NCBI GenBank assembly: GCA_030680405.1 | Contig: JAUXVT010000010.1 | Span: forward strand, 1-64,000 | Direction: 5' to 3' | DNA: 64,000 nt | DNA from: Thiobacillus sp. | Lineage (GTDB): Bacteria; Pseudomonadota; Gammaproteobacteria; Burkholderiales; Thiobacillaceae | In this document: positions 1-64,000 of the stretch, piece after piece | Layout: every line of letters starts with the position of its first letter | Position numbering within the stretch: the stretch's first letter is position 1 | The notes under the pieces: generated by a model | What the model was told of the DNA's origin: nothing | Databases searched by the model: none | What the model saw: only the letters and a program-made list of their open reading frames with translations | Position numbers and translations under genes: made by a program

Positions 1-185
1 GGGATCAGGGATCAGGGATCAGGGATCAGGGATCAGGGATCAGGGATCAGGGATCAGGGATCAGGGATCAGGGATCAGGGATCAGGGATCAGGGATCAGG
101 GATCAGGGATCAGGGATCAGGGATCAGGGATCGGACTGGCGCGGCGAAGCCGCTCCACCCCTGATCCCTGAATCCTGACCCCTGG
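1..185. repeat. Heptamer-repeat intergenic element A
   Basis: Eighteen perfect tandem copies of the 7-bp unit GGGATCA run from the window edge to 126, followed by a partial copy. Next comes the palindrome GCGGCGAAGCCGC at 141-153, then a C-rich arm (about 155-185) that reads as inverted, degenerate copies of the same heptamer. The array may extend beyond the left edge. The same architecture recurs at 6161-6308 and 7660-7766. The G-rich strand fits a G-quadruplex pattern (GGG separated by 4-nt loops). It lies just downstream of the tpx stop codon. Confidence 0.9.
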
Positions 186-189
186 CCCC

Positions 190-681
190 TTATTTCAAAG
201 CAGCCAGCGCGGCGTCGTAATTCGGCTCCTGCTTGATCTCGGGAACGAGTTCGGCGTGGAGCACCTTGTTGTTTTCGTCGAGCACCACCACGGCGCGCGC
301 GGTGATGCCGGCGAGCGGGCCGCTTGTGATGGCGACACCGTAGTCCTTCATGAATTCGGCGCCGCGCATGGTCGACAGCGTCACCACGTTATTGGTGCCT
401 TCGGCGCCGCAGAAGCGGCTCATTGCGAACGGCAGGTCGGCGGCGATGATCAGCACCACCGTATTGCCGACCGCAGCTTCGTTGAACTTTCGGGTCGAGG
501 TCGCGCACACCGGGGTGTCGAGGCTGGGCACGATGTTGAGGATCTTCTTCTTGCCGGCGAAGTCGGCCAGCGAGACGTCGGCCAGATCCTTGTTGACCAG
601 CTTGAAGTCGGGCGCAGTGTCGCCGACTTTGGGGAAGGTGCCGGAAACTTCAATGGGGTTGCCTGCTAGCGTGACTGCCAT
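190..681 (-). CDS. tpx: Thiol peroxidase (Tpx, atypical 2-Cys peroxiredoxin)
   Basis: The 163-residue protein has the usual Tpx length and is one thioredoxin-fold domain. The peroxidatic cysteine is C59 in [14 protein letters not shown] and the resolving cysteine is C91 in SRFCGAEG, the spacing typical of Tpx. The family reduces hydroperoxides, including lipid hydroperoxides, using thioredoxin, in the cytoplasm or periplasm; no signal peptide is visible here. It lies 34 bp downstream of gcvPA on the same strand and could be read through from the glycine cleavage genes. Its stop codon abuts the heptamer repeat element. Identification is firm. Confidence 0.97.
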
Positions 682-715
682 GATGTTGCTCCTTGTGGAT
701 TGAACAGCGTTGGGT

Positions 716-2092
716 TCAGCTCTTGTACGCGCACGGCGGTGCTTCGCGCCGCTTCGACAGGATACGTTCCATGTGTTGCACGTAGTGGTCGAGGTCGGCG
801 GCGGTCTTGGTTTCGGTGACGCACACCAGGATCGCCTGGCCGAGTTCGGGATACCAGCCGGAAATGTCGAGCCCGCCGAGGATGCCCTGTGCGCGCAGGG
901 CGCGCAGCACGTCCTTCGCGTTGTCGTTGGGTTTCAGCACCACTTCGTGGAAGAAGGGACTGGCAAACGCGCGCGTCACGCCGGGAATGGCCGCCAGTTT
1001 TTCGGCAAGCTGAACGGTGTTGGCATGACTGTTCGACGCCACCTTGGCCAGGCCCTGAGGGCCCAGCAGGGCCATGTATTGGGTGGCTGCGGTGACCACC
1101 AGGCCTTGGTTGGTGCAGATGTTGGAGGTGGCCTTGGAACGGCGGATGTGCTGCTCGCGCGCCTGCAGCGTCAGCGCGAAGCCCGGCTTGCCGTCGAGGT
1201 CGACGGTGCGGCCGACGATGCGCCCCGGCATCTGCCGCACGAAGTCCTGGCGGCAGCACATGAAGCCGAAGTAGGGACCGCCCGAGGCCATCGGTGCGCC
1301 CAGCGGCTGGCCTTCGCCGATCGCGATGTCGGCGCCTTTCGTGCCCCATTTTCCGGGGGCTTCCAGCACCGCCAGCGTGATCGGGTTGACCAGCGCGATC
1401 GCCAGTGCGCCCTTTTCGTGCGCCCAGTCGGTCATGCCGTGCACGTCTTCCAGCACGCCGAAGAAGTTTGGCTGCGGAATCACCAGTCCGGCGAAGCTGC
1501 CGGCATCAGCGGGCAGCACGGTTTTCCCGGTCGCGGGATCGTAGTCCAGCTCGACAAGTTCGATGCCCTGATTCTTTACCGTGGTATTGACCACGCGGCG
1601 GTAGATCGGGTGCACGGTCTTCGGCACCAGTACGCGGCGCGAGGTCTTGTGCGAGCGAACGGCCATCAGCACCGCTTCCGCCAGCGCGGACGCGCCGTCG
1701 TACAGCGACGCATTTGACACGTCGAGCCCGGTTAGCCGGGTCATCATGGTCTGGTATTCGTAAATCAGCTGCAGCGTGCCCTGGCTCGCCTCGGCCTGAT
1801 AAGGCGTGTAGGCGGAATAGAATTCGCCGCGCGTGGTGATCTGCCAGATCGCCGCCGGGATGTGATGCTCGTAGACGCCGGCGCCGATGAAGTTGGACCA
1901 GAAGCCGTCGGCCGACGCGCGTTCCTGCATCAGCCGCGCCACCGCCATTTCGGGCAGGCCGTCGGGCACGTCCTTCAGCTTGCCGGTTTTCAGCGCGGGC
2001 GGGATTTCGTCGAACAGCTCTTCGATGCTGGCGGCACCAATGGCACCGAGCATGGCGGAGACGTCTTCTTCAGTGTGGGGAATGAAGGGCAT
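716..2092 (-). CDS. gcvPA: Glycine dehydrogenase (decarboxylating) subunit 1, GcvPA
   Basis: This is the N-terminal half of the split P-protein of the glycine cleavage system, 458 residues from the ATG at 2092 (protein starts [11 protein letters not shown]). The frame stays open 18 codons further upstream, but that extension does not look like protein and runs into a repeat-like spacer, so the inner ATG is preferred. GcvPA pairs with GcvPB, the PLP-binding half, to decarboxylate glycine and load aminomethyl onto GcvH. GcvPB is not in the window; it may lie beyond the left edge or elsewhere. No convincing Shine-Dalgarno sequence precedes the start. The order gcvT-gcvH-gcvPA fits one operon under the glycine riboswitch. 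Confidence 0.95.
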
Positions 2093-2094
2093 TT

Positions 2095-2175
2095 TATTTG
2101 GGTGAGGTGATAGGGCGTTAAGGGTGAGGATTGCGCGCTGGCGCAAGAGGGGTTTGCTGACGCCTCACCCCTCAC
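2095..2175. repeat. Degenerate heptamer-type intergenic element B
   Basis: The spacer between gcvH and gcvPA has G-rich arms (GGGTGAGG-like) on the left, a GCGC-GCTG-GCGC hairpin in the middle and a C-rich arm (CCTCACCCCTCACC) on the right. This gives the same arm-hairpin-inverted arm plan as elements A, E and F, but the heptamers are degenerate, so family membership is tentative. Confidence 0.5.
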
Positions 2176-2181
2176 CGCCAT

Positions 2182-2571
2182 TCAATGGGCTTCCGATTCC
2201 ACCAGCTTCTGGTAAGCGGCGGCGTCGAGCAGTTCGGCGACGTCGCCCGGATTGGCGGGCTTCATCTTGAACATCCACGCAGCGTAGGCGTCCTTGTTCA
2301 CCGATTCGGGGCTGGCTTCGACGTCGCCATTGGCGGCGACGACTTCTCCGGCAACCGGGGCGTAGACGTCGGACGCGGCCTTCACCGATTCGACCACCGC
2401 ACATTCCTCGCCCTTGGCGAGGGTGCGGCCGGTGGCGGGGTTTTCGATGAACACCATGTCGCCGAGCAGGTCCTGCGCGTGGTGGGTGATGCCCACGGTC
2501 AGCGTGCCGTCGGCTTCGACGCGCACCCATTCGTGGCTGGGGGTGTATTTGAGGTCAGCGGGGATGCTCAT
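2182..2571 (-). CDS. gcvH: Glycine cleavage system H protein
   Basis: The 129-residue protein is full length for GcvH. The lipoyl attachment lysine is K64 in the [10 protein letters not shown] context, within the biotinyl/lipoyl hammerhead fold. GcvH carries the aminomethyl group from the P-protein to the T-protein on its lipoamide arm. The ATG at 2571 is preceded by a GGAGAAAC ribosome site at a suitable distance. It sits between gcvT and gcvPA, all on the minus strand, consistent with one operon. Nothing unusual is seen in the protein. Confidence 0.97.
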
Positions 2572-2580
2572 GGTTTCTCC

Positions 2581-2638
2581 AGGTAAGGGGTTAGGGGTAA
2601 GGAGCGGTTGCTATGCACCTCCACTCACGCCTGACGCC
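2581..2638. repeat. Degenerate heptamer-type intergenic element C
   Basis: The gcvT-gcvH spacer contains GGTAAGGGGTTAGGGGTAAGG, which is three diverged heptamers of the TNAGGGG type. It is followed by a C-rich right arm (CTCACGCCTGACGCCTCACG) that runs into the gcvT stop codon. It appears related to elements A, E and F but lacks the clear GC hairpin, so assignment is tentative. Confidence 0.45.
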
Positions 2639-3724
2639 TCACGAAATTAAAATTTCGCCGTTGCGCACGAACGGATATTTCACCACTTTGGCTTTCAGCT
2701 TCTTGTCGCGGATCTCGACCTCGACTTCCTCGCCCGGGGCGATGCCGAGCGGGATGCGCGCGAGCGCGATCGACAGCTGCATCGTAGGCGAAAACGTGCC
2801 GGAAGTGATTTCGCCGTCGCCATTTTTCGTCAGCACTTTCTGGTGGCTGCGCAGTACGCCCTTATCCAGCAGCACGAGGCCGGCGAGCTGTTTCGTCACT
2901 TCGCTCTTTTCCAGCGCGGCGCGGCCGACGAAGTCGCGCTCGGTCGTCTTCAGGTCCACCGTCCAGGCGAGGCCCGATTCCAGCGGCGAGGTGGTCTCAT
3001 CCATGTCCTGACCGTACAGGTTCATTCCGGCTTCAAGCCGTAGGGTGTCGCGCGCGCCGAGACCGATCGGCTTGCCGCCGGCTTCCATCAGCGCCTTCCA
3101 GAAGAAAGGCGCGGATTTCGCCAACACCATCACCTCGAAGCCGTCTTCGCCGGTGTAGCCGGTGCGGGCGATGAACATCTCGCCCATGGCGGCGGCGTTG
3201 AAGGGCTTGAGATTCGCGGTAATGCTGTCGACGCCGGGCAGCGCCTCGTTCAAGGCCTGGGCCGCATCCGGCCCCTGGATCGCGATCATCGCCAGATCGC
3301 GGCGCGGGGTGAGGGTGAGCCCCATGCCCCAGTCGGCGTTCATTTTTTCCATCCATGCGAGATCCTTCTCTGCGGTACCGGCGTTGACCACCAGGCGGAA
3401 CCAGGATTCGTCCATGAAGTAGATAATGAGGTCGTCGATGACGCCGCCGGCCTCGTTCAGCATGCATGAATACAGTGCCTTGCCGGAAACCTGCAGCTTG
3501 TCGACGTTGTTGGCCACCAACCGGCGCAGGAAGGCGCGGACGTTGGCGCCCCTGATATCGAGCGGCAGCATGTGGGAGACGTCGAAGAGGCCGCAGCCGC
3601 TGCGTACGGTGTGGTGCTCCTCGATCTGCGAGCCGTAATTGACCGGCATGTCCCAGCCGCCGAAGTCGACCATTTTGGCGCCGAGTTCGCGGTGCAGGGC
3701 ATTGAGAGGCGTTTGATTGAGCAT
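2639..3724 (-). CDS. gcvT: Aminomethyltransferase (glycine cleavage T protein)
   Basis: The 361-residue protein starts at the ATG at 3724 ([14 protein letters not shown]). The open frame continues much further upstream, but that stretch is the riboswitch and its terminator, so the long form is rejected. Family landmarks include the N-terminal [11 protein letters not shown] motif and the folate-binding region [21 protein letters not shown]. GcvT transfers the methylene group from aminomethyl-lipoyl-GcvH to tetrahydrofolate and releases ammonia. It is the first gene of the gcv operon and sits directly behind the tandem glycine riboswitch. Confidence 0.97.
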
Positions 3725-3734
3725 GGCGGTGACC

Positions 3735-3772
3735 AAAAATAAAAAGGGTGAAGCGCGAATTCGCCTCACCCC
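3735..3772 (-). terminator. Riboswitch-controlled intrinsic terminator before gcvT
   Basis: Read on the minus strand, GGGTGAGGCG and CGCTTCACCC pair around an AATT centre (3746-3772) and are followed by TTTTTATTTTT (complement of 3735-3745). This is a classic intrinsic terminator placed between the second glycine aptamer and the gcvT start codon at 3724. Its 5' arm adjoins the 3' edge of the second aptamer, so glycine binding could compete with terminator formation and switch gcvT on. The mechanism is inferred. Confidence 0.75.
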
Positions 3773-3995
3773 TCTGTCCTTGGTACCTGAGAGATTACGG
3801 CGTGGGGGATGATGAAATCCTGCACCGCTGCCCCTTCGGTGGCGAATTGGCTGGCTTGAAACCAGCATTCGCGCTCTCCAGAGTGTTCTAGGGCGCGTTA
3901 ACACGCCCTGGTGTTGCGGTCCTTTTGCCTGAGCGATTCCGGGTGGGTTACGCCTTCGGCGGCATGCGGGGCATGCGCTCTCCCGCAACGGGAAC
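3773..3995 (-). ncRNA. Tandem glycine riboswitch (two aptamers)
   Basis: On the minus strand the first aptamer shows GCGGGAGAGCGC, then GCCGAAGGCG, then CTCAGGCAAAAGGACCGC. The second shows CTCTGGAGAGCGCG, then CACCGAAGGGGC, then CTCAGGTACCAAGGACAG. These are the conserved segments of the gcvT-type glycine aptamer, present twice in the usual head-to-tail order with a short linker. It lies directly upstream of gcvT, its classical target, and is followed by an intrinsic terminator, suggesting transcriptional activation by glycine. Confidence 0.93.
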
Positions 3996-4053
3996 ATGCA
4001 CTATACCGAAGAAGCGCCAAGCCAGCCAGCCTCGCACGTTCACTCGCGCTGGA

Positions 4054-5034
4054 TCAATAAATCAGCTGCAAATCGAAGCCCATCGGGGCCAGGTTGTTCA
4101 CGGCCAGCGGTAGGCTCAGCACTTGTTCGCTGCGCGGCGGGATGCCGGCGGTGATGCGGCGGGCGTCGCCGAGGTATTCGCTGGGGGCGAAGCTGCGGCG
4201 TGCCAGCGGGCGGTTGCGCTGGTCGGTGAGGGTGAGCACCAGCACCGGCCAGGCCTGGGCGGTGCTGGCACGATTGCCGAGAGTGAGGCCGAGTCTCAGG
4301 CGGCCGCTGGCTTCGGTTTGCAGGCCCGAGCCGACGACTTGCAGCAGCGCCAGATTTTTCGGCAGGGAGAGCGCGCAGCCCAGCATGGTGCATGCCTGCT
4401 CGAATGCGGGGCGGGTCTGTGGCAGTCGGCTGACCAGGGTGTCGCGCAGGAAATAGGCGGTTTGGGCAAGCAGCAGCGCCAGCAAAAGCGCACTGGCCAC
4501 GCCCCATGCCCAGGGTTTGATGCGGCGCGGCGCGGACGGGAGGTGCGCCGTGCCGGGCATCGGGGCCGCATATTCGATACGTGCCGCAGGTGGGGCCGGC
4601 GCAACGGGGGCGACCGGTGTGAAGGGGTACGCGGGCGCGGGGTAGAACTGCGGCAACGGGCCGAACTCGTCCGGCACCGGAATATCGGGGTCGATGAGGA
4701 TGATCGATGGCAGGTCGAGCGACACTTCGCGTTGGGCGATCCCGCGCGGGGTGACACTGACCGCGCTGTCCTCCGCGGAGGAAGCGGCCTCGGGCGCCAC
4801 CTCGTTTGCCGCATGCCCGGCAGGCGGCGCGGTTTCCGGCGACGGGGGCGCTTCAACGAGCTCTGGCTCGGACACCAGGGGCAGCGGTGAACCGTCTTCC
4901 ATGAGCAGGCTCGGGCGTGCATCGAAGGCGGCACCGCACACGCTGCATTGCACCCAGCCCTGCGCGGCGTCGAGCTGATCCGCCCCGAGGCGGAACACAC
5001 TGGCGCATTGCGGGCAGGTGGTGCGGTAGTTCAC
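4054..5034 (-). CDS. Zinc-ribbon and DUF3426 domain membrane protein
   Basis: The 326-residue protein opens with an MJ0042-type zinc finger (C7-P-Q-C10 and C30-S-V-C33). A long proline/alanine-rich linker follows, then one membrane helix near residues 178-198 and a C-terminal DUF3426 beta-sandwich domain. The start is GTG at 5034; the zinc finger begins almost immediately, so little else is possible. Such proteins are often found next to prmA in betaproteobacteria, as here, but their function is not established. It is probably an inner-membrane protein with a cytoplasmic metal-binding head. A 223-bp spacer separates it from prmA. Confidence 0.85.
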   Translation of the reverse strand: MNYRTTCPQCASVFRLGADQLDAAQGWVQCSVCGAAFDARPSLLMEDGSPLPLVSEPELVEAPPSPETAPPAGHAANEVAPEAASSAEDSAVSVTPRGIAQREVSLDLPSIILIDPDIPVPDEFGPLPQFYPAPAYPFTPVAPVAPAPPAARIEYAAPMPGTAHLPSAPRRIKPWAWGVASALLLALLLAQTAYFLRDTLVSRLPQTRPAFEQACTMLGCALSLPKNLALLQVVGSGLQTEASGRLRLGLTLGNRASTAQAWPVLVLTLTDQRNRPLARRSFAPSEYLGDARRITAGIPPRSEQVLSLPLAVNNLAPMGFDLQLIY

Positions 5035-5257
5035 TGTTTAACCTGGAAACCGTAGTGGGCGCGCCCGATGGTGCGTCTGGGCGTGTGTCTGCCGCGAAGC
5101 GAGGAGGCGGAAGGCAAAGGCTTGGCAACGACGAGCGACAAAGGCAGGCGCGCGACCGGGCGTGCCTGCGGGCGTGTAGCGGACTCACCCTGACGTTGAA
5201 CCCAATCGAAGGTGAAAAAGCTGGCATTCACTCGGTATCCCCTGAGGTTATGAGCGG
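5035..5257. other. Spacer between the DUF3426 gene and prmA, no gene seen
   Basis: This 223-bp spacer contains an open frame on the minus strand with a TTG start overlapping the prmA stop, but its translation is arginine-rich and lacks any recognisable domain. No hairpin with a T-run and no convincing promoter was found. Confidence 0.5.
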
Positions 5258-6160
5258 TCAACTGCGGTTTCCAGGTTTAGTGCCGGCCAGGCGCACCCAG
5301 CCCTCGTCGATTGCGGGCGGATCGAAAACAAACCAGTCGCGATAGACCGCCATCACCTCGTTGGCCTGTTCGGCCAGAATGCCGGACAGCACCAGCCATC
5401 CGCCCGGGCGTACCCGGCCTGCCAGCAGCGGCGCCATGCCCTTGAGCGGGTTGGTGAGGATGTTGGCGACGACGATGTCGTACTGTCCGGGCGCGAGTTC
5501 GCCGGGCAGACAGAAGTGCGCGGTCACGTCGTTCAGCGCGGCGTTGTCGCGCGAGGCGGTGACCGCCTGCTCGTCAATATCGACACCGTCAACCCGCGCC
5601 GCACCGAGCCTGGTGGCGGCAATGGCGAGGATGCCGGAGCCGCAGCCGAAATCCAGCAGCGTTTCGCCGCCGGCGAGATGTTCGTCGAGCCAGCGCAGGC
5701 ACAGCCGCGTGGTGGGATGGCTGCCGGTGCCGAAGGCAAGGCCGGGGTCGAGCTTGAGGTTGATCGCGCGGCTGTCGGGCGCCTCATGCCAGGTCGGCAC
5801 AATCCACAAACGTGGCGAGATCGGAATGGGGTCGAACTGCGATTGGGTGAGGCGCACCCAGTCCTGTTCGGCCACGGTTTCGACCGTGTATTCGGTGGGA
5901 ACGGGAATGCCCGCTTGTTTCGCCGCTGCTGCCAGTGTTTCCGCCACATCGGCGTGTTCCTCCAGCAACACCAGCGCGATGCTGTGTGGCCACAGTTCGG
6001 CCGTCGGGTGACCCGGTTCACCGAACAGCGGCGTTTCGTCCAGCGTGCCGGCGTCGGCGTCCTCCAGTGAAACCGACAGCGCGCCGGCTTCGATCAGCGC
6101 GTCGGACAGCGGCTCGGCCTGTTTGGAATCGACGAGGAAGCGGACGGATTGCCAGGGCAT
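5258..6160 (-). CDS. prmA: Ribosomal protein L11 methyltransferase
   Basis: The 300-residue protein matches PrmA length. A small N-terminal substrate-recognition domain is followed by a class I SAM methyltransferase domain with motif I LLDFGCGSGILAIAA near residues 165-179 and the VVANILTNPL motif typical of PrmA. It trimethylates ribosomal protein L11. The ATG at 6160 is separated by one base from the heptamer array on its 5' side, so there is no Shine-Dalgarno sequence and translation may depend on another mechanism. It is co-directional with accC upstream, 147 bp away across the repeat. Confidence 0.96.
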   Translation of the reverse strand: MPWQSVRFLVDSKQAEPLSDALIEAGALSVSLEDADAGTLDETPLFGEPGHPTAELWPHSIALVLLEEHADVAETLAAAAKQAGIPVPTEYTVETVAEQDWVRLTQSQFDPIPISPRLWIVPTWHEAPDSRAINLKLDPGLAFGTGSHPTTRLCLRWLDEHLAGGETLLDFGCGSGILAIAATRLGAARVDGVDIDEQAVTASRDNAALNDVTAHFCLPGELAPGQYDIVVANILTNPLKGMAPLLAGRVRPGGWLVLSGILAEQANEVMAVYRDWFVFDPPAIDEGWVRLAGTKPGNRS

Positions 6161-6307
6161 TTCAGGGGTCAGGGGTCAGGGGTCAGGGGTCAGGGGTCAG
6201 GGGTCAGGGGTCAGGGGTCAGGGGTCAGGGGTCAGGGGTCAGGGGTCCAATTCAATTTCGCGGCCGAAGGCCGCTCGTTCCCTGACCCCTGAATCCCGAT
6301 CCCTGTC
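6161..6307. repeat. Heptamer-repeat intergenic element E
   Basis: Twelve perfect tandem copies of TCAGGGG run from 6162 to 6245. They are followed by the palindrome GCGGCCGAAGGCCGC at 6260-6274 and a C-rich inverted arm (CCCTGACCCCTGAATCCCGATCCCTG) ending at the accC stop codon. It fills the whole accC-prmA junction. The architecture is the same as elements A and F. Confidence 0.9.
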
Positions 6308-7657
6308 CTAGCCTTTTTCTCCCGCCAGCTTGTGCTCCAGGTAATGAATGCTGGTGCCGCCGGCGATGAAGGCGGCGTCGTGCATCAAGTCCTGGTGCAG
6401 CGGGATGTTGCACTGGATGCCTTCGATCACCATTTCCATTAGCGCGCCGCGCATGCGGGCGATGGCCTGGTCGCGGGTGTCGCCGTAGGCGATCACCTTG
6501 CCGATCATCGAGTCGTAGTGCGGCGGCACGTAATAGCCGTGGTAAACGTGCGAGTCGACGCGGATGCCGGGGCCGCCGGGGGCGTGGTAGTTGGTCAGCT
6601 TGCCGGGGCTGGGGACGAAGGTCGTCGGGTGCTCGGCATTGATGCGGCACTCGATGGCGTGGCCGCGGAACTGGATGTCCTTCTGCCGGAACGGCAGCTT
6701 TTCGCCGGCGGCGACGCGGATTTGCGTCTGCACGATGTCGATGCCAGTTATGAGCTCGGTCACCGGGTGTTCGACCTGCACCCGGGTGTTCATTTCGATG
6801 AAGTAGAACTCGTCGTTTTCGTACAGGAATTCGAAGGTGCCGGCGCCGCGATAGCCGATCTTGCGGCAGGCTTCGGCACAGCGTTCGCCGATCTTGTCGC
6901 GGAGCCGGGGGTCGAGTCCGGGCGCGGGCGCTTCTTCCAGCACCTTCTGGTGGCGGCGCTGCATCGAGCAGTCGCGTTCTCCCAGGTGGACCGCGTGGCC
7001 GTGTTCGTCGGCGAGGATCTGAATCTCGATATGGCGCGGCGTCTGCAGGAATTTTTCCATGTAGACCATGGGGTTGCCGAAGGCGGCGCCGGCTTCGGTC
7101 TTGGTCATGGACACCGCGTTCAATAGCGCGGCTTCGGTGTGCGCCACGCGCATGCCGCGCCCGCCGCCGCCGCCTGCCGCCTTGATGATGACCGGGTAGC
7201 CGATGTGCGCAGCGGTCTTGATGATCTCGTCGGGATCGTCCGGCAGTGCGCCGTCGGAGCCGGGCACGCACGGTACCTTGGCTTCGATCATCGCCTGCTT
7301 GGCCGCCACCTTGTCGCCCATCAGGCGGATGTTGTCGGGGCGCGGGCCGATGAAGGTGAAGCCCGAGGACTCCACCCGTTCGGCAAAGTCGGCGTTTTCC
7401 GACAGGAAGCCGTAGCCGGGATGGATCGCTTCGGCGTCGGTGACTTCGGCCGCGGCGATAATCGAGGGCACATGCAGATAGCTCTGCGCCGACGGCGCCG
7501 GGCCGATGCACACCGATTCGTCGGCCAGCTTCACATACTTGGCGTCGCGGTCGGCCTCGGAATACACGGCGACCGTCTTGATGCCCATTTCACGGCAGGC
7601 ACGCTGGATGCGCAGGGCAATTTCGCCGCGGTTGGCGATTAGGATTTTTTCGAACAT
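6308..7657 (-). CDS. accC: Acetyl-CoA carboxylase, biotin carboxylase subunit
   Basis: The 449-residue protein is the expected length for AccC. The N-terminal domain starts [17 protein letters not shown]. The ATP-grasp domain carries the glycine-rich loop [13 protein letters not shown], and the [14 protein letters not shown] active-site segment is intact. It carboxylates biotin on AccB with ATP and bicarbonate, the first step of fatty acid synthesis. It is paired with accB upstream, but the usually short junction is widened by a repeat element (7660-7766). The start ATG at 7657 has no clear ribosome-binding site because repeat sequence occupies that position. Confidence 0.98.
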
Positions 7658-7659
7658 GT

Positions 7660-7766
7660 TTTCAGGGGCTAGGGGTCAGGGGTCAGGATTCAGGGGAAGT
7701 GCTTCGCGTCTTATGAATTGGCGCGGCGAAGCCGCACATCCCTGAATCCTGACCCCTGAATCCTTC
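7660..7766. repeat. Heptamer-repeat intergenic element F
   Basis: A short left arm of heptamers (AGGGGCT, AGGGGTC, AGGGGTC, AGGATTC, AGGGG) is followed by unique sequence. Then come the palindrome GCGGCGAAGCCGC at 7723-7735 and a C-rich inverted arm (ATCCCTGAATCCTGACCCCTGAATCC) ending at the accB stop codon. The palindrome and right arm closely match element A at 141-185, which supports a common origin. Confidence 0.85.
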
Positions 7767-7767
7767 C

Positions 7768-8214
7768 TCAGGCAATCACAAACAAGGGTTCGCCGTATTC
7801 CACCGGCTGGCCGTTTTCGACCAGGATGGCCTTGATGACGCCGCCCTGGTCCGTTTCGATTTCGTTCAGGAGCTTCATCGCCTCGATGATGCACAGCGTA
7901 TCGCCGGCATTCACGCTCTGGCCCACTTCGGCAAAGTTTTTTGAGCCGGGAGCCGGGGCACGGTAGAAGGTGCCGACCATGGGCGAGCGCACGACATGGC
8001 CCTCGGGCAGGGCGTCTTCAGCCGGGGCGGCCGCAGCCGGTGCGGCCGTCGGGGCGGCCACGTGCATCATCTGGGGGGCGTGCGCCATCACCATCGGCGC
8101 GCCGGCAATGCTTTTTGCAATGCGGACTTTTTCTTCACCTTCGGTGATTTCCAGCTCGGCGATGCTGGAGGCTTCGACCAGATCAATGAGCTTTTTCAGT
8201 TTTCTGAGATCCAT
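7768..8214 (-). CDS. accB: Acetyl-CoA carboxylase biotin carboxyl carrier protein
   Basis: The 148-residue protein starts at the ATG at 8214 ([18 protein letters not shown]), the standard AccB N-terminus. The longer open frame upstream is the aroQ gene read in another frame. A flexible Ala/Pro linker (about residues 50-70) leads to the biotinyl domain with the modified lysine K114 in [10 protein letters not shown]. It carries carboxybiotin between AccC and the carboxyltransferase. The start lies inside the aroQ 3' end (32-nt overlap), suggesting translational coupling. Confidence 0.97.
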
Positions 8215-8713
8215 GGGGAGTCCTGTTTTGGAGGTGGCGCAGCGCGTATTCCAGCGCCAGTTCGTAGCCGTGCGTGCCCAGGCCGGACACCACGCCGACG
8301 GCGAGGTCGGAAAAATACGAATGGTGGCGGAAGGATTCGCGCGCGTAGATGTTGGAAAGATGGACTTCGACGAAAGGAATGGCGGTGGCTGCCAGCGCGT
8401 CGCGCAGGGCGACGCTGGTGTGGGTGTAGCCCGCCGGGTTGATGACGATGAAATCGACGTGATCGCGCGCGGCCTGATGCACACGGTCGATCAGGTCGCC
8501 TTCATGGTTGTGCTGAAAGGTTTCGACCTGTGCGCCGGCGCTGTCCCCGCGGCTGACCAGCGCGCGGTTGACATCGTCGAGCGTGGCAAGGCCATAATGG
8601 TTAGGCTCGCGGCTGCCCAGCAAATTGAGGTTGGGGCCATGCAAAACCAGCACGTGCGGACGCAGACCGGGGACCGGTTTGGCTGCAGTGCGGCTGGTTC
8701 GTTTAGTCGTCAT
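8183..8713 (-). CDS. aroQ: 3-Dehydroquinate dehydratase, type II
   Basis: From the ATG at 8713 the protein is 176 residues, with a basic 18-residue N-terminal extension before the conserved [17 protein letters not shown]. Other type II features are the catalytic tyrosine Y40 in the EPNHYG loop, [25 protein letters not shown] and [12 protein letters not shown]. The enzyme dehydrates 3-dehydroquinate in the shikimate pathway and normally forms a dodecamer. The aroQ-accB-accC order is common in proteobacteria. A start 30 codons further upstream is possible but adds unlikely sequence. Confidence 0.96.
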
Positions 8714-8771
8714 GGCAGCGAGTTTGCCGTAAATGAGGGTAAATTGTCCAGATATTGACGCTAAATTACAA

Positions 8772-9299
8772 CTATGCGCCGATTTTGCGCAGTGCGGTTT
8801 CAAGCGTTGCGCGCGGTAGCCGCCCCAGATGACTCAGCACGATGTTGCCGTCGCGATCAAGCACGATCGTAAAAGGCAGCGCGCCGCTCGGGTTGCCGAG
8901 TTGCCGCGTCAGGCTGTGTGCCGCGCCCTCGCCGATCAGGATCGGATAGTTGACCGGCTGGCGCTGCAAAAACTGCGCGACGTTGGCCGAGTTGTCGATG
9001 GCGATGCCGACAAATTCGACTCCCCGGGGACGATATTGCGTGCGCAGGGCGACAAAATCCGGCATTTCCTCGCGACATGGTGCGCACCAGCTGGCCCAGA
9101 AATTCAGCACCACCACCTGACCACGCCATTGTGACAGCGGCTGCTCACGCCCCCTTATATCCGGAAAACCGAGTCGCCACAGCGCGGCGACGGCGGGCGC
9201 AGCAGGCGCTTGCGGCGCATAGCGCGTCTGCGCTAGCCAGATTCCCGCCGCCAGTGCGGCCAGTGCTAGGGGGATGACATAAAGCAGTTTTTTTTGCAT
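8772..9299 (-). CDS. TlpA-family thiol-disulfide oxidoreductase
   Basis: The 175-residue protein starts at the ATG at 9299. One N-terminal membrane helix (about residues 5-22) acts as an anchor or uncleaved signal. A periplasmic thioredoxin fold follows with the active site WASWCAPC (C72, C75) and the AhpC/TSA-TlpA segment [13 protein letters not shown]. TlpA/ResA-type proteins keep apocytochrome c or other periplasmic cysteines reduced. The ccsB, resB and cytochrome c4 genes lie 1.5-5 kb away on the same strand, which would fit a ResA-like role, but soxYZ lie in between. The exact substrate is not known. Confidence 0.9.
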
Positions 9300-9484
9300 G
9301 AGCGAGTATTGTCCGCAAAGCACGTCACCCCGCAAGCGGGGCGACCGTCATCTCCATTGAATCAATGAACTGTCGAGCCAAGCCATACTGCGGCCAGCAG
9401 CGGCCCCCGGGAAATTAGGTTGAAAAAGGCACTGAAACACCCAGGGCCTCGCCAGTCACGCCACCCAAGTGCGTTTCCTGCGGG

Positions 9485-9787
9485 TTAACTGGCACTGGTT
9501 TCGATGCTGCCCTTGTCGCCGGTGTTGTCCTCGGCGGTGACGGTGACCTTGTCGCCCGTTTTCATGCCCCTGACCTTGAACGCGTGGTAAGGATCTTTCG
9601 ATATGCCGCCGCCCAACTGGCCGTACAGCACGGTTTTGCCGTTGACGACGACGGTCATGTTTTTGACGAAATGCGCCGGCACCAGTTGGCCGCTTTTGGC
9701 GTCCTTGCGCAGACCGTTTTCCGAGGGATGGGTCATCAATATGCGGATATCACCGTTGCCCGCGCGAATTCGCATTGCAATTGCCAT
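9485..9787 (-). CDS. soxZ: Thiosulfate-oxidation carrier subunit SoxZ
   Basis: The 100-residue protein starts at the ATG at 9787 (MAIAMRIRAGNG) with a GAGGAGCTCACC ribosome site just upstream. The open frame continues into soxY, and the long form is rejected. It is an immunoglobulin-like SoxZ fold with the conserved HPSENGLRKD and VVVNGKTVLYGQLGGGISKDPYHAF segments. SoxZ dimerises with SoxY, which carries sulfur intermediates during thiosulfate oxidation in the periplasm. It has no signal peptide, as expected, because it is exported piggyback with SoxY. It lies 28 bp downstream of soxY. Confidence 0.96.
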   Translation of the reverse strand: MAIAMRIRAGNGDIRILMTHPSENGLRKDAKSGQLVPAHFVKNMTVVVNGKTVLYGQLGGGISKDPYHAFKVRGMKTGDKVTVTAEDNTGDKGSIETSAS

Positions 9788-9815
9788 GGTGAGCTCCTCG
9801 AATCGGGTAATGGAA

Positions 9816-10280
9816 TCAGCCGCCGCAGCCGCCGACAGTGACTTTGACTTCCTTGGTCGCCGTGTAGATCTTGCCGCCCGCCTTGACCACCGCGCGCACG
9901 TTGGCGGTTTGCCCCAGCTTGATGCGGGTGGACAGGGAGCCATCGAAATCGGACAGGGTGTACAGCGCGACCAGCGGGTAGGCGTTCTTCTCGCCCAGAA
10001 TCGCGATGGACTCTACATTGACCAGGGTGGTGACGACTTCCACCGGCACCACCGCACCGTTTTCCGCAATGTCGGGCGTCTTCACCACGATGTCCGGCGA
10101 TGGGGTTGCGCCGCCCGCACCAATCGCAGCGAGCGCGTCGGCCGGCTTGGTTGCCGAGAAACCTGCGCTATTCCAGTCAGCCAGGGCCTGGCCGGGCTTC
10201 AGCAACCCGGCTGCGACGGCCGTTGCGATCAACCCGGCCGAAGCGGCCGATTTGAGCAGAAGTCTGCGTGTCGTATTCAT
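9816..10280 (-). CDS. soxY: Thiosulfate-oxidation carrier subunit SoxY
   Basis: From the ATG at 10280 the protein is 154 residues. The N-terminus MNTTRRLLLKSAASAGL is a twin-arginine signal. The C-terminus ends VTVGGCGG, the swinging arm whose cysteine (C152) binds sulfane and sulfone intermediates. A GGAGAA ribosome site precedes the start. SoxY is the carrier for the Sox enzymes SoxAX, SoxB and SoxCD, none of which are in the window; only soxYZ is found here. This may be a secondary soxYZ copy, or the remaining sox genes may lie elsewhere. Identification is firm. Confidence 0.97.
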   Translation of the reverse strand: MNTTRRLLLKSAASAGLIATAVAAGLLKPGQALADWNSAGFSATKPADALAAIGAGGATPSPDIVVKTPDIAENGAVVPVEVVTTLVNVESIAILGEKNAYPLVALYTLSDFDGSLSTRIKLGQTANVRAVVKAGGKIYTATKEVKVTVGGCGG

Positions 10281-10801
10281 CTTTTCTCCTGGCGAAAAAG
10301 TGGCGGACCACGTTTGAGGACGAGATTGAATCAGGAAACTGACGATGCTCATTACAGACGTTCCGCAACAAACGTCAATCTGAAAATACTAAAATGAGCA
10401 AGCGCTTGGGTTCTAGAACTGGCGGACAGATCCCGCCGGATCCCTGCCAGGGGAAGACTGCAGGAAAGTGCCACCCCCTTCGAGTCTGCCCGGACTTGCA
10501 TGAACGACGGTTTTAATCGAGGCCGGGCCGAGATGGCGTCGGGAATGAGGAATCTGGGCTTGGGTTTGCGCGCCTGAGTGATTCGCCATCAGGCTAATTC
10601 ACTCATAACGCCCCGGCGGGCAACATATAAGGACGCGTACCGCATGCCGACGATGTTGGCGTGGGCAAGATGGGTGCGGGACTCGACGTCATGCCGGTCA
10701 CACGCGACAAGGGTGGGGTTGCGGTCAATCAGGGTAAGCTGACGCGGGGGCGTCCTCCAGGCTTTGCAGAAACGTTCCGCAGCCTGGCCTCCCCCTCCTG
10801 C
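10281..10801. other. 521-bp intergenic region upstream of soxY, no gene seen
   Basis: No credible coding frame was found on either strand. Visible structure: the palindrome CAAGCGCTTG near 10400, and overlapping inverted repeats around 10572-10605 (GCCTGA pairs with TCAGGC; TGAGTGATT nearly pairs with AATTCACTCA). The latter could be an operator or hairpin. The soxY promoter must lie here, but no clear -35/-10 or GG-N10-GC signal was recognised. Confidence 0.4.
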
Positions 10802-11941
10802 TTACAGCGTGCCGTAGGAATGCAATCCCGACAGGAACATGTTGACGCCAATGAAGGCGAAGACGGTGACGAACAGGCCGACCACCGCCCACCACGCTAG
10901 CATCGGACCGCGCAGGCCCTTGACCAGGCGGATGTGCAGCCAGGCGGCGTAGTTCAGCCACACGATCAGCGCCCATGTTTCCTTCGGATCCCATGACCAG
11001 TAGCCACCCCATGCCTCGGCCGCCCACATCGCGCCGAGGATGGTGGCGATGGTGAAGAAGGCAAAGCCGATGGCGATCGCCTTGTACATCATGTCGTCGA
11101 TCACTTCCAGCGTAGGCAGGCGGCTGGCGAGGATGCCGCGCGCAGCAAGCAGGTAACCGACGCCGAGCATGGCGGAAAGCGAGAATGAGCCGTAGCCGAT
11201 GAAGTTGGCTGGTACGTGCAGCTTCATCCACCAGGATTTGAGTGCCGGGACCAGCGGCTGGATTTCATGCGCGCCGCGGTCGAAGGAGTACCAGAGAATG
11301 AAGCCGACCGCCGCTGAAATCACCAGTAACACGAAGGCACCCATCTGACGGGTCTGGTAACGCGCTTCATAATATAAATATAGCATCGCAGTGATGAGGC
11401 AGAACAGCACGAACACTTCGTACAGGTTGGACACCGGGATATGGCCGACATCGGCGCCGATCAGGTAGGACTCGTACCAGCGCACCATCAGGCCGACGAA
11501 GCCCAGGGCCACGGCAGACCAGGTCATCGCACTGGCGGTTTTCATCGTGAATTCAGAGCGCGCCAGCAAGCCCGCCCAGTAGGTCAGCGTGGCGAGCCCG
11601 AACAGCGCGCACATCCACATGATGGCGGCCTGGCTGGAGATCAGGTATTTGAGGAAGAAGGCTTCTTCCATGCGCGCCAGGTTGCCCTGGTACTGGCTGA
11701 TGGCGAACAGGCTGATGGCGCCGACCACGATGAACAGCGGGCGAACCTGTTTCCAGAACCAGCCGAACACCGCCAGCGACGGAATCGCCGCCAGCAGGAT
11801 GGCTTTTTCATAGATGTCCATGTAGTCGCCAAAGCGCGACAGGGCGAACAGGCTGCCCGTCGCGACGACGGCGGCAAACAGCCAGTCAAACCACGACAGG
11901 CGCTTCAACAGCGGGGTGGGCTGATTGAGGGCGAGTTCCAT
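10802..11941 (-). CDS. ccsB: Cytochrome c biogenesis protein CcsB/CcsA (System II haem handling)
   Basis: The 379-residue polytopic membrane protein has about eight helices. The tryptophan-rich haem-binding motif AEAWGGYWSWDPKETW lies near residues 303-318, with conserved histidines in nearby loops. Together with ResB it forms the System II synthase that exports haem and attaches it to CXXCH motifs in the periplasm. Naming varies (CcsA or CcsB). It lies 36 bp downstream of resB on the same strand, giving the usual resB-ccsB pair. The nearby cytochrome c4 is an obvious client. Confidence 0.95.
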   Translation of the reverse strand: MELALNQPTPLLKRLSWFDWLFAAVVATGSLFALSRFGDYMDIYEKAILLAAIPSLAVFGWFWKQVRPLFIVVGAISLFAISQYQGNLARMEEAFFLKYLISSQAAIMWMCALFGLATLTYWAGLLARSEFTMKTASAMTWSAVALGFVGLMVRWYESYLIGADVGHIPVSNLYEVFVLFCLITAMLYLYYEARYQTRQMGAFVLLVISAAVGFILWYSFDRGAHEIQPLVPALKSWWMKLHVPANFIGYGSFSLSAMLGVGYLLAARGILASRLPTLEVIDDMMYKAIAIGFAFFTIATILGAMWAAEAWGGYWSWDPKETWALIVWLNYAAWLHIRLVKGLRGPMLAWWAVVGLFVTVFAFIGVNMFLSGLHSYGTL

Positions 11942-11977
11942 GATGGGGTCTCCGGATTGTTTCGCGAGCGTGGATGC

Positions 11978-13990
11978 TTATTTTGTAAGCGTATCCAGTG
12001 CCTGCGCGTGTTGGGTAAATTCTTTTTCGAAATCGATCGTGTGCTTGGCCGACGACATCGCCAGCAGCGCGTGGCCCGGCTTGATGCACAGCCACACCCG
12101 GCGTTCGCGCACAAAGAGCATGAAGAATACGCCAAGCGTCAGCAAAAACGAACCGAAGTAGACCACCATCTTGCCAGGCGAGCGGGTGAGCTGCAGGCCA
12201 CTGGCCTTGACCTCATCATATTGCGTCAGTTGCAGATAGATCGGCGCCCCATAGACGAACATGTCGCTCATGCTGTTGAGGGTGTCGCGCACCAGCCAGC
12301 CGGTGGCGTCATCGCCCTTGGGTGCGGGCAACCCGTCCTGGCGGTTGGCGATTTGCAGCGCCTCGAACGCGGCGAGTTCGAGTATGCGCAGATAGGTGCC
12401 TGCGGCCTTTTCGCCCTCGGCTGTGGGGACTTTCTCTTCGATGAAACGGCCCAGAGACTGAAAGCCGCCTTCGGCAAACAACGCCAGCACCTGGGTGGCG
12501 CTGAACTTCAGCTTGTCCTCGATTTCCGTGCCCCAGGCATTTTGCGGCAACGCCTGGCGGGCGAAGCGGGCAGCGATTTCGGGGCGCAATTCCGCATTCA
12601 GCAGCGCACCGCGCAGCCGCATGAAGCTGTCGATGTTGCCGCCCGCGTCGAGCGGCATACGCAGGTAGCGGAAGGCCTCGTTCGGCGATTCGCGCACCCC
12701 CGACATCAGGTACCAGCGGCCGTCGAGTTCCAGCGGCAGCATGTAGTTGCTGAACTCGCGTGCCTGCCCGCGCGCATCGCGCAGCTTGAACTGGAAGCTC
12801 GGGCCGACGTTGCGCAGATGCTTTTTGTCGCTGATCGGACTGCCGCCGAGCACGCTCATGGCGTCGCCGGACTTCTCGATTTCACCGCCCATGTTTTCGA
12901 TGTTGAACGGGCGAAAATCGATGAATTCGAGCGTGTGGTCACCCGCTGCGCTGGTCAGTGTGGCGCTCTGGTGCACCACGCCTTCGACGGGGAAGGCGGA
13001 GGCCGTGGGGGCGAACAGATTCCAGCCGCGGAGGGTTAGGCGGGTGCCGCCGTCGGCAAAACTCGCCTGATAGATGGCGACGCCGTCATGGATCAGCGGG
13101 TGATTGACGGCGATCGTCGCTTCGCGGATTTTTTTGCCCGAACGGTCGAACAGTTCGATGTCGCTCTCGAAGCTCTTCGGCTGGCCCGTGGTGTAGTGCT
13201 CGATGCGGAACTTCTTCAGCGCCACGGTGAAGGGCAGATCCTGCACCAGATAACCGTCGGCCACGTTGAGGAAGGCCACGTCCGCGCTGGAGCCCTCGGG
13301 AATCTGCACGCTGCCGCGAAACGACGGATTGGACGGCGACAGGCGCGAAATCGCCGGTACCTGGCTTTGTGGGATATCGCGCGTCTCGATCTTCTTGGTG
13401 CCCAGCACCTGCTGCACCTTGAATACCAGGTTGCCGTCCATCAGGCCGCCGATGCAGATCAGCACGATGGCCGAATGCGCCAGAAAATAGCCCAAGCGGT
13501 TCCAGCTGCCGGCCTTGGCGGCAAGCAGCACCCCATCCTCGCGCGGCAGACTTTTGACTTTATAGCCCTGGCCTTCGAGATAGCGTTGTGCGCTGGCGGC
13601 CAGCGCCTCGGGCGGGTGTGCGGTGGCCGCTTCGTGCCTGTGTTTGAACGCGTTTAGCGACTGTTCGCTGACGTGCTCGCGAAAGCTTTTCATCTCGCGC
13701 GCAAAGTTCGGTGCGTTGCGGGTGATGCACACGCTGACGGAGGCAACCAGGAAGGTCAGGATGAGCAGAAACCAGGCGGCGTGATAGACGTCATACAAGC
13801 CCAGCTTTTCAAACACCTGGAACCAGAACGGGCCGAGCTGGATGAAGTAGTTGCTGTACGGTTCGGCCTGCTTCAGCACCGTGCCAATTATGGAGGCGAC
13901 CGCGAGGATGGACAGCAGGCTGATGGCAAAACGCATCGAGCTCAGCAGTTCAAACAGGGACTTGCCGAAGGAGGGGGAGGCAGGGTTCAT
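11978..13990 (-). CDS. resB: Cytochrome c biogenesis protein ResB
   Basis: The 670-residue protein has three N-terminal membrane helices (SMRFAISLLSILAVASIIGTV, then two more around residues 70-180), a large periplasmic domain and one C-terminal helix (MVVYFGSFLLTLGVFFMLF). This is the ResB/Ccs1 layout. It partners CcsB in System II cytochrome c maturation and interacts with apocytochrome and haem. The length is typical of betaproteobacterial ResB. It is the first gene of the resB-ccsB pair, separated from cytochrome c4 upstream by an intrinsic terminator. Confidence 0.95.
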   Translation of the reverse strand: MNPASPSFGKSLFELLSSMRFAISLLSILAVASIIGTVLKQAEPYSNYFIQLGPFWFQVFEKLGLYDVYHAAWFLLILTFLVASVSVCITRNAPNFAREMKSFREHVSEQSLNAFKHRHEAATAHPPEALAASAQRYLEGQGYKVKSLPREDGVLLAAKAGSWNRLGYFLAHSAIVLICIGGLMDGNLVFKVQQVLGTKKIETRDIPQSQVPAISRLSPSNPSFRGSVQIPEGSSADVAFLNVADGYLVQDLPFTVALKKFRIEHYTTGQPKSFESDIELFDRSGKKIREATIAVNHPLIHDGVAIYQASFADGGTRLTLRGWNLFAPTASAFPVEGVVHQSATLTSAAGDHTLEFIDFRPFNIENMGGEIEKSGDAMSVLGGSPISDKKHLRNVGPSFQFKLRDARGQAREFSNYMLPLELDGRWYLMSGVRESPNEAFRYLRMPLDAGGNIDSFMRLRGALLNAELRPEIAARFARQALPQNAWGTEIEDKLKFSATQVLALFAEGGFQSLGRFIEEKVPTAEGEKAAGTYLRILELAAFEALQIANRQDGLPAPKGDDATGWLVRDTLNSMSDMFVYGAPIYLQLTQYDEVKASGLQLTRSPGKMVVYFGSFLLTLGVFFMLFVRERRVWLCIKPGHALLAMSSAKHTIDFEKEFTQHAQALDTLTK

Positions 13991-14020
13991 GGTGGCAGCA
14001 ATACCCTGAAGGGCACCAGT

Positions 14021-14049
14021 AAAAAAGGGTGACTTACGTCACCCTTTTA
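14021..14049 (-). terminator. Intrinsic terminator downstream of cytochrome c4
   Basis: Read on the minus strand, AAAGGGTGAC and GTCACCCTTT pair around a GTAA loop and run into a T-tract (complement of the A-run at 14021-14026). It ends the cytochrome c4 transcript and insulates resB-ccsB. Confidence 0.8.
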
Positions 14050-14154
14050 TCGACTCAGATTCGGTCAATAAGTTTACCCGCAAGGGGCAGGCCGTGTTTG
14101 TAAAGACGCTGTCCCAAGGGATACACCTTCGGATAAAGCGTCAACAACCACGCT

Positions 14155-14781
14155 CTACCGCAAGCCCTGAATATAAGCGGAAACGGCCTTCATGTCGGCA
14201 TCCGTCATCTTGGTGGCGATCGTGCGCATCATCTTGGCGCCGTCGTTGGCACGCGCGCCTACACGGAAGCTGTTCAACTGCGTGTAGATGTAGTCGCCAT
14301 GCTGACCAGCCAGACGCGGAAACTGGGTGGGAATCCCCTTGCCTTGGGGGCCATGGCAGGAGGCGCACGCAGGTACGCCGGCACCCTGAACCCCGCCGCG
14401 ATAGATTTTCTGGCCGAGCAGCGCCAGTGACTGATCCTTGGAGGTGCCCGGTTTGGGCTGCTGGGCGCTGAAATACGCTGCCAGATTCAACATGTCCTGC
14501 GGGGTCAGGTTGGCGACCATGCCCGACATAATGGCGTTCTTGCGCGCACCTGATTTGAACTCGGTGAGCTGTTTGTTGATGTATTCCGCATTGAGGCCGG
14601 CCAGCTTGGGGTTGGCCGCAGCGGCGCTGTTGCCGTCCACCGCGTGGCAAGCCGCGCAAACCTGATTGACGATGCTTTCTGCCGCCTTGGGGTCACCTTT
14701 GCTGGCCGGGCCAGTGGCAGGGGTACTGGCAAAAGCGGAGGTGGTGGCCAAAGCGGCGACCAAAGAGACGACGAGTTTCAT
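14155..14781 (-). CDS. Dihaem cytochrome c4
   Basis: The 208-residue protein starts at the ATG at 14781; a TTG one codon earlier is also possible. A signal peptide ends near ASA-FAS (about residue 19). Two cytochrome c domains follow, with CAACH at 42-46 and CASCH at 139-143, each with downstream methionines suited as axial ligands. Cytochrome c4 is a periplasmic electron carrier feeding terminal oxidases, and in sulfur oxidisers it can take electrons from the Sox system. It is transcribed divergently from engB with a 57-bp gap and has its own terminator. Confidence 0.95.
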   Translation of the reverse strand: MKLVVSLVAALATTSAFASTPATGPASKGDPKAAESIVNQVCAACHAVDGNSAAAANPKLAGLNAEYINKQLTEFKSGARKNAIMSGMVANLTPQDMLNLAAYFSAQQPKPGTSKDQSLALLGQKIYRGGVQGAGVPACASCHGPQGKGIPTQFPRLAGQHGDYIYTQLNSFRVGARANDGAKMMRTIATKMTDADMKAVSAYIQGLR

Positions 14782-14838
14782 CAACAGCTCCTGAAGCTTG
14801 CAAAACTTGGGAAAACGGGTAGTTTAGCGGTAACTAAT

Positions 14839-15465
14839 ATGACTGCCAAGCCCGTGCTCAATCGCGCCCAATTCCATACTTCGGTCGCCCAGCTGCGCGA
14901 CTTGCCCTACAGCCGCGCCGAAGTTGCGTTTGCCGGTCGCTCCAACGCCGGCAAATCGAGTGCACTCAACCTGTTAACGCGCAAAAACCGCCTGGCGTTT
15001 ACCTCCAAAACGCCTGGACGCACCCAGCTCATCAATTTTTTCGTGCTGGATGCCGACACCTATCTGGTCGACCTGCCGGGCTATGGCTACGCAAAAGTGC
15101 CGTCTGCCGTGAAGGCGAAATGGGAGGGCCTGCTGTCGCGTTACCTGCAGGAGCGTGAGGCGCTGGTCGGGATGGTCCTGATCATGGATGCGCGTCATCC
15201 ACTCACCCCGCTGGATTGGCAAATGCTCAACTGGTTCATCCCCACCGGCAAACAGGTGCATATTCTGCTGTCGAAGGCCGACAAATTGTCCAACAGCGAA
15301 AAGACCCTCACCTTGCGCCGCGTCGAACAGGAACTTGCCGCACTGGACAACGTCACAGTGCAGCTGTTTTCCAGCCTGTCGCGCCTGGGTGTCGAGGAAG
15401 CGGCGGCTTTGGTTGAAGGCTGGCTTGCCCAGGCCCCGCAGCAGGATACGCAGCCCACCGGATAG
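14839..15465 (+). CDS. engB: Ribosome biogenesis GTPase EngB (YihA/YsxC)
   Basis: The 208-residue protein starts at the ATG at 14839 (MTAKPVLNRAQFHTSVAQL); the longer frame overlapping cytochrome c4 is rejected. The G domain has the P-loop GRSNAGKS at 33-40, a switch region TSKTPGRTQLINFF, G3 DLPGYGYAK and G4 LSKADKL. This is the TRAFAC-class GTPase needed for large-subunit ribosome assembly. It is typically found next to cytochrome c4 and hemB in betaproteobacteria, as here. It is followed by a string of hairpins rather than a simple terminator. Confidence 0.97.
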   Translation: MTAKPVLNRAQFHTSVAQLRDLPYSRAEVAFAGRSNAGKSSALNLLTRKNRLAFTSKTPGRTQLINFFVLDADTYLVDLPGYGYAKVPSAVKAKWEGLLSRYLQEREALVGMVLIMDARHPLTPLDWQMLNWFIPTGKQVHILLSKADKLSNSEKTLTLRRVEQELAALDNVTVQLFSSLSRLGVEEAAALVEGWLAQAPQQDTQPTG

Positions 15466-15485
15466 TTGGGCCGGCCGCCTCCAAG

Positions 15486-16666
<1,181 letters not shown>

Positions 16667-16775
16667 TATCAGATTAAATTTCCGTCCATGTACTCCGTAA
16701 AAAAACAAGTGTATTCAATTAAATATTCGGGTGGGCGGCATGATCAGATTGCGAAGGTCAGATCACTCAGGAAAA

Positions 16776-17573
16776 ATGTCAGAAAAGCGTAAATTGCCCC
16801 ATATTTTCAAAAACAGGCGACGCAGCCCAGATGAGTGGGACAGTACCATTATTGCGGTATCGCCCTACACCCTTAAAGATCTGGTACTGGTTCCGGGCGC
16901 CGAGAGTCGTCAACCGCAACCTGAATTCATGGAGCAGCAAAACTTCAAAATCCGGCTTGCTCATACACAGGAGCGTGTTAACAATGCCAGTTTGTTGATC
17001 CAGCGCATGTACATGCGGCGTGGCTATCATGTCCCTGGCATGCAAAAAGTGCCAGACCGGATCACCCTGATGGCCTCACAGAATGAGGCTGTTGTCGGAA
17101 CCTTGACCCTTGGAATTGATTCGGGCAATGGGCTGATGGCCGATGAAAACTACAAGAAGGAAGTTGATCAGCTTAGGGCCGAAGGGCGCAAGATCTGTGA
17201 ATTGACGAAATTTGCCGTAGATCAGACGCGTGGGTCGAAGCGCGTCCTTGCGGGCCTCTTTCATATTGCTTATATCTATGGGCGTGTGCTGCAAAATCAA
17301 ACCGATGTGTTGATTGAAGTCACGCCCAGGCACGCCCTTTTCTACAAGCGCATGCTTGGCTTTGAGCCGTTTGGTGAAGAACGCCTCAATACCCGCGTCA
17401 ATACCATGGGTGTACTGTTGCGGCTGGAGATAGATTACGTCGACCAGCAAATTTCCCGTTGGGGTGGCAGAACAGATTCCGATGACGCCAAATCCGAGCG
17501 TTCACTCTATCCATATTTTTTCTCTAAAGAGGATGAGGAAGGGATTGTTCAACGCCTTTTAAGGGGTGACTGA
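16776..17573 (+). CDS. FeeM-type N-acyl amino acid synthase (GNAT-like acyltransferase)
   Basis: The 265-residue protein starts at the ATG at 16776, preceded by CAGGAAA; the frame is open 15 codons earlier. The core resembles FeeM/autoinducer-synthase folds: RLAHTQERVNNASLLIQRMY, then ASQNEAVVGTLTLGID (acyl-donor strand), ICELTKFAVD, and the closing ITVxPRHxxFYKRMLGFE-type segment (VTPRHALFYKRMLGFEPFG). Family members join a long-chain acyl group from acyl-ACP to an amino acid. It begins a tight cassette: its stop codon lies just before or inside the start of the ThiF-like gene. The acyl and amino acid substrates cannot be read from the sequence. The region looks less GC-rich than its neighbours. 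Confidence 0.8.
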   Translation: MSEKRKLPHIFKNRRRSPDEWDSTIIAVSPYTLKDLVLVPGAESRQPQPEFMEQQNFKIRLAHTQERVNNASLLIQRMYMRRGYHVPGMQKVPDRITLMASQNEAVVGTLTLGIDSGNGLMADENYKKEVDQLRAEGRKICELTKFAVDQTRGSKRVLAGLFHIAYIYGRVLQNQTDVLIEVTPRHALFYKRMLGFEPFGEERLNTRVNTMGVLLRLEIDYVDQQISRWGGRTDSDDAKSERSLYPYFFSKEDEEGIVQRLLRGD

Positions 17574-17583
17574 GTACATTCAG

Positions 17584-18444
17584 ATGCCATCATTCGATTA
17601 CAACACGGCCTTTTCACGGAATATAGGCTGGGTCACTGACGCGGAACAACAAACGTTGCGTAATAGCCGCGTCGCAATTGCCGGAATGGGGGGGGTTGGC
17701 GGGATTCACCTGCTTACTCTGGCGCGCTTGGGTGTCGGAAAATTTAACATTTCCGACTTCGATACCTTCGATCAGGTCAACTTCAATCGTCAGGCGGGTG
17801 CGACCATGCGTACCCTCGGCCGAGCCAAGGTCGAGGTCATGGCCGAGCAGGCCCTGGATATCAATCCGGAACTGGATATCCGGACTTTCCCTCAAGGTGT
17901 CAGTGAAGAAAACATGGATGATTTCTTCAAGGATGTCGATCTTTATGTGGATGGCCTGGATTTTTTTGTATTTGAGGCGCGGGAGGCGGTATACCGGGCC
18001 TGTGAGCGGCGCAAAATCCCTGCGGTCATTGCGGCTCCACTTGGCATGGGCGTAGCGATTGTCAACATATTGCCGGGACAAATGACTTTCGAGGAGTATT
18101 TTCGCTTTTCGGGCGTCACTCATGAGGAGAAAGCGCTCCGTTTCTTGTTGGGGCTATCCCCTGCCATGCTGCAAAGAGGTTATCTGGTGGATCGTTCCAC
18201 CGTTGATCTTGCCGCGCGGCGCGGCCCTTCCACGGCGATGGCATGCCAGTTATGCGCTGGTGCTGCGGCAACCGAAGCCCTAAAGATTTTGTTGAAACGC
18301 GGAAAGGTATTGGCAGCGCCTCATGGTTATCAGTTTGATGCGTACCGGAACAGATTTACCCATACCTGGCGACCGGGGGGGAACAACAACCCACTTCAGC
18401 GTTTAGGCCTTGCCATTGCCCGACATCAACTTGGGTTTAAATGA
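17584..18444 (+). CDS. ThiF/MoeB-family E1-like adenylyltransferase
   Basis: The 286-residue protein starts at the ATG at 17584 (MPSFDYNTAFSRNIGWVT); an in-frame GTG at 17566 would overlap the previous gene by 8 nt. The Rossmann ATP-binding loop is VAIAGMGGVGGIHLL, followed by DFDTFDQVNFNRQAGA, the E1 equivalent of the arginine-containing nucleotide motif. Only one CXXC (CQLC) is visible near the end instead of the usual two, so the structural zinc site may be absent. E1-like enzymes adenylate a carboxylate. It resembles the N-terminal half of the mycobacterial Rv1355c (MoeY) type, with the next gene resembling the C-terminal half. Confidence 0.82.
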   Translation: MPSFDYNTAFSRNIGWVTDAEQQTLRNSRVAIAGMGGVGGIHLLTLARLGVGKFNISDFDTFDQVNFNRQAGATMRTLGRAKVEVMAEQALDINPELDIRTFPQGVSEENMDDFFKDVDLYVDGLDFFVFEAREAVYRACERRKIPAVIAAPLGMGVAIVNILPGQMTFEEYFRFSGVTHEEKALRFLLGLSPAMLQRGYLVDRSTVDLAARRGPSTAMACQLCAGAAATEALKILLKRGKVLAAPHGYQFDAYRNRFTHTWRPGGNNNPLQRLGLAIARHQLGFK

Positions 18445-18445
18445 A

Positions 18446-19510
18446 ATGAATCATTTGAATCCGGATACGCTTCGCTTCATCTTGGAGAGCGCTATCCTGG
18501 CCCCTTCTGCGGACAATCAGCATCGAGTCCGTTTCAAGCTTGACCAAAATGCCATCCGTGTCACCTATACTGAGCCGGCGCTTCCGCCTCCCGGTGGCTA
18601 CAAACGTGCGCTCGTCCTGATGTCATTGGGCGCACTAGTCGAAAATCTCACTATCGCCGCCAGCCGCTTCGGCATACAAGCCGTCACTGCACTTTATCCC
18701 GATCCAAATCAGCCTGACTGGGTGTTGCAAACCCACTTGCAACCCGATCAGGCAGTGGTTGACCCCTTATGGCAATCCATTTCCTTGCGCCACACCAACC
18801 GCCGGGTGTTTTTTCATGGACCCCAGATGTCCGAAGCCGAGCGAGGCGAATTGGATGCGGCAGCAAATGCCTTTCCAGCTTGCCAATTACTCTGGCTGGA
18901 TGATCCCGCCAAACGAAATCACGCCCTTCGTTTGATGCGGCTCGCTGAGACCGAACGCTTCCGCACCCGCCTGCTTCACGATGAGCTCTTCTCCGCCATC
19001 CGTTTCGAAGCAGGCTGGCGTGAGACCTGCCCCGAAGGCCTGCCCCCGGGGGCTTTGGGCGTGGAACCGCCATTGCGTCCGATTTTTGCGCTATTGAGGC
19101 ATTGGCCGGCTATGCGCTTGGCCAATCTGCTGGGGGCGCATTACATGCTGGGTTGGCGTGCCTGCGACCTGCCCTGCCGGTTGGCGCCGCACCTGGGTTT
19201 GTTGGCTGTAAAAAATTCCGACGACCAGTCGGTCTACGATGTTGGGCGCACATTTCAGCGGGTTTGGCTGGCCGCCACAAGCCAGGGGCGCGTTTTACAG
19301 CCCATGCCGGCTTCGGCAATATTTGCACTGGAAGGGGCGAGTGTTGAGGGGATCCCAATCGCTACGCAACACAGCTTGGCGGACGGCTGGAAGTCCAGCC
19401 TGGGTGAGGCTATCCCATTGATGCTATTCAGGACAGGGTTTGCCAAGCCCTTGGCGGTTGCGGCCGGTCGGGCGGGGGTAGAAGCTTATGCGGATACAGA
19501 AAATGGATGA
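18446..19510 (+). CDS. Nitroreductase-fold protein (MoeY/Rv1355c C-terminal-like)
   Basis: The 354-residue protein starts at the ATG at 18446, one base after the stop codon of the ThiF-like gene. The N-terminus LRFILESAILAPSADNQHRVRF is the FMN-binding opening of nitroreductases. Later segments (SLRHTNRRVFF; SVYDVGRTFQRVWLAATSQG) match the family's second half. The middle segment (about 180-270) is longer than in ordinary NfsB-type enzymes. It could reduce or oxidise a product made by the two preceding genes. The exact chemistry is unknown; assignment to the fold is good, to a reaction poor. Confidence 0.75.
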   Translation: MNHLNPDTLRFILESAILAPSADNQHRVRFKLDQNAIRVTYTEPALPPPGGYKRALVLMSLGALVENLTIAASRFGIQAVTALYPDPNQPDWVLQTHLQPDQAVVDPLWQSISLRHTNRRVFFHGPQMSEAERGELDAAANAFPACQLLWLDDPAKRNHALRLMRLAETERFRTRLLHDELFSAIRFEAGWRETCPEGLPPGALGVEPPLRPIFALLRHWPAMRLANLLGAHYMLGWRACDLPCRLAPHLGLLAVKNSDDQSVYDVGRTFQRVWLAATSQGRVLQPMPASAIFALEGASVEGIPIATQHSLADGWKSSLGEAIPLMLFRTGFAKPLAVAAGRAGVEAYADTENG

Positions 19511-19535
19511 GTGGCTAACTCAATCTCTTCCTGTA

Positions 19536-19552
19536 TGTCGAAAAATTTTACA
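19536..19552 (+). promoter_or_regulatory. Candidate PrsR operator, copy 1
   Basis: TGTCGAAAAATTTTACA, a TGTCG-N7-TTACA motif with TGT/ACA ends. It lies 86 bp upstream of the sigma-54 -24 box at 19638. The same 17-bp pattern occurs upstream of the other two PEP-CTERM genes in the window. The spacing fits an enhancer site for a sigma-54 activator, and PrsR is encoded nearby. Confidence 0.65.
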
Positions 19553-19637
19553 CTTCTCAAATCGGCCGCATACCGTACCGTAACTCAAATAATTTAAAAT
19601 CATGGAAATCAAGTTGTTACATGATGCGCTTCGCTTC

Positions 19638-19652
19638 TGGCACGGGGCCTGC
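19638..19652 (+). promoter_or_regulatory. Sigma-54 promoter of the PEP-CTERM gene at 19731
   Basis: TGGCACGGGGCCTGC followed by TT matches the -24/-12 consensus with the exact GG-N10-GC spacing. It lies 79 bp before the start codon of the PEP-CTERM gene. Confidence 0.8.
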
Positions 19653-19730
19653 TTTAAGTTGCGCATCGGGTTCCCATTCAAGAAACCCGTCTTGGTCAAA
19701 ACCAGTTTCTTTAGTGGAAGGAAATCAATC

Positions 19731-20558
19731 ATGAAAATCGCAACTTTTAAACCTTTGTTCATCGCAACCGGATTGGCCATGGGGCTGGGGATGACCGCCA
19801 CTGCGTTTGCAGTAGCATTGCCACAGTTTCAAGTTGACCCCGACTCCAACGTGGGCACACTCAACAACTTCTATGCAACCTCTATCAATGGCGGCTCGTC
19901 TGAGCGCTTGGCAAAGGTTGGTGGAAACCAATTAGTTGCCACGTTCGGTTATTTGGCCTTTTCCGGCTTCTCTAACGACGGTCCGTTGGGATCGATTGGT
20001 AATGTGCCCGCGATTGATAGTGGTCTCGGGGTTACTTACGGGCTCTACCTCACTTTCGACTTGGTGGCAGATTGGAACGGCGACGGCGTTTTTGGCGGCT
20101 TGGGTAGCAACTACACCCTGTCAAGCCTGAATTTCAATGTATATCAGGATAGTGACTTTGCTGCTGTTGCGACTCGAACCACCTTCACCCCGGCCACCCT
20201 CGCTGCAGATGCATCGATCGCGCAAAATGGCGGAGACACCTTGTTTGGTTCCGGAAGTTTGCTGGCAGGCATTGCGGGCATCGACGCACTTGGCGGAGCA
20301 TTCCTGAACTCGACCACGACTTACGCGAATACCGCAGCCGGCAACGCTTTTTTCGTGGATCCTGTCCCGTTCTACACGCTGGCGTTCAACGCCTTCAACA
20401 ATACGTCCCAAGGTGTACAAATTGGAACTGACTTCATTGCAATTTCGGCTGCCGGTTTAGTCGATTTCAATCAAGTCCCTGAACCGGCCACTTTGGCCTT
20501 GCTCGGTATGGGTCTGGTGGGTATGGGCATTTCGCTGCGCAAGCGCAAAGCTGCCTAA
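19731..20558 (+). CDS. PEP-CTERM sorting domain protein 1
   Basis: The 275-residue secreted protein starts at the ATG at 19731 behind a GGAAGGAAA ribosome site; the frame is open further upstream across the promoter. A signal peptide (about 1-27, ending AFA-VAL) is followed by a Gly/Asn/Thr-rich beta domain with almost no cysteine. The C-terminal tag contains VPEPATLALLGMGLVGMG and ends in RKRKAA, the exosortase recognition signal. Such proteins are cleaved by exosortase and associate with exopolysaccharide or the floc/biofilm matrix. It is driven by its own sigma-54 promoter and ends at a strong terminator. The body domain is not assigned. Confidence 0.92.
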   Translation: MKIATFKPLFIATGLAMGLGMTATAFAVALPQFQVDPDSNVGTLNNFYATSINGGSSERLAKVGGNQLVATFGYLAFSGFSNDGPLGSIGNVPAIDSGLGVTYGLYLTFDLVADWNGDGVFGGLGSNYTLSSLNFNVYQDSDFAAVATRTTFTPATLAADASIAQNGGDTLFGSGSLLAGIAGIDALGGAFLNSTTTYANTAAGNAFFVDPVPFYTLAFNAFNNTSQGVQIGTDFIAISAAGLVDFNQVPEPATLALLGMGLVGMGISLRKRKAA

Positions 20559-20597
20559 CAAGATAGTTGGGTTCCGTCCCAAATATCCCGCCTCAAT

Positions 20598-20629
20598 AAA
20601 AACCCCCGCCCTAAAAGGCGGGGGTTTTT
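20598..20629 (+). terminator. Intrinsic terminator after PEP-CTERM gene 1
   Basis: AAAAACCCCCGCC, loop CTAAAA, GGCGGGGGTTTTT. It is nearly symmetrical, so it could also stop the prsT transcript coming from the other strand. Confidence 0.9.
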
Positions 20630-20636
20630 ATTTGTC

Positions 20637-20666
20637 TACACTGCACACTTGTACACTGCACACTTG
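20637..20666. repeat. Two-copy 15-bp direct repeat
   Basis: TACACTGCACACTTG occurs twice in immediate succession, just beyond the terminator, in the convergent space between PEP-CTERM gene 1 and the first TPR gene. It is probably a simple slippage duplication. Confidence 0.8.
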
Positions 20667-20832
20667 GATTGTTGCTTGCCAATGTTCTACAGATACTGAA
20701 ACAGGGTGGGGCTTGGGTATCGGTCTCCAAAGGCGCCTTTCCTGCTGATCATTAAGGCGGCTGATCTGCCGCCGCGTCAACAAGGCGCAACGATGGAAGC
20801 CTGTTCTGCTTGACCTGTGGGTTCAGGCCGGC

Positions 20833-23613
20833 TCAGAGGGTTTTGAGCAGGTTTCTGGCGGCTTCCTGTTCGGTGAAATTCGGGGTATCCCTGAGCAGTT
20901 GTTCCAGTTCCTTCCGGGCTTGGACTTTGTTTTCGGTGCGGGCCATGGCAACGGCATGATGGTATCGAATAACGGCCACTTTGGGCGCCTTGGCTAAAGC
21001 CTTGCGCAACAGTTCTAGGCCACGCGGGGTTTGCCCCTGTTCCACCAGTATCCATCCGAGCGTGTCCTGCACGGCAGGGCTGTCCGGCGCGAGTTTCAGC
21101 GCTTGCTCAGCCGTTGCCAGCGCGCGCTTGTCGTTTTCAGTTTGATACAGGGTGGCCAGGTTGTTAAGGACTGACGGGTTTTTAGGAAGCTGACGCAGGA
21201 CTAGCTGGAATTGGGTGATGGCGTCCTTATTCCGGCCATTTCGCATGTGGTGCTCGGCGAGGTAAGTGCGCACGGCGTCGTCGTTGGGGTGTTGCATGAG
21301 CCAGTCGCTCAGACGCTGTTCGGCCGCGCTGGTATTGCCGGACCGAATGTGGGCTTGATGAAGCTTGATGATTCCGGCTGATCCGGCCCCTTTTTTCAGT
21401 GCAAGTTCATAGGCCTTGACTGCTTGCGGCAGGTGTTTCTGGGCTAGCTGGATGTCGGCTTCACGCTCGTAGCCTAATGGGGATTCAGGTTGTTGAGTCT
21501 GAATTTTGCGGGCAAGCTGCAGGGCGGCTTCAGGCTTATTCTCGGCCATTTCCAGGCGGAGCAGGGCATCCTGGCTTTGCAGGTGGCTGGGCTTGAGTTG
21601 CAGGGCTTTCTGCAAGCTGGCGCGGGCACCCTTCAAATTGTTATCCGCGATCTGCGCCAGGGCAAGACGAAGGTAGGCATCCGCCGATTGTGGCGCCTTT
21701 TTTGTCAGATTGGTGAAGGTGGTGATGGCGCCAGACTTCTCGTTGATGGAGAGTTGGAGGGTGCCCAACAGGTCAAGCGCAGCGGGGTTGTCCGGATTGG
21801 CGTTAACCGCTTCAGTGGCCACAGCCAGGGCTTTCCGGGGTTCATTCATGGCCATGTAATGACTGACAAGCGCAGCACTCGGGAGGATGGCTTCCGGGTG
21901 TGACTTGACAGCTTTATCCAGCCAACTGATGTAATCCTTTTCCTGCTTGTTGAGGCCGGCAAGTTCGGCCAGAGCCATCATCGCTTGCAGGTTGTTCTTG
22001 TCCTTGTTCAGAACACGTTCAAAGCGTTTGCGGGCGGCTTCGGGTTGCTTATCGCGTAGGTCGAGTTGCGCGAGGCTGGCTGCCGCCGGAAAGAACGCCG
22101 GATCGATAGCCAGGGCCTTCTCAAAGTTCTTGCGGGCACTGGCCAAGTCATTTTTCCCCAAATAAGCCTTGCCACGCAGGTTGTGCGTTACCGGGCTATT
22201 GGGTAGTTTTTTTTCCATGGCATCAATTGCGACGAGTGCCTTGTCGTATTCCTTGCGTTCCAGGTGGCTTAACACCAGTAGGTTGTCTGCCTTATATTGG
22301 CCGGGGTCCAGTGCCGCGGCAGCTTCCAGATCGGTGATGGCGCGAAGAGTGTCTCCTGCGGCAAGATGGCTGAGTCCTAACTGGGTTTGAACCGCGGCAT
22401 TCTTGGGGTCGATTAGCGCAGCTTTTTCCAACAACTCTGCCGCCTTTGTCGACTCGCGTTTGATGCGATACGCTTCGCTGGCAAGAACAAGCGCCAACGC
22501 ATCCTTTGCGTCAGGGGATAAGAGTGGTGCAAGCGTTTCTAAAGCCTTGTCGGGCCGATCCTGCTTGATTTGCGTTGCGGCCAATATTCTGCGTGCGTGG
22601 CCATTGCCAGGGTACTGCGCTAGAAATCGGCCGAGAAGACTTTCTGCCTGTTGATAGGAGCCCAAGGCGTAAGCCGTCTCACCGAAAAGCAGGACACTCG
22701 GCATATGGTCAGGGGTGATCTTGAAAACCTCTTGCAGGCCATCGCGCGCCTCGGGGTATTTTTTCTGGTGGAAATTGAGCAGGGCCTGGAGATAATGGGT
22801 GCCAATTGAATTTGGAGAAAGCGTGCGCGTCTTCTCAATATCATTGCGCGCGGACTCCCATTGACCAAGGGCCATATTGAGGGTGGCATGGCTTTGCAGC
22901 GCTTCCAGATTATTCGGCTCGGATTTCAGAGCGTTCGTATAGGCAGCCATGGCACCTTGTGAATTATTATTTAGTTGTTCCAGGCTTCCGATAAATATCC
23001 AGGTCTTGGCCTGCTTGTCTTTTATCTTGAGTGCGGCATCAAGCCATTCTCTGGCTTTCACCATGTTGCGTTCTGCTACAGCGCATTGTGCCAAACCCCA
23101 GTAAGTCGGCGGATTGTTTGTGTCGGTATCGAGGGATTTCTGGAAATGGCTGCAAGCCTCTTCCCGTTTGCCTAGCTTGAGCATGGCATCGGCCCGCAGT
23201 TGCAAAATACGTGCGAGATTGGACTTGGAGGTTTGCTCGCTCGGTTGAATTTCATCGAGTACCCGCTGGTACTCGCCCATGAGAAACAAGGCTTCGCCGA
23301 GTGGGGGCTTGATGGATTCACGGTTAACCCCCAGCTTTTCAGCTCGGCCAAGCTCCTTTTCAGCTTCGGCCCCCATGCCGGTTTTTAAGTAGACTTGCCC
23401 GAGTAGCAGTCTGGCTTGCGGGCTGTCAGGGTTTTTCTGGATCGCGTTTTTTAACTCGACAATGCTGCCCTTGAGGTTGCCTTTGTCCTCAAAGTCCTTG
23501 GCGCGCTGGATGTGTTCCTGTTCCGTGAGACTTGATATGCGGTCACAACCCGAAAGCGCGGCGGATGTGGCAAAGGCCAGGGCGATGGCCAGGGCGACGG
23601 GATGTTTGGTCAT
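20833..23613 (-). CDS. prsT: PEP-CTERM system TPR-repeat lipoprotein PrsT, copy 1
   Basis: The 926-residue lipoprotein has the lipobox ALSGC with lipidation at C23. The rest consists of TPR repeats of about 34 residues, many with the family signature of LLG, A-x-A and DP-x-N-P turns, up to the C-terminus. PrsT proteins belong to the exosortase/PEP-CTERM gene neighbourhood and probably organise polysaccharide or protein export at the envelope. It is followed by a second paralogue of the same size and then prsR-prsK. Codon usage looks less GC-rich than in the second copy, hinting at a different history. Confidence 0.88.
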   Translation of the reverse strand: MTKHPVALAIALAFATSAALSGCDRISSLTEQEHIQRAKDFEDKGNLKGSIVELKNAIQKNPDSPQARLLLGQVYLKTGMGAEAEKELGRAEKLGVNRESIKPPLGEALFLMGEYQRVLDEIQPSEQTSKSNLARILQLRADAMLKLGKREEACSHFQKSLDTDTNNPPTYWGLAQCAVAERNMVKAREWLDAALKIKDKQAKTWIFIGSLEQLNNNSQGAMAAYTNALKSEPNNLEALQSHATLNMALGQWESARNDIEKTRTLSPNSIGTHYLQALLNFHQKKYPEARDGLQEVFKITPDHMPSVLLFGETAYALGSYQQAESLLGRFLAQYPGNGHARRILAATQIKQDRPDKALETLAPLLSPDAKDALALVLASEAYRIKRESTKAAELLEKAALIDPKNAAVQTQLGLSHLAAGDTLRAITDLEAAAALDPGQYKADNLLVLSHLERKEYDKALVAIDAMEKKLPNSPVTHNLRGKAYLGKNDLASARKNFEKALAIDPAFFPAAASLAQLDLRDKQPEAARKRFERVLNKDKNNLQAMMALAELAGLNKQEKDYISWLDKAVKSHPEAILPSAALVSHYMAMNEPRKALAVATEAVNANPDNPAALDLLGTLQLSINEKSGAITTFTNLTKKAPQSADAYLRLALAQIADNNLKGARASLQKALQLKPSHLQSQDALLRLEMAENKPEAALQLARKIQTQQPESPLGYEREADIQLAQKHLPQAVKAYELALKKGAGSAGIIKLHQAHIRSGNTSAAEQRLSDWLMQHPNDDAVRTYLAEHHMRNGRNKDAITQFQLVLRQLPKNPSVLNNLATLYQTENDKRALATAEQALKLAPDSPAVQDTLGWILVEQGQTPRGLELLRKALAKAPKVAVIRYHHAVAMARTENKVQARKELEQLLRDTPNFTEQEAARNLLKTL

Positions 23614-23664
23614 TTATGTGTACTCCACTAATTGATGCGGTGATTTAATGAGCCTTGAACAGTT

Positions 23665-23753
23665 CGTCGTTGCGAGGTGAGCAGCTTTGTGGCAATCCAG
23701 GCAAGCCTATTTAATCTAACCGTTGGATTGCCACGCTTGCGCTCGCAATGACG
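23665..23753. repeat. Palindromic MITE/REP-like element
   Basis: An 89-bp near-palindrome lies between the two prsT copies. The ends are CGTCGTTGCGAG and CTCGCAATGACG (one mismatch as inverted repeats). The inner arms are GTGGCAATCCA (23689-23699) and TGGATTGCCAC (23724-23734), a perfect 11-bp inverted pair. Sequences with CATTGCGAG ends and GGCAATCC arms are widespread dispersed repeats in bacteria. No coding capacity. Confidence 0.8.
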
Positions 23754-23798
23754 GCTTGTTCAGTGTTTCCATACAAAGGAAGTTTATTCGGCCACCGG

Positions 23799-26582
23799 CT
23801 AGCGCGTTTTACCTTGAAGCTGTTTGAGTAGGGCGCGCGCTTCACCCTCCTGGGGGAACGCTGCACCACTTGCCAGCAGTCGTTCGAGCTCGCGCTGCGC
23901 ACGGGTGGGGTCGCCGGATTGGGCGAAGGCCGACGCCAGGTGGAACTGGATTTCTGCTGCATCGGGGGCTTTGGTCAGGGCCTGCTGTAACAGTTTGATG
24001 CCGCGCCCAGTCTGTCCCTGCTGAACCAGTATCCAGCCCAGCGTATCCATCACGGCAGGACTGTCGGGTTTGAGCTTGAGCGCCTGCTCGGCAAAGGCGG
24101 GTGCGCGGCTGTCCCTGGACTCGGAGAGAGACCACGCAAGATTATTCAGAACCAGAAGGTTGTTTGGGTTGCTCTTGTTCAAGATCAAATAATGTTCGGC
24201 AGCGGCTTTGTGCTGGCCGCGTTTGATCAGGCTTTCGGCCAGTGCAGCACGGGTGCTGGCGTCTTGCGGGTGGCTGGCAAGCCAGCTGGCGAGGCGTTTC
24301 TCGCCTTCTTCGGCGCGCTGGGTGGCATTGAAGACCTGCAGCTGGCGGATGAGCAGCGCGCCGGAGGGTTCAAGCTTGTGCGCGCGCTCGAAGGCGGCGA
24401 GGGCGGCGGGGTAATCCTTGCGCGCGAACGCGGTGTCGCCTTCGAGGATAAAGCCAGCCGGGCTATTGGGTTTTTGCTGCTGCACCTGTTTGGCGAGTTT
24501 GTGGGCCTCATCAAACCGCATGCCCTGGATCTCGACGCCGCCCAGAATCAGCTGAGCGTTGAGGAAGTCGGGCTGGATGCGCAGGGCGTCCTGCAGGTTT
24601 TTGCGTGCACCGGGCAGGTCTTTGGCAACGATCTGCACGGTGGCGAGCTTGACCAGCGGCGCGGCCTGGCCGGGCTGGCGTTCGACCAGCTTGCGGTAGC
24701 TGCCCAGCGCGTTGGTGGTGTCTCCCAGCGCCAGCTGGGTGGTGCCGAGAAGGTCGATCGCAGCCGGGTTGTCGGGATTGGCGTTGGCTGCTTCGCGGGC
24801 GGCGGCGAGCGCCTGGTTCTTGTCGCCCTTGGCGAGCAGATAGCGCGCCAGCGCCACCCGCGGTTGCAGCGCCTGCGGGTGGGCGGCGGCGGCTTTTTCC
24901 AGCCAGCTGACGTAGGTTTTTTCGTCCTTGTTGCGCAGGCTCAGGTCGGCCAACGCGAGCAGGGCGTTGAGGTGCTTGGGGTCGGCCTTGAGGATGCCTT
25001 CAAAGCGCTGGCGCGCGGCAGCGGGCTGATTGTCCTTTAGGTCGAGTTGCGCCAGGTTGGCCGCAGCGGGGAAGAACGCGGGATCGAGCTTGAGCGCCTG
25101 GCTGAAGCTGTTGCGCGCGCGGGTGGCATCCTGTTTGCCGAGGTAGGCCGCGCCCCGGTAGTTCCAGGTGAGCGGATTGGCGGCCTGTTTCTTTTCCAGC
25201 GCGGCGATGCTGGCCAGCGCGGCGTCGAACTGTTTTTGTCTCAACTGGTTGAGAATGATGAAGGTGTCGGCGCGGCTGCTGCTCCCTTCCATATCGGCGG
25301 CGGCCTGGAGGTCGGCCATGGCACGGTTGTCGCCCTGGGCGAGCCGGGAAATGCCGAGCTCGGTGCGGATGGCGGCGCTGTCGGGGCTGCGCTGGACGGC
25401 CTGTTCGAAATACGTCGAGGCCTGGGCAAAGTCTTTTTTGGCCAGCGCAATTTCGCCGGCGACGACCAGCACGCCGGCGTCCTGGTTGGCTGATTTGAGC
25501 GCCGGGGCCAGGGTGCGCGCCGCATCGTCGGGACGTCCCAGGCGCAGTTGCGAGGCGGCCAGCAGGCGCAGCGCATACAGGTTGTTCGGCGCGACCTTGA
25601 CCACCTTGTTGAGATGCGCCTCGGCGGTCTGCAGGTTGCCGAGTGCGTATTCGATCGAGCCGCCCAGCAGCAGGGCGGGAACGAACTCGGGTGCGCTCTT
25701 CAGCACGGCCGCCAGGTGGTCGCGCGCGCGTTCGGTTTTCTTTTCGCGAAAGTCGATGAGTGCCTGGGTGTAACGCGCCTGCAGGCTGTTGGGCATGGCT
25801 TTCAAGGCGGCGTCAACTTCGCGGCGCGCGTCAGCCAGCTTGTTGTCGGCGATGGCAATGCCCGCCAGTGCCAATCGGGCATTGGTATGCCGGGGATCGA
25901 TCTTGAGGACTTCATGATAAACCGCGGCGGCTTCGGCCGATTTCCCGGTGGCGCGCAGCAGGTCGCCCTTCAGCAGCAGGCTGTCGCGGTGCCTGGGGTC
26001 GATGCGCAGGGCCTGGTCGAGCGCCTGCATGGCCTTGTCGGCATCGCCGTCGGCCAGGGCCAGCTGCGCCAGCGCCAGATGAATTTCGGCATTGTCGGGT
26101 GCGGCCTGCTGCGCTTGCAGCAGCGCTTTGCGCGCTTCCTCCTTGCGCCCCAGGCCGAGTGCGGCGGTGGCGCGCAGGGCCTGCAGGGTGGCGGCGTCAG
26201 GGTCGCTGTCGGCCGGCGCAGGCAGCTCGTCCAGCACGCGCTGGAATTCGCGCTGGCCCAGCAGGGCACGGGCGATCATCGGGTTGACGGCGCTCGTCGC
26301 ATAGCCCGCTTCGCGGGCACGCCGGAATTCCTTTTCGGCGCTGGCCAGGTCGCTTTGCTCGAGATAGAGCTTGCCCAGCTCGTAGCGTGCCTCGGGGTTT
26401 TTTTCGTCTTCCGCCACGGCGTTTTTGAGCTGGATCATCGCCGTCTTGTAGTCCCCTGCCGCGAGCTTCGTCCGGGCTTCGGTGACCAGGGTGGTGCTGT
26501 CTTCTGCGCCACAGGCGGTCAACAGACTGGTTCCTAGAATCAAGGCCAGCAGCAGCCAGGGCGCGGGGACGGGGGTGGGCAT
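23799..26582 (-). CDS. prsT: PEP-CTERM system TPR-repeat lipoprotein PrsT, copy 2
   Basis: The 927-residue protein is read from the ATG at 26582, with GGAG upstream; a TTG four codons earlier is the alternative. The lipobox SLLTAC places the lipid on C24. About two dozen TPR units follow in the same order as in the neighbouring copy (shared segments include LAGDTTNALGSYRKL-like and VMDTLGWILVQQGQTGRG-like repeats), so the two are paralogues from a tandem duplication that has since diverged strongly. It is nearest to prsR and probably the ancestral member of the prsK-prsR-prsT set. Confidence 0.9.
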   Translation of the reverse strand: MPTPVPAPWLLLALILGTSLLTACGAEDSTTLVTEARTKLAAGDYKTAMIQLKNAVAEDEKNPEARYELGKLYLEQSDLASAEKEFRRAREAGYATSAVNPMIARALLGQREFQRVLDELPAPADSDPDAATLQALRATAALGLGRKEEARKALLQAQQAAPDNAEIHLALAQLALADGDADKAMQALDQALRIDPRHRDSLLLKGDLLRATGKSAEAAAVYHEVLKIDPRHTNARLALAGIAIADNKLADARREVDAALKAMPNSLQARYTQALIDFREKKTERARDHLAAVLKSAPEFVPALLLGGSIEYALGNLQTAEAHLNKVVKVAPNNLYALRLLAASQLRLGRPDDAARTLAPALKSANQDAGVLVVAGEIALAKKDFAQASTYFEQAVQRSPDSAAIRTELGISRLAQGDNRAMADLQAAADMEGSSSRADTFIILNQLRQKQFDAALASIAALEKKQAANPLTWNYRGAAYLGKQDATRARNSFSQALKLDPAFFPAAANLAQLDLKDNQPAAARQRFEGILKADPKHLNALLALADLSLRNKDEKTYVSWLEKAAAAHPQALQPRVALARYLLAKGDKNQALAAAREAANANPDNPAAIDLLGTTQLALGDTTNALGSYRKLVERQPGQAAPLVKLATVQIVAKDLPGARKNLQDALRIQPDFLNAQLILGGVEIQGMRFDEAHKLAKQVQQQKPNSPAGFILEGDTAFARKDYPAALAAFERAHKLEPSGALLIRQLQVFNATQRAEEGEKRLASWLASHPQDASTRAALAESLIKRGQHKAAAEHYLILNKSNPNNLLVLNNLAWSLSESRDSRAPAFAEQALKLKPDSPAVMDTLGWILVQQGQTGRGIKLLQQALTKAPDAAEIQFHLASAFAQSGDPTRAQRELERLLASGAAFPQEGEARALLKQLQGKTR

Positions 26583-26633
26583 AGGAGACTCCAATATCGT
26601 TATGTAGATTGTAGGGGAATAGCGCAGGAGGAT

Positions 26634-27986
26634 TTATTTCATGCCGATTTTCGCCATCAGGTCATACAGGGTGGGGCGGGTGATGCCGAGCAGCTCGGCG
26701 GCCCCAGCGATGCTGCCGTCGCTGTGGGCGAGCGCACGGCTGACCGCCAGGCGCTCGGCATTTTCGCGCGCTTGGCGCAGGCTGAAGGGCTGCGGCGCGG
26801 CCAGGCCGGTATCGAGCCCGAGGTCGGCCGCGGTGATCTGGCTGCCGTCGGCCATGATGGTGGCGCGCTTGACCAGATTTTCCATTTCACGCACGTTGCC
26901 GGGCCAGGCGTGGGCTTCGAGTGCGCCCAGCGCATCAGCGGTGAAGCCGCGGAGGGTGCGCCCCAGTTCGCGCGCATAGCGTTCCAGGAAGACCTGCGCC
27001 AGCAGTACGGCGTCGCCGGGGCGTTCGCGCAGAGGCGGAATTTTCACGGTGATTTCGGATAGCCGGTAGTACAGGTCCTCGCGGAAGCTGCCTTCACGAA
27101 TCATGCTGGCGAGATCGCGATGGGTGGCGCAGACGACGCGCACATCGACCGGAATTTCGCCGCGTCCACCCAGGCGTTCAATCACGCGTTCCTGCAGGAA
27201 ACGCAGCAGCTTGGCCTGCAGCGGCATCGGCAGGTCGCCGATTTCATCGAGGAAGAGGGTGCCTTCGTTGGCATACTCGATCTTGCCGATGGTTTGCTTG
27301 GCGGCGCCGGTGAACGCGCCTTTTTCATAGCCGAACAGTTCCGATTCCAGCAGGGTGTCGGGGATCGCCGCGCAGTTGATGGCGACAAAGCGCTTGCCGG
27401 CGCGCGGCGACAGTTCGTGCACGGCGCGCGCCAGTACTTCCTTGCCGGTGCCGGATTCGCCCAGCAACAACACCGTGGCGTTGGCCGGGGCGACTTTTTC
27501 CACGATGTGGCACACCTTGAGCATCGGCTCGCTGCTGGTGATCAGTCCCTGCAGGGCTGAGCCGTGCTGCCTGGCGGCCAGCAGGCGGTTTTCGATTTCC
27601 AGCGCATGGACATGCAGCGCGCGGGCAATCATCAGCGCCAGCACGTCGGGGTCGAAGGGCTTCTGGAAAAAGTCGTAGGCGCCGAGGTGGATGGCTTTCA
27701 CGGCATTGCTGCGATCGAGGTTGCCGGTGACGACGATGACCTTGGTGGCAGGGGCGAGCGACAGGATTTGCTGCAGCGCGGCCAGGCCTTCGGTCGCGCC
27801 ATCCGCATCGGGCGGCAGGCCGAGGTCGAGCAGCACCACGGCGGGCTCGTGACGGCGCAATTGGGCAATGGCGCTGTCACGGTCGGCGGCCATCACCAGT
27901 TCGTAATCGCCCAGGCTCCACTTCAGCTGCTTTTGCAGCCCGGGATCGTCTTCCACCAGCAGAATTTTTTGCTTGGCGTCGCTCAT
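26634..27986 (-). CDS. prsR: Sigma-54-dependent response regulator PrsR
   Basis: The 450-residue protein has an N-terminal receiver domain with phosphoacceptor D54 (VVLLDLGLPPD). The AAA+ domain carries Walker A GESGTGKE (176-183), the sigma-54 contact loop GAFTGA (223-228) and Walker B LFLDEIGDLP. A Fis-type HTH lies at the C-terminus (GSIAGAAELLGITRPTLYDLM). It is the PEP-CTERM-associated NtrC-family activator. The GAFTGA loop is intact, so it should activate RpoN. Its start overlaps the prsK stop by 4 nt, so kinase and regulator are translationally coupled. Likely targets in this window are the three sigma-54 promoters at PEP-CTERM genes. Confidence 0.95.
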   Translation of the reverse strand: MSDAKQKILLVEDDPGLQKQLKWSLGDYELVMAADRDSAIAQLRRHEPAVVLLDLGLPPDADGATEGLAALQQILSLAPATKVIVVTGNLDRSNAVKAIHLGAYDFFQKPFDPDVLALMIARALHVHALEIENRLLAARQHGSALQGLITSSEPMLKVCHIVEKVAPANATVLLLGESGTGKEVLARAVHELSPRAGKRFVAINCAAIPDTLLESELFGYEKGAFTGAAKQTIGKIEYANEGTLFLDEIGDLPMPLQAKLLRFLQERVIERLGGRGEIPVDVRVVCATHRDLASMIREGSFREDLYYRLSEITVKIPPLRERPGDAVLLAQVFLERYARELGRTLRGFTADALGALEAHAWPGNVREMENLVKRATIMADGSQITAADLGLDTGLAAPQPFSLRQARENAERLAVSRALAHSDGSIAGAAELLGITRPTLYDLMAKIGMK

Positions 27987-30067
27987 GCGGCGTCTCCTCC
28001 AGGAGGTGAATTATTGTCCAGCGGCAGGCTGAGGCGGAACCGGGTGCCGTTCCCCGGTGTGCTGTCGACCTCGATCGTGCCGCCCAGGGCACGCAGGGTT
28101 TCGCGACATTCGTAGGCGCCGATGCCCATGCCTGCGCCCTTGGTGGAATCGAACGGCTGAAACAGCCGGGTGCGGATGAAGTCGTCGTCCATGCCGCTGC
28201 CGGTGTCGGTGATTTCAATCATCGCCTGCCCGGATTCCTCGAATCCGCGCAGCGTGACCTGGCCGCTCGGCGGGGTGGCCTCCAGCGCATTTTGCAGCAG
28301 ATGACCGATGGCGCGGGTGAGCCGTTCGCGCTCGGCGCGCACGCGCAGGTGGGCGGGCGGCAAGGCCAGGGTGGGACGCAGCTTGAATGCCTGCTTGCTG
28401 ACGGCCGCTTCGTTCAGGATATCCGCCAGCGCCACCGACTGCGCCTGCGCCTCATCGCTGCCGCGGCGCAACTGCGCCAGCACTTTGTTCATGCGGGCGA
28501 CTGCGTTTTCAATGGTGTCCAGCATGTCGGCCTGGAACGCGGGGTTGTGCTTGTGCTTTTCGGCATTGGCCAACAGCAGGGACAGCTGGGCAATGAGATT
28601 TTTCAGGTCGTGGATGACAAAGGTGGTGGTGCGGTTGAACGATTCGAACTGGCGCGCCACGATGAGCTGGTTGGAGGCGCGCATCTGCGCTAGATGCGCC
28701 GCGGCCTGGCGCGCCGCCACCTTGAGCAGGTCGCTGACTTCCCAGTTGAAGCTGACGTTGCCCAATGAATGTTTCAGCACCACAAAGCCGAGCAGTTCAT
28801 CGTGCAGCATCAACGGCACCACCAGCCAGGCGTCGTCGGCCTGCCGGATCCAGGCGGGGGCGTCCAGGTCACCGTAAAGATCGTGGCGGGTTTTCATTTC
28901 GTCCAGATCCACCACCCACTGCATACTGGCGAGCCACTGAATGAAGGGGGAGTCGGCCGGCTCGGTGCCGTTGAGGTCGGCCCAGTTCCAGTGGCTGGCG
29001 CGCTGGTAGCCGGTGTCGCCTTCGCGCATCCACAGCGCGCCGCCGGGGCTTTCGAGCAGCCGCGCCAGCGCTTCGACGGCGCGTTCGCACAGTTGTTCGC
29101 CAGGCTGGCCTTCGGTGAGGGCGCGGGTGAATTTGAGCCATTCTTCACGGTAGTCGTAGCGGTAGCTGAAAAAATGCTTGGACAGAAACACCCGCAGCCG
29201 CGCGCGCAGGGTGCCGGAGAACATCAGCAGCACCAGCAGCATGGCGGCGGCAAAGATGAACACGGTTTGCACCACGTCGCCCCATGCGCCGCCGAACAGG
29301 CGCAGGTAATAGCCGGCGCCCGCCATCAGCAGCAGATAGATCCCCGCCCCCAGCAGGCTGGCGGTGTGGAAGGCCATGCTGCGCGACAGCCCGACTGGCG
29401 CCGCCCATTCCGGGTTGCGTGCGGCGGAGACCGCGATCAACGGCGTCACCAGCGCCGCCACATAGCCGCGCGCCGCCCACACCTGGGCATCCATTGCGTT
29501 GAACAGCGCAGCATTGGCATACAGGTAAAAGTCGTACACGAACAGTCCGCCCAGCCCCAGGCAGAGAAACTTGATTGCCCAGCGGTCTTCTGGACGGGTG
29601 CTGCGGTACACCTGCTCGACCAGCACCAGCCCCATCACGGTGAGCAGCACCAGTCCAAGATTGCCTGCCCACTGGGCCAGTACCGGCTGGGTGGGGGCGA
29701 TGAGGGGCGTGATACTGGCGAGCAGCAGGCCACCGATGAGTGCGACGCTGAGGAGACGGATAAAGCGCAGCGGCGCCGGCAGTGTGGCACCCGGCGGCAG
29801 GCGCAGCCGCAGGATGTAGAGCAGCAGCGCCAGCCAGGCACCGTTGCGTGCAACTTCGGCAGCGAGCTGCAGCCGCGGCGGCAACACCCCCCAGGCGGTG
29901 AGCGCCGACACGGCGCCCCAGGCGGCGCTCAGCCCGGTGGCGAGCACCAGCAGACGTCCCTGTGGGCGCTGGCGCCAGCTGGAAACGATGAGGCCGGACA
30001 GCCCCAGGTAGGCCAGCGTCGCCAGGCCATAACCGACGGCGGCAAGGAGGAGCAGGGTGTCGGGCAT
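27983..30067 (-). CDS. prsK: PEP-CTERM system histidine kinase PrsK
   Basis: The 694-residue membrane kinase has an N-terminal region with about eight helices (residues 1-290), a GAF-like cytosolic domain (about 310-470), a dimerisation segment with the phosphoacceptor in VIHDLKNLIAQL, and an HATPase domain with DTGSGM, FQPFDSTKGAGMGIG and PGNGTRF. This is the PrsK architecture. It would phosphorylate PrsR D54 in response to an unknown membrane or envelope signal. It overlaps prsR by 4 nt and lies 22 bp downstream of the sugar transferase gene, suggesting a transferase-prsK-prsR transcript. Confidence 0.93.
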   Translation of the reverse strand: MPDTLLLLAAVGYGLATLAYLGLSGLIVSSWRQRPQGRLLVLATGLSAAWGAVSALTAWGVLPPRLQLAAEVARNGAWLALLLYILRLRLPPGATLPAPLRFIRLLSVALIGGLLLASITPLIAPTQPVLAQWAGNLGLVLLTVMGLVLVEQVYRSTRPEDRWAIKFLCLGLGGLFVYDFYLYANAALFNAMDAQVWAARGYVAALVTPLIAVSAARNPEWAAPVGLSRSMAFHTASLLGAGIYLLLMAGAGYYLRLFGGAWGDVVQTVFIFAAAMLLVLLMFSGTLRARLRVFLSKHFFSYRYDYREEWLKFTRALTEGQPGEQLCERAVEALARLLESPGGALWMREGDTGYQRASHWNWADLNGTEPADSPFIQWLASMQWVVDLDEMKTRHDLYGDLDAPAWIRQADDAWLVVPLMLHDELLGFVVLKHSLGNVSFNWEVSDLLKVAARQAAAHLAQMRASNQLIVARQFESFNRTTTFVIHDLKNLIAQLSLLLANAEKHKHNPAFQADMLDTIENAVARMNKVLAQLRRGSDEAQAQSVALADILNEAAVSKQAFKLRPTLALPPAHLRVRAERERLTRAIGHLLQNALEATPPSGQVTLRGFEESGQAMIEITDTGSGMDDDFIRTRLFQPFDSTKGAGMGIGAYECRETLRALGGTIEVDSTPGNGTRFRLSLPLDNNSPPGGDAA

Positions 30068-30089
30068 GCTCGTTTTCAGGCGCGTGCAA

Positions 30090-31484
30090 TCAGCGCGCGC
30101 CCTTTCCCCACAACACCACTTGTGCGGTCTGGAACAGGATCATGAGATCGAGAAACAGGCTGTGATTCTTGACGTAATAGAGGTCGTATTGCAGCTTTTG
30201 CATGGCGTCTTCGTCGGTCGCGCCGTAAGCGTAACGCACTTGCGCCCAGCCGGTGATGCCGGGTTTGACGGTGTGACGCACGCTGTAATAGGGAATTTTC
30301 TGGGTCAGGTCCTGCACGAAATAGGGGCGTTCGGGCCGCGGGCCGACGAAGCTCATGTCGCCGAAAAAAACGTTGAATATCTGCGGTAGTTCGTCAATGC
30401 GGGTGCGCCGGATGAAACGTCCGGTGAGCGTGACACGGCTGTCGTTCTGCCCGGCCCAGCGTGGTTTGCCGTCTTTTTCGGCGTCGACGCACATGCTGCG
30501 GAACTTGAGGATGGTGAAGTTGCGGCCCCCCTGGCCGACGCGTTCCTGTCGGTACAGCACAGGGCCGGCGCTTTCCAGCTTGATCAGCAATGCGGTCAGC
30601 ACCATGATGGGCAGGCTGACTGCCAGCATGGACGTACTGATCAACAGGTCGAACAGCCGCTTGATCGTGTCGCGCAGCATGCCCTGGTGAAAGCCCTCGG
30701 CGAGGATCATCCAGCTGGCGTTCATTGAGTCCAGCTGCAAGTGGCCGTTTTCACGCTCGAAAAAGCTGGATAGCTCCAGGATGCGAATCCCGTGCAGCTT
30801 GCATTTGAGCAGTTCCGGCACCGGCAGGCCGCCGCCGCGGCGGTCGCGCACGGCGAGGATGATTTCACTGATTTGCAGGCGCGCCGCCAGCTCGGGCAAG
30901 CCCTCCGGGGTGTCGAGAATGCGGTCATGGTCGACGAAATGATGACTGCCGCCCATCGGCAGGTAGCCGAGCACCTGAACATTGCCGGCCTGACCGCGTT
31001 TGGCCAGCAGCGCTTCGATGTGGGCGGCGCGGCTGCCGGTGCCGATCACCAGGGCGCGGGTTTTGAACGCGCCCGCCCGCGCCCAGCGGATGAACAGCGC
31101 GCGGCTAAGCAAAATACCCAGCAGCGCCAGGCCGAACGACAGCAGAAAGGCACCGCGCCCGAACAGCAGGGCGGGGAAAAAATAAAACAGCAGACTCATC
31201 GTCAACAGGCCGAGCCCGAAGCTGAGGCCGAGACGCTGCAGCAGCGCGCGAACGCCCCCCTGCCATTCCAGATCATAGAGACCGCTGGCCGTCATCAATC
31301 CCAGCATGACGACGGTGAAGGTCAGGGCCTTGGGCAGCAGGGGATGGAGGTCATCCGGGATCACATTGCCGTCGAGGAAGCGTGCGCTGACCCCCGCGTA
31401 GATGGCGCCGCCGAGAATGAGCGCCTCGATCAGCACCAGCAGCAACAAATTCAGCGGCACATAGTGCCGGAAAAATCGGATCAC
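30090..31484 (-). CDS. EpsB-type polyprenyl glycosylphosphotransferase of the PEP-CTERM system
   Basis: The 464-residue protein has four or five N-terminal membrane helices, a central nucleotide-binding-like domain (about 140-260) and a C-terminal bacterial sugar transferase domain. The latter starts KRLFDLLISTSMLAVSLPIM and contains KFRSM, RIDELPQIFNVFFGDMSFVGPRPE. This enzyme class transfers a sugar-phosphate to undecaprenyl phosphate, starting exopolysaccharide repeat synthesis. The family member next to prsK is typical of exosortase A loci. The exosortase and the rest of the polysaccharide cluster are not in the window. Confidence 0.92.
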   Translation of the reverse strand: MIRFFRHYVPLNLLLLVLIEALILGGAIYAGVSARFLDGNVIPDDLHPLLPKALTFTVVMLGLMTASGLYDLEWQGGVRALLQRLGLSFGLGLLTMSLLFYFFPALLFGRGAFLLSFGLALLGILLSRALFIRWARAGAFKTRALVIGTGSRAAHIEALLAKRGQAGNVQVLGYLPMGGSHHFVDHDRILDTPEGLPELAARLQISEIILAVRDRRGGGLPVPELLKCKLHGIRILELSSFFERENGHLQLDSMNASWMILAEGFHQGMLRDTIKRLFDLLISTSMLAVSLPIMVLTALLIKLESAGPVLYRQERVGQGGRNFTILKFRSMCVDAEKDGKPRWAGQNDSRVTLTGRFIRRTRIDELPQIFNVFFGDMSFVGPRPERPYFVQDLTQKIPYYSVRHTVKPGITGWAQVRYAYGATDEDAMQKLQYDLYYVKNHSLFLDLMILFQTAQVVLWGKGAR

Positions 31485-31561
31485 AGCTGTTTACTCATCA
31501 GGAATCATGGCTAAAGCCAATGAGCATCTTCCATGCCAGGGCGAGGTTGCAATGAGAGCGG

Positions 31562-32137
31562 TCAAGTCAGGGCCCGCACCTGGGGCAGGCGCACGCGCCG
31601 CGGGTTGCCGTCGGCCTGCAGGCGTTTCATGCTGCGCAGTTCGGCGGCTGGGTAGACGATGATCTCGACCGTTGCGCGCGGATCGTCGATGACAAAGCGG
31701 GGATAGATCCGCCCGGGTGCGTCTGCTGCGCGATGTTCGACGGCCTGATAAGGCGTGGCCAGACGCATCAAGAGGAATTCGACCTCCTTCTGCTGGTCGG
31801 TAAAAAGTTGCAGGGTGATGCCGGTGTGGCGTCCGGCCGTGCCGTTGAGCACCGAGCCGGTCAGGTGGGGGTCGAAGTCCGTCAGCCGTTCCATGTATTC
31901 AATGGCGACCTGCCGCAGCAGCACCAGTTGTGCGCGGGATTCATCGGCCTGGTAGAGCGCCTGATAGCTGCGCAGGGCCTCCTCGATCTGCTGGTTGTCG
32001 GGCAGGCTGCCGCTGTCGGGCGCACCCAGCTGGCGCGCTGCCTTGCGCTTGGCGCTGCCGTAATCGAGGCTGCCGTCTTCGGCCAGTATGCGCGCCGCTG
32101 CGTGTGCAATACGGCGGCGCATGTCCTGATTTTTCAT
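31562..32137 (-). CDS. Conserved hypothetical protein, nucleotidyltransferase-like
   Basis: The 191-residue soluble protein was not matched to a named family. Its first half is helical (MRRRIAHAAARILAEDG; GSAKRKAARQLG). The second half contains LTGSVLNGTAGRHTGITLQLFTDQQKEVEFLL, which loosely resembles the G-S and acidic core of minimal nucleotidyltransferases; this is only a suggestion. Its ATG overlaps the mrcA stop by 4 nt... more exactly, it lies immediately downstream of mrcA in transcription terms only if the order is reversed; on the minus strand it precedes no other gene within 75 bp. Function unknown. Confidence 0.6.
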   Translation of the reverse strand: MKNQDMRRRIAHAAARILAEDGSLDYGSAKRKAARQLGAPDSGSLPDNQQIEEALRSYQALYQADESRAQLVLLRQVAIEYMERLTDFDPHLTGSVLNGTAGRHTGITLQLFTDQQKEVEFLLMRLATPYQAVEHRAADAPGRIYPRFVIDDPRATVEIIVYPAAELRSMKRLQADGNPRRVRLPQVRALT

Positions 32138-34524
32138 AGCGGCATTCCGGGTGTGGCGGTCGCCGGGTCGACTGGCGCAACGGGCTCGACGGGATTACTC
32201 GGGTCGGCGCCCCAGCCGGCTGCAGGTGCACCGGGTGGGGGGAACTCCTGGTAAAAATGTTCCACCATGCCGGGCGCGTTGTCGCCCAGCAAGTCTCCCA
32301 GCAATTCGTCCACCACCGTGTCGGGCAGGCGGGTGCCGGTGGCCGGGTTGATTTTTACGCTGATAATGCCGCCGGGCATCGGCCAGCCCTTTTGCGGCAC
32401 GCCTTTGAGCGCTGTGCCCATGAAGTTCATCCAGATTGGCAGGGACGATTGGGCACCCGTCTCGCGCCGCCCCAGCGAACGCGGCTGGTCGTAGCCCATC
32501 CAGGTGATCGCCACCAGGTCGGGGGTGTAGCCGGCGAACCAGGTATCGAGCGCGTCGTTGGTGGTGCCGGTTTTGCCGGCAAGATCGCTGCGTCCCAACT
32601 GGCCGGCGCGCGCAGCGGTGCCGTAGCGCACCACGTCCTGCATCATGGTGGTCATCAGCCAGGCATTGCGCGGGTCGATCACGCGCGGTGCGTTGCCGCC
32701 GACTTGTTGCGGGCTGGCCTGCATTAGCAGGCGTCCGTCCTTGTCGTACACCTTGTCGATCAGATAAGGCTTGACGCTGAAGCCGCCGTTGGCGAACACG
32801 CTATAGGCCGCCGCCATCTGCAGCGGGGTGACGCTGCCTGCGCCCAGCGCCATGGTGAGATAAGGCGGGTGGCGCGCCGGGTCAAAGCCGAAACGGCGGA
32901 TGTAGTCGCGCGCGTAATACGGGCCGATCCCCTGCAGGATGCGCACCGATACCAGGTTGAGCGATTTGGTCAGCGCCGTGCGCATGCGCACCGGGCCGCT
33001 GGTGCTGCCATCGTAGTTCTGGGGTTCCCAAGCGGTGCCGCCGGCCTCTTCGGCACTCAGCGACAACGGCGCGTCTTCGATGATGGTGGCCGGCGTGTAG
33101 CCTTTTTCCAGCGCGGCGGAATAAATGAACGGCTTGAAGCTCGATCCTGGCTGCCGCCAGGCCTGGGTCACGCGGTTGAACTTGTTGCGGTTGAAGTCAA
33201 AGCCGCCGACCAGCGTGGTGATGGCGCCGTTCTTCGGGTTCAGGGCAACGAGTGCGGCTTCGACCTCGGGCAGCTGCGCCAGCCGCCATTGCGGCTTGCT
33301 GCTGACCGCCTGCACGCGCACGACCGCGCCGGGCGCGAGTTGCCGCCCTTTCTTGCCTGCAACCCAGTTCGCCACCCACTTGAGTGAGTTGCCCGAAATG
33401 TCGACCACCGTGCCGTCATGCAATTGCGCGCGGATCAGTTTGGGGGTGGCACTTAACACCACCGCAGGCTGCATGTCGCTCACCGGAGCGAGGTCTTCCA
33501 GTGCACTGGCGATCGCCGTTTCGCGTTGCGCCTTGTCGGCGGGCAGGCTGATCTGCTTTTCCGGTCCGCGATAGCCGTGGCGCAGGTCATAATCGGCAAT
33601 GCCCTGCCACACTGCACGGTTGGCGGCGGCCTGCGGGGTGCGCTGCAGGGTGGTGACGACCTTGTAGCCCGAGCTGTAGATGGATTCGCCGTATTTCTCG
33701 AACAGTGCCTGGCGCACCATTTCGGCAGCGTAGTCGGCGCTGACGTCGGCCTGCTGGCGCGTCTGGCGGATCACCAGTTTCTGTTTGACGGCGGCTTGCC
33801 AGGTCGGCTGGTCGATGAACTTGAGCGTGCGCATGCGTCCCAGCACATATTCCTGGCGTGCCTTGGCGCGAGGGAAATTGACCACCGGGTTGTAGCGCGA
33901 CGGTGCCTTGGGCAGCCCCGCTAGCATGGCGAACTCGGCCAGCGACAGCTCGCGCATCGGCTTGCCGAAGTAGGTGCGCGCTGCGGCTTCGAAGCCGTAG
34001 GCACGCTGGCCGAGATAAATCTGGTTGATGTACAGCTCGAGGATTTTGTCTTTTGACAGATTGTGCTCGATTTTCATTGCCAGCATGGCTTCGGACAGCT
34101 TGCGGGTGAGCGTTTTTTCATTCGACAGGAAAAAGTTGCGCGCCACCTGCATGGTGATGGTTGAGGCGCCTTCCTTGGCGCCGCCGGACAGCAGGTTCGA
34201 TCCCGCCGCGCGCAGCACGCCCAAGGTGTCGACGCCGCCGTGGGCATAGAAGCGTTCGTCCTCGGCGGCGATGATCGCCTGCTTCATGTAGGCCGGGACC
34301 TTGCCGATGGCGATGAAGGCGCGGCGTTCCTCGCCGAATTCGCCGATCAGCGCGCCGTCGGCCGTGTAAATGCGCAGCGGCAGCTTGGGCTTGTAGTCGG
34401 TCAGCGCCTCAAGCGGCGGCAGGTTGGGGTAAATCAGCGCAGCAGCCAGCCCGGCCAGCGCCGTGCCGACCACGCCGAGGCTGACGATCAGGGCCAGCGC
34501 GTAATGCCACCATTTGGAAAACAT
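32134..34524 (-). CDS. mrcA: Penicillin-binding protein 1A
   Basis: The 796-residue bifunctional peptidoglycan synthase has one N-terminal membrane helix. The glycosyltransferase-51 domain has the catalytic EDERFYAHGGVD and KEGASTITMQVARNFFL segments. The transpeptidase domain has the serine motif SSFKPF, the SLN motif in TKSLNLVS and KTGTTN. All catalytic motifs are intact. It polymerises and cross-links glycan strands. The gene is read away from pilM, with a 189-bp divergent promoter region between them, an arrangement common in beta- and gammaproteobacteria. The adjacent 191-residue gene overlaps its last 4 nt. Confidence 0.97.
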   Translation of the reverse strand: MFSKWWHYALALIVSLGVVGTALAGLAAALIYPNLPPLEALTDYKPKLPLRIYTADGALIGEFGEERRAFIAIGKVPAYMKQAIIAAEDERFYAHGGVDTLGVLRAAGSNLLSGGAKEGASTITMQVARNFFLSNEKTLTRKLSEAMLAMKIEHNLSKDKILELYINQIYLGQRAYGFEAAARTYFGKPMRELSLAEFAMLAGLPKAPSRYNPVVNFPRAKARQEYVLGRMRTLKFIDQPTWQAAVKQKLVIRQTRQQADVSADYAAEMVRQALFEKYGESIYSSGYKVVTTLQRTPQAAANRAVWQGIADYDLRHGYRGPEKQISLPADKAQRETAIASALEDLAPVSDMQPAVVLSATPKLIRAQLHDGTVVDISGNSLKWVANWVAGKKGRQLAPGAVVRVQAVSSKPQWRLAQLPEVEAALVALNPKNGAITTLVGGFDFNRNKFNRVTQAWRQPGSSFKPFIYSAALEKGYTPATIIEDAPLSLSAEEAGGTAWEPQNYDGSTSGPVRMRTALTKSLNLVSVRILQGIGPYYARDYIRRFGFDPARHPPYLTMALGAGSVTPLQMAAAYSVFANGGFSVKPYLIDKVYDKDGRLLMQASPQQVGGNAPRVIDPRNAWLMTTMMQDVVRYGTAARAGQLGRSDLAGKTGTTNDALDTWFAGYTPDLVAITWMGYDQPRSLGRRETGAQSSLPIWMNFMGTALKGVPQKGWPMPGGIISVKINPATGTRLPDTVVDELLGDLLGDNAPGMVEHFYQEFPPPGAPAAGWGADPSNPVEPVAPVDPATATPGMPL

Positions 34525-34713
34525 CCGGTTCCTTTTATGCGATGCCTAAAGTTTCCGCCGATTATAGGCGTTAGTGGTGTTGGAAATTGGACACAGTTGT
34601 TCAACTCTTGCGGTGTGGCAAGAAAAAAACTGTTAAAAACCGTGTGTTGTTGCTAGCATCTAAAAAATATTACAAGAAAAAGCGCCAACCCACAGAAGCG
34701 TAAAGGAAAACTC
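34525..34713. promoter_or_regulatory. Divergent mrcA/pilM intergenic region
   Basis: This 189-bp AT-rich stretch must hold the promoters of both mrcA and the pil operon. A TATTAC hexamer near 34667 with a weak TG-rich partner upstream is a possible pilM promoter, but no consensus -35 was found. An AGGA ribosome site lies 7-8 bp before the pilM TTG start. Confidence 0.4.
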
Positions 34714-35802
34714 TTGCACCTGAATATCAATCTGGACTGGCTGTCCGCCAAGGGTCTGCCCATCATCGGGCTCGACATCAGCACGACTGCGGTCAAGCTG
34801 GTGGAGCTGTCCGACGCCGGCAAGGGCATGCTGCGGGTGGAACGCTATGTCATCGAGCCTTTGCCCAAGGATGCGGTGACGGACGGCAACATCGCCAACA
34901 TCGATCAGGTGGCCGACACCCTGCGCACCGCCTGGAATAATCTCGGCACGCGGGTCAAAAACGTTGCGCTCGCCCTGCCGTCATCGTCGGTCATCACCAA
35001 AAAAATTCTGGCGCCGGCCAGCCTGAGCGGCCTGGATCTGGAAAACCAGGTGGAAACCGAGGCCAATCAGGTCATCCCCTTCTCGCTGGATGAGGTGAAT
35101 CTGGACTTTCAGGTGCTCGGCCCGTCGCCCGGCAGCCCCGACGATGTGCAGATTCTGCTTGCCGCTGCGCGCAAGGAAAAGGTCGAGGACCGCGTGGCCG
35201 CAGTCGAGGCGGCCGGTCTCAAGGCGCTGATCATGGACGTCGAGTCCTTCGCCACGCAGACCGCGTACGAGCAGATTGCCCACCTGCTGCCCAACAGCGG
35301 CGCCGGGCAAACCGTGGCGATCATCGATGTGGGTGCGCAGAACATGCATATCAACATCCTTCACGACAACGAGTCGGTTTACCTGCGCGAACACGGCTTC
35401 GGCGGCAACCAGCTCAACAACGAAATTTCGCGCCGCTACGGCATGACCAGCGAAGAGGCTGAAAATGCCAAGCGCCGCGGCACCCTGCCCGAAAGCTACG
35501 ACATGGAAGTGCTGCAGCCCTACAGCGAAACCCTGGCGATGGAAATTGGTCGCGCCCTGCAGCTGTTCACCACGTCCACCCAGTATCGCAAGGTCGACCA
35601 GATCCTGCTGGCCGGTGGCGGTGCCATGATCCCCGGCATCGATGAAGTGGTCGGCCAGCGCACCGGTACCCCGACCATGGTCGTCAACCCGTTTTCCAAC
35701 ATGGCAGTCGGCTCAAAAATCCGGCCTCAGGCGCTGACCGCCGATGCGCCTTCCCTGTTTGTCGCTTGCGGCCTCGCCATGCGGAGGTTTGACCCCCAAT
35801 GA
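34714..35802 (+). CDS. pilM: Type IV pilus assembly protein PilM
   Basis: The 362-residue cytoplasmic protein has the actin-like (FtsA-type) fold, with phosphate loop IIGLDISTTAVKLVEL, QTVAIIDVGAQNMHINI and LLAGGGAMIPGI. It is read from a TTG start with AGGA upstream; the first residues (MHLNINLDWLSAKG) fit the family. PilM binds the PilN N-terminus and links the inner-membrane alignment complex to the motor. It is the first gene of pilMNOPQ; stop and start codons overlap by 4 nt at the pilM-pilN, pilN-pilO and pilO-pilP junctions. Confidence 0.96.
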   Translation: MHLNINLDWLSAKGLPIIGLDISTTAVKLVELSDAGKGMLRVERYVIEPLPKDAVTDGNIANIDQVADTLRTAWNNLGTRVKNVALALPSSSVITKKILAPASLSGLDLENQVETEANQVIPFSLDEVNLDFQVLGPSPGSPDDVQILLAAARKEKVEDRVAAVEAAGLKALIMDVESFATQTAYEQIAHLLPNSGAGQTVAIIDVGAQNMHINILHDNESVYLREHGFGGNQLNNEISRRYGMTSEEAENAKRRGTLPESYDMEVLQPYSETLAMEIGRALQLFTTSTQYRKVDQILLAGGGAMIPGIDEVVGQRTGTPTMVVNPFSNMAVGSKIRPQALTADAPSLFVACGLAMRRFDPQ

Positions 35803-36377
35803 TCCGCATCAACCTCCTCCCCCACCGTGAACTGGCGCGTGCCGCACGGCGGCGCCAGTTCAATCTCCTGCTTGGCATTGCTGTTGCGGCGGGCGTGCTT
35901 GCCGTCGTCCTCGGGCATAGCGTGATCGCCGCGCGCCAGTCGGCGCAGGGCGCGCGTAATGCTTTCCTCCAGCAGGAAATTGTCAAGCTCGACGGCCAGA
36001 TCGGCGAAATCAAGAAAATCCGCGAGCAGACGCAGGCGCTGCTGGCACGCAAGCAGGTCGTCGAGACCCTGCAATCCAACCGCACCGAAGTCGTTCACCT
36101 GTTCGACCAGATGATCCGTCTGCTGCCCGATGGGCTTTATCTCAAGGCCTTCAAGCAGGTGGGCGACATCATCACCATCAGCGGCTATACCCAGTCGAGC
36201 GCGCGTGTCTCCACCCTGATGCGCAATCTGAATGACTCGCCCTGGTTCGAGTCGGCCAACCTGGTCGAAATCAAGTCGGCCACCGTCAACAATCTGCGTG
36301 CCAACGAATTTGTGCTGACGGTCAAGCAGACCCGCCAGCAGGCGAACGACGCGAACAACAAGGGGGGTAAAGCATGA
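35799..36377 (+). CDS. pilN: Type IV pilus assembly protein PilN
   Basis: The 192-residue protein has the conserved cytoplasmic PilM-binding peptide IRINLLPHRE at its N-terminus, one membrane helix (about 24-43), a coiled coil (about 48-95) and a ferredoxin-like periplasmic domain. It forms heterodimers with PilO in the inner-membrane platform. The gene overlaps both neighbours by 4 nt, so translation is coupled. Confidence 0.96.
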   Translation: MIRINLLPHRELARAARRRQFNLLLGIAVAAGVLAVVLGHSVIAARQSAQGARNAFLQQEIVKLDGQIGEIKKIREQTQALLARKQVVETLQSNRTEVVHLFDQMIRLLPDGLYLKAFKQVGDIITISGYTQSSARVSTLMRNLNDSPWFESANLVEIKSATVNNLRANEFVLTVKQTRQQANDANNKGGKA

Positions 36378-36994
36378 CCCTGGACGACATCAACAAGCTC
36401 GACCTGAAAACGCTGGCCGACTGGCCGCTGCCGACCAAGCTGGCGGCACTGGGGCTGCTGTGCGTGGCGATCGTGGCGGCGGGCTGGTGGTTCGACTGGC
36501 GCAGCGGAATGGAGACGCTGGACGCGGCCAGGCAGAAGGAAACCGAACTGCGCAGCGTGTTCACCACCAAGAAAAACCAGGCCATCAATCTGGAGGCTTA
36601 CACCAAGCAGCTGGCCGACATCGAGCAGGCCTTCGGCGCGCTGTTGAAGCAATTGCCCAACAAGCAGGAAATGGACGCGTTGATCACCGACGTCAACCAG
36701 GCGGGACTGGGGCGCGGCCTGCAGTTCGACCTGTTCAAGCCCGAAGCCGAAACCATCTCCGAGTTTTATGCCGAAACGCCGATCCACGTCAAAGTCACCG
36801 GCGGCTACCATGACGTGGCGGCCTTCGTCAGCGACGTTTCCAAGCTGTCGCGCATCGTCACCCTGCAGGACATCGCCATGGAGCCTGCCAAGGATGGTGT
36901 GCTGAACATGGATGCCATTGTCAAAACCTACCGTTACCTGGACGACGAAGAAGTCATCGCCCGTAAACAGCAAGCCAAGGAGCCCAAAAAATGA
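36374..36994 (+). CDS. pilO: Type IV pilus assembly protein PilO
   Basis: The 206-residue protein has a short cytoplasmic N-terminus, one membrane helix (KLAALGLLCVAIVAAGWWF), a coiled coil and a periplasmic ferredoxin-like domain with FYAETPIHVKVTGGYHDVAAFVSDVS typical of PilO. It pairs with PilN and contacts PilP. The ATG overlaps the pilN stop by 4 nt. Confidence 0.96.
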   Translation: MTLDDINKLDLKTLADWPLPTKLAALGLLCVAIVAAGWWFDWRSGMETLDAARQKETELRSVFTTKKNQAINLEAYTKQLADIEQAFGALLKQLPNKQEMDALITDVNQAGLGRGLQFDLFKPEAETISEFYAETPIHVKVTGGYHDVAAFVSDVSKLSRIVTLQDIAMEPAKDGVLNMDAIVKTYRYLDDEEVIARKQQAKEPKK

Positions 36995-37488
36995 AGCGCC
37001 TGGCCACCTTATTCTTCGTGTTGGGCCTGACCGGCTGCGGCGGCGGCAGCATGGAAGACCTGCAAGCCTTTGTCGCCGAAACCGGCAAGGACATGCAGGG
37101 AAAAATCGAGCCGCTGCCCGAGGTCAAAGTGTATGAGCCGTTCACCTACAATGCCTTTGATTTGTCCGACCCCTTCAAGCCGAGAAAGCTCTCGACCGGC
37201 GGCGGGGGCGGCATGCAGCCTGATCTCAATCGCCCGAAAGAGCCGCTTGAGGCTTACTCGCTGGAAACCCTGAAAATGGTGGGCATGCTGTCCAGGCAGG
37301 GCGTGGTCAACGCGGTGATCAAGACGCCCGACAACACGATTTACCACGTCAGAAAAGGCAATTACGTCGGCCAGAATTTTGGCCTCATCACGCAGATCAA
37401 GGATGGCGAAGTGAGTTTGCGTGAGATTGTCCAGGATAGCGCCGGAGATTGGTCCGAGCGCACCAGCACCCTGCTTTTGCAAGAATGA
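36991..37488 (+). CDS. pilP: Type IV pilus lipoprotein PilP
   Basis: The 165-residue lipoprotein has lipobox GLTGC with the lipidated cysteine at 16. A flexible, Pro-rich segment follows, then a small beta domain (SLETLKMVGMLSRQGVVNAVIKTPDNTIYHVRKGNYVG). PilP connects the PilNO inner-membrane complex with the secretin PilQ. It overlaps pilO by 4 nt; pilQ begins 30 bp further on. Confidence 0.96.
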   Translation: MKRLATLFFVLGLTGCGGGSMEDLQAFVAETGKDMQGKIEPLPEVKVYEPFTYNAFDLSDPFKPRKLSTGGGGGMQPDLNRPKEPLEAYSLETLKMVGMLSRQGVVNAVIKTPDNTIYHVRKGNYVGQNFGLITQIKDGEVSLREIVQDSAGDWSERTSTLLLQE

Positions 37489-37518
37489 CTTGTAGCAATG
37501 AATTTCAAAGAGGCTGAC

Positions 37519-39822
37519 ATGAACGCATTGCCGAAAATTGCCCAGAAAATGACCCGTCATCTGTTCGGGATTGCCCTGCTCACCGGTTTGGCGCTGCCGC
37601 TCGCGGTGCGCGCCGCCGATGCACCCCCCACCGGCAACGCGGTGCAAAGCGTCGAGACCACGACCCTGCCTGGCGGCAAGGTCGTGGTGCGCATCAACCT
37701 GAAGAATGCGCTGACCGCCACCCCGGCCGGTTTCAGCGTCGGCAACCCGCCGCGCATCGCGCTGGACCTGCCCGACACGGCCAATGCCATGGGGCGCAAC
37801 ACCGTGGCGTCCAATCTCGGCCCGCTGTCGAGCGTGAACGTGGTGCAGGCAGGCACGCGCACGCGCCTGGTGCTGAACCTGAACAAGTCGGTCGAATACG
37901 AAGCCAGGATCGAAGGCAAGTCGCTGCTCGTTTCCCTGGGCGACGTCGGCGCCGGTGCCGCGCCAGTGAATGTCAGCCCGCGTTTTGCCGAAGCGACGCC
38001 TGGCGCGGCGCGTCACAGCATTCGCGATATCGATTTTCGGCGTGGCGCAGCGGGCGAGGCACGCATCGTGACCACGCTGTCCGACGCCCAGGCGGGCATT
38101 AACATCCGCCAGCAGGCCAACGGCGTGGTGGTCGACTTCATCGGCACCGAACTGCCCAAGGTGCTGCAGCGTCGCTTGGACGTGGCCGATTTCGGCACCC
38201 CGGTGCAGGTCGTCGAAACCTATACTTTGGGCGACAATACCCGCATGGTGATCCAGCCCAAGGGTGGCTGGGAGTATTCCGCCTACCAGACGGACAACAG
38301 CTTTATCGTTGAAGTCAAACAAAGCGACGATGCGCAGAAGAAAACCGCTGACGGCAAGGTGAAATACGTCGGCGAGAAGCTTTCCCTCAACTTCCAGAAC
38401 GTCGAGGTGCGCTCGGTGCTGCAGGTCATCGCCGATTTTACCGGCCTCAACATCATCGCCAGCGACACCGTGACCGGCAACCTTACCCTGCGGCTGAAAG
38501 ATGTGCCGTGGGATCAGGCGCTCGATCTCATCATGCAGACCAAGGGGCTGGACAAGCGCCAGAACGGCAATGTCATCTGGATCGCCCCCAAGGACGAATT
38601 GCTGACCAAGGAAAAGCTCGAGTATGAAGCCAAGTCGGCAGTGGCTGATCTGGAGCCCGTGATTACCGAATTCATCCAACTCAACTACATGCGGGCAGAT
38701 GAAGCGCAAACCATGTTGTACGGCTTTGCATCCGGTGCCTTCCTCGCCTCCGCAGGCGGTTCGGTCAACTGCTCGGCGCAGGCGCAGGGTCTGGGCGGCG
38801 CAGCCGCGGCGCAGGCCTCGCAGGAGGGCAAGGGGGAAAATGACCAGAAAGTCCTGACCAAGCGGGGCCGTGCAACCTATGAGCTGAAAACCAATACGCT
38901 GATCATCACCGATACGGCACGCAAGATTCAGGAAGTTCGCGAACTGCTCGCGCGTCTAGACGTGCCTGCGCGTCAGGTCATGATCGAGGCTCGGGTGGTC
39001 ATTGCAGACAGCAACTGGAGCCGCGACCTGGGTGCCAAGCTGGGTATCAATGCGATTAACCGATTCGGGCGCAGGAGCATTGGTGTCAGTGGTAACCAGG
39101 ACACTGCCACTTCCATTGCGGATGGCTTTTTCCCGATGTCGGCTGTCAAAGGAACAAGATATGATCCTGCGACTGATACGTATAAACAGGATGTTCCCGT
39201 TGCTTCCCCTGGCCCCAATCTGGTGAATTTTCCGGCAGGATCGGGGGCCGCGCAGATTGCCCTCTCCTTGCTGGATTCCGCAACAGGGAATCTGCTCAGC
39301 CTGGAATTGTCTGCGCTGGAAGCGGACAATCGGGGGAAAATTGTTTCCAACCCGCGCGTGATGACCTCCAATCAGAAACCCGCGGTGATTCTCAATGGCA
39401 CGCAGATTCCTTACGTCACGCCCGGTTCGGCAAATGAGCCCGCAACGGTGACGTTCAAGGATGTGTTCTTGTGTCTGCTGGTTGACCCGCAAATCCTCAA
39501 TAACGATTCGCTCATCATGACTGTGGAAATACAAAAAGATGGGATTGATACTACGAATAGTGTAGGTCTTGGCAACCAGTTTGTTCCGTCCATCTCCACC
39601 AAGCGGGTGAAGACTCAAGTTCGAGTCAACAACGGGGAAACACTGGTTCTGGGCGGGATATTTGATCAGACGGAGTTGAAAGATGTCCAAAAGGTGCCGT
39701 TCCTGGGTGACGTCCCTTGGTTAGGAAATTTGTTTAAAACAACCTACAAGCAAGACAATAAAACCGAGCTGATCATCTTCATCACGCCGCGCATCCTCGA
39801 CGAGCGTCTGTCGGTCCGCTGA
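37519..39822 (+). CDS. pilQ: Type IV pilus secretin PilQ
   Basis: The 767-residue outer-membrane secretin is read from the ATG at 37519, which has a GAGG site five bases upstream; an ATG at 37498 has none. In order: signal peptide (cleavage near VRA-ADA), two AMIN-like domains binding peptidoglycan (about 35-260), an STN/N0 domain (about 280-350), an N1 domain, a Gly/Ala-rich linker and the secretin core ending FITPRILDERLSVR. It forms the pilus exit pore. From about codon 440 onward base composition and codon choice become visibly less GC-rich, suggesting recombination of the secretin half. Confidence 0.96.
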   Translation: MNALPKIAQKMTRHLFGIALLTGLALPLAVRAADAPPTGNAVQSVETTTLPGGKVVVRINLKNALTATPAGFSVGNPPRIALDLPDTANAMGRNTVASNLGPLSSVNVVQAGTRTRLVLNLNKSVEYEARIEGKSLLVSLGDVGAGAAPVNVSPRFAEATPGAARHSIRDIDFRRGAAGEARIVTTLSDAQAGINIRQQANGVVVDFIGTELPKVLQRRLDVADFGTPVQVVETYTLGDNTRMVIQPKGGWEYSAYQTDNSFIVEVKQSDDAQKKTADGKVKYVGEKLSLNFQNVEVRSVLQVIADFTGLNIIASDTVTGNLTLRLKDVPWDQALDLIMQTKGLDKRQNGNVIWIAPKDELLTKEKLEYEAKSAVADLEPVITEFIQLNYMRADEAQTMLYGFASGAFLASAGGSVNCSAQAQGLGGAAAAQASQEGKGENDQKVLTKRGRATYELKTNTLIITDTARKIQEVRELLARLDVPARQVMIEARVVIADSNWSRDLGAKLGINAINRFGRRSIGVSGNQDTATSIADGFFPMSAVKGTRYDPATDTYKQDVPVASPGPNLVNFPAGSGAAQIALSLLDSATGNLLSLELSALEADNRGKIVSNPRVMTSNQKPAVILNGTQIPYVTPGSANEPATVTFKDVFLCLLVDPQILNNDSLIMTVEIQKDGIDTTNSVGLGNQFVPSISTKRVKTQVRVNNGETLVLGGIFDQTELKDVQKVPFLGDVPWLGNLFKTTYKQDNKTELIIFITPRILDERLSVR

Positions 39823-39837
39823 TCGCGGAACGCACCC

Positions 39838-39865
39838 AAGCGCGGGCTTGTCCCGCGCTTTTTTT
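39838..39865 (+). terminator. Intrinsic terminator after pilQ
   Basis: AAGCGCGGG, loop CTTGT, CCCGCGCTT then five further T. It ends the pil operon 70 bp before aroK, so aroK probably has its own promoter. Confidence 0.9.
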
Positions 39866-39935
39866 CGTCCGGATTTTCGCGCGCTGCGCCCCGTGCGCCG
39901 CAGTCAATCCGGCTGCAGTCAATTAGAATGGCGCC

Positions 39936-40487
39936 ATGGGCAAGCGAGACAATCTTTACCTCGTCGGGCTGATGGGCGCCGGCAAGACCACGGTGGGGCG
40001 GCTGCTGGCCAGGCATTACGGCTGCGCGTTCTACGATTCTGACCACGAGATCGTGACGCGCACTGGCGTCAAGATTCCGGTCATTTTCGAGATCGAGGGC
40101 GAAGTGGGATTTCGCAAACGCGAGGAAGCAGTCATTGCCGAACTGACAGCCCTGTCCGGCATTGTGCTGGCCACGGGCGGCGGTGCGATCCTGTCGGCGG
40201 CCAACCGCGAAAATCTGAAGAAAAATGGCGTGGTGATTTATTTGCGCGGCACGCCCGAGCACTTGCATGAGCGCACCCGGCACGACCGCAACCGTCCGCT
40301 ATTGCAAACCGAAGATCCGCTGGCCAAGCTGCGCGAGCTATACCAGCAGCGCGACCCGCTGTACCGCGAAGTGGCCGATATCGTGGTGGATACCGGGCGG
40401 CAGGGCGTGGCGGGCATGACCCGTGTGCTCTTCGGCAAGCTGGATTTGCTGAAGAGCGGTTTGCCGTTGTCCAACGTGGCGGACTGA
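39936..40487 (+). CDS. aroK: Shikimate kinase
   Basis: The 183-residue protein has the P-loop GLMGAGKTTVG (10-20), the shikimate-binding DSDHEI and RKREEAVIAEL segments, GGGAIL and the lid RHDRNRPLL. It phosphorylates shikimate in aromatic amino acid synthesis. In related genomes aroK is normally followed by aroB; here aroB is missing and a beta-helix gene starts at the very next base after the aroK stop codon. Confidence 0.97.
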   Translation: MGKRDNLYLVGLMGAGKTTVGRLLARHYGCAFYDSDHEIVTRTGVKIPVIFEIEGEVGFRKREEAVIAELTALSGIVLATGGGAILSAANRENLKKNGVVIYLRGTPEHLHERTRHDRNRPLLQTEDPLAKLRELYQQRDPLYREVADIVVDTGRQGVAGMTRVLFGKLDLLKSGLPLSNVAD

Positions 40488-41756
40488 ATGCGGCGCCTCG
40501 CCTGCGCGTGGCTGCTTTGCATGCTGGTGGGCGTGGTCGCCGCAGCGGACTATCGCGCGGGCGCGGAAGATTACCGTGATTATTTGCGCCGCCTGCAACC
40601 GGGAGACCGTTTGCTGCTCGAGCCGGGTGATTACCGCCACGGCTTGCCCCTGCACAATCTGTCCGGACGTGCCGATCAGCCCATCGTCATCGAAGCCGCC
40701 AACCCAGCTGAGCCACCGCGTTTCATCGCGCAGCCGCGTGCCAACACGGTCAGCCTGGTCGATGTGCGTCATCTGGTGTTGCGCCACCTGGAACTGGATG
40801 GCCGCAATCTGCCGGTGGATGCGGTCAAGGCCGAAGGGCACAGCCGCTATGCCGACTTCATTACGCTGGAGCATCTCCTCATCCACGACCATGCCGCATC
40901 GCAGCAGAATGTGGGCATTTCGACCAAGTGCCCGGCTTTCGGCTGGGTGGTAAAAGGAAACCGCATCGAGCGGGTGGGCACCGGCATGTATTTCGGCGAC
41001 TCGGACGGCAGCGACCCCTTTGTCGCCGGCGTCATCGAGGCCAACCGGGTCGCTCACACGCTGGGTTACAACCTGCAAATCAAGCATCAAAAAACACGTC
41101 CGGCCGAATATGCGGATCGCAACGACACGGTGATTCGCTACAACGTATTTTCCAAGCTGGGCGCCGTGCCTGGTCCGCAGGCGCGTCCCAACGTCCTGCT
41201 AGGGCATGTCCCGCTGACGGGAGCGGGCAGCGAGGATCGCTATCTGGTCTACGGCAATCTCTTTCTGCACAATCCCAGCGAAGCGCTGTTGCAGGCAGAG
41301 GGACGGGTGGCGGTGTACGACAATGTGTTCATCAACGACAGCGGCGATGCGATCCACATCCAGCCGCACAACGATGTGCCGCACGATATGGTGATTTTCT
41401 CCAACACTGTGCTGGCGTCGGGCACGGGCATCCAGGTGCGCCGGGCCGAGGGCACCGCATACCGTCAGCGCGTGATCGCCAATGTGGTGGCGGCCGGTAC
41501 CCCCTTGCAGGGCGGCGAGGCAGCGAACAACGTCACGCTGGACTATCGCCCCGATCTGCTGGACATTGCCGTGCCGGAACTGACTGCACGTCTGCTTGTG
41601 CGCAGTCAGCCACCGCGTCGCCTGCCGGACGTGCTGGTGCGCGAACTGGCGGCCTATCCCGATTGGCAGGGGGCGTTGCACCCTGAAGGGCACAAGCGCC
41701 CCGGAGCAAGCGTCGCCCCAGCATTTCTGCGCACACTGGACGCAATCCAGCCGTGA
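40488..41756 (+). CDS. Secreted right-handed beta-helix protein
   Basis: The 422-residue protein has a signal peptide (MRRLACAWLLCMLVGVVAA, cleavage near residue 20). A parallel beta-helix of the pectate-lyase/polysaccharide-lyase-like type follows, seen as repeated strands such as IVIEAAN, HLVLRHLELDG, FITLEHLLIHDH, WVVKGNRIERVG, GVIEANRVAHT and RYLVYGNLFLHN. Several His and Asp residues line the coils, but no specific catalytic triad could be assigned, so substrate and activity are unknown. It probably acts on a polysaccharide. It starts directly after aroK and overlaps the next gene by 4 nt (GTGA), so the two are coupled. Confidence 0.8.
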   Translation: MRRLACAWLLCMLVGVVAAADYRAGAEDYRDYLRRLQPGDRLLLEPGDYRHGLPLHNLSGRADQPIVIEAANPAEPPRFIAQPRANTVSLVDVRHLVLRHLELDGRNLPVDAVKAEGHSRYADFITLEHLLIHDHAASQQNVGISTKCPAFGWVVKGNRIERVGTGMYFGDSDGSDPFVAGVIEANRVAHTLGYNLQIKHQKTRPAEYADRNDTVIRYNVFSKLGAVPGPQARPNVLLGHVPLTGAGSEDRYLVYGNLFLHNPSEALLQAEGRVAVYDNVFINDSGDAIHIQPHNDVPHDMVIFSNTVLASGTGIQVRRAEGTAYRQRVIANVVAAGTPLQGGEAANNVTLDYRPDLLDIAVPELTARLLVRSQPPRRLPDVLVRELAAYPDWQGALHPEGHKRPGASVAPAFLRTLDAIQP

Positions 41757-44700
41757 ACAACGCGGGCGCACCCGGCAATTCCCACGGCCTGTTGCGGCTG
41801 GCCGCGCTGGCTTATACCGCATTTGTCATCTACGGCAGTCTGGTGCCGCTGGATTTCCAGGCCAAGCCTTTGTATTTCGCGTGGGCGATCTTTCTTCAAC
41901 TGCCTTGGGCTGCGCATGGTTCGTCGCTGACCGACTGGATCACCAATGTAGTTCTCTATCTGCCGTTGGCCATCCTGTGGCGGAGCGCGTTGCTCACGCG
42001 GCGTCCAGCGGGTGATTGGCGGTCGGCAGGACTTGTCGGGCTGGGCTGCCTGGCACTTAGTGCAGGCCTGGAGTTCACGCAGATATTCACGGCCAGTCGC
42101 ACCCCGTTGTTCAACGACATCCTGATGAACGGCCTGGGGGCGGGCATGGGCATACTGCTTTGGCCCGTGGTGGCGCCACGCCTCGCTGCCCTGGCTGATG
42201 CGGTGTCGGGATACACCGAACGGATCTGTCCGAATGTCCCGAGCGCGAGGATGCCGGCCGGGTTCGCCCTGCTTCCTTACCTGGGGGGGTTGGGATGGGC
42301 GTACGGATGGTTTACCTCCCCCTGGCTACCTCCACAGTCGGCATTCGATCGCTTGGCAGGGCTGCATCTGGCGCCGTTCTATCAGCATTATTTCGCCGAT
42401 ATCGGCTTTGCCCTGCACAGCGTGGGCACGGTCTTGGCGGCTTATGCGCCACTGGGTCTGGGAGTCTGGGCATTGCGCCGCCGTGCGTGTTCCGGGCGTG
42501 CGTTGTTGCGGATGACCGTCGTCTGGAGCCTCCTGGCCGCCGGGCTGTTCGAGAGCAGCAAGCTCTTCCTTGCAGACCGGCAGCCTGATTACACGAACCT
42601 CCTGTTCGCCGTGATGGGGGGCTTGCTGGGCTGCATCCTGGCCTGCAGGAACGCCCCGTCCGCCAAAGCGGTGGCAAGCCGTGAGGTCACGAAGCCATCG
42701 GTCAGGCCGAGCCGGGGCGGGATGGGTTGGCGGATACTTGCGGCGGTGGCTTTTGGCGCGGCGCTGTACGGGTTATGGAGTCAGCCATTCGCACGGATTC
42801 CGCTGGTGGTCGGGGCGTTGCTGTACGTGCTGCTGCTCCTGCGCTACCCCCATGCCTGGCTGATTTTGATTCCCGGCTTGTTGCCGGTGCTCGATCTGGC
42901 GCCATGGTCCGGCCGTTTCTTTTTCGACGAATTTGACCTCGCGCTGCTGTTCACCCTGGCTGTCGGTTACAGGCATCTCTCGATCCAAGCCGGGAAAACG
43001 CGGCTTCCCGCTGGCCTGTTGTTCGTGCTGGGTCTGTTCGCGATTTCCTGTCTCATCAGCCTGGCCTTGGCGCTCTTTCCCCTCGCTCCCCTGGATCTCA
43101 ATTCCTTCGCCCACTATTACAGCCCGTACAACGCCTTGCGCGTGGCCAAGGGTTTTTTCTGGGCGCTCGCCCTGTTGCCTCTCCTGGCCAGGCAACATCA
43201 AGCGGGCGTTCCGGTGGGGCGGCTGTTCGCACTGGGCATGGCGATCGGGCTGGCGGGCACGGTGCTCGCTATCGTCTGGGAGCGGGCCGTTCTTTCTGGC
43301 CTGACCGATTTCACTCGCGATTTCCGGGTGGCGGGTCTGATGTCCAGCATGCATACCGGGGGATCCTCCATCGAGGCCTTCCTGGTTCTTGCCATGCCAT
43401 TCCTCGCGGCCGTCGTGGATCGGCAGCGCAGCTGGACCACAACGCTAGCCGTGATGGGGCTGCTGCTTGGCGGTTTTTATGCCCTGGCCGTAACCTACGC
43501 CCGCGGGGGCTATGTCGCAATGGGACTGGTTTTCCTGGTGCTGGTCATCGGCTGGATGTTGCGCGGCAAGCGGGTTGCCAGGACGCGAACCCTGCCCTAT
43601 GTTCTGGTTGCATGCCTCCTTGTCATATTGATGGTCGCGCCCATTCTGGGTGGGCAGTTCGCGCAATCCCGCCTGGCGCAAAGCGGGCGCGACGCAGGGG
43701 TGCGCATGGCGCATTGGCAGAATGCCCTCGCGATCAAGGATGAAGGCTGGCGGAGCGAACTGTTCGGCATGGGTCTGGGCCGGTATCCCGTCACGTATTT
43801 TTACCGCAGCCAGGAAAAGGCTCGCTCGGCCTCTTTTAGTTATTTCCAACGCGGGGGGCAACAGGGTCTTTCCTTGGGTGCGGGCACGCCTGTCTATGTG
43901 GAACAGAAAGTTCAGGTCCGGCACGACGTGGCGTATCAGCTTCAGGTCATGGCACGCAGCGCATCAGGCGGTGCGGGGCTTAATGTTCTGTTGTGCGAGC
44001 GAACCTTTTTCGACTCCTTCGGCTGCACCTCGGCGACGTTCAAACTGACCGGCACCTGGGCTGGCTACCAGGATCGACTCACCCTGAGTTGGCCCGGTGG
44101 GTGGGGGCGCCCCGTCACCTTGTCCCTGGAGAATTTTGCGCCCGGCAGTGTGGCGGAAATTCGCAGCATCTCCTTGCGCAACCCCGCAGGGCGCGATGTC
44201 ATCAGCAATGGCGACTTTTCCCAGGGCGCGGATAGATGGTTTTTCAGTACCTTCGATCATTTGGGGTGGCACATCAAAAACCTCTGGGTTGCCTTGCTGT
44301 TTGAACAGGGTTGGATGGGCCTGCTTGCGTTCACCTTGCTGAGCGGATATGCCCTGACCCAGATTGCCCAGCATTTCCTGCGCTCGGGTAATCTGGTCAG
44401 CCTGTCGGTACTGGCTGGATTGGTCGGTTTTCTGACTGTGAGCGTGGTTGATTCGCTGTTCGATGCACCCCGTCTGACCCTATTGTTTTTCTTGACACTG
44501 TTAGTGGGGTGCGTGCATGGGGAATCCCGTGCTGCCCCGGCCGACAAGCGGGTGCGCCGTCATTCGCCGGGGCTGGGCGAACCCCCGGCGGCAACCCGGA
44601 TCCGGTCTCACCGGGAAGCCGTGCCGCCCTATACAAGCAAGCTGCCCATTTTCTGGCGGGATGCGGCCATCGGCGTAGGTTTGCTGGCCATGCTTGGACT

Positions 44701-45583
44701 GGCCGCCACGTCTGCGCCCGGCATGCCTTACAACGTGAGAGAGTTGGTCTACCAGGGTAGCCCGATACTGTCCGCTCTCCTGCTGTCCCTGTTCTGGTTC
44801 TGGTTGGCGGGCGTGCCGGTGATCTTTGCCAAGGGGCTGGCGGGAAATCGCCTGTTCCGTTCGCTTTACCTGCCCGCCACGTTGTCGCATGCGGCAGCGG
44901 CCGCCGTGCTCATCCTCATGGCTGTCCCGAGCGAGAGCATCCATGATCTGGTGGGCTCGCCTATTCTGGGATGGCCTGGGCAAATCGAGAGCATGGCACG
45001 TCTGACCGCGCTGTTTGCCGCGCTATCCCTTCTGTTGACGGGGGGGGCATGGATGGCAAGGGCAGCGCTGACGGGACGCCGGGATGCCGGTTTATGGGCT
45101 TGGGGTGCCAGCGCACTGATTTTGCTGATGCTGGCGCATTGGGTCGTGGTGGAGCGCGCGGCAACGGACAACCTGACTGAACTCATGGCGGGCGGCGGCG
45201 GCAGCCAGGCCAGTGTCGCCTTGACAGCCTGCATCCTGCTGCTGGGTACGTGCGGCAGCTTGCTCAGCTTGTACGCGATGGGCGCCGGGCTGTCTCGCCT
45301 AGCCACCCTGATCTGGGTCATGCTGACGCTGACGTTGAGTTATGGTCTGCTCGTCCTAGGCATGGAGACGAATGTCCTGAAATACGGACAGAACTTTTCC
45401 GCCTTGCAGTTTTTGCTGAGCGCCGATCGAATACACCTCGTATCAGGGGTGGAACTGGCGATGCGTTACGGCCTGGCGTGTTGCGCGGGCTTACTGGCGC
45501 TTGCGTTCGCGCAATGGCCGTTTTTCAGACTGGTCTCAACCGCGACTACGCCTGTAACAGAGCGAGCCTCTACTGCGCCATGA
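41753..45583 (+). CDS. VanZ / O-antigen ligase-like multidomain membrane protein
   Basis: The 1276-residue protein has a GTG start overlapping the beta-helix gene. It has two VanZ-like units (about 1-140, with LSAGLEFTQIFTASRTPLFNDILMN split over the key turn; and about 165-305, with GLFESSKLFLADRQPDYTNLL). An O-antigen ligase/polymerase-like membrane domain follows (about 320-640, with AVTYARGGYVAMG). Next is a non-membrane beta-rich insert (about 690-820, resembling a carbohydrate-binding module), two more helices, and a final block of about eight helices (965-1262). It probably polymerises, ligates or exports a surface polysaccharide, together with the beta-helix protein. The combination in one chain is unusual. 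Confidence 0.7.
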   Translation: MNNAGAPGNSHGLLRLAALAYTAFVIYGSLVPLDFQAKPLYFAWAIFLQLPWAAHGSSLTDWITNVVLYLPLAILWRSALLTRRPAGDWRSAGLVGLGCLALSAGLEFTQIFTASRTPLFNDILMNGLGAGMGILLWPVVAPRLAALADAVSGYTERICPNVPSARMPAGFALLPYLGGLGWAYGWFTSPWLPPQSAFDRLAGLHLAPFYQHYFADIGFALHSVGTVLAAYAPLGLGVWALRRRACSGRALLRMTVVWSLLAAGLFESSKLFLADRQPDYTNLLFAVMGGLLGCILACRNAPSAKAVASREVTKPSVRPSRGGMGWRILAAVAFGAALYGLWSQPFARIPLVVGALLYVLLLLRYPHAWLILIPGLLPVLDLAPWSGRFFFDEFDLALLFTLAVGYRHLSIQAGKTRLPAGLLFVLGLFAISCLISLALALFPLAPLDLNSFAHYYSPYNALRVAKGFFWALALLPLLARQHQAGVPVGRLFALGMAIGLAGTVLAIVWERAVLSGLTDFTRDFRVAGLMSSMHTGGSSIEAFLVLAMPFLAAVVDRQRSWTTTLAVMGLLLGGFYALAVTYARGGYVAMGLVFLVLVIGWMLRGKRVARTRTLPYVLVACLLVILMVAPILGGQFAQSRLAQSGRDAGVRMAHWQNALAIKDEGWRSELFGMGLGRYPVTYFYRSQEKARSASFSYFQRGGQQGLSLGAGTPVYVEQKVQVRHDVAYQLQVMARSASGGAGLNVLLCERTFFDSFGCTSATFKLTGTWAGYQDRLTLSWPGGWGRPVTLSLENFAPGSVAEIRSISLRNPAGRDVISNGDFSQGADRWFFSTFDHLGWHIKNLWVALLFEQGWMGLLAFTLLSGYALTQIAQHFLRSGNLVSLSVLAGLVGFLTVSVVDSLFDAPRLTLLFFLTLLVGCVHGESRAAPADKRVRRHSPGLGEPPAATRIRSHREAVPPYTSKLPIFWRDAAIGVGLLAMLGLAATSAPGMPYNVRELVYQGSPILSALLLSLFWFWLAGVPVIFAKGLAGNRLFRSLYLPATLSHAAAAAVLILMAVPSESIHDLVGSPILGWPGQIESMARLTALFAALSLLLTGGAWMARAALTGRRDAGLWAWGASALILLMLAHWVVVERAATDNLTELMAGGGGSQASVALTACILLLGTCGSLLSLYAMGAGLSRLATLIWVMLTLTLSYGLLVLGMETNVLKYGQNFSALQFLLSADRIHLVSGVELAMRYGLACCAGLLALAFAQWPFFRLVSTATTPVTERASTAP

Positions 45584-45642
45584 TTGATGTGTTTGCGTGC
45601 CAGTACAATAGCCGCCTTCCGACCAGCACTTGACGCATCCCC

Positions 45643-46626
45643 ATGTTCCCACGCCTTTTTGACGTTTTCAACGGCGACGCCGACGGCATCTGCGCCTTGC
45701 ACCAGTTGCGCCTGGATGAGCCCGCCGACTCCGAGCTGGTCACCGGGCCCAAGCGCGATATCAGCTTGCTGAAACGCGTCAACGCAGGCGCGGGCGACCG
45801 CGTCACCGTGCTCGACATCGCGCTGTCGAAAAACCGCGACGCGCTCGACCGCTTGCTGGAAGCGGGCGCGCAGGTGCGCTATTTCGACCACCACCAGCCG
45901 GGCGACATCCCCGTCCACCCCAACTTCGAGCCGCACATCGACACCGACGCCAATGTCTGCACCAGCTTGTTGGTGAATCAGACGCTGCAAGGCCGGCAGC
46001 TGGTGTGGGCGGTGACCGCAGCGTTTGGCGACAACCTCGCCGACGCCGCGCGCCAGGCTGCCTTGCCGCTTGGTTTGTCCGCCGACCAACTGGCGCAATT
46101 GCAGTCGCTGGGCGAATGCCTCAACTACAACGGCTACGGCGAAACGCTCGACGACCTGTTTTTTGACCCCGCCGATTTGTATCGCCAGTTGCGCCCGTTT
46201 GCCGATCCCTTCGCCTTCATCGTCGAGTCGCCCGCCTATCAAACGCTGAAAACCGGCTACCACGACGATATGGCACGCGCCGTCGCCGTGAGCGCCACGG
46301 AAGAACGCGCTGCCGGGCGCATCTTCGTGCTGCCCGCCGAAAAATGGGCGCGGCGGATTTCCGGCGTGTTTGGCAATCAGTTGGCAGTCGAGTCGCCTGC
46401 GCAGGCGCACGCCGTGCTCACCGCCCAACCCGGTGGCGGCTATGTCGTCAGCGTGCGGGCGCCGTTGGTCTCCAAGTCGGGCGCCGACGAACTGTGCAGC
46501 CGGTTCGACAGCGGCGGCGGACGCAAGGGCGCGGCCGGCATCAATCATCTGCCGGAATCCGAACTTGGCCGGTTTGTTGCTTTGTTTTTTGAAATTTTTG
46601 GCAATACGGTCCCTACCCGGAGCTGA
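45643..46626 (+). CDS. DHH/DHHA1-family phosphoesterase
   Basis: The 327-residue protein has the DHH motifs in order: FDVFNGDADGICAL, VTVLDIAL, FDHHQPGD and WAVTAAFGDN. A C-terminal DHHA1 domain carries the GGGRKGAAG substrate loop. Metal-binding residues are all present, so it should be active. The family includes oligoribonucleases and pAp phosphatases of the NrnA type. Its stop codon directly abuts the start of the Sat-APS kinase gene, so a role in removing pAp, the by-product of PAPS use, is an attractive inference; RNA-end turnover is the alternative. Confidence 0.85.
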   Translation: MFPRLFDVFNGDADGICALHQLRLDEPADSELVTGPKRDISLLKRVNAGAGDRVTVLDIALSKNRDALDRLLEAGAQVRYFDHHQPGDIPVHPNFEPHIDTDANVCTSLLVNQTLQGRQLVWAVTAAFGDNLADAARQAALPLGLSADQLAQLQSLGECLNYNGYGETLDDLFFDPADLYRQLRPFADPFAFIVESPAYQTLKTGYHDDMARAVAVSATEERAAGRIFVLPAEKWARRISGVFGNQLAVESPAQAHAVLTAQPGGGYVVSVRAPLVSKSGADELCSRFDSGGGRKGAAGINHLPESELGRFVALFFEIFGNTVPTRS

Positions 46627-48258
46627 ATGGTGAACCAACTGATCGCGCCTTACGGCGGTACCCTCGTCAACCTCATCGACCCCGCGAAAAGTGATGCGCT
46701 CAAGCAGGAAGCCCTGAGCTTGCCTTCGCTCGACCTCGACTGGCGGCAGCAGTGCGAACTCGAAATGCTGATCGCCGGCGCCTACTCGCCGCTCACCGGT
46801 TTCATGACGCGCGCGCAATGCGCGCGCGTCGAAGCGGACCGGCAACTGGACGATGGCACTTTCTGGCCGTTGCCGGTTACGCTCGCCAGCCGGCAAAAAG
46901 CCGCCGCCGAGTTGAAGCCGGGTGATCGCGTCGCCTTGCGCGACGGCGAAGGATTCATGCTCGCGGTGCTGACCGTCAGCGATGTGTGGGATGACAACGG
47001 CATCTGGCAACAGGGTGGCGCGGTCGAGGGCGTGACCCTGCCGACGCATCCGGATTTTGTCAGCCTGCGCGCCACGCCTGCGGAATTGCGCGCACTGTTT
47101 GCGCGGCGCGGCTGGCGGCGGGTGGTCGCCTGGCAGGCTCGCCAGCCGATGCATCGAGCGCAGTTCGAGTTCTGCCTGAAAAGCGCGATCGAAAACGAAG
47201 CGAATCTGCTGCTGCATCCGCAGGCTGGCGGCGACATTACCGATGCCCCGGCGTATTTTGGCCTAGTGCGCAGCTTTATCGCCATTCGCGAGCGCTTTCC
47301 CGCCGCCTCCACCCAGTTGTCGCTGTTGCCCGCACCGCCGCGCGCGGCCAGCGCCCCGGCACTGCTGCTGCGCGCCATCGTCGCGCGCAACTACGGCTGC
47401 AGCTTGCTGATTGCAGGAGGTGAACATCAACCCGATGGCGACTGTCGCCGGGGCGAAGACCTTATACAGCCCGAAGGCGATCTGCCGGTGACCGAGCTTG
47501 CTGATGCCATCGGGGTCAATCTCATCGCCTACCCTCGCATGGTGTATGTGGAAGACCGCGCCGAGCACCTGCCGGCATCCGAAGCCCCAGCAGGCTCACG
47601 CTTACTCACCCTGAGTGGCGATGAATTCCGGCGCCGCATGCAGGCCGGGTTGAAAATCCCCGACTGGTACAGCTTCCCCGAAGTGCTCTCTGAATTGCAC
47701 CGGCAGAGCCCGCCGCGCGAGAGGCAAGGTTTCACCGTGTTTTATACTGGCCTGTCCGGCTCAGGCAAGTCCACTCTGGCGCGCGCGCTGGCCGCACGGC
47801 TGATGGAAATGGGCGGGCGCTCGGTGACATTGCTCGATGGCGACATTGTGCGCCGCCACCTTTCGTCCGAACTGGGATTCTCCAAGGCGCATCGCGACAT
47901 CAACGTGCGGCGGATCGGCTTCGTCGCTTCCGAAATAACCAAAAATCGCGGCATCGCCATTTGTGCGCCGATTGCGCCGTATCGACAGACGCGCCGCGAC
48001 GTGCGCGCCATGATCGAAGCCGTGGGCGGCTTCGTCGAAATCCACGTCGCCACGCCGATCGAGACCTGCGAGTCGCGCGACCGCAAAGGGCTCTACGCCA
48101 AGGCGCGCGCGGGGCTGATTCCGGAATTCACCGGCGTCTCAGATCCCTACGAAGTGCCTGAAAAACCGGAACTGGCGATCGATACCACCAGCCTGGGCAT
48201 TGACGAGGCGGTGCAGCAAATCCTGCTCAAGCTGGAGCACGAGGGGTATCTGCGCTAA
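46627..48258 (+). CDS. ATP sulfurylase / APS kinase fusion with altered Sat motifs
   Basis: The 543-residue protein has an ATP-sulfurylase domain (about 1-350) and an APS kinase domain (about 365-543). The kinase is intact: P-loop GLSGSGKS (375-382), DGDIVRRHL, and the KGLYAKARAG segment. In the Sat domain the canonical QTRNPxHRxHE is QARQPMHRAQ (170-179), so the asparagine and the second histidine are glutamine. GRDHAG is replaced by GGEHQP (264-269) and SGT by SGD. The kinase should make PAPS from APS, while the Sat half may be inactive, altered or regulatory. It follows the DHH gene without a gap and ends at a bidirectional terminator. Confidence 0.85.
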   Translation: MVNQLIAPYGGTLVNLIDPAKSDALKQEALSLPSLDLDWRQQCELEMLIAGAYSPLTGFMTRAQCARVEADRQLDDGTFWPLPVTLASRQKAAAELKPGDRVALRDGEGFMLAVLTVSDVWDDNGIWQQGGAVEGVTLPTHPDFVSLRATPAELRALFARRGWRRVVAWQARQPMHRAQFEFCLKSAIENEANLLLHPQAGGDITDAPAYFGLVRSFIAIRERFPAASTQLSLLPAPPRAASAPALLLRAIVARNYGCSLLIAGGEHQPDGDCRRGEDLIQPEGDLPVTELADAIGVNLIAYPRMVYVEDRAEHLPASEAPAGSRLLTLSGDEFRRRMQAGLKIPDWYSFPEVLSELHRQSPPRERQGFTVFYTGLSGSGKSTLARALAARLMEMGGRSVTLLDGDIVRRHLSSELGFSKAHRDINVRRIGFVASEITKNRGIAICAPIAPYRQTRRDVRAMIEAVGGFVEIHVATPIETCESRDRKGLYAKARAGLIPEFTGVSDPYEVPEKPELAIDTTSLGIDEAVQQILLKLEHEGYLR

Positions 48259-48282
48259 TTCGGTTGGCTTTATTTGCTAAAA

Positions 48283-48311
48283 CAAAACGGCGACCCTCGG
48301 TCGCCGTTTTG
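48283..48311. terminator. Bidirectional terminator between convergent genes
   Basis: CAAAACGGCGA, loop CCCTCGG, TCGCCGTTTTG. The A-run before and T-run after the stem allow it to stop both the Sat-APS kinase transcript (plus) and the PEP-CTERM transcript (minus). Confidence 0.85.
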
Positions 48312-48329
48312 TTGGTCGTGTAGCCTTAA

Positions 48330-49364
48330 TTAGGCTGTCTTGCGGCGGCGCATGGCTCCCAAACCAGCGAGGCCCAAACCCATTAGCGCCAGGGAGGCGG
48401 GCTCGGGCGCTGGATTCACAATATCTTCGTCGTTGACGTTCGAGATGGTGAACGCACTGGTGAAACCGAGGAAGAACACGTTGTCATCGAAGCTCGGGTT
48501 GCTGGTATTGAAGGTAATCGACGTGTCGCCCGCTTTCAGGAAGGGGGTCGCGTCCGCAATGTTGCCGAGAGCGAGGTTGTAGAGTTCGTCGTCGACAAAC
48601 GGACCACTGCTACCGGAACAGTTCGGATCAGGATTGGAAGTGCTGTCGCCGATGCCGCCGACGGTTATCAGCGAGCCGTTCGCCGCCGCACCATCATCCT
48701 CGCCACCGGCACAGCCAGTGAGGCGGCGCGAGGCCGTCGAGCTCGTCACCACGTCGACCGTTGTCACCTGACCTGTGGGCTGGTGGCTGAAGCTCGACGC
48801 CAGCGACATGATGACGTTGCCGCCCACATAGGGCGAGGCGAAGGCGAGGTTGGTGGTGTCGCCGGCCAGCGCCAGTTCGCCGTCCAGGATGATCGCGGTA
48901 CCGCCAGTGGTGCTTGCATGCTTGTAGACCACCACCAGCACTTCGCCGTCATTGTTGCCGGATTCGGAAATGACGAAGTTCTGCAGCCCGTTGGTGCCTT
49001 CGATCAGCGGCTTCATGAAGGAGGTGACGTCCCACACCATAGTGTTGGCGGGGTTAGTGTTCGGGGTCAGCAAAGAGCCGGTGGCGGTGGTGAGCAGATT
49101 GCCGGCCAAGGTCACGTTCGCCAACCCGCCGCCGAATACATCCGCTGCGTACAGATAGGCCTTGAGCACCTCCGCGCCAGCGGGGGTGTCGACCGAAAGG
49201 TTACCGCTGCTGCCGCCGAAACCGTCAATGGACAGTGCGGCATCCTGATAGGCGCTGCGGAGCAGCAGCGTGGCCGACGCAGGTAACGCCATCGTCACCA
49301 GCGCGCCCGTCGTCAGGGCAAGGCCAACGGCCTTGGCGATCATCTGTTTCTTGAATGTTTTCAT
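48330..49364 (-). CDS. PEP-CTERM sorting domain protein 2
   Basis: The 344-residue protein is read from the ATG at 49364 behind a strong AGGAGG ribosome site; the frame is open 28 codons earlier. A signal peptide (about 1-33, ending ASA) is followed by a large beta-rich domain with Gly/Asn/Ser/Thr-rich loops and few cysteines. The C-terminal exosortase tag has PEPASLALMGLGLAGLG and ends RRRKTA. It is a likely secreted matrix or surface protein. The domain is not confidently assigned. Transcription is probably from the sigma-54 promoter at 49445-49459. Its tag is nearly identical to that of PEP-CTERM protein 3 next door. Confidence 0.9.
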   Translation of the reverse strand: MKTFKKQMIAKAVGLALTTGALVTMALPASATLLLRSAYQDAALSIDGFGGSSGNLSVDTPAGAEVLKAYLYAADVFGGGLANVTLAGNLLTTATGSLLTPNTNPANTMVWDVTSFMKPLIEGTNGLQNFVISESGNNDGEVLVVVYKHASTTGGTAIILDGELALAGDTTNLAFASPYVGGNVIMSLASSFSHQPTGQVTTVDVVTSSTASRRLTGCAGGEDDGAAANGSLITVGGIGDSTSNPDPNCSGSSGPFVDDELYNLALGNIADATPFLKAGDTSITFNTSNPSFDDNVFFLGFTSAFTISNVNDEDIVNPAPEPASLALMGLGLAGLGAMRRRKTA

Positions 49365-49444
49365 TTTGTTTGACCTCCTTTGATTGGGTATTTGTGAAGT
49401 TGGAGTGATAAGAAACGACCGCCTCCATGGCTGATCAGAATTGA

Positions 49445-49459
49445 GCATGGATCATGCCA
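49445..49459 (-). promoter_or_regulatory. Sigma-54 promoter of PEP-CTERM gene 2
   Basis: On the minus strand TGGCATGATCCATGC has the GG-N10-GC spacing of a -24/-12 promoter, 80 bp before the start codon. Confidence 0.75.
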
Positions 49460-49522
49460 GTAAGATTTACTAAAATAATATCAATGACTTACTGCGTGCC
49501 CCCTTTTTTTCAACCGGGAAAA

Positions 49523-49539
49523 TGTAAAATATTCCGACA
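49523..49539 (-). promoter_or_regulatory. Candidate PrsR operator, copy 2
   Basis: On the minus strand TGTCGGAATATTTTACA, matching TGTCG-N7-TTACA, 64 bp upstream of the -24 box of PEP-CTERM gene 2. Confidence 0.65.
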
Positions 49540-49605
49540 TGTGGACTGGCTTGCCAGGATCGGATGCGACCAGCTGTCTTGGCCTGTGAACTGACCCTGA
49601 GGTAT

Positions 49606-49637
49606 AAAAAATGGCGACCAAACGGCCGCCATTTTTT
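49606..49637 (-). terminator. Intrinsic terminator after PEP-CTERM gene 3
   Basis: On the minus strand AAAAAATGGCGGCC pairs with GGTCGCCATTTTTT across a short loop, with a T-run at the 3' side. It ends the transcript of the gene at 49658-50473. Confidence 0.85.
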
Positions 49638-49657
49638 AGCTACAAAACTTCTCTTGA

Positions 49658-50473
49658 TCAGGCTGTCTTGCGGCGGCGCATGGCACCCAGACCGGCGAGG
49701 CCGATGCCCAACAGGGCCAGCGATGCGGGTTCGGGAACCCCATTGTCATCGATAGGCTGACCGCCAATCAGGATGCCGTCGATCGCCATGCCAGTATCTA
49801 ATGCCGTGTCTCCCCAGTTGGTGACGCCGAACTCGAGGTAGTAGTTGCCGTCGACAAGGATGGTATAGAGGGATTGGACCCAGCCGGTGTTGCCACAACC
49901 CGCCCCCAAACCTCCGTAACACGCACCAGAAGAGCCCCCCAGAGGTGACCAGTTCGTCGCGCCGGCCGTGACGTTCACGACCGCTGGGGTGATGGTCGCG
50001 GCGATAGGCGGCAGTCCAAAACCGGGCACCGTAGTGCCATTAGGGTTTGTGCGCGCGGTGAACAGCAAGGCCGCTTGGCTCGAATCTTCATTCAGCAGGC
50101 GCGCCCAAGCGTATTCAATAAAGGACGTAGTGCCGTCGGAGGTAACGTAATTGAAGTAAAACTCCAAGTCGTCCCCGTTAGTGGCCGAGAACAGATTAGA
50201 GACCAGTAACGAGCCGTTGGTCTCACCACCCAAGCCCAAGCCAGTATTGGAAGGCGCACCAGAGGTGGAGATATAGGCGTAATTACCGCCCTCGGGCGAA
50301 CTGGTGATATCGCCGTTGGCACCCAGGGTGCCGCAGTTGCCGGTGCAGACCCAACCGGCCGGAATGCCTGAATCAAAAGCCGTTGCCGATGCTGCGCCGG
50401 AGATTGAGAAAAGAGAAGCTGAAAACAACGCTGTCAAACCAAGATGTATGGCCGAATGCTTGCTGATAGGCAT
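49658..50473 (-). CDS. PEP-CTERM sorting domain protein 3
   Basis: The 271-residue secreted protein has a signal peptide ending near ASA-TAF (about residue 31). A beta-sandwich-like body has two cysteine pairs (WVCTGNCG; ACYGGLGAGCG). The C-terminal tag carries VPEPASLALLGIGLAGLG and ends RRRKTA. It is a target for exosortase and probably a matrix or surface protein. It has its own sigma-54 promoter and terminator. The last 24 or so residues are almost identical to PEP-CTERM protein 2, while the bodies are unrelated in appearance. Confidence 0.9.
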   Translation of the reverse strand: MPISKHSAIHLGLTALFSASLFSISGAASATAFDSGIPAGWVCTGNCGTLGANGDITSSPEGGNYAYISTSGAPSNTGLGLGGETNGSLLVSNLFSATNGDDLEFYFNYVTSDGTTSFIEYAWARLLNEDSSQAALLFTARTNPNGTTVPGFGLPPIAATITPAVVNVTAGATNWSPLGGSSGACYGGLGAGCGNTGWVQSLYTILVDGNYYLEFGVTNWGDTALDTGMAIDGILIGGQPIDDNGVPEPASLALLGIGLAGLGAMRRRKTA

Positions 50474-50568
50474 GATGAACCCCTTAAAATTCTTTTATTA
50501 ACAAGGGCTAATGAGCCGAGCGCGTTGTCCGGACCTGTTGACCCCCCCACTTACGTAATAATAAGTAA

Positions 50569-50583
50569 GCATTAGCCATGCCA
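50569..50583 (-). promoter_or_regulatory. Sigma-54 promoter of PEP-CTERM gene 3
   Basis: On the minus strand TGGCATGGCTAATGC followed by TT fits the -24/-12 consensus with GG-N10-GC spacing, 95 bp before the start codon at 50473. Confidence 0.78.
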
Positions 50584-50669
50584 GCGTTGTTTGTAATAAC
50601 AAAATACTACTTATATCAATGTGTTAACAATTTCAATGGAGCGGCCGGGTTAAGGCTCTGAAGTTCAAA

Positions 50670-50686
50670 TGTAAATATTTTCGACA
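50670..50686 (-). promoter_or_regulatory. Candidate PrsR operator, copy 3
   Basis: On the minus strand TGTCGAAAATATTTACA, matching TGTCG-N7-TTACA, 87 bp upstream of the -24 box of PEP-CTERM gene 3 and immediately beside the stop codon of the symporter gene. Confidence 0.65.
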
Positions 50687-50687
50687 T

Positions 50688-52115
50688 TTAATCCGGTTGT
50701 TGAGCGGCCAGCACACTCCCGGCTCCCATTCCCAGCGCCCCCGCGATCAGCCCCGCGAACTGCGGCGGCAGCGCCGCTTCCGGAACGATGAATTCCATCG
50801 CGATCCAAGTGGCAAAACCCAGGGCGATGGACAGACCCGCCCCCAGGTTGCTGGCACGCTTCCAGTGCAGCCCGGCGACCAGCGGGACGAAGGCACACGC
50901 CAGCGTGACCTTGTAGGCGTTTTCCACCATCTGGTGGATGCTGGTTTCGGTTTGCAGCGACCACAGCGAATAGAACACCACCAGCACGGTGAAGGCGACG
51001 ACGACGCTGCGGGTGATCCACAGCAGTTTTTTCTGGCTCATGCGGTGATGCGGCATGAATTCCTTGATGATGTTTTCCGAAATGGTGACCGACGGCGCCA
51101 GCAGGGTGCCGGAGGCGGTGGACATGATGACCGAGAGCAGGGCGCCGTAAAAAATGATCTGAGCATAGAGCGGCATGTGGGTTTTGACGAAGGTGGGCAG
51201 CACCAGCTGGGCGTCGTCGGCCAGCAGGGCCGTGGTCATGGCCGGGTCGACCAGGGTGGCGGCGTAGGTGAGATAGATCGGCACGGCGGCGAAGACGAAA
51301 TACAGCGCGCCGCCGATGACGGTGCCCCACACCGCGATGCGTTCGTTTTTGCCGGCGTTGGCGCGCTGGAACACGTCCTGCTGCGGAATCGAGCCCAGTC
51401 CCATGGTCAGGAGGCCGGCGATGAAGGTGACCACCGCCGCCCATTCCATCGGCGGCCAGAATTCGAATTTTCCGGCCGCGGCAGCGTATTCGATCACCGG
51501 CGCAATGCCGTTGACCTCGGGCATGTCGCCCACCAGCTTGGCGATCCACAGCAGGCCGACGACGATGACGGTCATCTGCACCAGGGTGGTGAGCGCCACC
51601 GACCACATGCCGCCGAACAGGGTGTAGAGCAGCACCACCGCCGCGCCGATGAGGATGCCCTGTGGCTGAGTGATGAGGCCGTCGGAGAGCACGTTGAACA
51701 CCAGCCCCAGCGCCACCACCTGCGCCGACACCCAGCCCAGGTAGGACAGCGCGATTGCCGACGAAATCACGATCTCGACCGGGCGGTTGTAGCGTCGGCG
51801 GAAGAAGTCGCCCAAGGTGAGCAGTTTCATGCGGTACAGCGGACGGGCGAAAAACAGGCCGAACAGGATCAGCGCGAGCGAGGCGCCGAAGGGATCGGAA
51901 ATCGTGCCGCCGAGGTTCTCGTTGAGGAAGATGGCGGGAATGCCGAGCACGGTTTCGGCGCCGAACCAGGTGGCAAACACCATCGCCACCACCACGATCA
52001 TCGGCAGCGCCCGTCCGGCGTTGATGTAGTCGCTGGCGCTGTGGACCTTGGTGGCAGCGTACAGCCCGACGCCGATGGACAAGACCAGATACAGGATGAC
52101 AAAGCCAATCAGCAC
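50688..52115 (-). CDS. Sodium:solute symporter family (SSS) transporter
   Basis: The 475-residue membrane protein has about 13 helices. It starts MLIGFVILYLVLSIGVGLYAA and carries SSS signatures (DYINAGRALP; FATWFGAETVLGIPA; GGMWSVALTTLVQM; GSIPQQDVFQRANAGKNE). It couples solute uptake to sodium or proton flow. The substrate cannot be predicted from sequence alone. It lies 9 bp downstream of ubiB on the same strand; no functional link with ubiquinone genes is evident. Confidence 0.9.
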   Translation of the reverse strand: MLIGFVILYLVLSIGVGLYAATKVHSASDYINAGRALPMIVVVAMVFATWFGAETVLGIPAIFLNENLGGTISDPFGASLALILFGLFFARPLYRMKLLTLGDFFRRRYNRPVEIVISSAIALSYLGWVSAQVVALGLVFNVLSDGLITQPQGILIGAAVVLLYTLFGGMWSVALTTLVQMTVIVVGLLWIAKLVGDMPEVNGIAPVIEYAAAAGKFEFWPPMEWAAVVTFIAGLLTMGLGSIPQQDVFQRANAGKNERIAVWGTVIGGALYFVFAAVPIYLTYAATLVDPAMTTALLADDAQLVLPTFVKTHMPLYAQIIFYGALLSVIMSTASGTLLAPSVTISENIIKEFMPHHRMSQKKLLWITRSVVVAFTVLVVFYSLWSLQTETSIHQMVENAYKVTLACAFVPLVAGLHWKRASNLGAGLSIALGFATWIAMEFIVPEAALPPQFAGLIAGALGMGAGSVLAAQQPD

Positions 52116-52124
52116 GGCGAGTCC

Positions 52125-53651
52125 TTATCGCAAGTTGAAATAAAGAGTGGCGGTCGCCAGCACGGCGAGCAGGCCGGCGATGATGCCGAGCCAGCGGTTG
52201 CGGGTGTGCTGCTGGTTCAGCATGAGGGTGAGGCCGGCTTCCAGCTGGGCCAGGCGGTTCTGGTTCAGCGCCTGGTGCGCCAGCCGCGGCAGCTGCGGCA
52301 GCAGGGCCGCCCATTTGGGCGCTTCGGTCTGCAGGTTCTTCACCAGCGCGCGCCAGCCGAGCTGTTCGTTCATCCAGCGTTCCAGAAACGGCTTGGCGGT
52401 TTTCCACAGGTCGAGTTCGGGGTCGAGCTGGCGCCCGAGGCCTTCGATGTTGAGCAGGGTTTTCTGCAGCAACACCAGCTGCGGCTGAATTTCCACGTGG
52501 AAGCGGCGCGAGGCCTGGAACAGCTGCAACAGCACGCGACCGAAGGAAATCTCCTTCAGTGGGCGGTCGAACACCGGCTCGCACACCGCGCGTACCGCCG
52601 CTTCGAGCTCGTCGATGCGGGTGTCGGCTGGCACCCAGCCGGATTCCAGATGCGCCAGCGCCACCCCCTTGTAGTCGCGGCGGAAGAAGGCGAGGAAGTT
52701 GCGCGCGAGATATTGCTTGTCGACCTCGGTCAGGGTGCCCATGATGCCGAAGTCGAGCGCGATGTACTGCTCGGAACCGGCGCGCACCAGGATGTTGCCG
52801 GGGTGCATGTCGGCGTGGAAGAAGCCATCGCGGAACACCTGGGTGAAGAAGATTTCCACCCCTGTGGCGGCGAGCCTGGGGATGTCTACACCGGATTCGC
52901 GCAGGCGCTCGATCTGGCTCACTGGGATGCCGTCCATGCGGTCCATCACCATGACGTCGCGGGCGCAATAATCCCAGTACACCCAGGGGACCAGCAGCAG
53001 CGGCGAATCCATGAAATTACGCCGCAGCTGCGAGCAGTTGGCGGCCTCGCGCATCAGGTCAAGCTCGTCTTCCAGATGCTTTTCGAATTCCGCCACCACC
53101 TCGCGCGGGCGCAATCGCTTGCCACCCGCGAAGAGCTTTTCGATCAGCCCGGCGGCGGCATAGAGCAGCGACACGTCGTGCGCGATCACCGGCGCGATGC
53201 CGGGGCGCAGCACCTTTACCGCGACGGCGGTGCCATTGTGCAGGCGGGCGAAATGCACCTGCGCCACCGAGGCGGAGGCAACCGGCGTGGCGTCGAATTC
53301 GGCAAAGACTTCAGCTAGGGGTTTTTTGTAGGCGGCTTCCAGCGTGGCGATGGCCTCGCTCGAGGGAAACGGTGGCACCCGGTCCTGCAATTGGGCAAGT
53401 TCGTCGGCAATGTCGAGCGGCACCAGATCGCGCCGGGTCGACAGCATCTGCCCGAACTTGACGAAGATCGGTCCCAGCGCTTCCAGCGCGCGCCGCAGGC
53501 GAACCCCACGCGGCTCGGCGAGCGGCCGCCAGAACAGGGTGGCGCGCACCAGCCAGCGCAGCGGCCGCACCCGCTCGTGGCCAAGGAAAAATTCCTCCAG
53601 ACCGAAATGCAGGCCGATGGTCAGGATGCGGGCGAGACGCAACAGCTTCAT
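52125..53651 (-). CDS. ubiB: Ubiquinone biosynthesis kinase-like protein UbiB
   Basis: The 508-residue protein is an atypical (ABC1/ADCK/UbiB) kinase. The KxGQ motif occurs as [10 protein letters not shown] near residue 65, followed by the Ala-rich nucleotide loop in [12 protein letters not shown], the catalytic HADMHPGN and the metal-binding LDFGIMG. A C-terminal membrane helix follows ([19 protein letters not shown]). UbiB supports ubiquinone synthesis, probably by ATP-driven lipid handling in the Ubi complex. It overlaps ubiJ by 4 nt in the ubiE-ubiJ-ubiB order common to proteobacteria. Confidence 0.96.
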
Positions 53652-54253
53652 GCCGGGCGCGGATGCGCTTCCTGTAAGGGTCGGCGAGTTTCCAGCAAGC
53701 GCAGGCGGGCATCCAGCCGCGCCACGCCATCGGCCAGCAAGTCCACTTCATGATCAAAGCGTGCAACGTCGACGGCGCGTGCCATCAGTTCGGCCTCCTC
53801 AACCACGTATTCGCTGGCGTTGTGGCCCAGTGCAGAGACCATGTGGGCGATGCCGGCGAGCGCGTCGCGTCCCATCGTATGCAAGCGATGCGCGGCGATG
53901 TCGCCGACCAGCGGTGCGAGGTCGGCTTCAACATCCCAGTTCAACTGTTTGAACACGCGATCGAGCGTGGCGAGCAGCGCCGGGTCGCCGCTGTATTCGG
54001 CGAAACGCCACGCGTCGCGGCCAAAAAACGGCAGACGGGCGACGAGCGCCGGGGTGGGGCGGATGACGGCGTCGGGGACGTCGACCACGGCTTCGGAAAA
54101 ATAGCCGTCGTCGGCAATACGGCAGTCGAATTGCGCCAGCGTCAGATCGAAGCGCACGCTGCGCCCGGCGTGGCGGCGCAAAGCCTCGGTCGCGCCGGGC
54201 GATTGCCGCAGCAGGTGGTTGAGGCTGCGCTCGATAAGGGCTTCAGCGATCAA
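53648..54253 (-). CDS. ubiJ: Ubiquinone biosynthesis accessory factor UbiJ (SCP2 domain)
   Basis: The 201-residue protein is read from a TTG at 54253 that overlaps the ubiE stop codon; the longer open frame is ubiE in another frame. An N-terminal SCP2 lipid-binding domain (about 1-115) is followed by a helical C-terminal segment ending in a coiled coil ([19 protein letters not shown]). UbiJ with UbiK forms a scaffold that presents ubiquinone intermediates to the Ubi enzymes. Its position between ubiE and ubiB supports the call. Confidence 0.88.
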
Positions 54254-54984
54254 ACCTTGAAGCCCTTGTGCAGCGCCACCACGCCCGCTGTCAGGTTGTG
54301 ATAGCTGACCTTGGTAAAGCCGGCAGTTTCCATCATGGCCTTGAGTTCTTCCTGGCCGGGATGCATGCGGATCGATTCGGCCAGATATTGGTAGCTGGCG
54401 GCGTCCTGGGCGACGAGCTTGCCCATCAGCGGCAGCAGCTTGAAGGAATACAGGTCGTAGGCCGGCTCCAGCGGCTTCCACACCTTGGAAAACTCCAGCA
54501 CCAGCAGGCGGCCGCCAGGTTTCAGCACGCGGTGCATCTCAGCCAGCGCCTGATCCTTGTGGGTCATGTTGCGCAGGCCGAAGGCCACGGAAACGCAATC
54601 GAAATAGTTCGATGGAAACGGCAGCCGCTCGCCGTCGCACTGCACCGCGGGCGGGGTCTTGCCCTCGTTCAGCATGCGGTCGCGGCCTTCGCGCAGCATG
54701 GAAAAGTTGATGTCGGTGAGCAGCACCTGGCCGCTCTCGCCGACTTCCTTCAAAAACAGCCGGGTCAGGTCGGCGGTACCGCCGGCGACGTCGAGCACCT
54801 TCATGCCCGGCCGCAAGCCCGCCTGCGCCACGGCAAAGCGCTTCCACAACCGGTGCAGGCCGGCCGACATGAGATCATTCATGAGGTCGTACTGCGCGGC
54901 GACGGAATGGAAGACCTCGGCCACCTTGGCGGCTTTTTCGGATTCGGCGACCTGCTGGTAACCGAAATGGGTTGTTTTATCCAT
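54250..54984 (-). CDS. ubiE: Demethylmenaquinone/ubiquinone C-methyltransferase UbiE
   Basis: The 244-residue class I SAM methyltransferase has motif [13 protein letters not shown], the [36 protein letters not shown] region typical of UbiE and a C-terminal [16 protein letters not shown]. It carries out the C-methylation step of ubiquinone (and menaquinone) synthesis. It is the first gene of the ubiE-ubiJ-ubiB operon, divergent from phoB with a 139-bp gap. Confidence 0.97.
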
Positions 54985-55059
54985 GGCAGACGGGGTGAAC
55001 GAATAAGCCCGGAATTCTACCAGTGCGCATGCTGGCGCGGGTTTGGCGCGGGCGAGCCG

Positions 55060-55103
55060 GTGTCATAAATCAGTCATACTGCTGTCATAGTATGGTCACC
55101 ATC
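55060..55103 (+). promoter_or_regulatory. Four-unit PHO box upstream of phoB
   Basis: Four consecutive 11-bp units, GTGTCATAAAT, CAGTCATACTG, CTGTCATAGTA and TGGTCACCATC, each match the PhoB half-site (CTGTCATNNNN-like). They lie 20 bp before the phoB ATG and indicate autoregulation by PhoB under phosphate starvation. Confidence 0.88.
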
Positions 55104-55123
55104 GAAACAAATCTGGAGTCACC

Positions 55124-55816
55124 ATGGCTGCCAATATTTTGCTGGTCGAAGACGAACCCGGGATTCAGGAGCTGCTGAAGTTCAACCTGACGCAGGCCGG
55201 GCATCAGGTTACCGCCACCGGCGACGCCGAGGAAGCGCTGAAATTCCTCAAAACCACCCTGCCCGACGTCATCCTGCTCGACTGGATGCTGCCCGGCATG
55301 TCGGGCATCGACCTGTGCCGTCGCCTGCGAAACGACGAACGCTACCAGCCGATCCCCATCATCATGCTGACTGCGCGCGGCGAAGAGCGCGACAAGGTGC
55401 TGGGGCTGGATACCGGCGCCGACGACTATATCACCAAGCCGTTTTCACCGCGCGAGCTGGTGTCGCGCATCAAGGCCGTGCTGCGCCGCCGCGCGCCGCA
55501 GATGACCGACGAGTTGGTGGAAATCAACGGCTTGCGGCTTGACCCCATCAGCCATCGCGTGCAGGGCCGTGGCCAGGCGCTGGAACTGGGGCCGACCGAA
55601 TTCCGCCTGCTGCATTTCTTCATGACCCACCCCGAGCGAGTCTATTCCCGCACCCAGCTGCTCGATCAGGTGTGGGGCGACGACGTGTTCGTGGAGGAGC
55701 GCACGGTCGACGTCCATATCCGCCGCCTGCGCCTGGCGCTGGAGCCGTCCGCCCATGCCGAACTGATCCAGACCGTGCGCGGCTCGGGCTATCGCTTTTC
55801 GGCTGACGTGGGATAA
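55124..55816 (+). CDS. phoB: Phosphate regulon response regulator PhoB
   Basis: The 230-residue protein has a receiver domain with D53 ([13 protein letters not shown]) and the conserved lysine in [12 protein letters not shown] winged-helix OmpR-type output domain follows ([41 protein letters not shown]). It activates phosphate-uptake and related genes. It is preceded by a multi-unit PHO box and followed by phoR 33 bp downstream. Confidence 0.96.
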
Positions 55817-55849
55817 TCCGTCCACCTCGGTTTCATCGGGCAGGTAAAC

Positions 55850-57202
55850 ATGGGCTTCTGGTGGCGTCCGCTCAGTGTGTTGGCCAGCGTCATGCTGGTG
55901 GCACTGATTTTGTGGGCGGGTTCCGGCTGGGTGGCCGCGCTGGGATTTTTGGCGGGCATCCAGGCCTTCGTGATGTTGCGCCGCCTGTGGCAGGAATTTC
56001 GTCTGTCGCGCTGGCTGGAAAACCCCGATGAAGTGGATCCGCCTGACGCCACCGGCACCTGGGGCGACATTTTCTACCGCCTCGAAAAACTCCAGCGTCG
56101 CCAGAAAGCCAGCCGCGGCCAGCTCACCAATGCGCTCGAACAGTTCGAGCACGCCGCGATGGCGGTGCCCGACGGCATGGTCATCCTCAACGGCAACGAG
56201 CAGATCGAGTGGTGCAACCCCGCTTCGCGCAAATACATGGGGCTGGACTGCGAGCGCGACCGCGGCCAGTTCATCCGTTACCTGATGCGTCAGGCGGATT
56301 TTCTCGATCTTCTCGATGCCGCCGATTATTCGCGCCGTCTGGTGTGCAAGTCACCGATCAACCGCGAGGTGACCCTGTCGCTGCAACTGGTGCCGTTCGG
56401 CGAAGGCAAGAAACTGCTGGTCGCCCGCGATATCACCGATCTCGAGCGCGTCGACGCGATGCGGCGCGACTTCATCGCCAACGTTTCGCATGAGCTGCGC
56501 ACGCCGCTGACCGTGGTCGGCGGTTTCGTCGAAACCCTCGCCGACGCCTCCGACCTGCCGGCCGCCGAAAGCCGCCATTATTTTGACCTGATGCTCGACC
56601 ACACTCGGCGCATGCAGCATTTGCTGGACGACCTGCTCACCCTGTCACGCCTGGAAAGCGCCGACCACACGCTGAAAGACGAGCCCGTCAACGTCGCCGA
56701 GTTGGCCCATGCGCTGAAAGCCGAAGCGGAGTCGCTGAGCCGTGGGCGGCATCGGATCAGTCTGCAACTCGACAGCAGCGCCTGGCTGAAAGGCAACCTG
56801 CAGGAAATCCGCAGCGCGCTCGGCAATCTGATGTCGAACGCCGTGCGCTATACCCCCGAAGGCGGCGAAATCACCCTCGCCTGGCGTGAGCGCGGCGGTG
56901 AAGGCGTGTTTTCCGTCACCGACAGCGGCGAAGGTATCGCGGCTGAACACATTCCCCGCCTGACCGAGCGCTTCTACCGCATCGACCGCAGCCGCTCGCG
57001 CGAAACCGGCGGCACCGGGCTCGGGCTCGCCATCGTCAAGCACGTCCTCACCCGCCACGGCGCGCGGCTCGACATCCAGTCCATCCCCGGCAAGGGCAGC
57101 ACCTTCTCTGCCATCTTCCCCGCCCAGCGTGTTCAGCAGCCCAGCGTGCCGGAAAGCGGCAAGGTCATCCCGTTTCCCGAACGCGAGCAAGCTGCCGGCT
57201 GA
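55850..57202 (+). CDS. phoR: Phosphate regulon sensor kinase PhoR
   Basis: The 450-residue protein has two N-terminal membrane helices (MGFWWRPLSVLASVMLVALIL and a second), a PAS domain (about 95-190), an H-box FIANVSHELRTPLT (about 207-221) and an HATPase domain with NLMSNAVRYTPEGG, DSGEGIAAEH and GGTGLGLAIVKHVL. The domain order is that of PhoR. Its 3' end overlaps the convergent HIT gene by 38 nt. Confidence 0.95.
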   Translation: MGFWWRPLSVLASVMLVALILWAGSGWVAALGFLAGIQAFVMLRRLWQEFRLSRWLENPDEVDPPDATGTWGDIFYRLEKLQRRQKASRGQLTNALEQFEHAAMAVPDGMVILNGNEQIEWCNPASRKYMGLDCERDRGQFIRYLMRQADFLDLLDAADYSRRLVCKSPINREVTLSLQLVPFGEGKKLLVARDITDLERVDAMRRDFIANVSHELRTPLTVVGGFVETLADASDLPAAESRHYFDLMLDHTRRMQHLLDDLLTLSRLESADHTLKDEPVNVAELAHALKAEAESLSRGRHRISLQLDSSAWLKGNLQEIRSALGNLMSNAVRYTPEGGEITLAWRERGGEGVFSVTDSGEGIAAEHIPRLTERFYRIDRSRSRETGGTGLGLAIVKHVLTRHGARLDIQSIPGKGSTFSAIFPAQRVQQPSVPESGKVIPFPEREQAAG

Positions 57203-57590
57203 GCGCAGCGCGCAATAGCGCGTTCAGATCCGGCGGCGCGGCATGCGGCGTGTCGCGCTGCCTAGCGCCCCACACCGGGTTGGGGAAATGCGGGTCATCC
57301 GTGAAACGTGGAATCACATGCCAGTGCAGATGCGACACCACGTTGCCGAGCGAGGCGAGGTTGACCTTGTCGGGTTGCACCACCTCGCGCAGCGCCGTTT
57401 CGGTGGCGAGCACCACTCGCAGCAGCGCCTGCTGACCAGCGGCCGGCAGGTCGGTCATTTCCTTGACGTGGGCATTCAAAATGACGCGCAGAAAGCCCGG
57501 ATAATCCGGCTCGTCGGCGCGGACGACGCGGCAGAAGTCGTCCCGCCACAGAACCGTGCCGCCGAGTTCGTCACACAGGAGACAACTCAA
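57165..57590 (-). CDS. HIT family protein
   Basis: The 141-residue protein is read from a TTG at 57590 that overlaps the stop codon of the FAD oxidoreductase; the longer frame is the 3' end of that gene. A CLLC motif near the start suggests a metal site as in some HIT proteins. The catalytic triad is [10 protein letters not shown] (HxHxH). HIT hydrolases act on nucleotide-phosphoramidates or dinucleoside polyphosphates. The substrate here is unknown. The C-terminus overlaps the end of phoR on the opposite strand. Confidence 0.88.
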
Positions 57591-60500
57591 AGCAGTACCC
57601 GCTCGATGCCGCCGTTGCCCACTCGTGCGAGGTAGCTCGCCATCCAGTTTTCCCCGAGCAGTTTTTTTGCCAGCTCGATCACAATGTAATCCGGCGTGGT
57701 TCCGGCATCGTCGCTGTAGCGCGCCAGCCCCTGCAGGCAAGACGGGCAGCTGGTGAGGAGCTTGACCGGCTGCTTGTCCGCACCGAGCGTGGCGACGTTG
57801 GCGCGGATTTCCTCTTCCTTGCGGAAGCGGATCTGGGTGGAAATGTCCGGGCGGGTGACGGCGAGCGTGCCGGATTCGCCGCAGCAGCGGTCGGACAATT
57901 GCACCACGCTATTTTCGATCGAGCCGCCCAGCAGCGCGTTGGCGACTTTCATCGGCGCGTGGGTTTTCATCGGCGTGTGGCAGGGGTCGTGGTAGAGGTA
58001 TTTCTCGCCACTGACGCCGTCGAGCTTGACGCCTTTTTCCATCAGGTATTCGTGGATGTCGAGCAGGCGGCAGCCGGGGAAGATCTTTTCGAATTCGTAC
58101 TTCAGCAACTGGTCCATGCAGGTGCCGCACGATACGATCACGGTCTTGATGTCGAGATAGTTCAGCGTGTTGGCGACGCGGTGGAACAGCACGCGATTCT
58201 GTACGGTGATCGCCTCGCCCTTGTCGGCCTGGCCGCCTGCGGTTTGCGGATAGCCGCAGCACAGGTAGCCGGGCGGCAGCACGGTCTGCACGCCGAGTTC
58301 GAACAGCATCGCCTGGGTGGCAAGGCCCACCTGCGAGAACAGTCGCTCCGAGCCGCAGCCTGGAAAATAGAATACCGCATCGGCGTCGTCGGACAGCTTG
58401 GCCGGGTTGCGCAGGATGGGCACGATGGAGGCATCTTCCAGCCCCAGCAGGGCGCGCGAGGTTTTCTTCGGCAAGCCGCCGGGCATCGGCTTGTTCACCA
58501 GATGGATGACCTGCGCGACGAACTTGGGCCTGCCCAGGGAGGCGGGCGGGTTTTTCGTCTGCGCCTGGATCAGCCCCATGCGCTTGAACAGCGTGTGCCC
58601 CATCCGCTGCGCGGCGTAGCCCCACTCGATCAAAGGCTTCCTTAGCGCCTTGATGGTGGCGGGATCGGTCGCGTTCAAGAATGCCATCGATGCCCAGGTG
58701 CCGGGATTGAACTTCTTCTTGCCCTGCTTACGCAGCAGGTTGCGCATGGCGATCGAGACGTCGCCGAAGTCGATGTCGACCGGGCAGGGGTTCTTGCACT
58801 TGTGGCAGATGGTGCAGTGGTCGGCGACGTCGCCGAACTCGTCGAAGTGCTTCAGCGACACACCGCGCCGGGTCTGCTCTTCATACAAGAAAGCCTCGAT
58901 CAGCAGCGAGGTGGCGAGGATCTTGTTGCGCGGCGAGTACAGCAGGTTGGCGCGTGGAATATGGGTGTTGCACACCGGCTTGCACTTGCCGCAGCGCAGG
59001 CAGTCCTTGATCGAGTCGGCGATGGCTCCGGTTTCGGAGGCTTCGAGAATGATCGACTCGGCTTCCAGCAGACCGAAGGACGGCGTGTAGGCATTGCGCA
59101 GATCCGCGCCGGGCAGCAGCTTGCCCTTGTTGAAGTGGTGCGCGGGGTCGACCCTTTTCTTGTAGTCGGCAAAGGTGGCGATTGTCGCGGCGTCGAGGAA
59201 CTCCAGCTTGGTCAGCCCGATGCCGTGCTCGCCCGAAATCACCCCGCCGAGATCGGTGGCGAGTTTCATGATGCGCGCCACCGCCGCGTTGGCTGCCTGC
59301 AGCATGGCGTAGTCGTCGGAGTTGACCGGGATGTTGGTGTGCACGTTGCCGTCGCCTGCGTGCATGTGTAGCGCCACAAATACACGGCTTTTCAGGATGT
59401 CTTTATGGATGCGGTCGCAGGCTTCGAGCACCCGAAGGTATTCGCGGCCGATGAAGAGCTGGTGCAGTTCGCGCCGGATTTCGCGCTTCCACGACACGCG
59501 AATGTGCTTGTCGCGCAGCGCGGTGAAGATTGTTCCGCTCTCGTGCGGCGCATCGAGGTCATTTGCGTAGCCCTGCCACCTGGCTTTCACCAATTCGATC
59601 AGGGCTTGTGCGCGCTGACGCTTATCTTCCACCTGCGCCGGATCGGCCACGGTTTCGTCGTCCTCCAACAGCGGCAGTTGCGGGGCGCTGAAGAATTCGG
59701 CCAGCGCGTCGAGCAGCTTCAGCTTGTTGGTAATCGACAATTCGATGTTGATGCGCTCGATGCCGTCGGTGTAATCGCCCAGGCGCGGCAGCGGAATCAC
59801 CACGTCCTCGTTGATCTTGAACGCGTTGGTGTATGCCGCGATGGCCGCGGTGCGGGCGCGGTCGAGCCAGAATTTCTTGCGCGTTTCCGCCGACACCGCG
59901 ATGAAACCTTCGCCGCCGCGCGCGTTGGCGATGCGCACGATGCGCGAGGCGGCTTCACCCACGGCGACTTCGTTGTCCGATACCACGTCGATCAGCAGCA
60001 CCATGTTCGGGCGCGTCGTGCGCGGCGCCTTGGTCGCGTAGCCGACCGCCTTCACGTAGCGCGCGTCGAGGTGCTCAAGACCGGCGAGCAGAATGTCGGC
60101 GTGGGCGTCGCAGTAGTCCTTGATTTCGACGATGGCCGGTGTGGCATCGCGCGCCGTGCCGAAGAATTCCAGGCACACGGTGCGGGTGTGCGCGGGCAGC
60201 CGGTGGAGGATGAAGCGCGCCGAGGTGATCAGGCCGTCGCAGCCTTCCTTCTGGATGCCGGGCAGTCCCGCCAGGAACTTGTCGGTGACGTCCTTGCCGA
60301 GCCCGGTCTTGCGAAAGCGGCTGCCGGGAATGGTGAGAATTTCCGGCGAGCCTTTCGGTGTCTTGCCGTCCGGCGCGTAGCGGCGAATTTCGAAGGTGGC
60401 CGAGGGAGCGTCGTGGATTTTGCCACGGTTGTGGTTGAGCCGCGTGACTTCGATCCAGTCGGCGTCCGGCGTGACCATGCGCCACGACACCAGGTTGTCG

Positions 60501-61375
60501 AGCGCAGTGCCCCACAGCACGGCCTTCTTGCCGCCCGCGTTCATCGACACGTTGCCGCCGATGGTCGAAGCGTCGGCCGAAGTCGGATCGACCGCGAACA
60601 CCAGCCCGGCGGCATCGGCCGCTTCCATCACCCGCTTGGTCACCACACCGGCGCCGCAGTGGAGGGTGGGCACCTCGAATTCGCAGCCGGGCAGGTGCAG
60701 CAGTTCGACCGCACTCATCGCTTCGAGCTTTTCGGTGTTGATGACCGCGGCCTTGTCGGTGAGCGGCACCGCGCCACCGGTGTAGCCGGTGCCGCCGCCA
60801 CGCGGGATCACTGTCAGTCCCAGTTCGATCAACCCGGCCACCAGCCCGGCCATCTCGGCTTCGCTGTCAGGGGTCAGCACCACGAACGGGTATTCCACCC
60901 GCCAGTCGGTGGCGTCGGTGACATGCGAAACGCGCGCCAGGCCGTCGAAGGCGATGTTGTCGCGCCGGGTCACCCCGGCCAGACGGCGCAGGATGCGCGT
61001 GCGCAGGCTGGCGGTGTCGGCGAACCAGGCCTCGAATTCGCGCACCGCGCGCTCGGCTGCCGCTAGCAACTGCCCCACCAGTTCGTTGCCCTGGCGCCGC
61101 ACTTCGATCTCGTGCAGGCGATGTTGCAACGCCTCGACCAGCATCTGCCGCCGCTTGGGGTTGTCGAGCAGGTCGTCTTCCAGATAGGGATTGCGCCTTA
61201 CCACCCAGATGTCGCCCAGCACCTCGAACAGCATGCGCGCCGAGCGCCCCGTCCTGCGCTCGCCGCGCAGCGTGTTGAGCACGTCCCAGGCGTCGGCGCC
61301 GAGCAGGCGGATGACGATTTCGCGGTCGGAAAACGAGGTGTAGTTGTAGGGGATTTCCCGGAGGCGGGCGGTCAT
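57587..61375 (-). CDS. DUF3683-type FAD-linked oxidase / Fe-S oxidoreductase
   Basis: The 1262-residue protein has an N-terminal DUF3683 domain (about 1-145), an FAD-binding type 4 domain with [10 protein letters not shown] near 195, and an FAD-oxidase C-terminal domain (about 500-770). Two 4Fe-4S motifs follow ([11 protein letters not shown] near 790; [11 protein letters not shown] near 853), then two cysteine-rich CCG domains (PGCGS...LCCGYP near 1000-1020; DPCH...CCGESG near 1130-1170). The plan resembles GlcD-GlcF or D-lactate dehydrogenases fused in one chain, probably passing electrons from a 2-hydroxy acid to the quinone pool. The substrate is not determined. Confidence 0.88.
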
Positions 61376-61538
61376 GGCGGATGGCGCTGCAAAAAATGTA
61401 TTTTACGGGATACGGCTTCGTTTCGGGCGGGCAGGCGTGGCCGTGGCGAATCGCCAAACCATGAGCGGTGCAGGGGATTGCGGGCCTTCAGTTTTTATTG
61501 GACCAGCCGATAGACGAATATCGGCAAAATTTTGCCGC

Positions 61539-62849
61539 ATGATTGAGCTCTGGGAGATCGACTTGCAGTGTGGTTTGAGCATCAAGCTCCTCGGCTATGT
61601 CATGGCGGGCGTGTTGATCACTTCGGCCGCCATTGGCGTGGTTCGAGTCCAGAACGAACGTGGCCCGCTCAGCGAGCTGATCGACAAGGCGGGTCAGAGC
61701 GTGGCCAATGCCACGGCCTCCGGCGCCGCCTCCCTGGTCGCCGGATACGACTATGGCAATCTGGAAATCCTCGCCGCAAATGTCGCACGGCAGGCCAATG
61801 TGATCCGCGTCATCATCAGCAACCAGAGCGGACGCGTGATGACCCAGGCCGCCGGGGTGGAGGCCGGAACCTACAGGCGTTTCGAGTCGCCTGTCGTATT
61901 CGACGGCCAGACCATCGGCGGCGCGACCGTCGATGTTTCCACCGATGCGCTGGAAAATGCGCTCAGCGACCTCTATTGGCGCGTTTTTATCGATCAGATC
62001 ATCTTTGGCGCGATTCTCGGCCTGATTGTCTATTTCTTTACCGCGCGCGGCATCGTCTCGCCGATCCGCAAGCTGACGATGGCGATGGAGGAAGCGGTGG
62101 ATAAGGGCGACTCGTTTATCGCCCGTGATCTGGAGGTAAAAAGCGGGGACGAGATCGGGCGGCTGGTGTCGGTGTTCAATACCCTGGGCAAATCGCTCGC
62201 CAGTTATCACCGCCAGTTGCATAGCAAGATCGACTTGGCCAACCAGGAGCTGCGGGACAAGAACCTCCAGTTGGGAGGGCGCACCCTGGAGCTTGAGAAT
62301 GCGCTCGACTTGCTCAGTACCACGGCCACGACCGACTGGCTGACCGAACTGCCCAACCGCCGCAAATTTGATGAAACCCTGTCACGGATGTTCCATCAGT
62401 CCGAGCGTTTCGCGGAAGAAATCACCCTGGTGCTGTTCGACATCGACCACTTCAAGCTGATCAACGACAGCCATGGTCATGGCGCTGGGGATGAGGTATT
62501 GCGGGATATCGGCACCCTTTTGCGCCTGCATGTCCGCAAGTCCGATCAGCCCGCGCGTCTGGGGGGCGACGAATTCGGCATCGTTCTGTATCACACGAAT
62601 TCCGCGCAGGCCGAACTGTTCGTAGAGAAATTCATGGAGGGTGTGCGGGCGCATGCGTTTGACTACGATGGATTCCGGCTGAATATCGGCCTCAGTGTTG
62701 GCATTGCGCAGTACGACGTTTCCATGAGCGCGCCCCAGGAGCTTTACTATGCGGCCGATAAGGCCCTGTATCAGGCCAAACATGGTGGGCGTAACCGTTA
62801 CAGCGTGTATTCCGGAGCAACCCGTGTCCAGGAGCGATTAACATCATGA
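61539..62849 (+). CDS. Membrane diguanylate cyclase (HAMP-GGDEF)
   Basis: The 436-residue protein starts at the ATG at 61539 (MIELWEIDLQCGLSIKLLG); the longer frame is unlikely protein. A membrane helix (about 12-32) is followed by a periplasmic sensor domain (about 35-145), a second helix, HAMP, a coiled coil and a GGDEF domain with the active motif RLGGDEFGIVL near 340-350. The inhibitory RxxD site is present (RKSD five residues before GGDEF). It should make cyclic-di-GMP. Its stop overlaps the start of the PhnD-like protein by 4 nt, so the periplasmic binding protein may deliver the signal. Confidence 0.93.
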   Translation: MIELWEIDLQCGLSIKLLGYVMAGVLITSAAIGVVRVQNERGPLSELIDKAGQSVANATASGAASLVAGYDYGNLEILAANVARQANVIRVIISNQSGRVMTQAAGVEAGTYRRFESPVVFDGQTIGGATVDVSTDALENALSDLYWRVFIDQIIFGAILGLIVYFFTARGIVSPIRKLTMAMEEAVDKGDSFIARDLEVKSGDEIGRLVSVFNTLGKSLASYHRQLHSKIDLANQELRDKNLQLGGRTLELENALDLLSTTATTDWLTELPNRRKFDETLSRMFHQSERFAEEITLVLFDIDHFKLINDSHGHGAGDEVLRDIGTLLRLHVRKSDQPARLGGDEFGIVLYHTNSAQAELFVEKFMEGVRAHAFDYDGFRLNIGLSVGIAQYDVSMSAPQELYYAADKALYQAKHGGRNRYSVYSGATRVQERLTS

Positions 62850-63697
62850 AACCGAAACAGGCATTTCAGGCCATGCTGGCCGCACTGCTGGTGGGCGTAT
62901 CGTTTGCGCCCGCCTGGGCAGCCACGCCCCCGAAAGCTCAACCTGCCGAGGTGACCATGGGTTCGGTGGCCATGGATATCCCGGTCGAGATGATCAAGCG
63001 CATGAGCGTGCTGACCAATCATCTGGCACTGAGCACCAACCTCAACGTGCGCTTCCGGCCATCGCCCAATCTGGGGTCGGCGGTGGACGATCTGGGTACG
63101 GGCCAGACGCAGATTGCCTACCTCACGCCGGTGGCCTACATCGAGGCGCGCAGGAAATACGGGGTGATCCCCCTGGTTGCGCCCACCACGCAGGGGCGCC
63201 CGCATTTTTCCCTGGTCATCGGCGTGAAGGCCGGATCCGGCATCAACACGCTGGCTGAACTCAAGGGCAGGCGCTTCGCCTTCGGCGATGAAAAGGCGCT
63301 GCTGCAACGGGCGGCGGTCGAATCGATGGGGCTGAAATCCAGCGACTTTTCGACCTTTGCCTACCTCAAGCATTACGACAATATTGCCAAGGCGGTGCTG
63401 GCGGGGGACTTTGACGGCGGCATCCTCAAGGATTCCGTCGCCGACGAGTTCAAGAGCAGGGGCATTGTCGTGATCGGCAGTACCGCGCCGCTGCCGTCGT
63501 ATATCTTCGCCGTGCATCCCGGCATGCCGGTGGCGGTGCGCAACCAGTTGCGCGACGCGCTGCTGGGGCTGAAAAAAACCACCCCCGACCAGGTCGCCAC
63601 GCTGGACGCTTTCGATAACGCTTACGATGGCTTTGTCGTGGTCGACGATCCTGCCTATGATCCGGTGCGCAAGCTGATTCAGCCTTACCAGAAATAA
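62846..63697 (+). CDS. PhnD-like periplasmic substrate-binding protein
   Basis: The 283-residue protein has a signal peptide ending AWA-ATP (about residue 25) and a type 2 periplasmic binding fold of the PhnD/SsuA group. Typical segments are LGTGQTQIAYLTPVAYIEA, SLVIGVKAGSGINTLAELKGRRFAFGDE and GDFDGGILKDSVADEF. Family members bind phosphonate, phosphite or phosphate. No permease or ATPase gene is next to it; it overlaps a diguanylate cyclase gene by 4 nt instead, so it may act as a ligand sensor. The ligand cannot be read from sequence. Confidence 0.88.
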   Translation: MKPKQAFQAMLAALLVGVSFAPAWAATPPKAQPAEVTMGSVAMDIPVEMIKRMSVLTNHLALSTNLNVRFRPSPNLGSAVDDLGTGQTQIAYLTPVAYIEARRKYGVIPLVAPTTQGRPHFSLVIGVKAGSGINTLAELKGRRFAFGDEKALLQRAAVESMGLKSSDFSTFAYLKHYDNIAKAVLAGDFDGGILKDSVADEFKSRGIVVIGSTAPLPSYIFAVHPGMPVAVRNQLRDALLGLKKTTPDQVATLDAFDNAYDGFVVVDDPAYDPVRKLIQPYQK

Positions 63698-63846
63698 GCC
63701 GGCTGAATTGCGGATTGGGGACGCAAAACGGGTATCGCTACAAACGAGCATAAAATCCATCCATCGTTCGGGGAAAACACTGCGGCTCCCGCCTGCGTTT
63801 TTGCGCTATACGCTCCCGAACCGGAACAGCAAATGGAAAATAGCGC

Positions 63847-64000
63847 ATGGGGATGAGCCGGGTCATCCATTACGAGAAAACCGTGCTGGCGTCGCTGACC
63901 CTGCTGGCGCTGGTTGCATCGGGGATGCATCCGTTCGACCGCCTGACCTGGTTCCTCGAAACCTCGCCGGTCATGCTCGGCTTGCCGTTATTGATGGCGA
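63847..64000 (+). CDS. DUF2238 (YjdF-like) membrane protein, partial at window end
   Basis: The frame is open from the ATG at 63847 (or 63853) to the right edge, giving MGMSRVIHYEKTVLASLTLL and then a segment with GMHPFDRLTWFLETSP and LGLPLL. This matches the N-terminus of DUF2238/YjdF inner-membrane proteins. Only about 51 codons are visible. Function is unknown. Confidence 0.75.
   Translation, partial: MGMSRVIHYEKTVLASLTLLALVASGMHPFDRLTWFLETSPVMLGLPLLMA

Follow-up and report, generated by a model that had tools for sequence, protein, structure and literature searches.

A predicted PrsR/sigma-54 regulon of PEP-CTERM genes in Thiobacillus sp., with helically phased promoters and an IHF consensus in the spacer

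Three PEP-CTERM genes and their promoters

The window considered here is the whole of a 64,000-nucleotide stretch of Thiobacillus sp. DNA (assembly GCA_030680405.1, contig JAUXVT010000010.1, positions 1 to 64,000). It holds three PEP-CTERM genes, all exceeding the TIGR02595 cut-off. The first (19731..20558, plus strand) is of the flocculation-associated pepA type, scoring above the cut-off of NF033554. The second, coding for 344 amino acids (48330..49364, minus), and the third, of the NF038132 family (49658..50473, minus), adjoin (48330-50473). Each is preceded, in its own orientation, by motif 1, the predicted PrsR site, and by a sigma-54 -24/-12 box. Motif 1, a 17-bp imperfect inverted repeat (TGT-N11-ACA), matches TGTCG-N7-TTACA exactly in front of pepA (TGTCGAAAAATTTTACA, 19536..19552, plus), of the second gene (TGTCGGAATATTTTACA, 49523..49539, minus) and of the third (TGTCGAAAATATTTACA, 50670..50686, minus). 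The boxes, identified by pattern match, are in the same order TGGCACGGGGCCTGCTT (19638..19654, plus), TGGCATGATCCATGCTC (49443..49459, minus) and TGGCATGGCTAATGCTT (50567..50583, minus), with TGGCA-N7-TGC starting at 19638 (plus), 49459 (minus) and 50583 (minus). An earlier note on this DNA had placed all six elements, and oriented the genes, exactly so; its distance of 64-87 bp, counted to the GG, agrees with the 85 (pepA), 63 (second gene) and 86 bases (third gene) that separate the end of motif 1 from the T of TGGCA. All three promoters are of the Haft type, where a -24(GG)/-12(GC) box follows after a spacer of 32-92 nt: motif 1, ending in TTTACA, lies upstream and a PEP-CTERM gene downstream.

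The window also carries, all on the minus strand, two copies of prsT (20833..23613 and 23799..26594; TIGR02917), prsR (26634..27986; TIGR02915, 769 bits), prsK (27983..30067; TIGR02916, 937 bits) and the glycosyltransferase gene of the XrtA/PEP-CTERM system (30090..31484; TIGR03013). As the earlier note had recognized, PrsR, a sigma-54 response regulator with GAFTGA, and PrsK, a histidine kinase, belong to a PEP-CTERM locus; both exceed the NCBIfam cut-offs. It had also seen no motif 1 at prsT, prsR or the sugar transferase, and none is present there with at most one mismatch.

Recurrence of the paired elements

Exact matches to TGTCG-N7-TTACA number three in the window, precisely at the three PEP-CTERM promoters; with one mismatch allowed there are six, against a mean of 1.6 and a largest value of 5 in shuffled sequence. 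The sigma-54 box alone, with one mismatch, is not enriched (5 against a shuffled mean of 3.1). Significance rests on the pairing of motif and box, not on the box by itself. Two motif-1-like matches inside genes (17733-17749, plus, and 19207-19223, minus), with one mismatch each, were taken as chance because neither has a strong sigma-54 box in phase. A second copy of motif 1 (at least 9/11) occurs within 120 bp upstream in 13 of 119 loci from the cross-genome comparison below, against 4 in the downstream control, and in the window at the second gene only, at 9/11; a tandem site was thus rejected as a general feature.

The genome of this organism (80 contigs totalling 2.67 Mb, at 87% completeness) contains 11 exact matches, against 2 for the backwards pattern, well away from the chance frequency that would have spoken against the earlier note. 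The tighter form, TGTCG-N6-TTTACA, is found eight times. Every one of the eight is followed by GG-N10-GC, with spacers of 52, 62, 62, 63, 63, 77, 85 and 86 (at C29/L006 the box at 62 ties in score with another at 90), so that the pair recurs as the note had expected. Behind these eight lie five PEP-CTERM genes, one gene for a GGDEF protein, one for a Tat-signal-like protein and one small ORF. The GGDEF gene, at L009, had been taken for algC from its neighbour, an assignment rejected on the Pfam result. Of the three remaining looser matches, two lack GG-N10-GC in the range of 30-100 bases, and the third (L007) has it at 45, out of phase. Seen from the side of the genes, the element is clear at six of the nine PEP-CTERM matches in this genome, although at one of these six the motif has a mismatch; it is doubtful at C27, with 93 bases, and the pattern scan found none at C22 and C19. 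The genome further encodes rpoN, exosortase A, and IhfA and IhfB (both above cut-offs); PrsK, PrsR, PrsT and an EpsH-family exosortase, the set that Haft 2006 associates with the system, are all present.

Related genomes, which the earlier note had proposed to scan, extend the picture. Of 369 genomes from the class, 55 carry the element; the backwards pattern gives 0 matches in the same table. A PEP-CTERM tail is encoded in a downstream same-strand ORF at 74 of 119 loci, as judged by an HMM itself built from 63 of those loci; these counts include loci of related species, which are not independent.

Helical spacing and the IHF consensus

The distance between motif and box is helically quantised in steps of about 11 bp. 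Among 100 listed matches from the 55 genomes, spacers fall at 51-54 (10), 61-65 (47), 73-77 (27) and 81-86 (16), with none at 30-50, 55-60, 66-72, 78-80 or 87-90. The classes centre near 52, 63, 74 and 85 bp, and the 63, 85 and 86 of the window fit them. The 119 named loci, searched over the range 50-80, show the same classes at 50-55 (24), 60-65 (71) and 72-76 (24).

At sigma-54 promoters assisted by integration host factor (IHF), the order of elements is activator site, IHF site and -24/-12 box. All three promoters of the window have this order, with a strict IHF consensus between motif 1 and the -24 box, and IHF is predicted here from sequence only. A consensus scan located it as AATCAAGTTGTTA in the pepA spacer (19607..19619, plus, 18 nt before TGGCA); in reverse relative to the gene it lies in the second spacer (49479..49491, plus, 19 nt before TGGCA) and in the third (50614..50626, plus, 30 nt before, that is 19 + 11). 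Strict matches number four in the window, including these three, and 48 in the 2.67 Mb of the genome; four of the eight exact-motif promoters have one, all at PEP-CTERM genes, and the other four have none. Across the 119 loci a strict match is present in 21 spacers, against 3/119 upstream, 1/116 downstream and a shuffle mean of 0.8. With at most one mismatch the figure is 63/119, against 8/119 upstream and 8/116 downstream.

The TAAGTCATTGATA-type spacer element might instead serve a second activator, or be some A/T-rich promoter feature, a reading that we consider unlikely while giving it real weight. It would suit the 56 of 119 spacers without an IHF site at up to one mismatch, as well as the weaker excess in a further 29 loci from the class, which are A/T-rich (4 against 1 for strict matches, 13 against 5 with up to one mismatch, 25 against 17 with up to two), a set that overlaps the 119 by at least one promoter. 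It is at odds with the specificity of the signal: 300 permuted consensuses run on the 119 spacers gave a mean of 0.9 and a maximum of 11, so that the true consensus, with 21, beats every one of them. Positions are also sharp: 40 matches in one orientation lie 18-20 nt ahead of TGGCA, and 13 in the other lie 6 nt ahead of it. An asymmetric consensus with a single bend centre is expected to shift between orientations, and the offset of about 12-13 bp between the two is what would keep one bend centre in place. Together with the presence of ihfA and ihfB, this favours an IHF site.

PrsR as the predicted reader of motif 1

The earlier note had proposed that the 17-bp motif is the PrsR operator, an idea already published (Haft 2006, PMC1569441), and the evidence gathered here supports it as a predicted site. 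PrsR is found in 50 of the 55 element-bearing genomes, against 106 of 369 overall. Both are present in 50 genomes, the element only in 5, PrsR only in 56 and neither in 258 (odds ratio 46, Fisher p 3e-26). The 5 have no PrsR above the cut-off, some being incomplete assemblies (G215, for instance, is 77% complete), and the 56 no exact element. These 5 leave some room for motif 1 to belong to another enhancer-binding protein of the NtrC family, with PrsR a mere companion gene, as does the observation that in Desulfovibrio vulgaris DVU0804 and DVU0110 have a few targets in common with DVUA0057, according to the part of Rajeev 2011 drawn on here (PMC3333781). We find this quite improbable in view of the strong co-occurrence, of the position of prsR between the genes concerned in the window, and of the DAP-chip result for DVUA0057 reported in the same source, where five predicted PEP-CTERM targets were enriched. 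Coincidence, or recent promoter duplication as the adjoining of two of the three genes might suggest, can practically be dismissed, since outside the elements the spacers differ in length and sequence, exact matches beat the backwards control 11 to 2 and 55 of 369 genomes show the same arrangement.

A predicted matrix programme

The locus very probably belongs to a PrsK-PrsR/sigma-54 regulon such as Haft 2006 described, with a predicted IHF bend between the PrsR site and the box. The sites, their pairing, their helical quantisation and the enrichment of the IHF consensus are observed, as are the genes for RpoN, IhfA, IhfB, XrtA, PrsK and PrsR, from which we infer the following sequence of events. 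PrsK would sense a signal and phosphorylate PrsR, which in this organism is predicted to bind the inverted repeat upstream. IHF would bend the spacer, allowing the AAA+ assembly of PrsR to contact the sigma-54 polymerase poised at -24/-12; ATP hydrolysis would then open the promoter and PEP-CTERM genes be expressed, their products presumably being processed by exosortase XrtA.

The cross-genome comparison suggests more: a site where the DNA is bent, a spacing kept strictly to helical turns, and targets that had not been expected, among them a possible small RNA in other bacteria. A covarying hairpin with a conserved GGUCUCC loop and no ORF follows the element in Sphingomonadales and is a candidate small RNA. 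Its helix, drawn from 25 sequences, has two-sided changes at 11 of 12 pairs, and covariation reaches 0.500 against 0.187 in shuffled and at most 0.114 in slid alignments, the structure being derived from the same sequences. Terminator-like sites occur in 4 of 12 loci only. Of the weaker matches followed up, L201 and L202 have the element, L210 lacks it, and L207 lies next to L054 as a second match; the separate L223 has no element either. Searched against Rfam at gathering scores, 12 loci (including L092, not L087) gave nothing but four tRNAs, leaving the candidate unmatched; one locus searched at E up to 5 gave four weak matches to unrelated families. A literature search, with most subscription journals and supplements outside its reach, yielded nothing on this candidate and, for IHF with PEP-CTERM, papers whose titles concern biofilms of Geobacter and symbionts of fruit flies.

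We tentatively propose, at somewhat less than even chances, that the PrsR regulon is a strict stereo-specific module (PrsR site, IHF bend and sigma-54 box set apart by whole turns of about 11 bp) that reaches past PEP-CTERM genes, to a GGDEF protein here, which could raise c-di-GMP, and to a sigma-54-driven small RNA in Sphingomonadales, whose loop could block ribosome-binding sites. If so, these extra targets would widen a surface-protein switch into a single biofilm-matrix programme, PrsK-PrsR coordinating surface proteins, a second messenger and the control of translation. The phasing and the IHF detail make the regulon model directly testable, with clear predictions.

Comparison with known systems

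The regulon itself is already known, at textbook level in the PEP-CTERM field, with little direct proof of PrsR binding. In D. vulgaris DVUA0057 is, like PrsR, a response regulator predicted for PEP-CTERM genes, in another organism; its binding motif was not validated in the part of the report considered (Rajeev 2011, PMC3333781). The first gene of the window matches the family model of PepA, and pepA of Aquincola tertiaricarbonis is RpoN1-dependent, with a TGGCAC...CTGCTT box at the mapped start site and a predicted enhancer upstream; the portion of that paper used here does not demonstrate a role of PrsR, and its text has no occurrence of IHF (PMC9850573). Closest is the system of Haft 2006, the same as that of the window: a 17-nt motif ending in TTTACA, a spacer, a -24/-12 sigma-54 box (the 17-nt motif 2), PEP-CTERM genes downstream, and PrsR as predicted binder of motif 1 (PMC1569441). 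There the spacer is given as 62.8 +/- 10.6 nt (mean and SD), and the terms IHF, integration host factor, periodic and phas are absent from the main text as far as it was accessible (PMC1569441). Here, by comparison, the spacing resolves into steps of about 11 bp with an IHF consensus inside, and the IHF-assisted class can be named for the PEP-CTERM regulon, as a prediction from its sequences alone.

Phased composite promoters in the genome and its class

Each of the three PEP-CTERM genes of the window (19731..20558 forward; 48330..49364 and 49658..50473 reverse) is indeed preceded, as claimed in the earlier note, by the 17-bp motif TGTCG-N7-TTACA (motif 1, the predicted PrsR site; 19536-19552, 49523-49539, 50670-50686) and a sigma-54 -24/-12 box, GG-N10-GC (19638-19652, 49445-49459, 50569-50583). 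The spacers, from the end of motif 1 to the T of TGGCA, are 85, 63 and 86 bases. In the window, NCBIfam cut-offs are exceeded for prsR, prsK, two prsT copies and the PEP-CTERM system glycosyltransferase, and its PrsR carries GAFTGA; genes for rpoN, ihfA, ihfB and exosortase A are also present in the genome. The prsT copies form a tandem pair (20833-26594), both above the TIGR02917 cut-off. A 1276-aa open frame (41753-45583) has a VanZ-like start and is otherwise without Pfam match.

The genome scan proposed earlier gives 11 exact motif 1 matches in 2.67 Mb versus 2 for the backwards pattern. All eight exact matches to the tighter form, TGTCG-N6-TTTACA, are followed by GG-N10-GC, with spacers of 52, 62, 62, 63, 63, 77, 85 and 86 bases (at one of them, L006 on C29, the chosen box ties in score with a box at 90). 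Their targets are five PEP-CTERM genes and three other genes. Conversely, six of the nine TIGR02595 matches in the genome have a clear element, including that on contig C54 with one motif mismatch; the element is doubtful on C27, and the scan found none at C22:30388 and C19.

Searched with spacers of 30-90, the composite pattern has 100 matches in 55 of 369 genomes of the class, its backwards counterpart none. PrsR exceeds its cut-off in 106 of these genomes: both occur in 50, the element only in 5, PrsR only in 56 and neither in 258 (p 3e-26, by a statistic that ignores kinship). The 100 spacers fall into four narrow classes, 51-54 (10), 61-65 (47), 73-77 (27) and 81-86 (16), with none between them and none at 30-50 or 87-90; the best period is about 11.1 (vector length 0.80). 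Phasing also holds within the window's genome. Among the matches listed from the genome collection, searched with spacers of 50-80, 119 loci show 24, 71 and 24 spacers in the three reachable classes.

A putative IHF site within the spacer

The strict IHF consensus WATCAANNNNTTR lies inside all three window spacers, while it occurs only four times in the 64-kb window and 48 times in the genome. It is found in 21 of the 119 listed spacers versus 3/119 upstream and 1/116 downstream (reversed pattern 2; shuffles, mean 0.8, maximum 4). With up to one mismatch the counts are 63/119 versus 8/119 and 8/116, with up to two 107/119 versus 43 and 44. None of 300 permuted consensuses equalled the IHF consensus. 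Sites at these loci cluster at two positions relative to TGGCA: 40 lie 18-20 nt ahead of it in one orientation, and 13 with the opposite orientation lie 6 nt ahead. Of the window sites, two stand at 19 and 30 (19 + 11), and the third, which has the opposite orientation, stands at 18 (6 + 12). Against a role for IHF, 56 of the 119 spacers have no site at one mismatch, and in the window's genome the site is absent from the non-PEP-CTERM targets and from C29. A modest excess is seen at 29 loci from the class (strict, 4 versus 1; one mismatch, 13 versus 5).

Possible targets beyond PEP-CTERM genes

A PEP-CTERM tail, recognized by an in-house HMM trained on 63 of the positive loci, lies downstream of 74 of the 119 listed loci; of the 45 without it, 18 offer less than about 810 bp of downstream sequence. 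In the window's genome, motif 1 at C39:90997-91013 (L009) and an in-phase sigma-54-like box starting GGGCA (spacer 52) precede a GGDEF gene (Pfam E 5e-32). The element at C22:52077-52093 (L005; spacer 77) precedes a gene whose 229-aa product has a twin-arginine-like start and no match in a Pfam search. That at C50:95388-95404 (L011) precedes a small hydrophobic ORF beside a gene labelled argJ-like by eye; two Thiobacillus records (L018, L072) have resembling small proteins behind the same element in an argJ-like setting, and a Pfam search with that of L072 gave no match. In two gammaproteobacterial records (L036, L080) the element precedes similar ABC-transporter ATPase genes, the Pfam test having been made on L036.

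Twelve of the 45 loci without tail share a hairpin with a GGTCTCC-like loop 25-100 nt past the promoter (L041, L046, L054, L055, L056, L070, L076, L087, L088, L100, L102, L113); by their record titles all are sphingomonads save L100, labelled Pseudomonadota only. L100 and L088 are flanked by a glutaredoxin gene and an opposite-strand NUDIX gene, each of these identities having been tested at one locus. At E up to 1e-4, a covariance model built without promoter sequence matches 13 of the 118 Sphingomonadales genomes searched, at 15 places, two genomes being seeds. Upstream of twelve of the 13 non-seed places (L211-L222) stand motif 1, with 9-11 of its 11 fixed bases, and TGGCA-N7-TG[C/T], the spacer being 64-65; L223 lacks this element. 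PrsR is present in 13/13 matching genomes versus 69/118 overall (p 0.0007).

Two-sided changes affect 11 of 12 pairs across 25 sequences. A check of 12 loci revealed no ATG/GTG ORF of 12-60 codons that has a Shine-Dalgarno-like sequence; four of the 12 have terminator-like sites. Rfam gave no match. The hairpin behind the PrsR-type element is a candidate small RNA; since a DNA inverted repeat would show covariation as well, its transcript is inferred. The GGUCUCC-like loop, complementary to Shine-Dalgarno sequences, might, as a guess, control translation.

Relation to the published regulon

The PrsR/sigma-54 reading of the earlier note is supported, and it rediscovers a known regulon. Haft et al. 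(2006; PMC1569441) describe motif 1, the sigma-54 motif 2 and a mean spacer of 62.8, expect PrsR to bind motif 1, and record the arrangement for 99 out of 167 PEP-CTERM genes of proteobacteria. Rajeev et al. (2011; PMC3333781) report for DVUA0057, predicted for the PrsR role, DAP-chip enrichment of the five PEP-CTERM targets predicted for it, its binding motif being without validation there. An Aquincola pepA gene is reported to depend on RpoN1, and its -24/-12 promoter has been mapped (PMC9850573). Judged from sequence, three features would be additions to this regulon: helical phasing, an IHF site in the spacer and targets other than PEP-CTERM genes; none was found in the literature searched. 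Passages and word searches of Haft et al. (2006) yielded no mention of phasing; the spacer standard deviation given there, 10.6, is about one helical turn.
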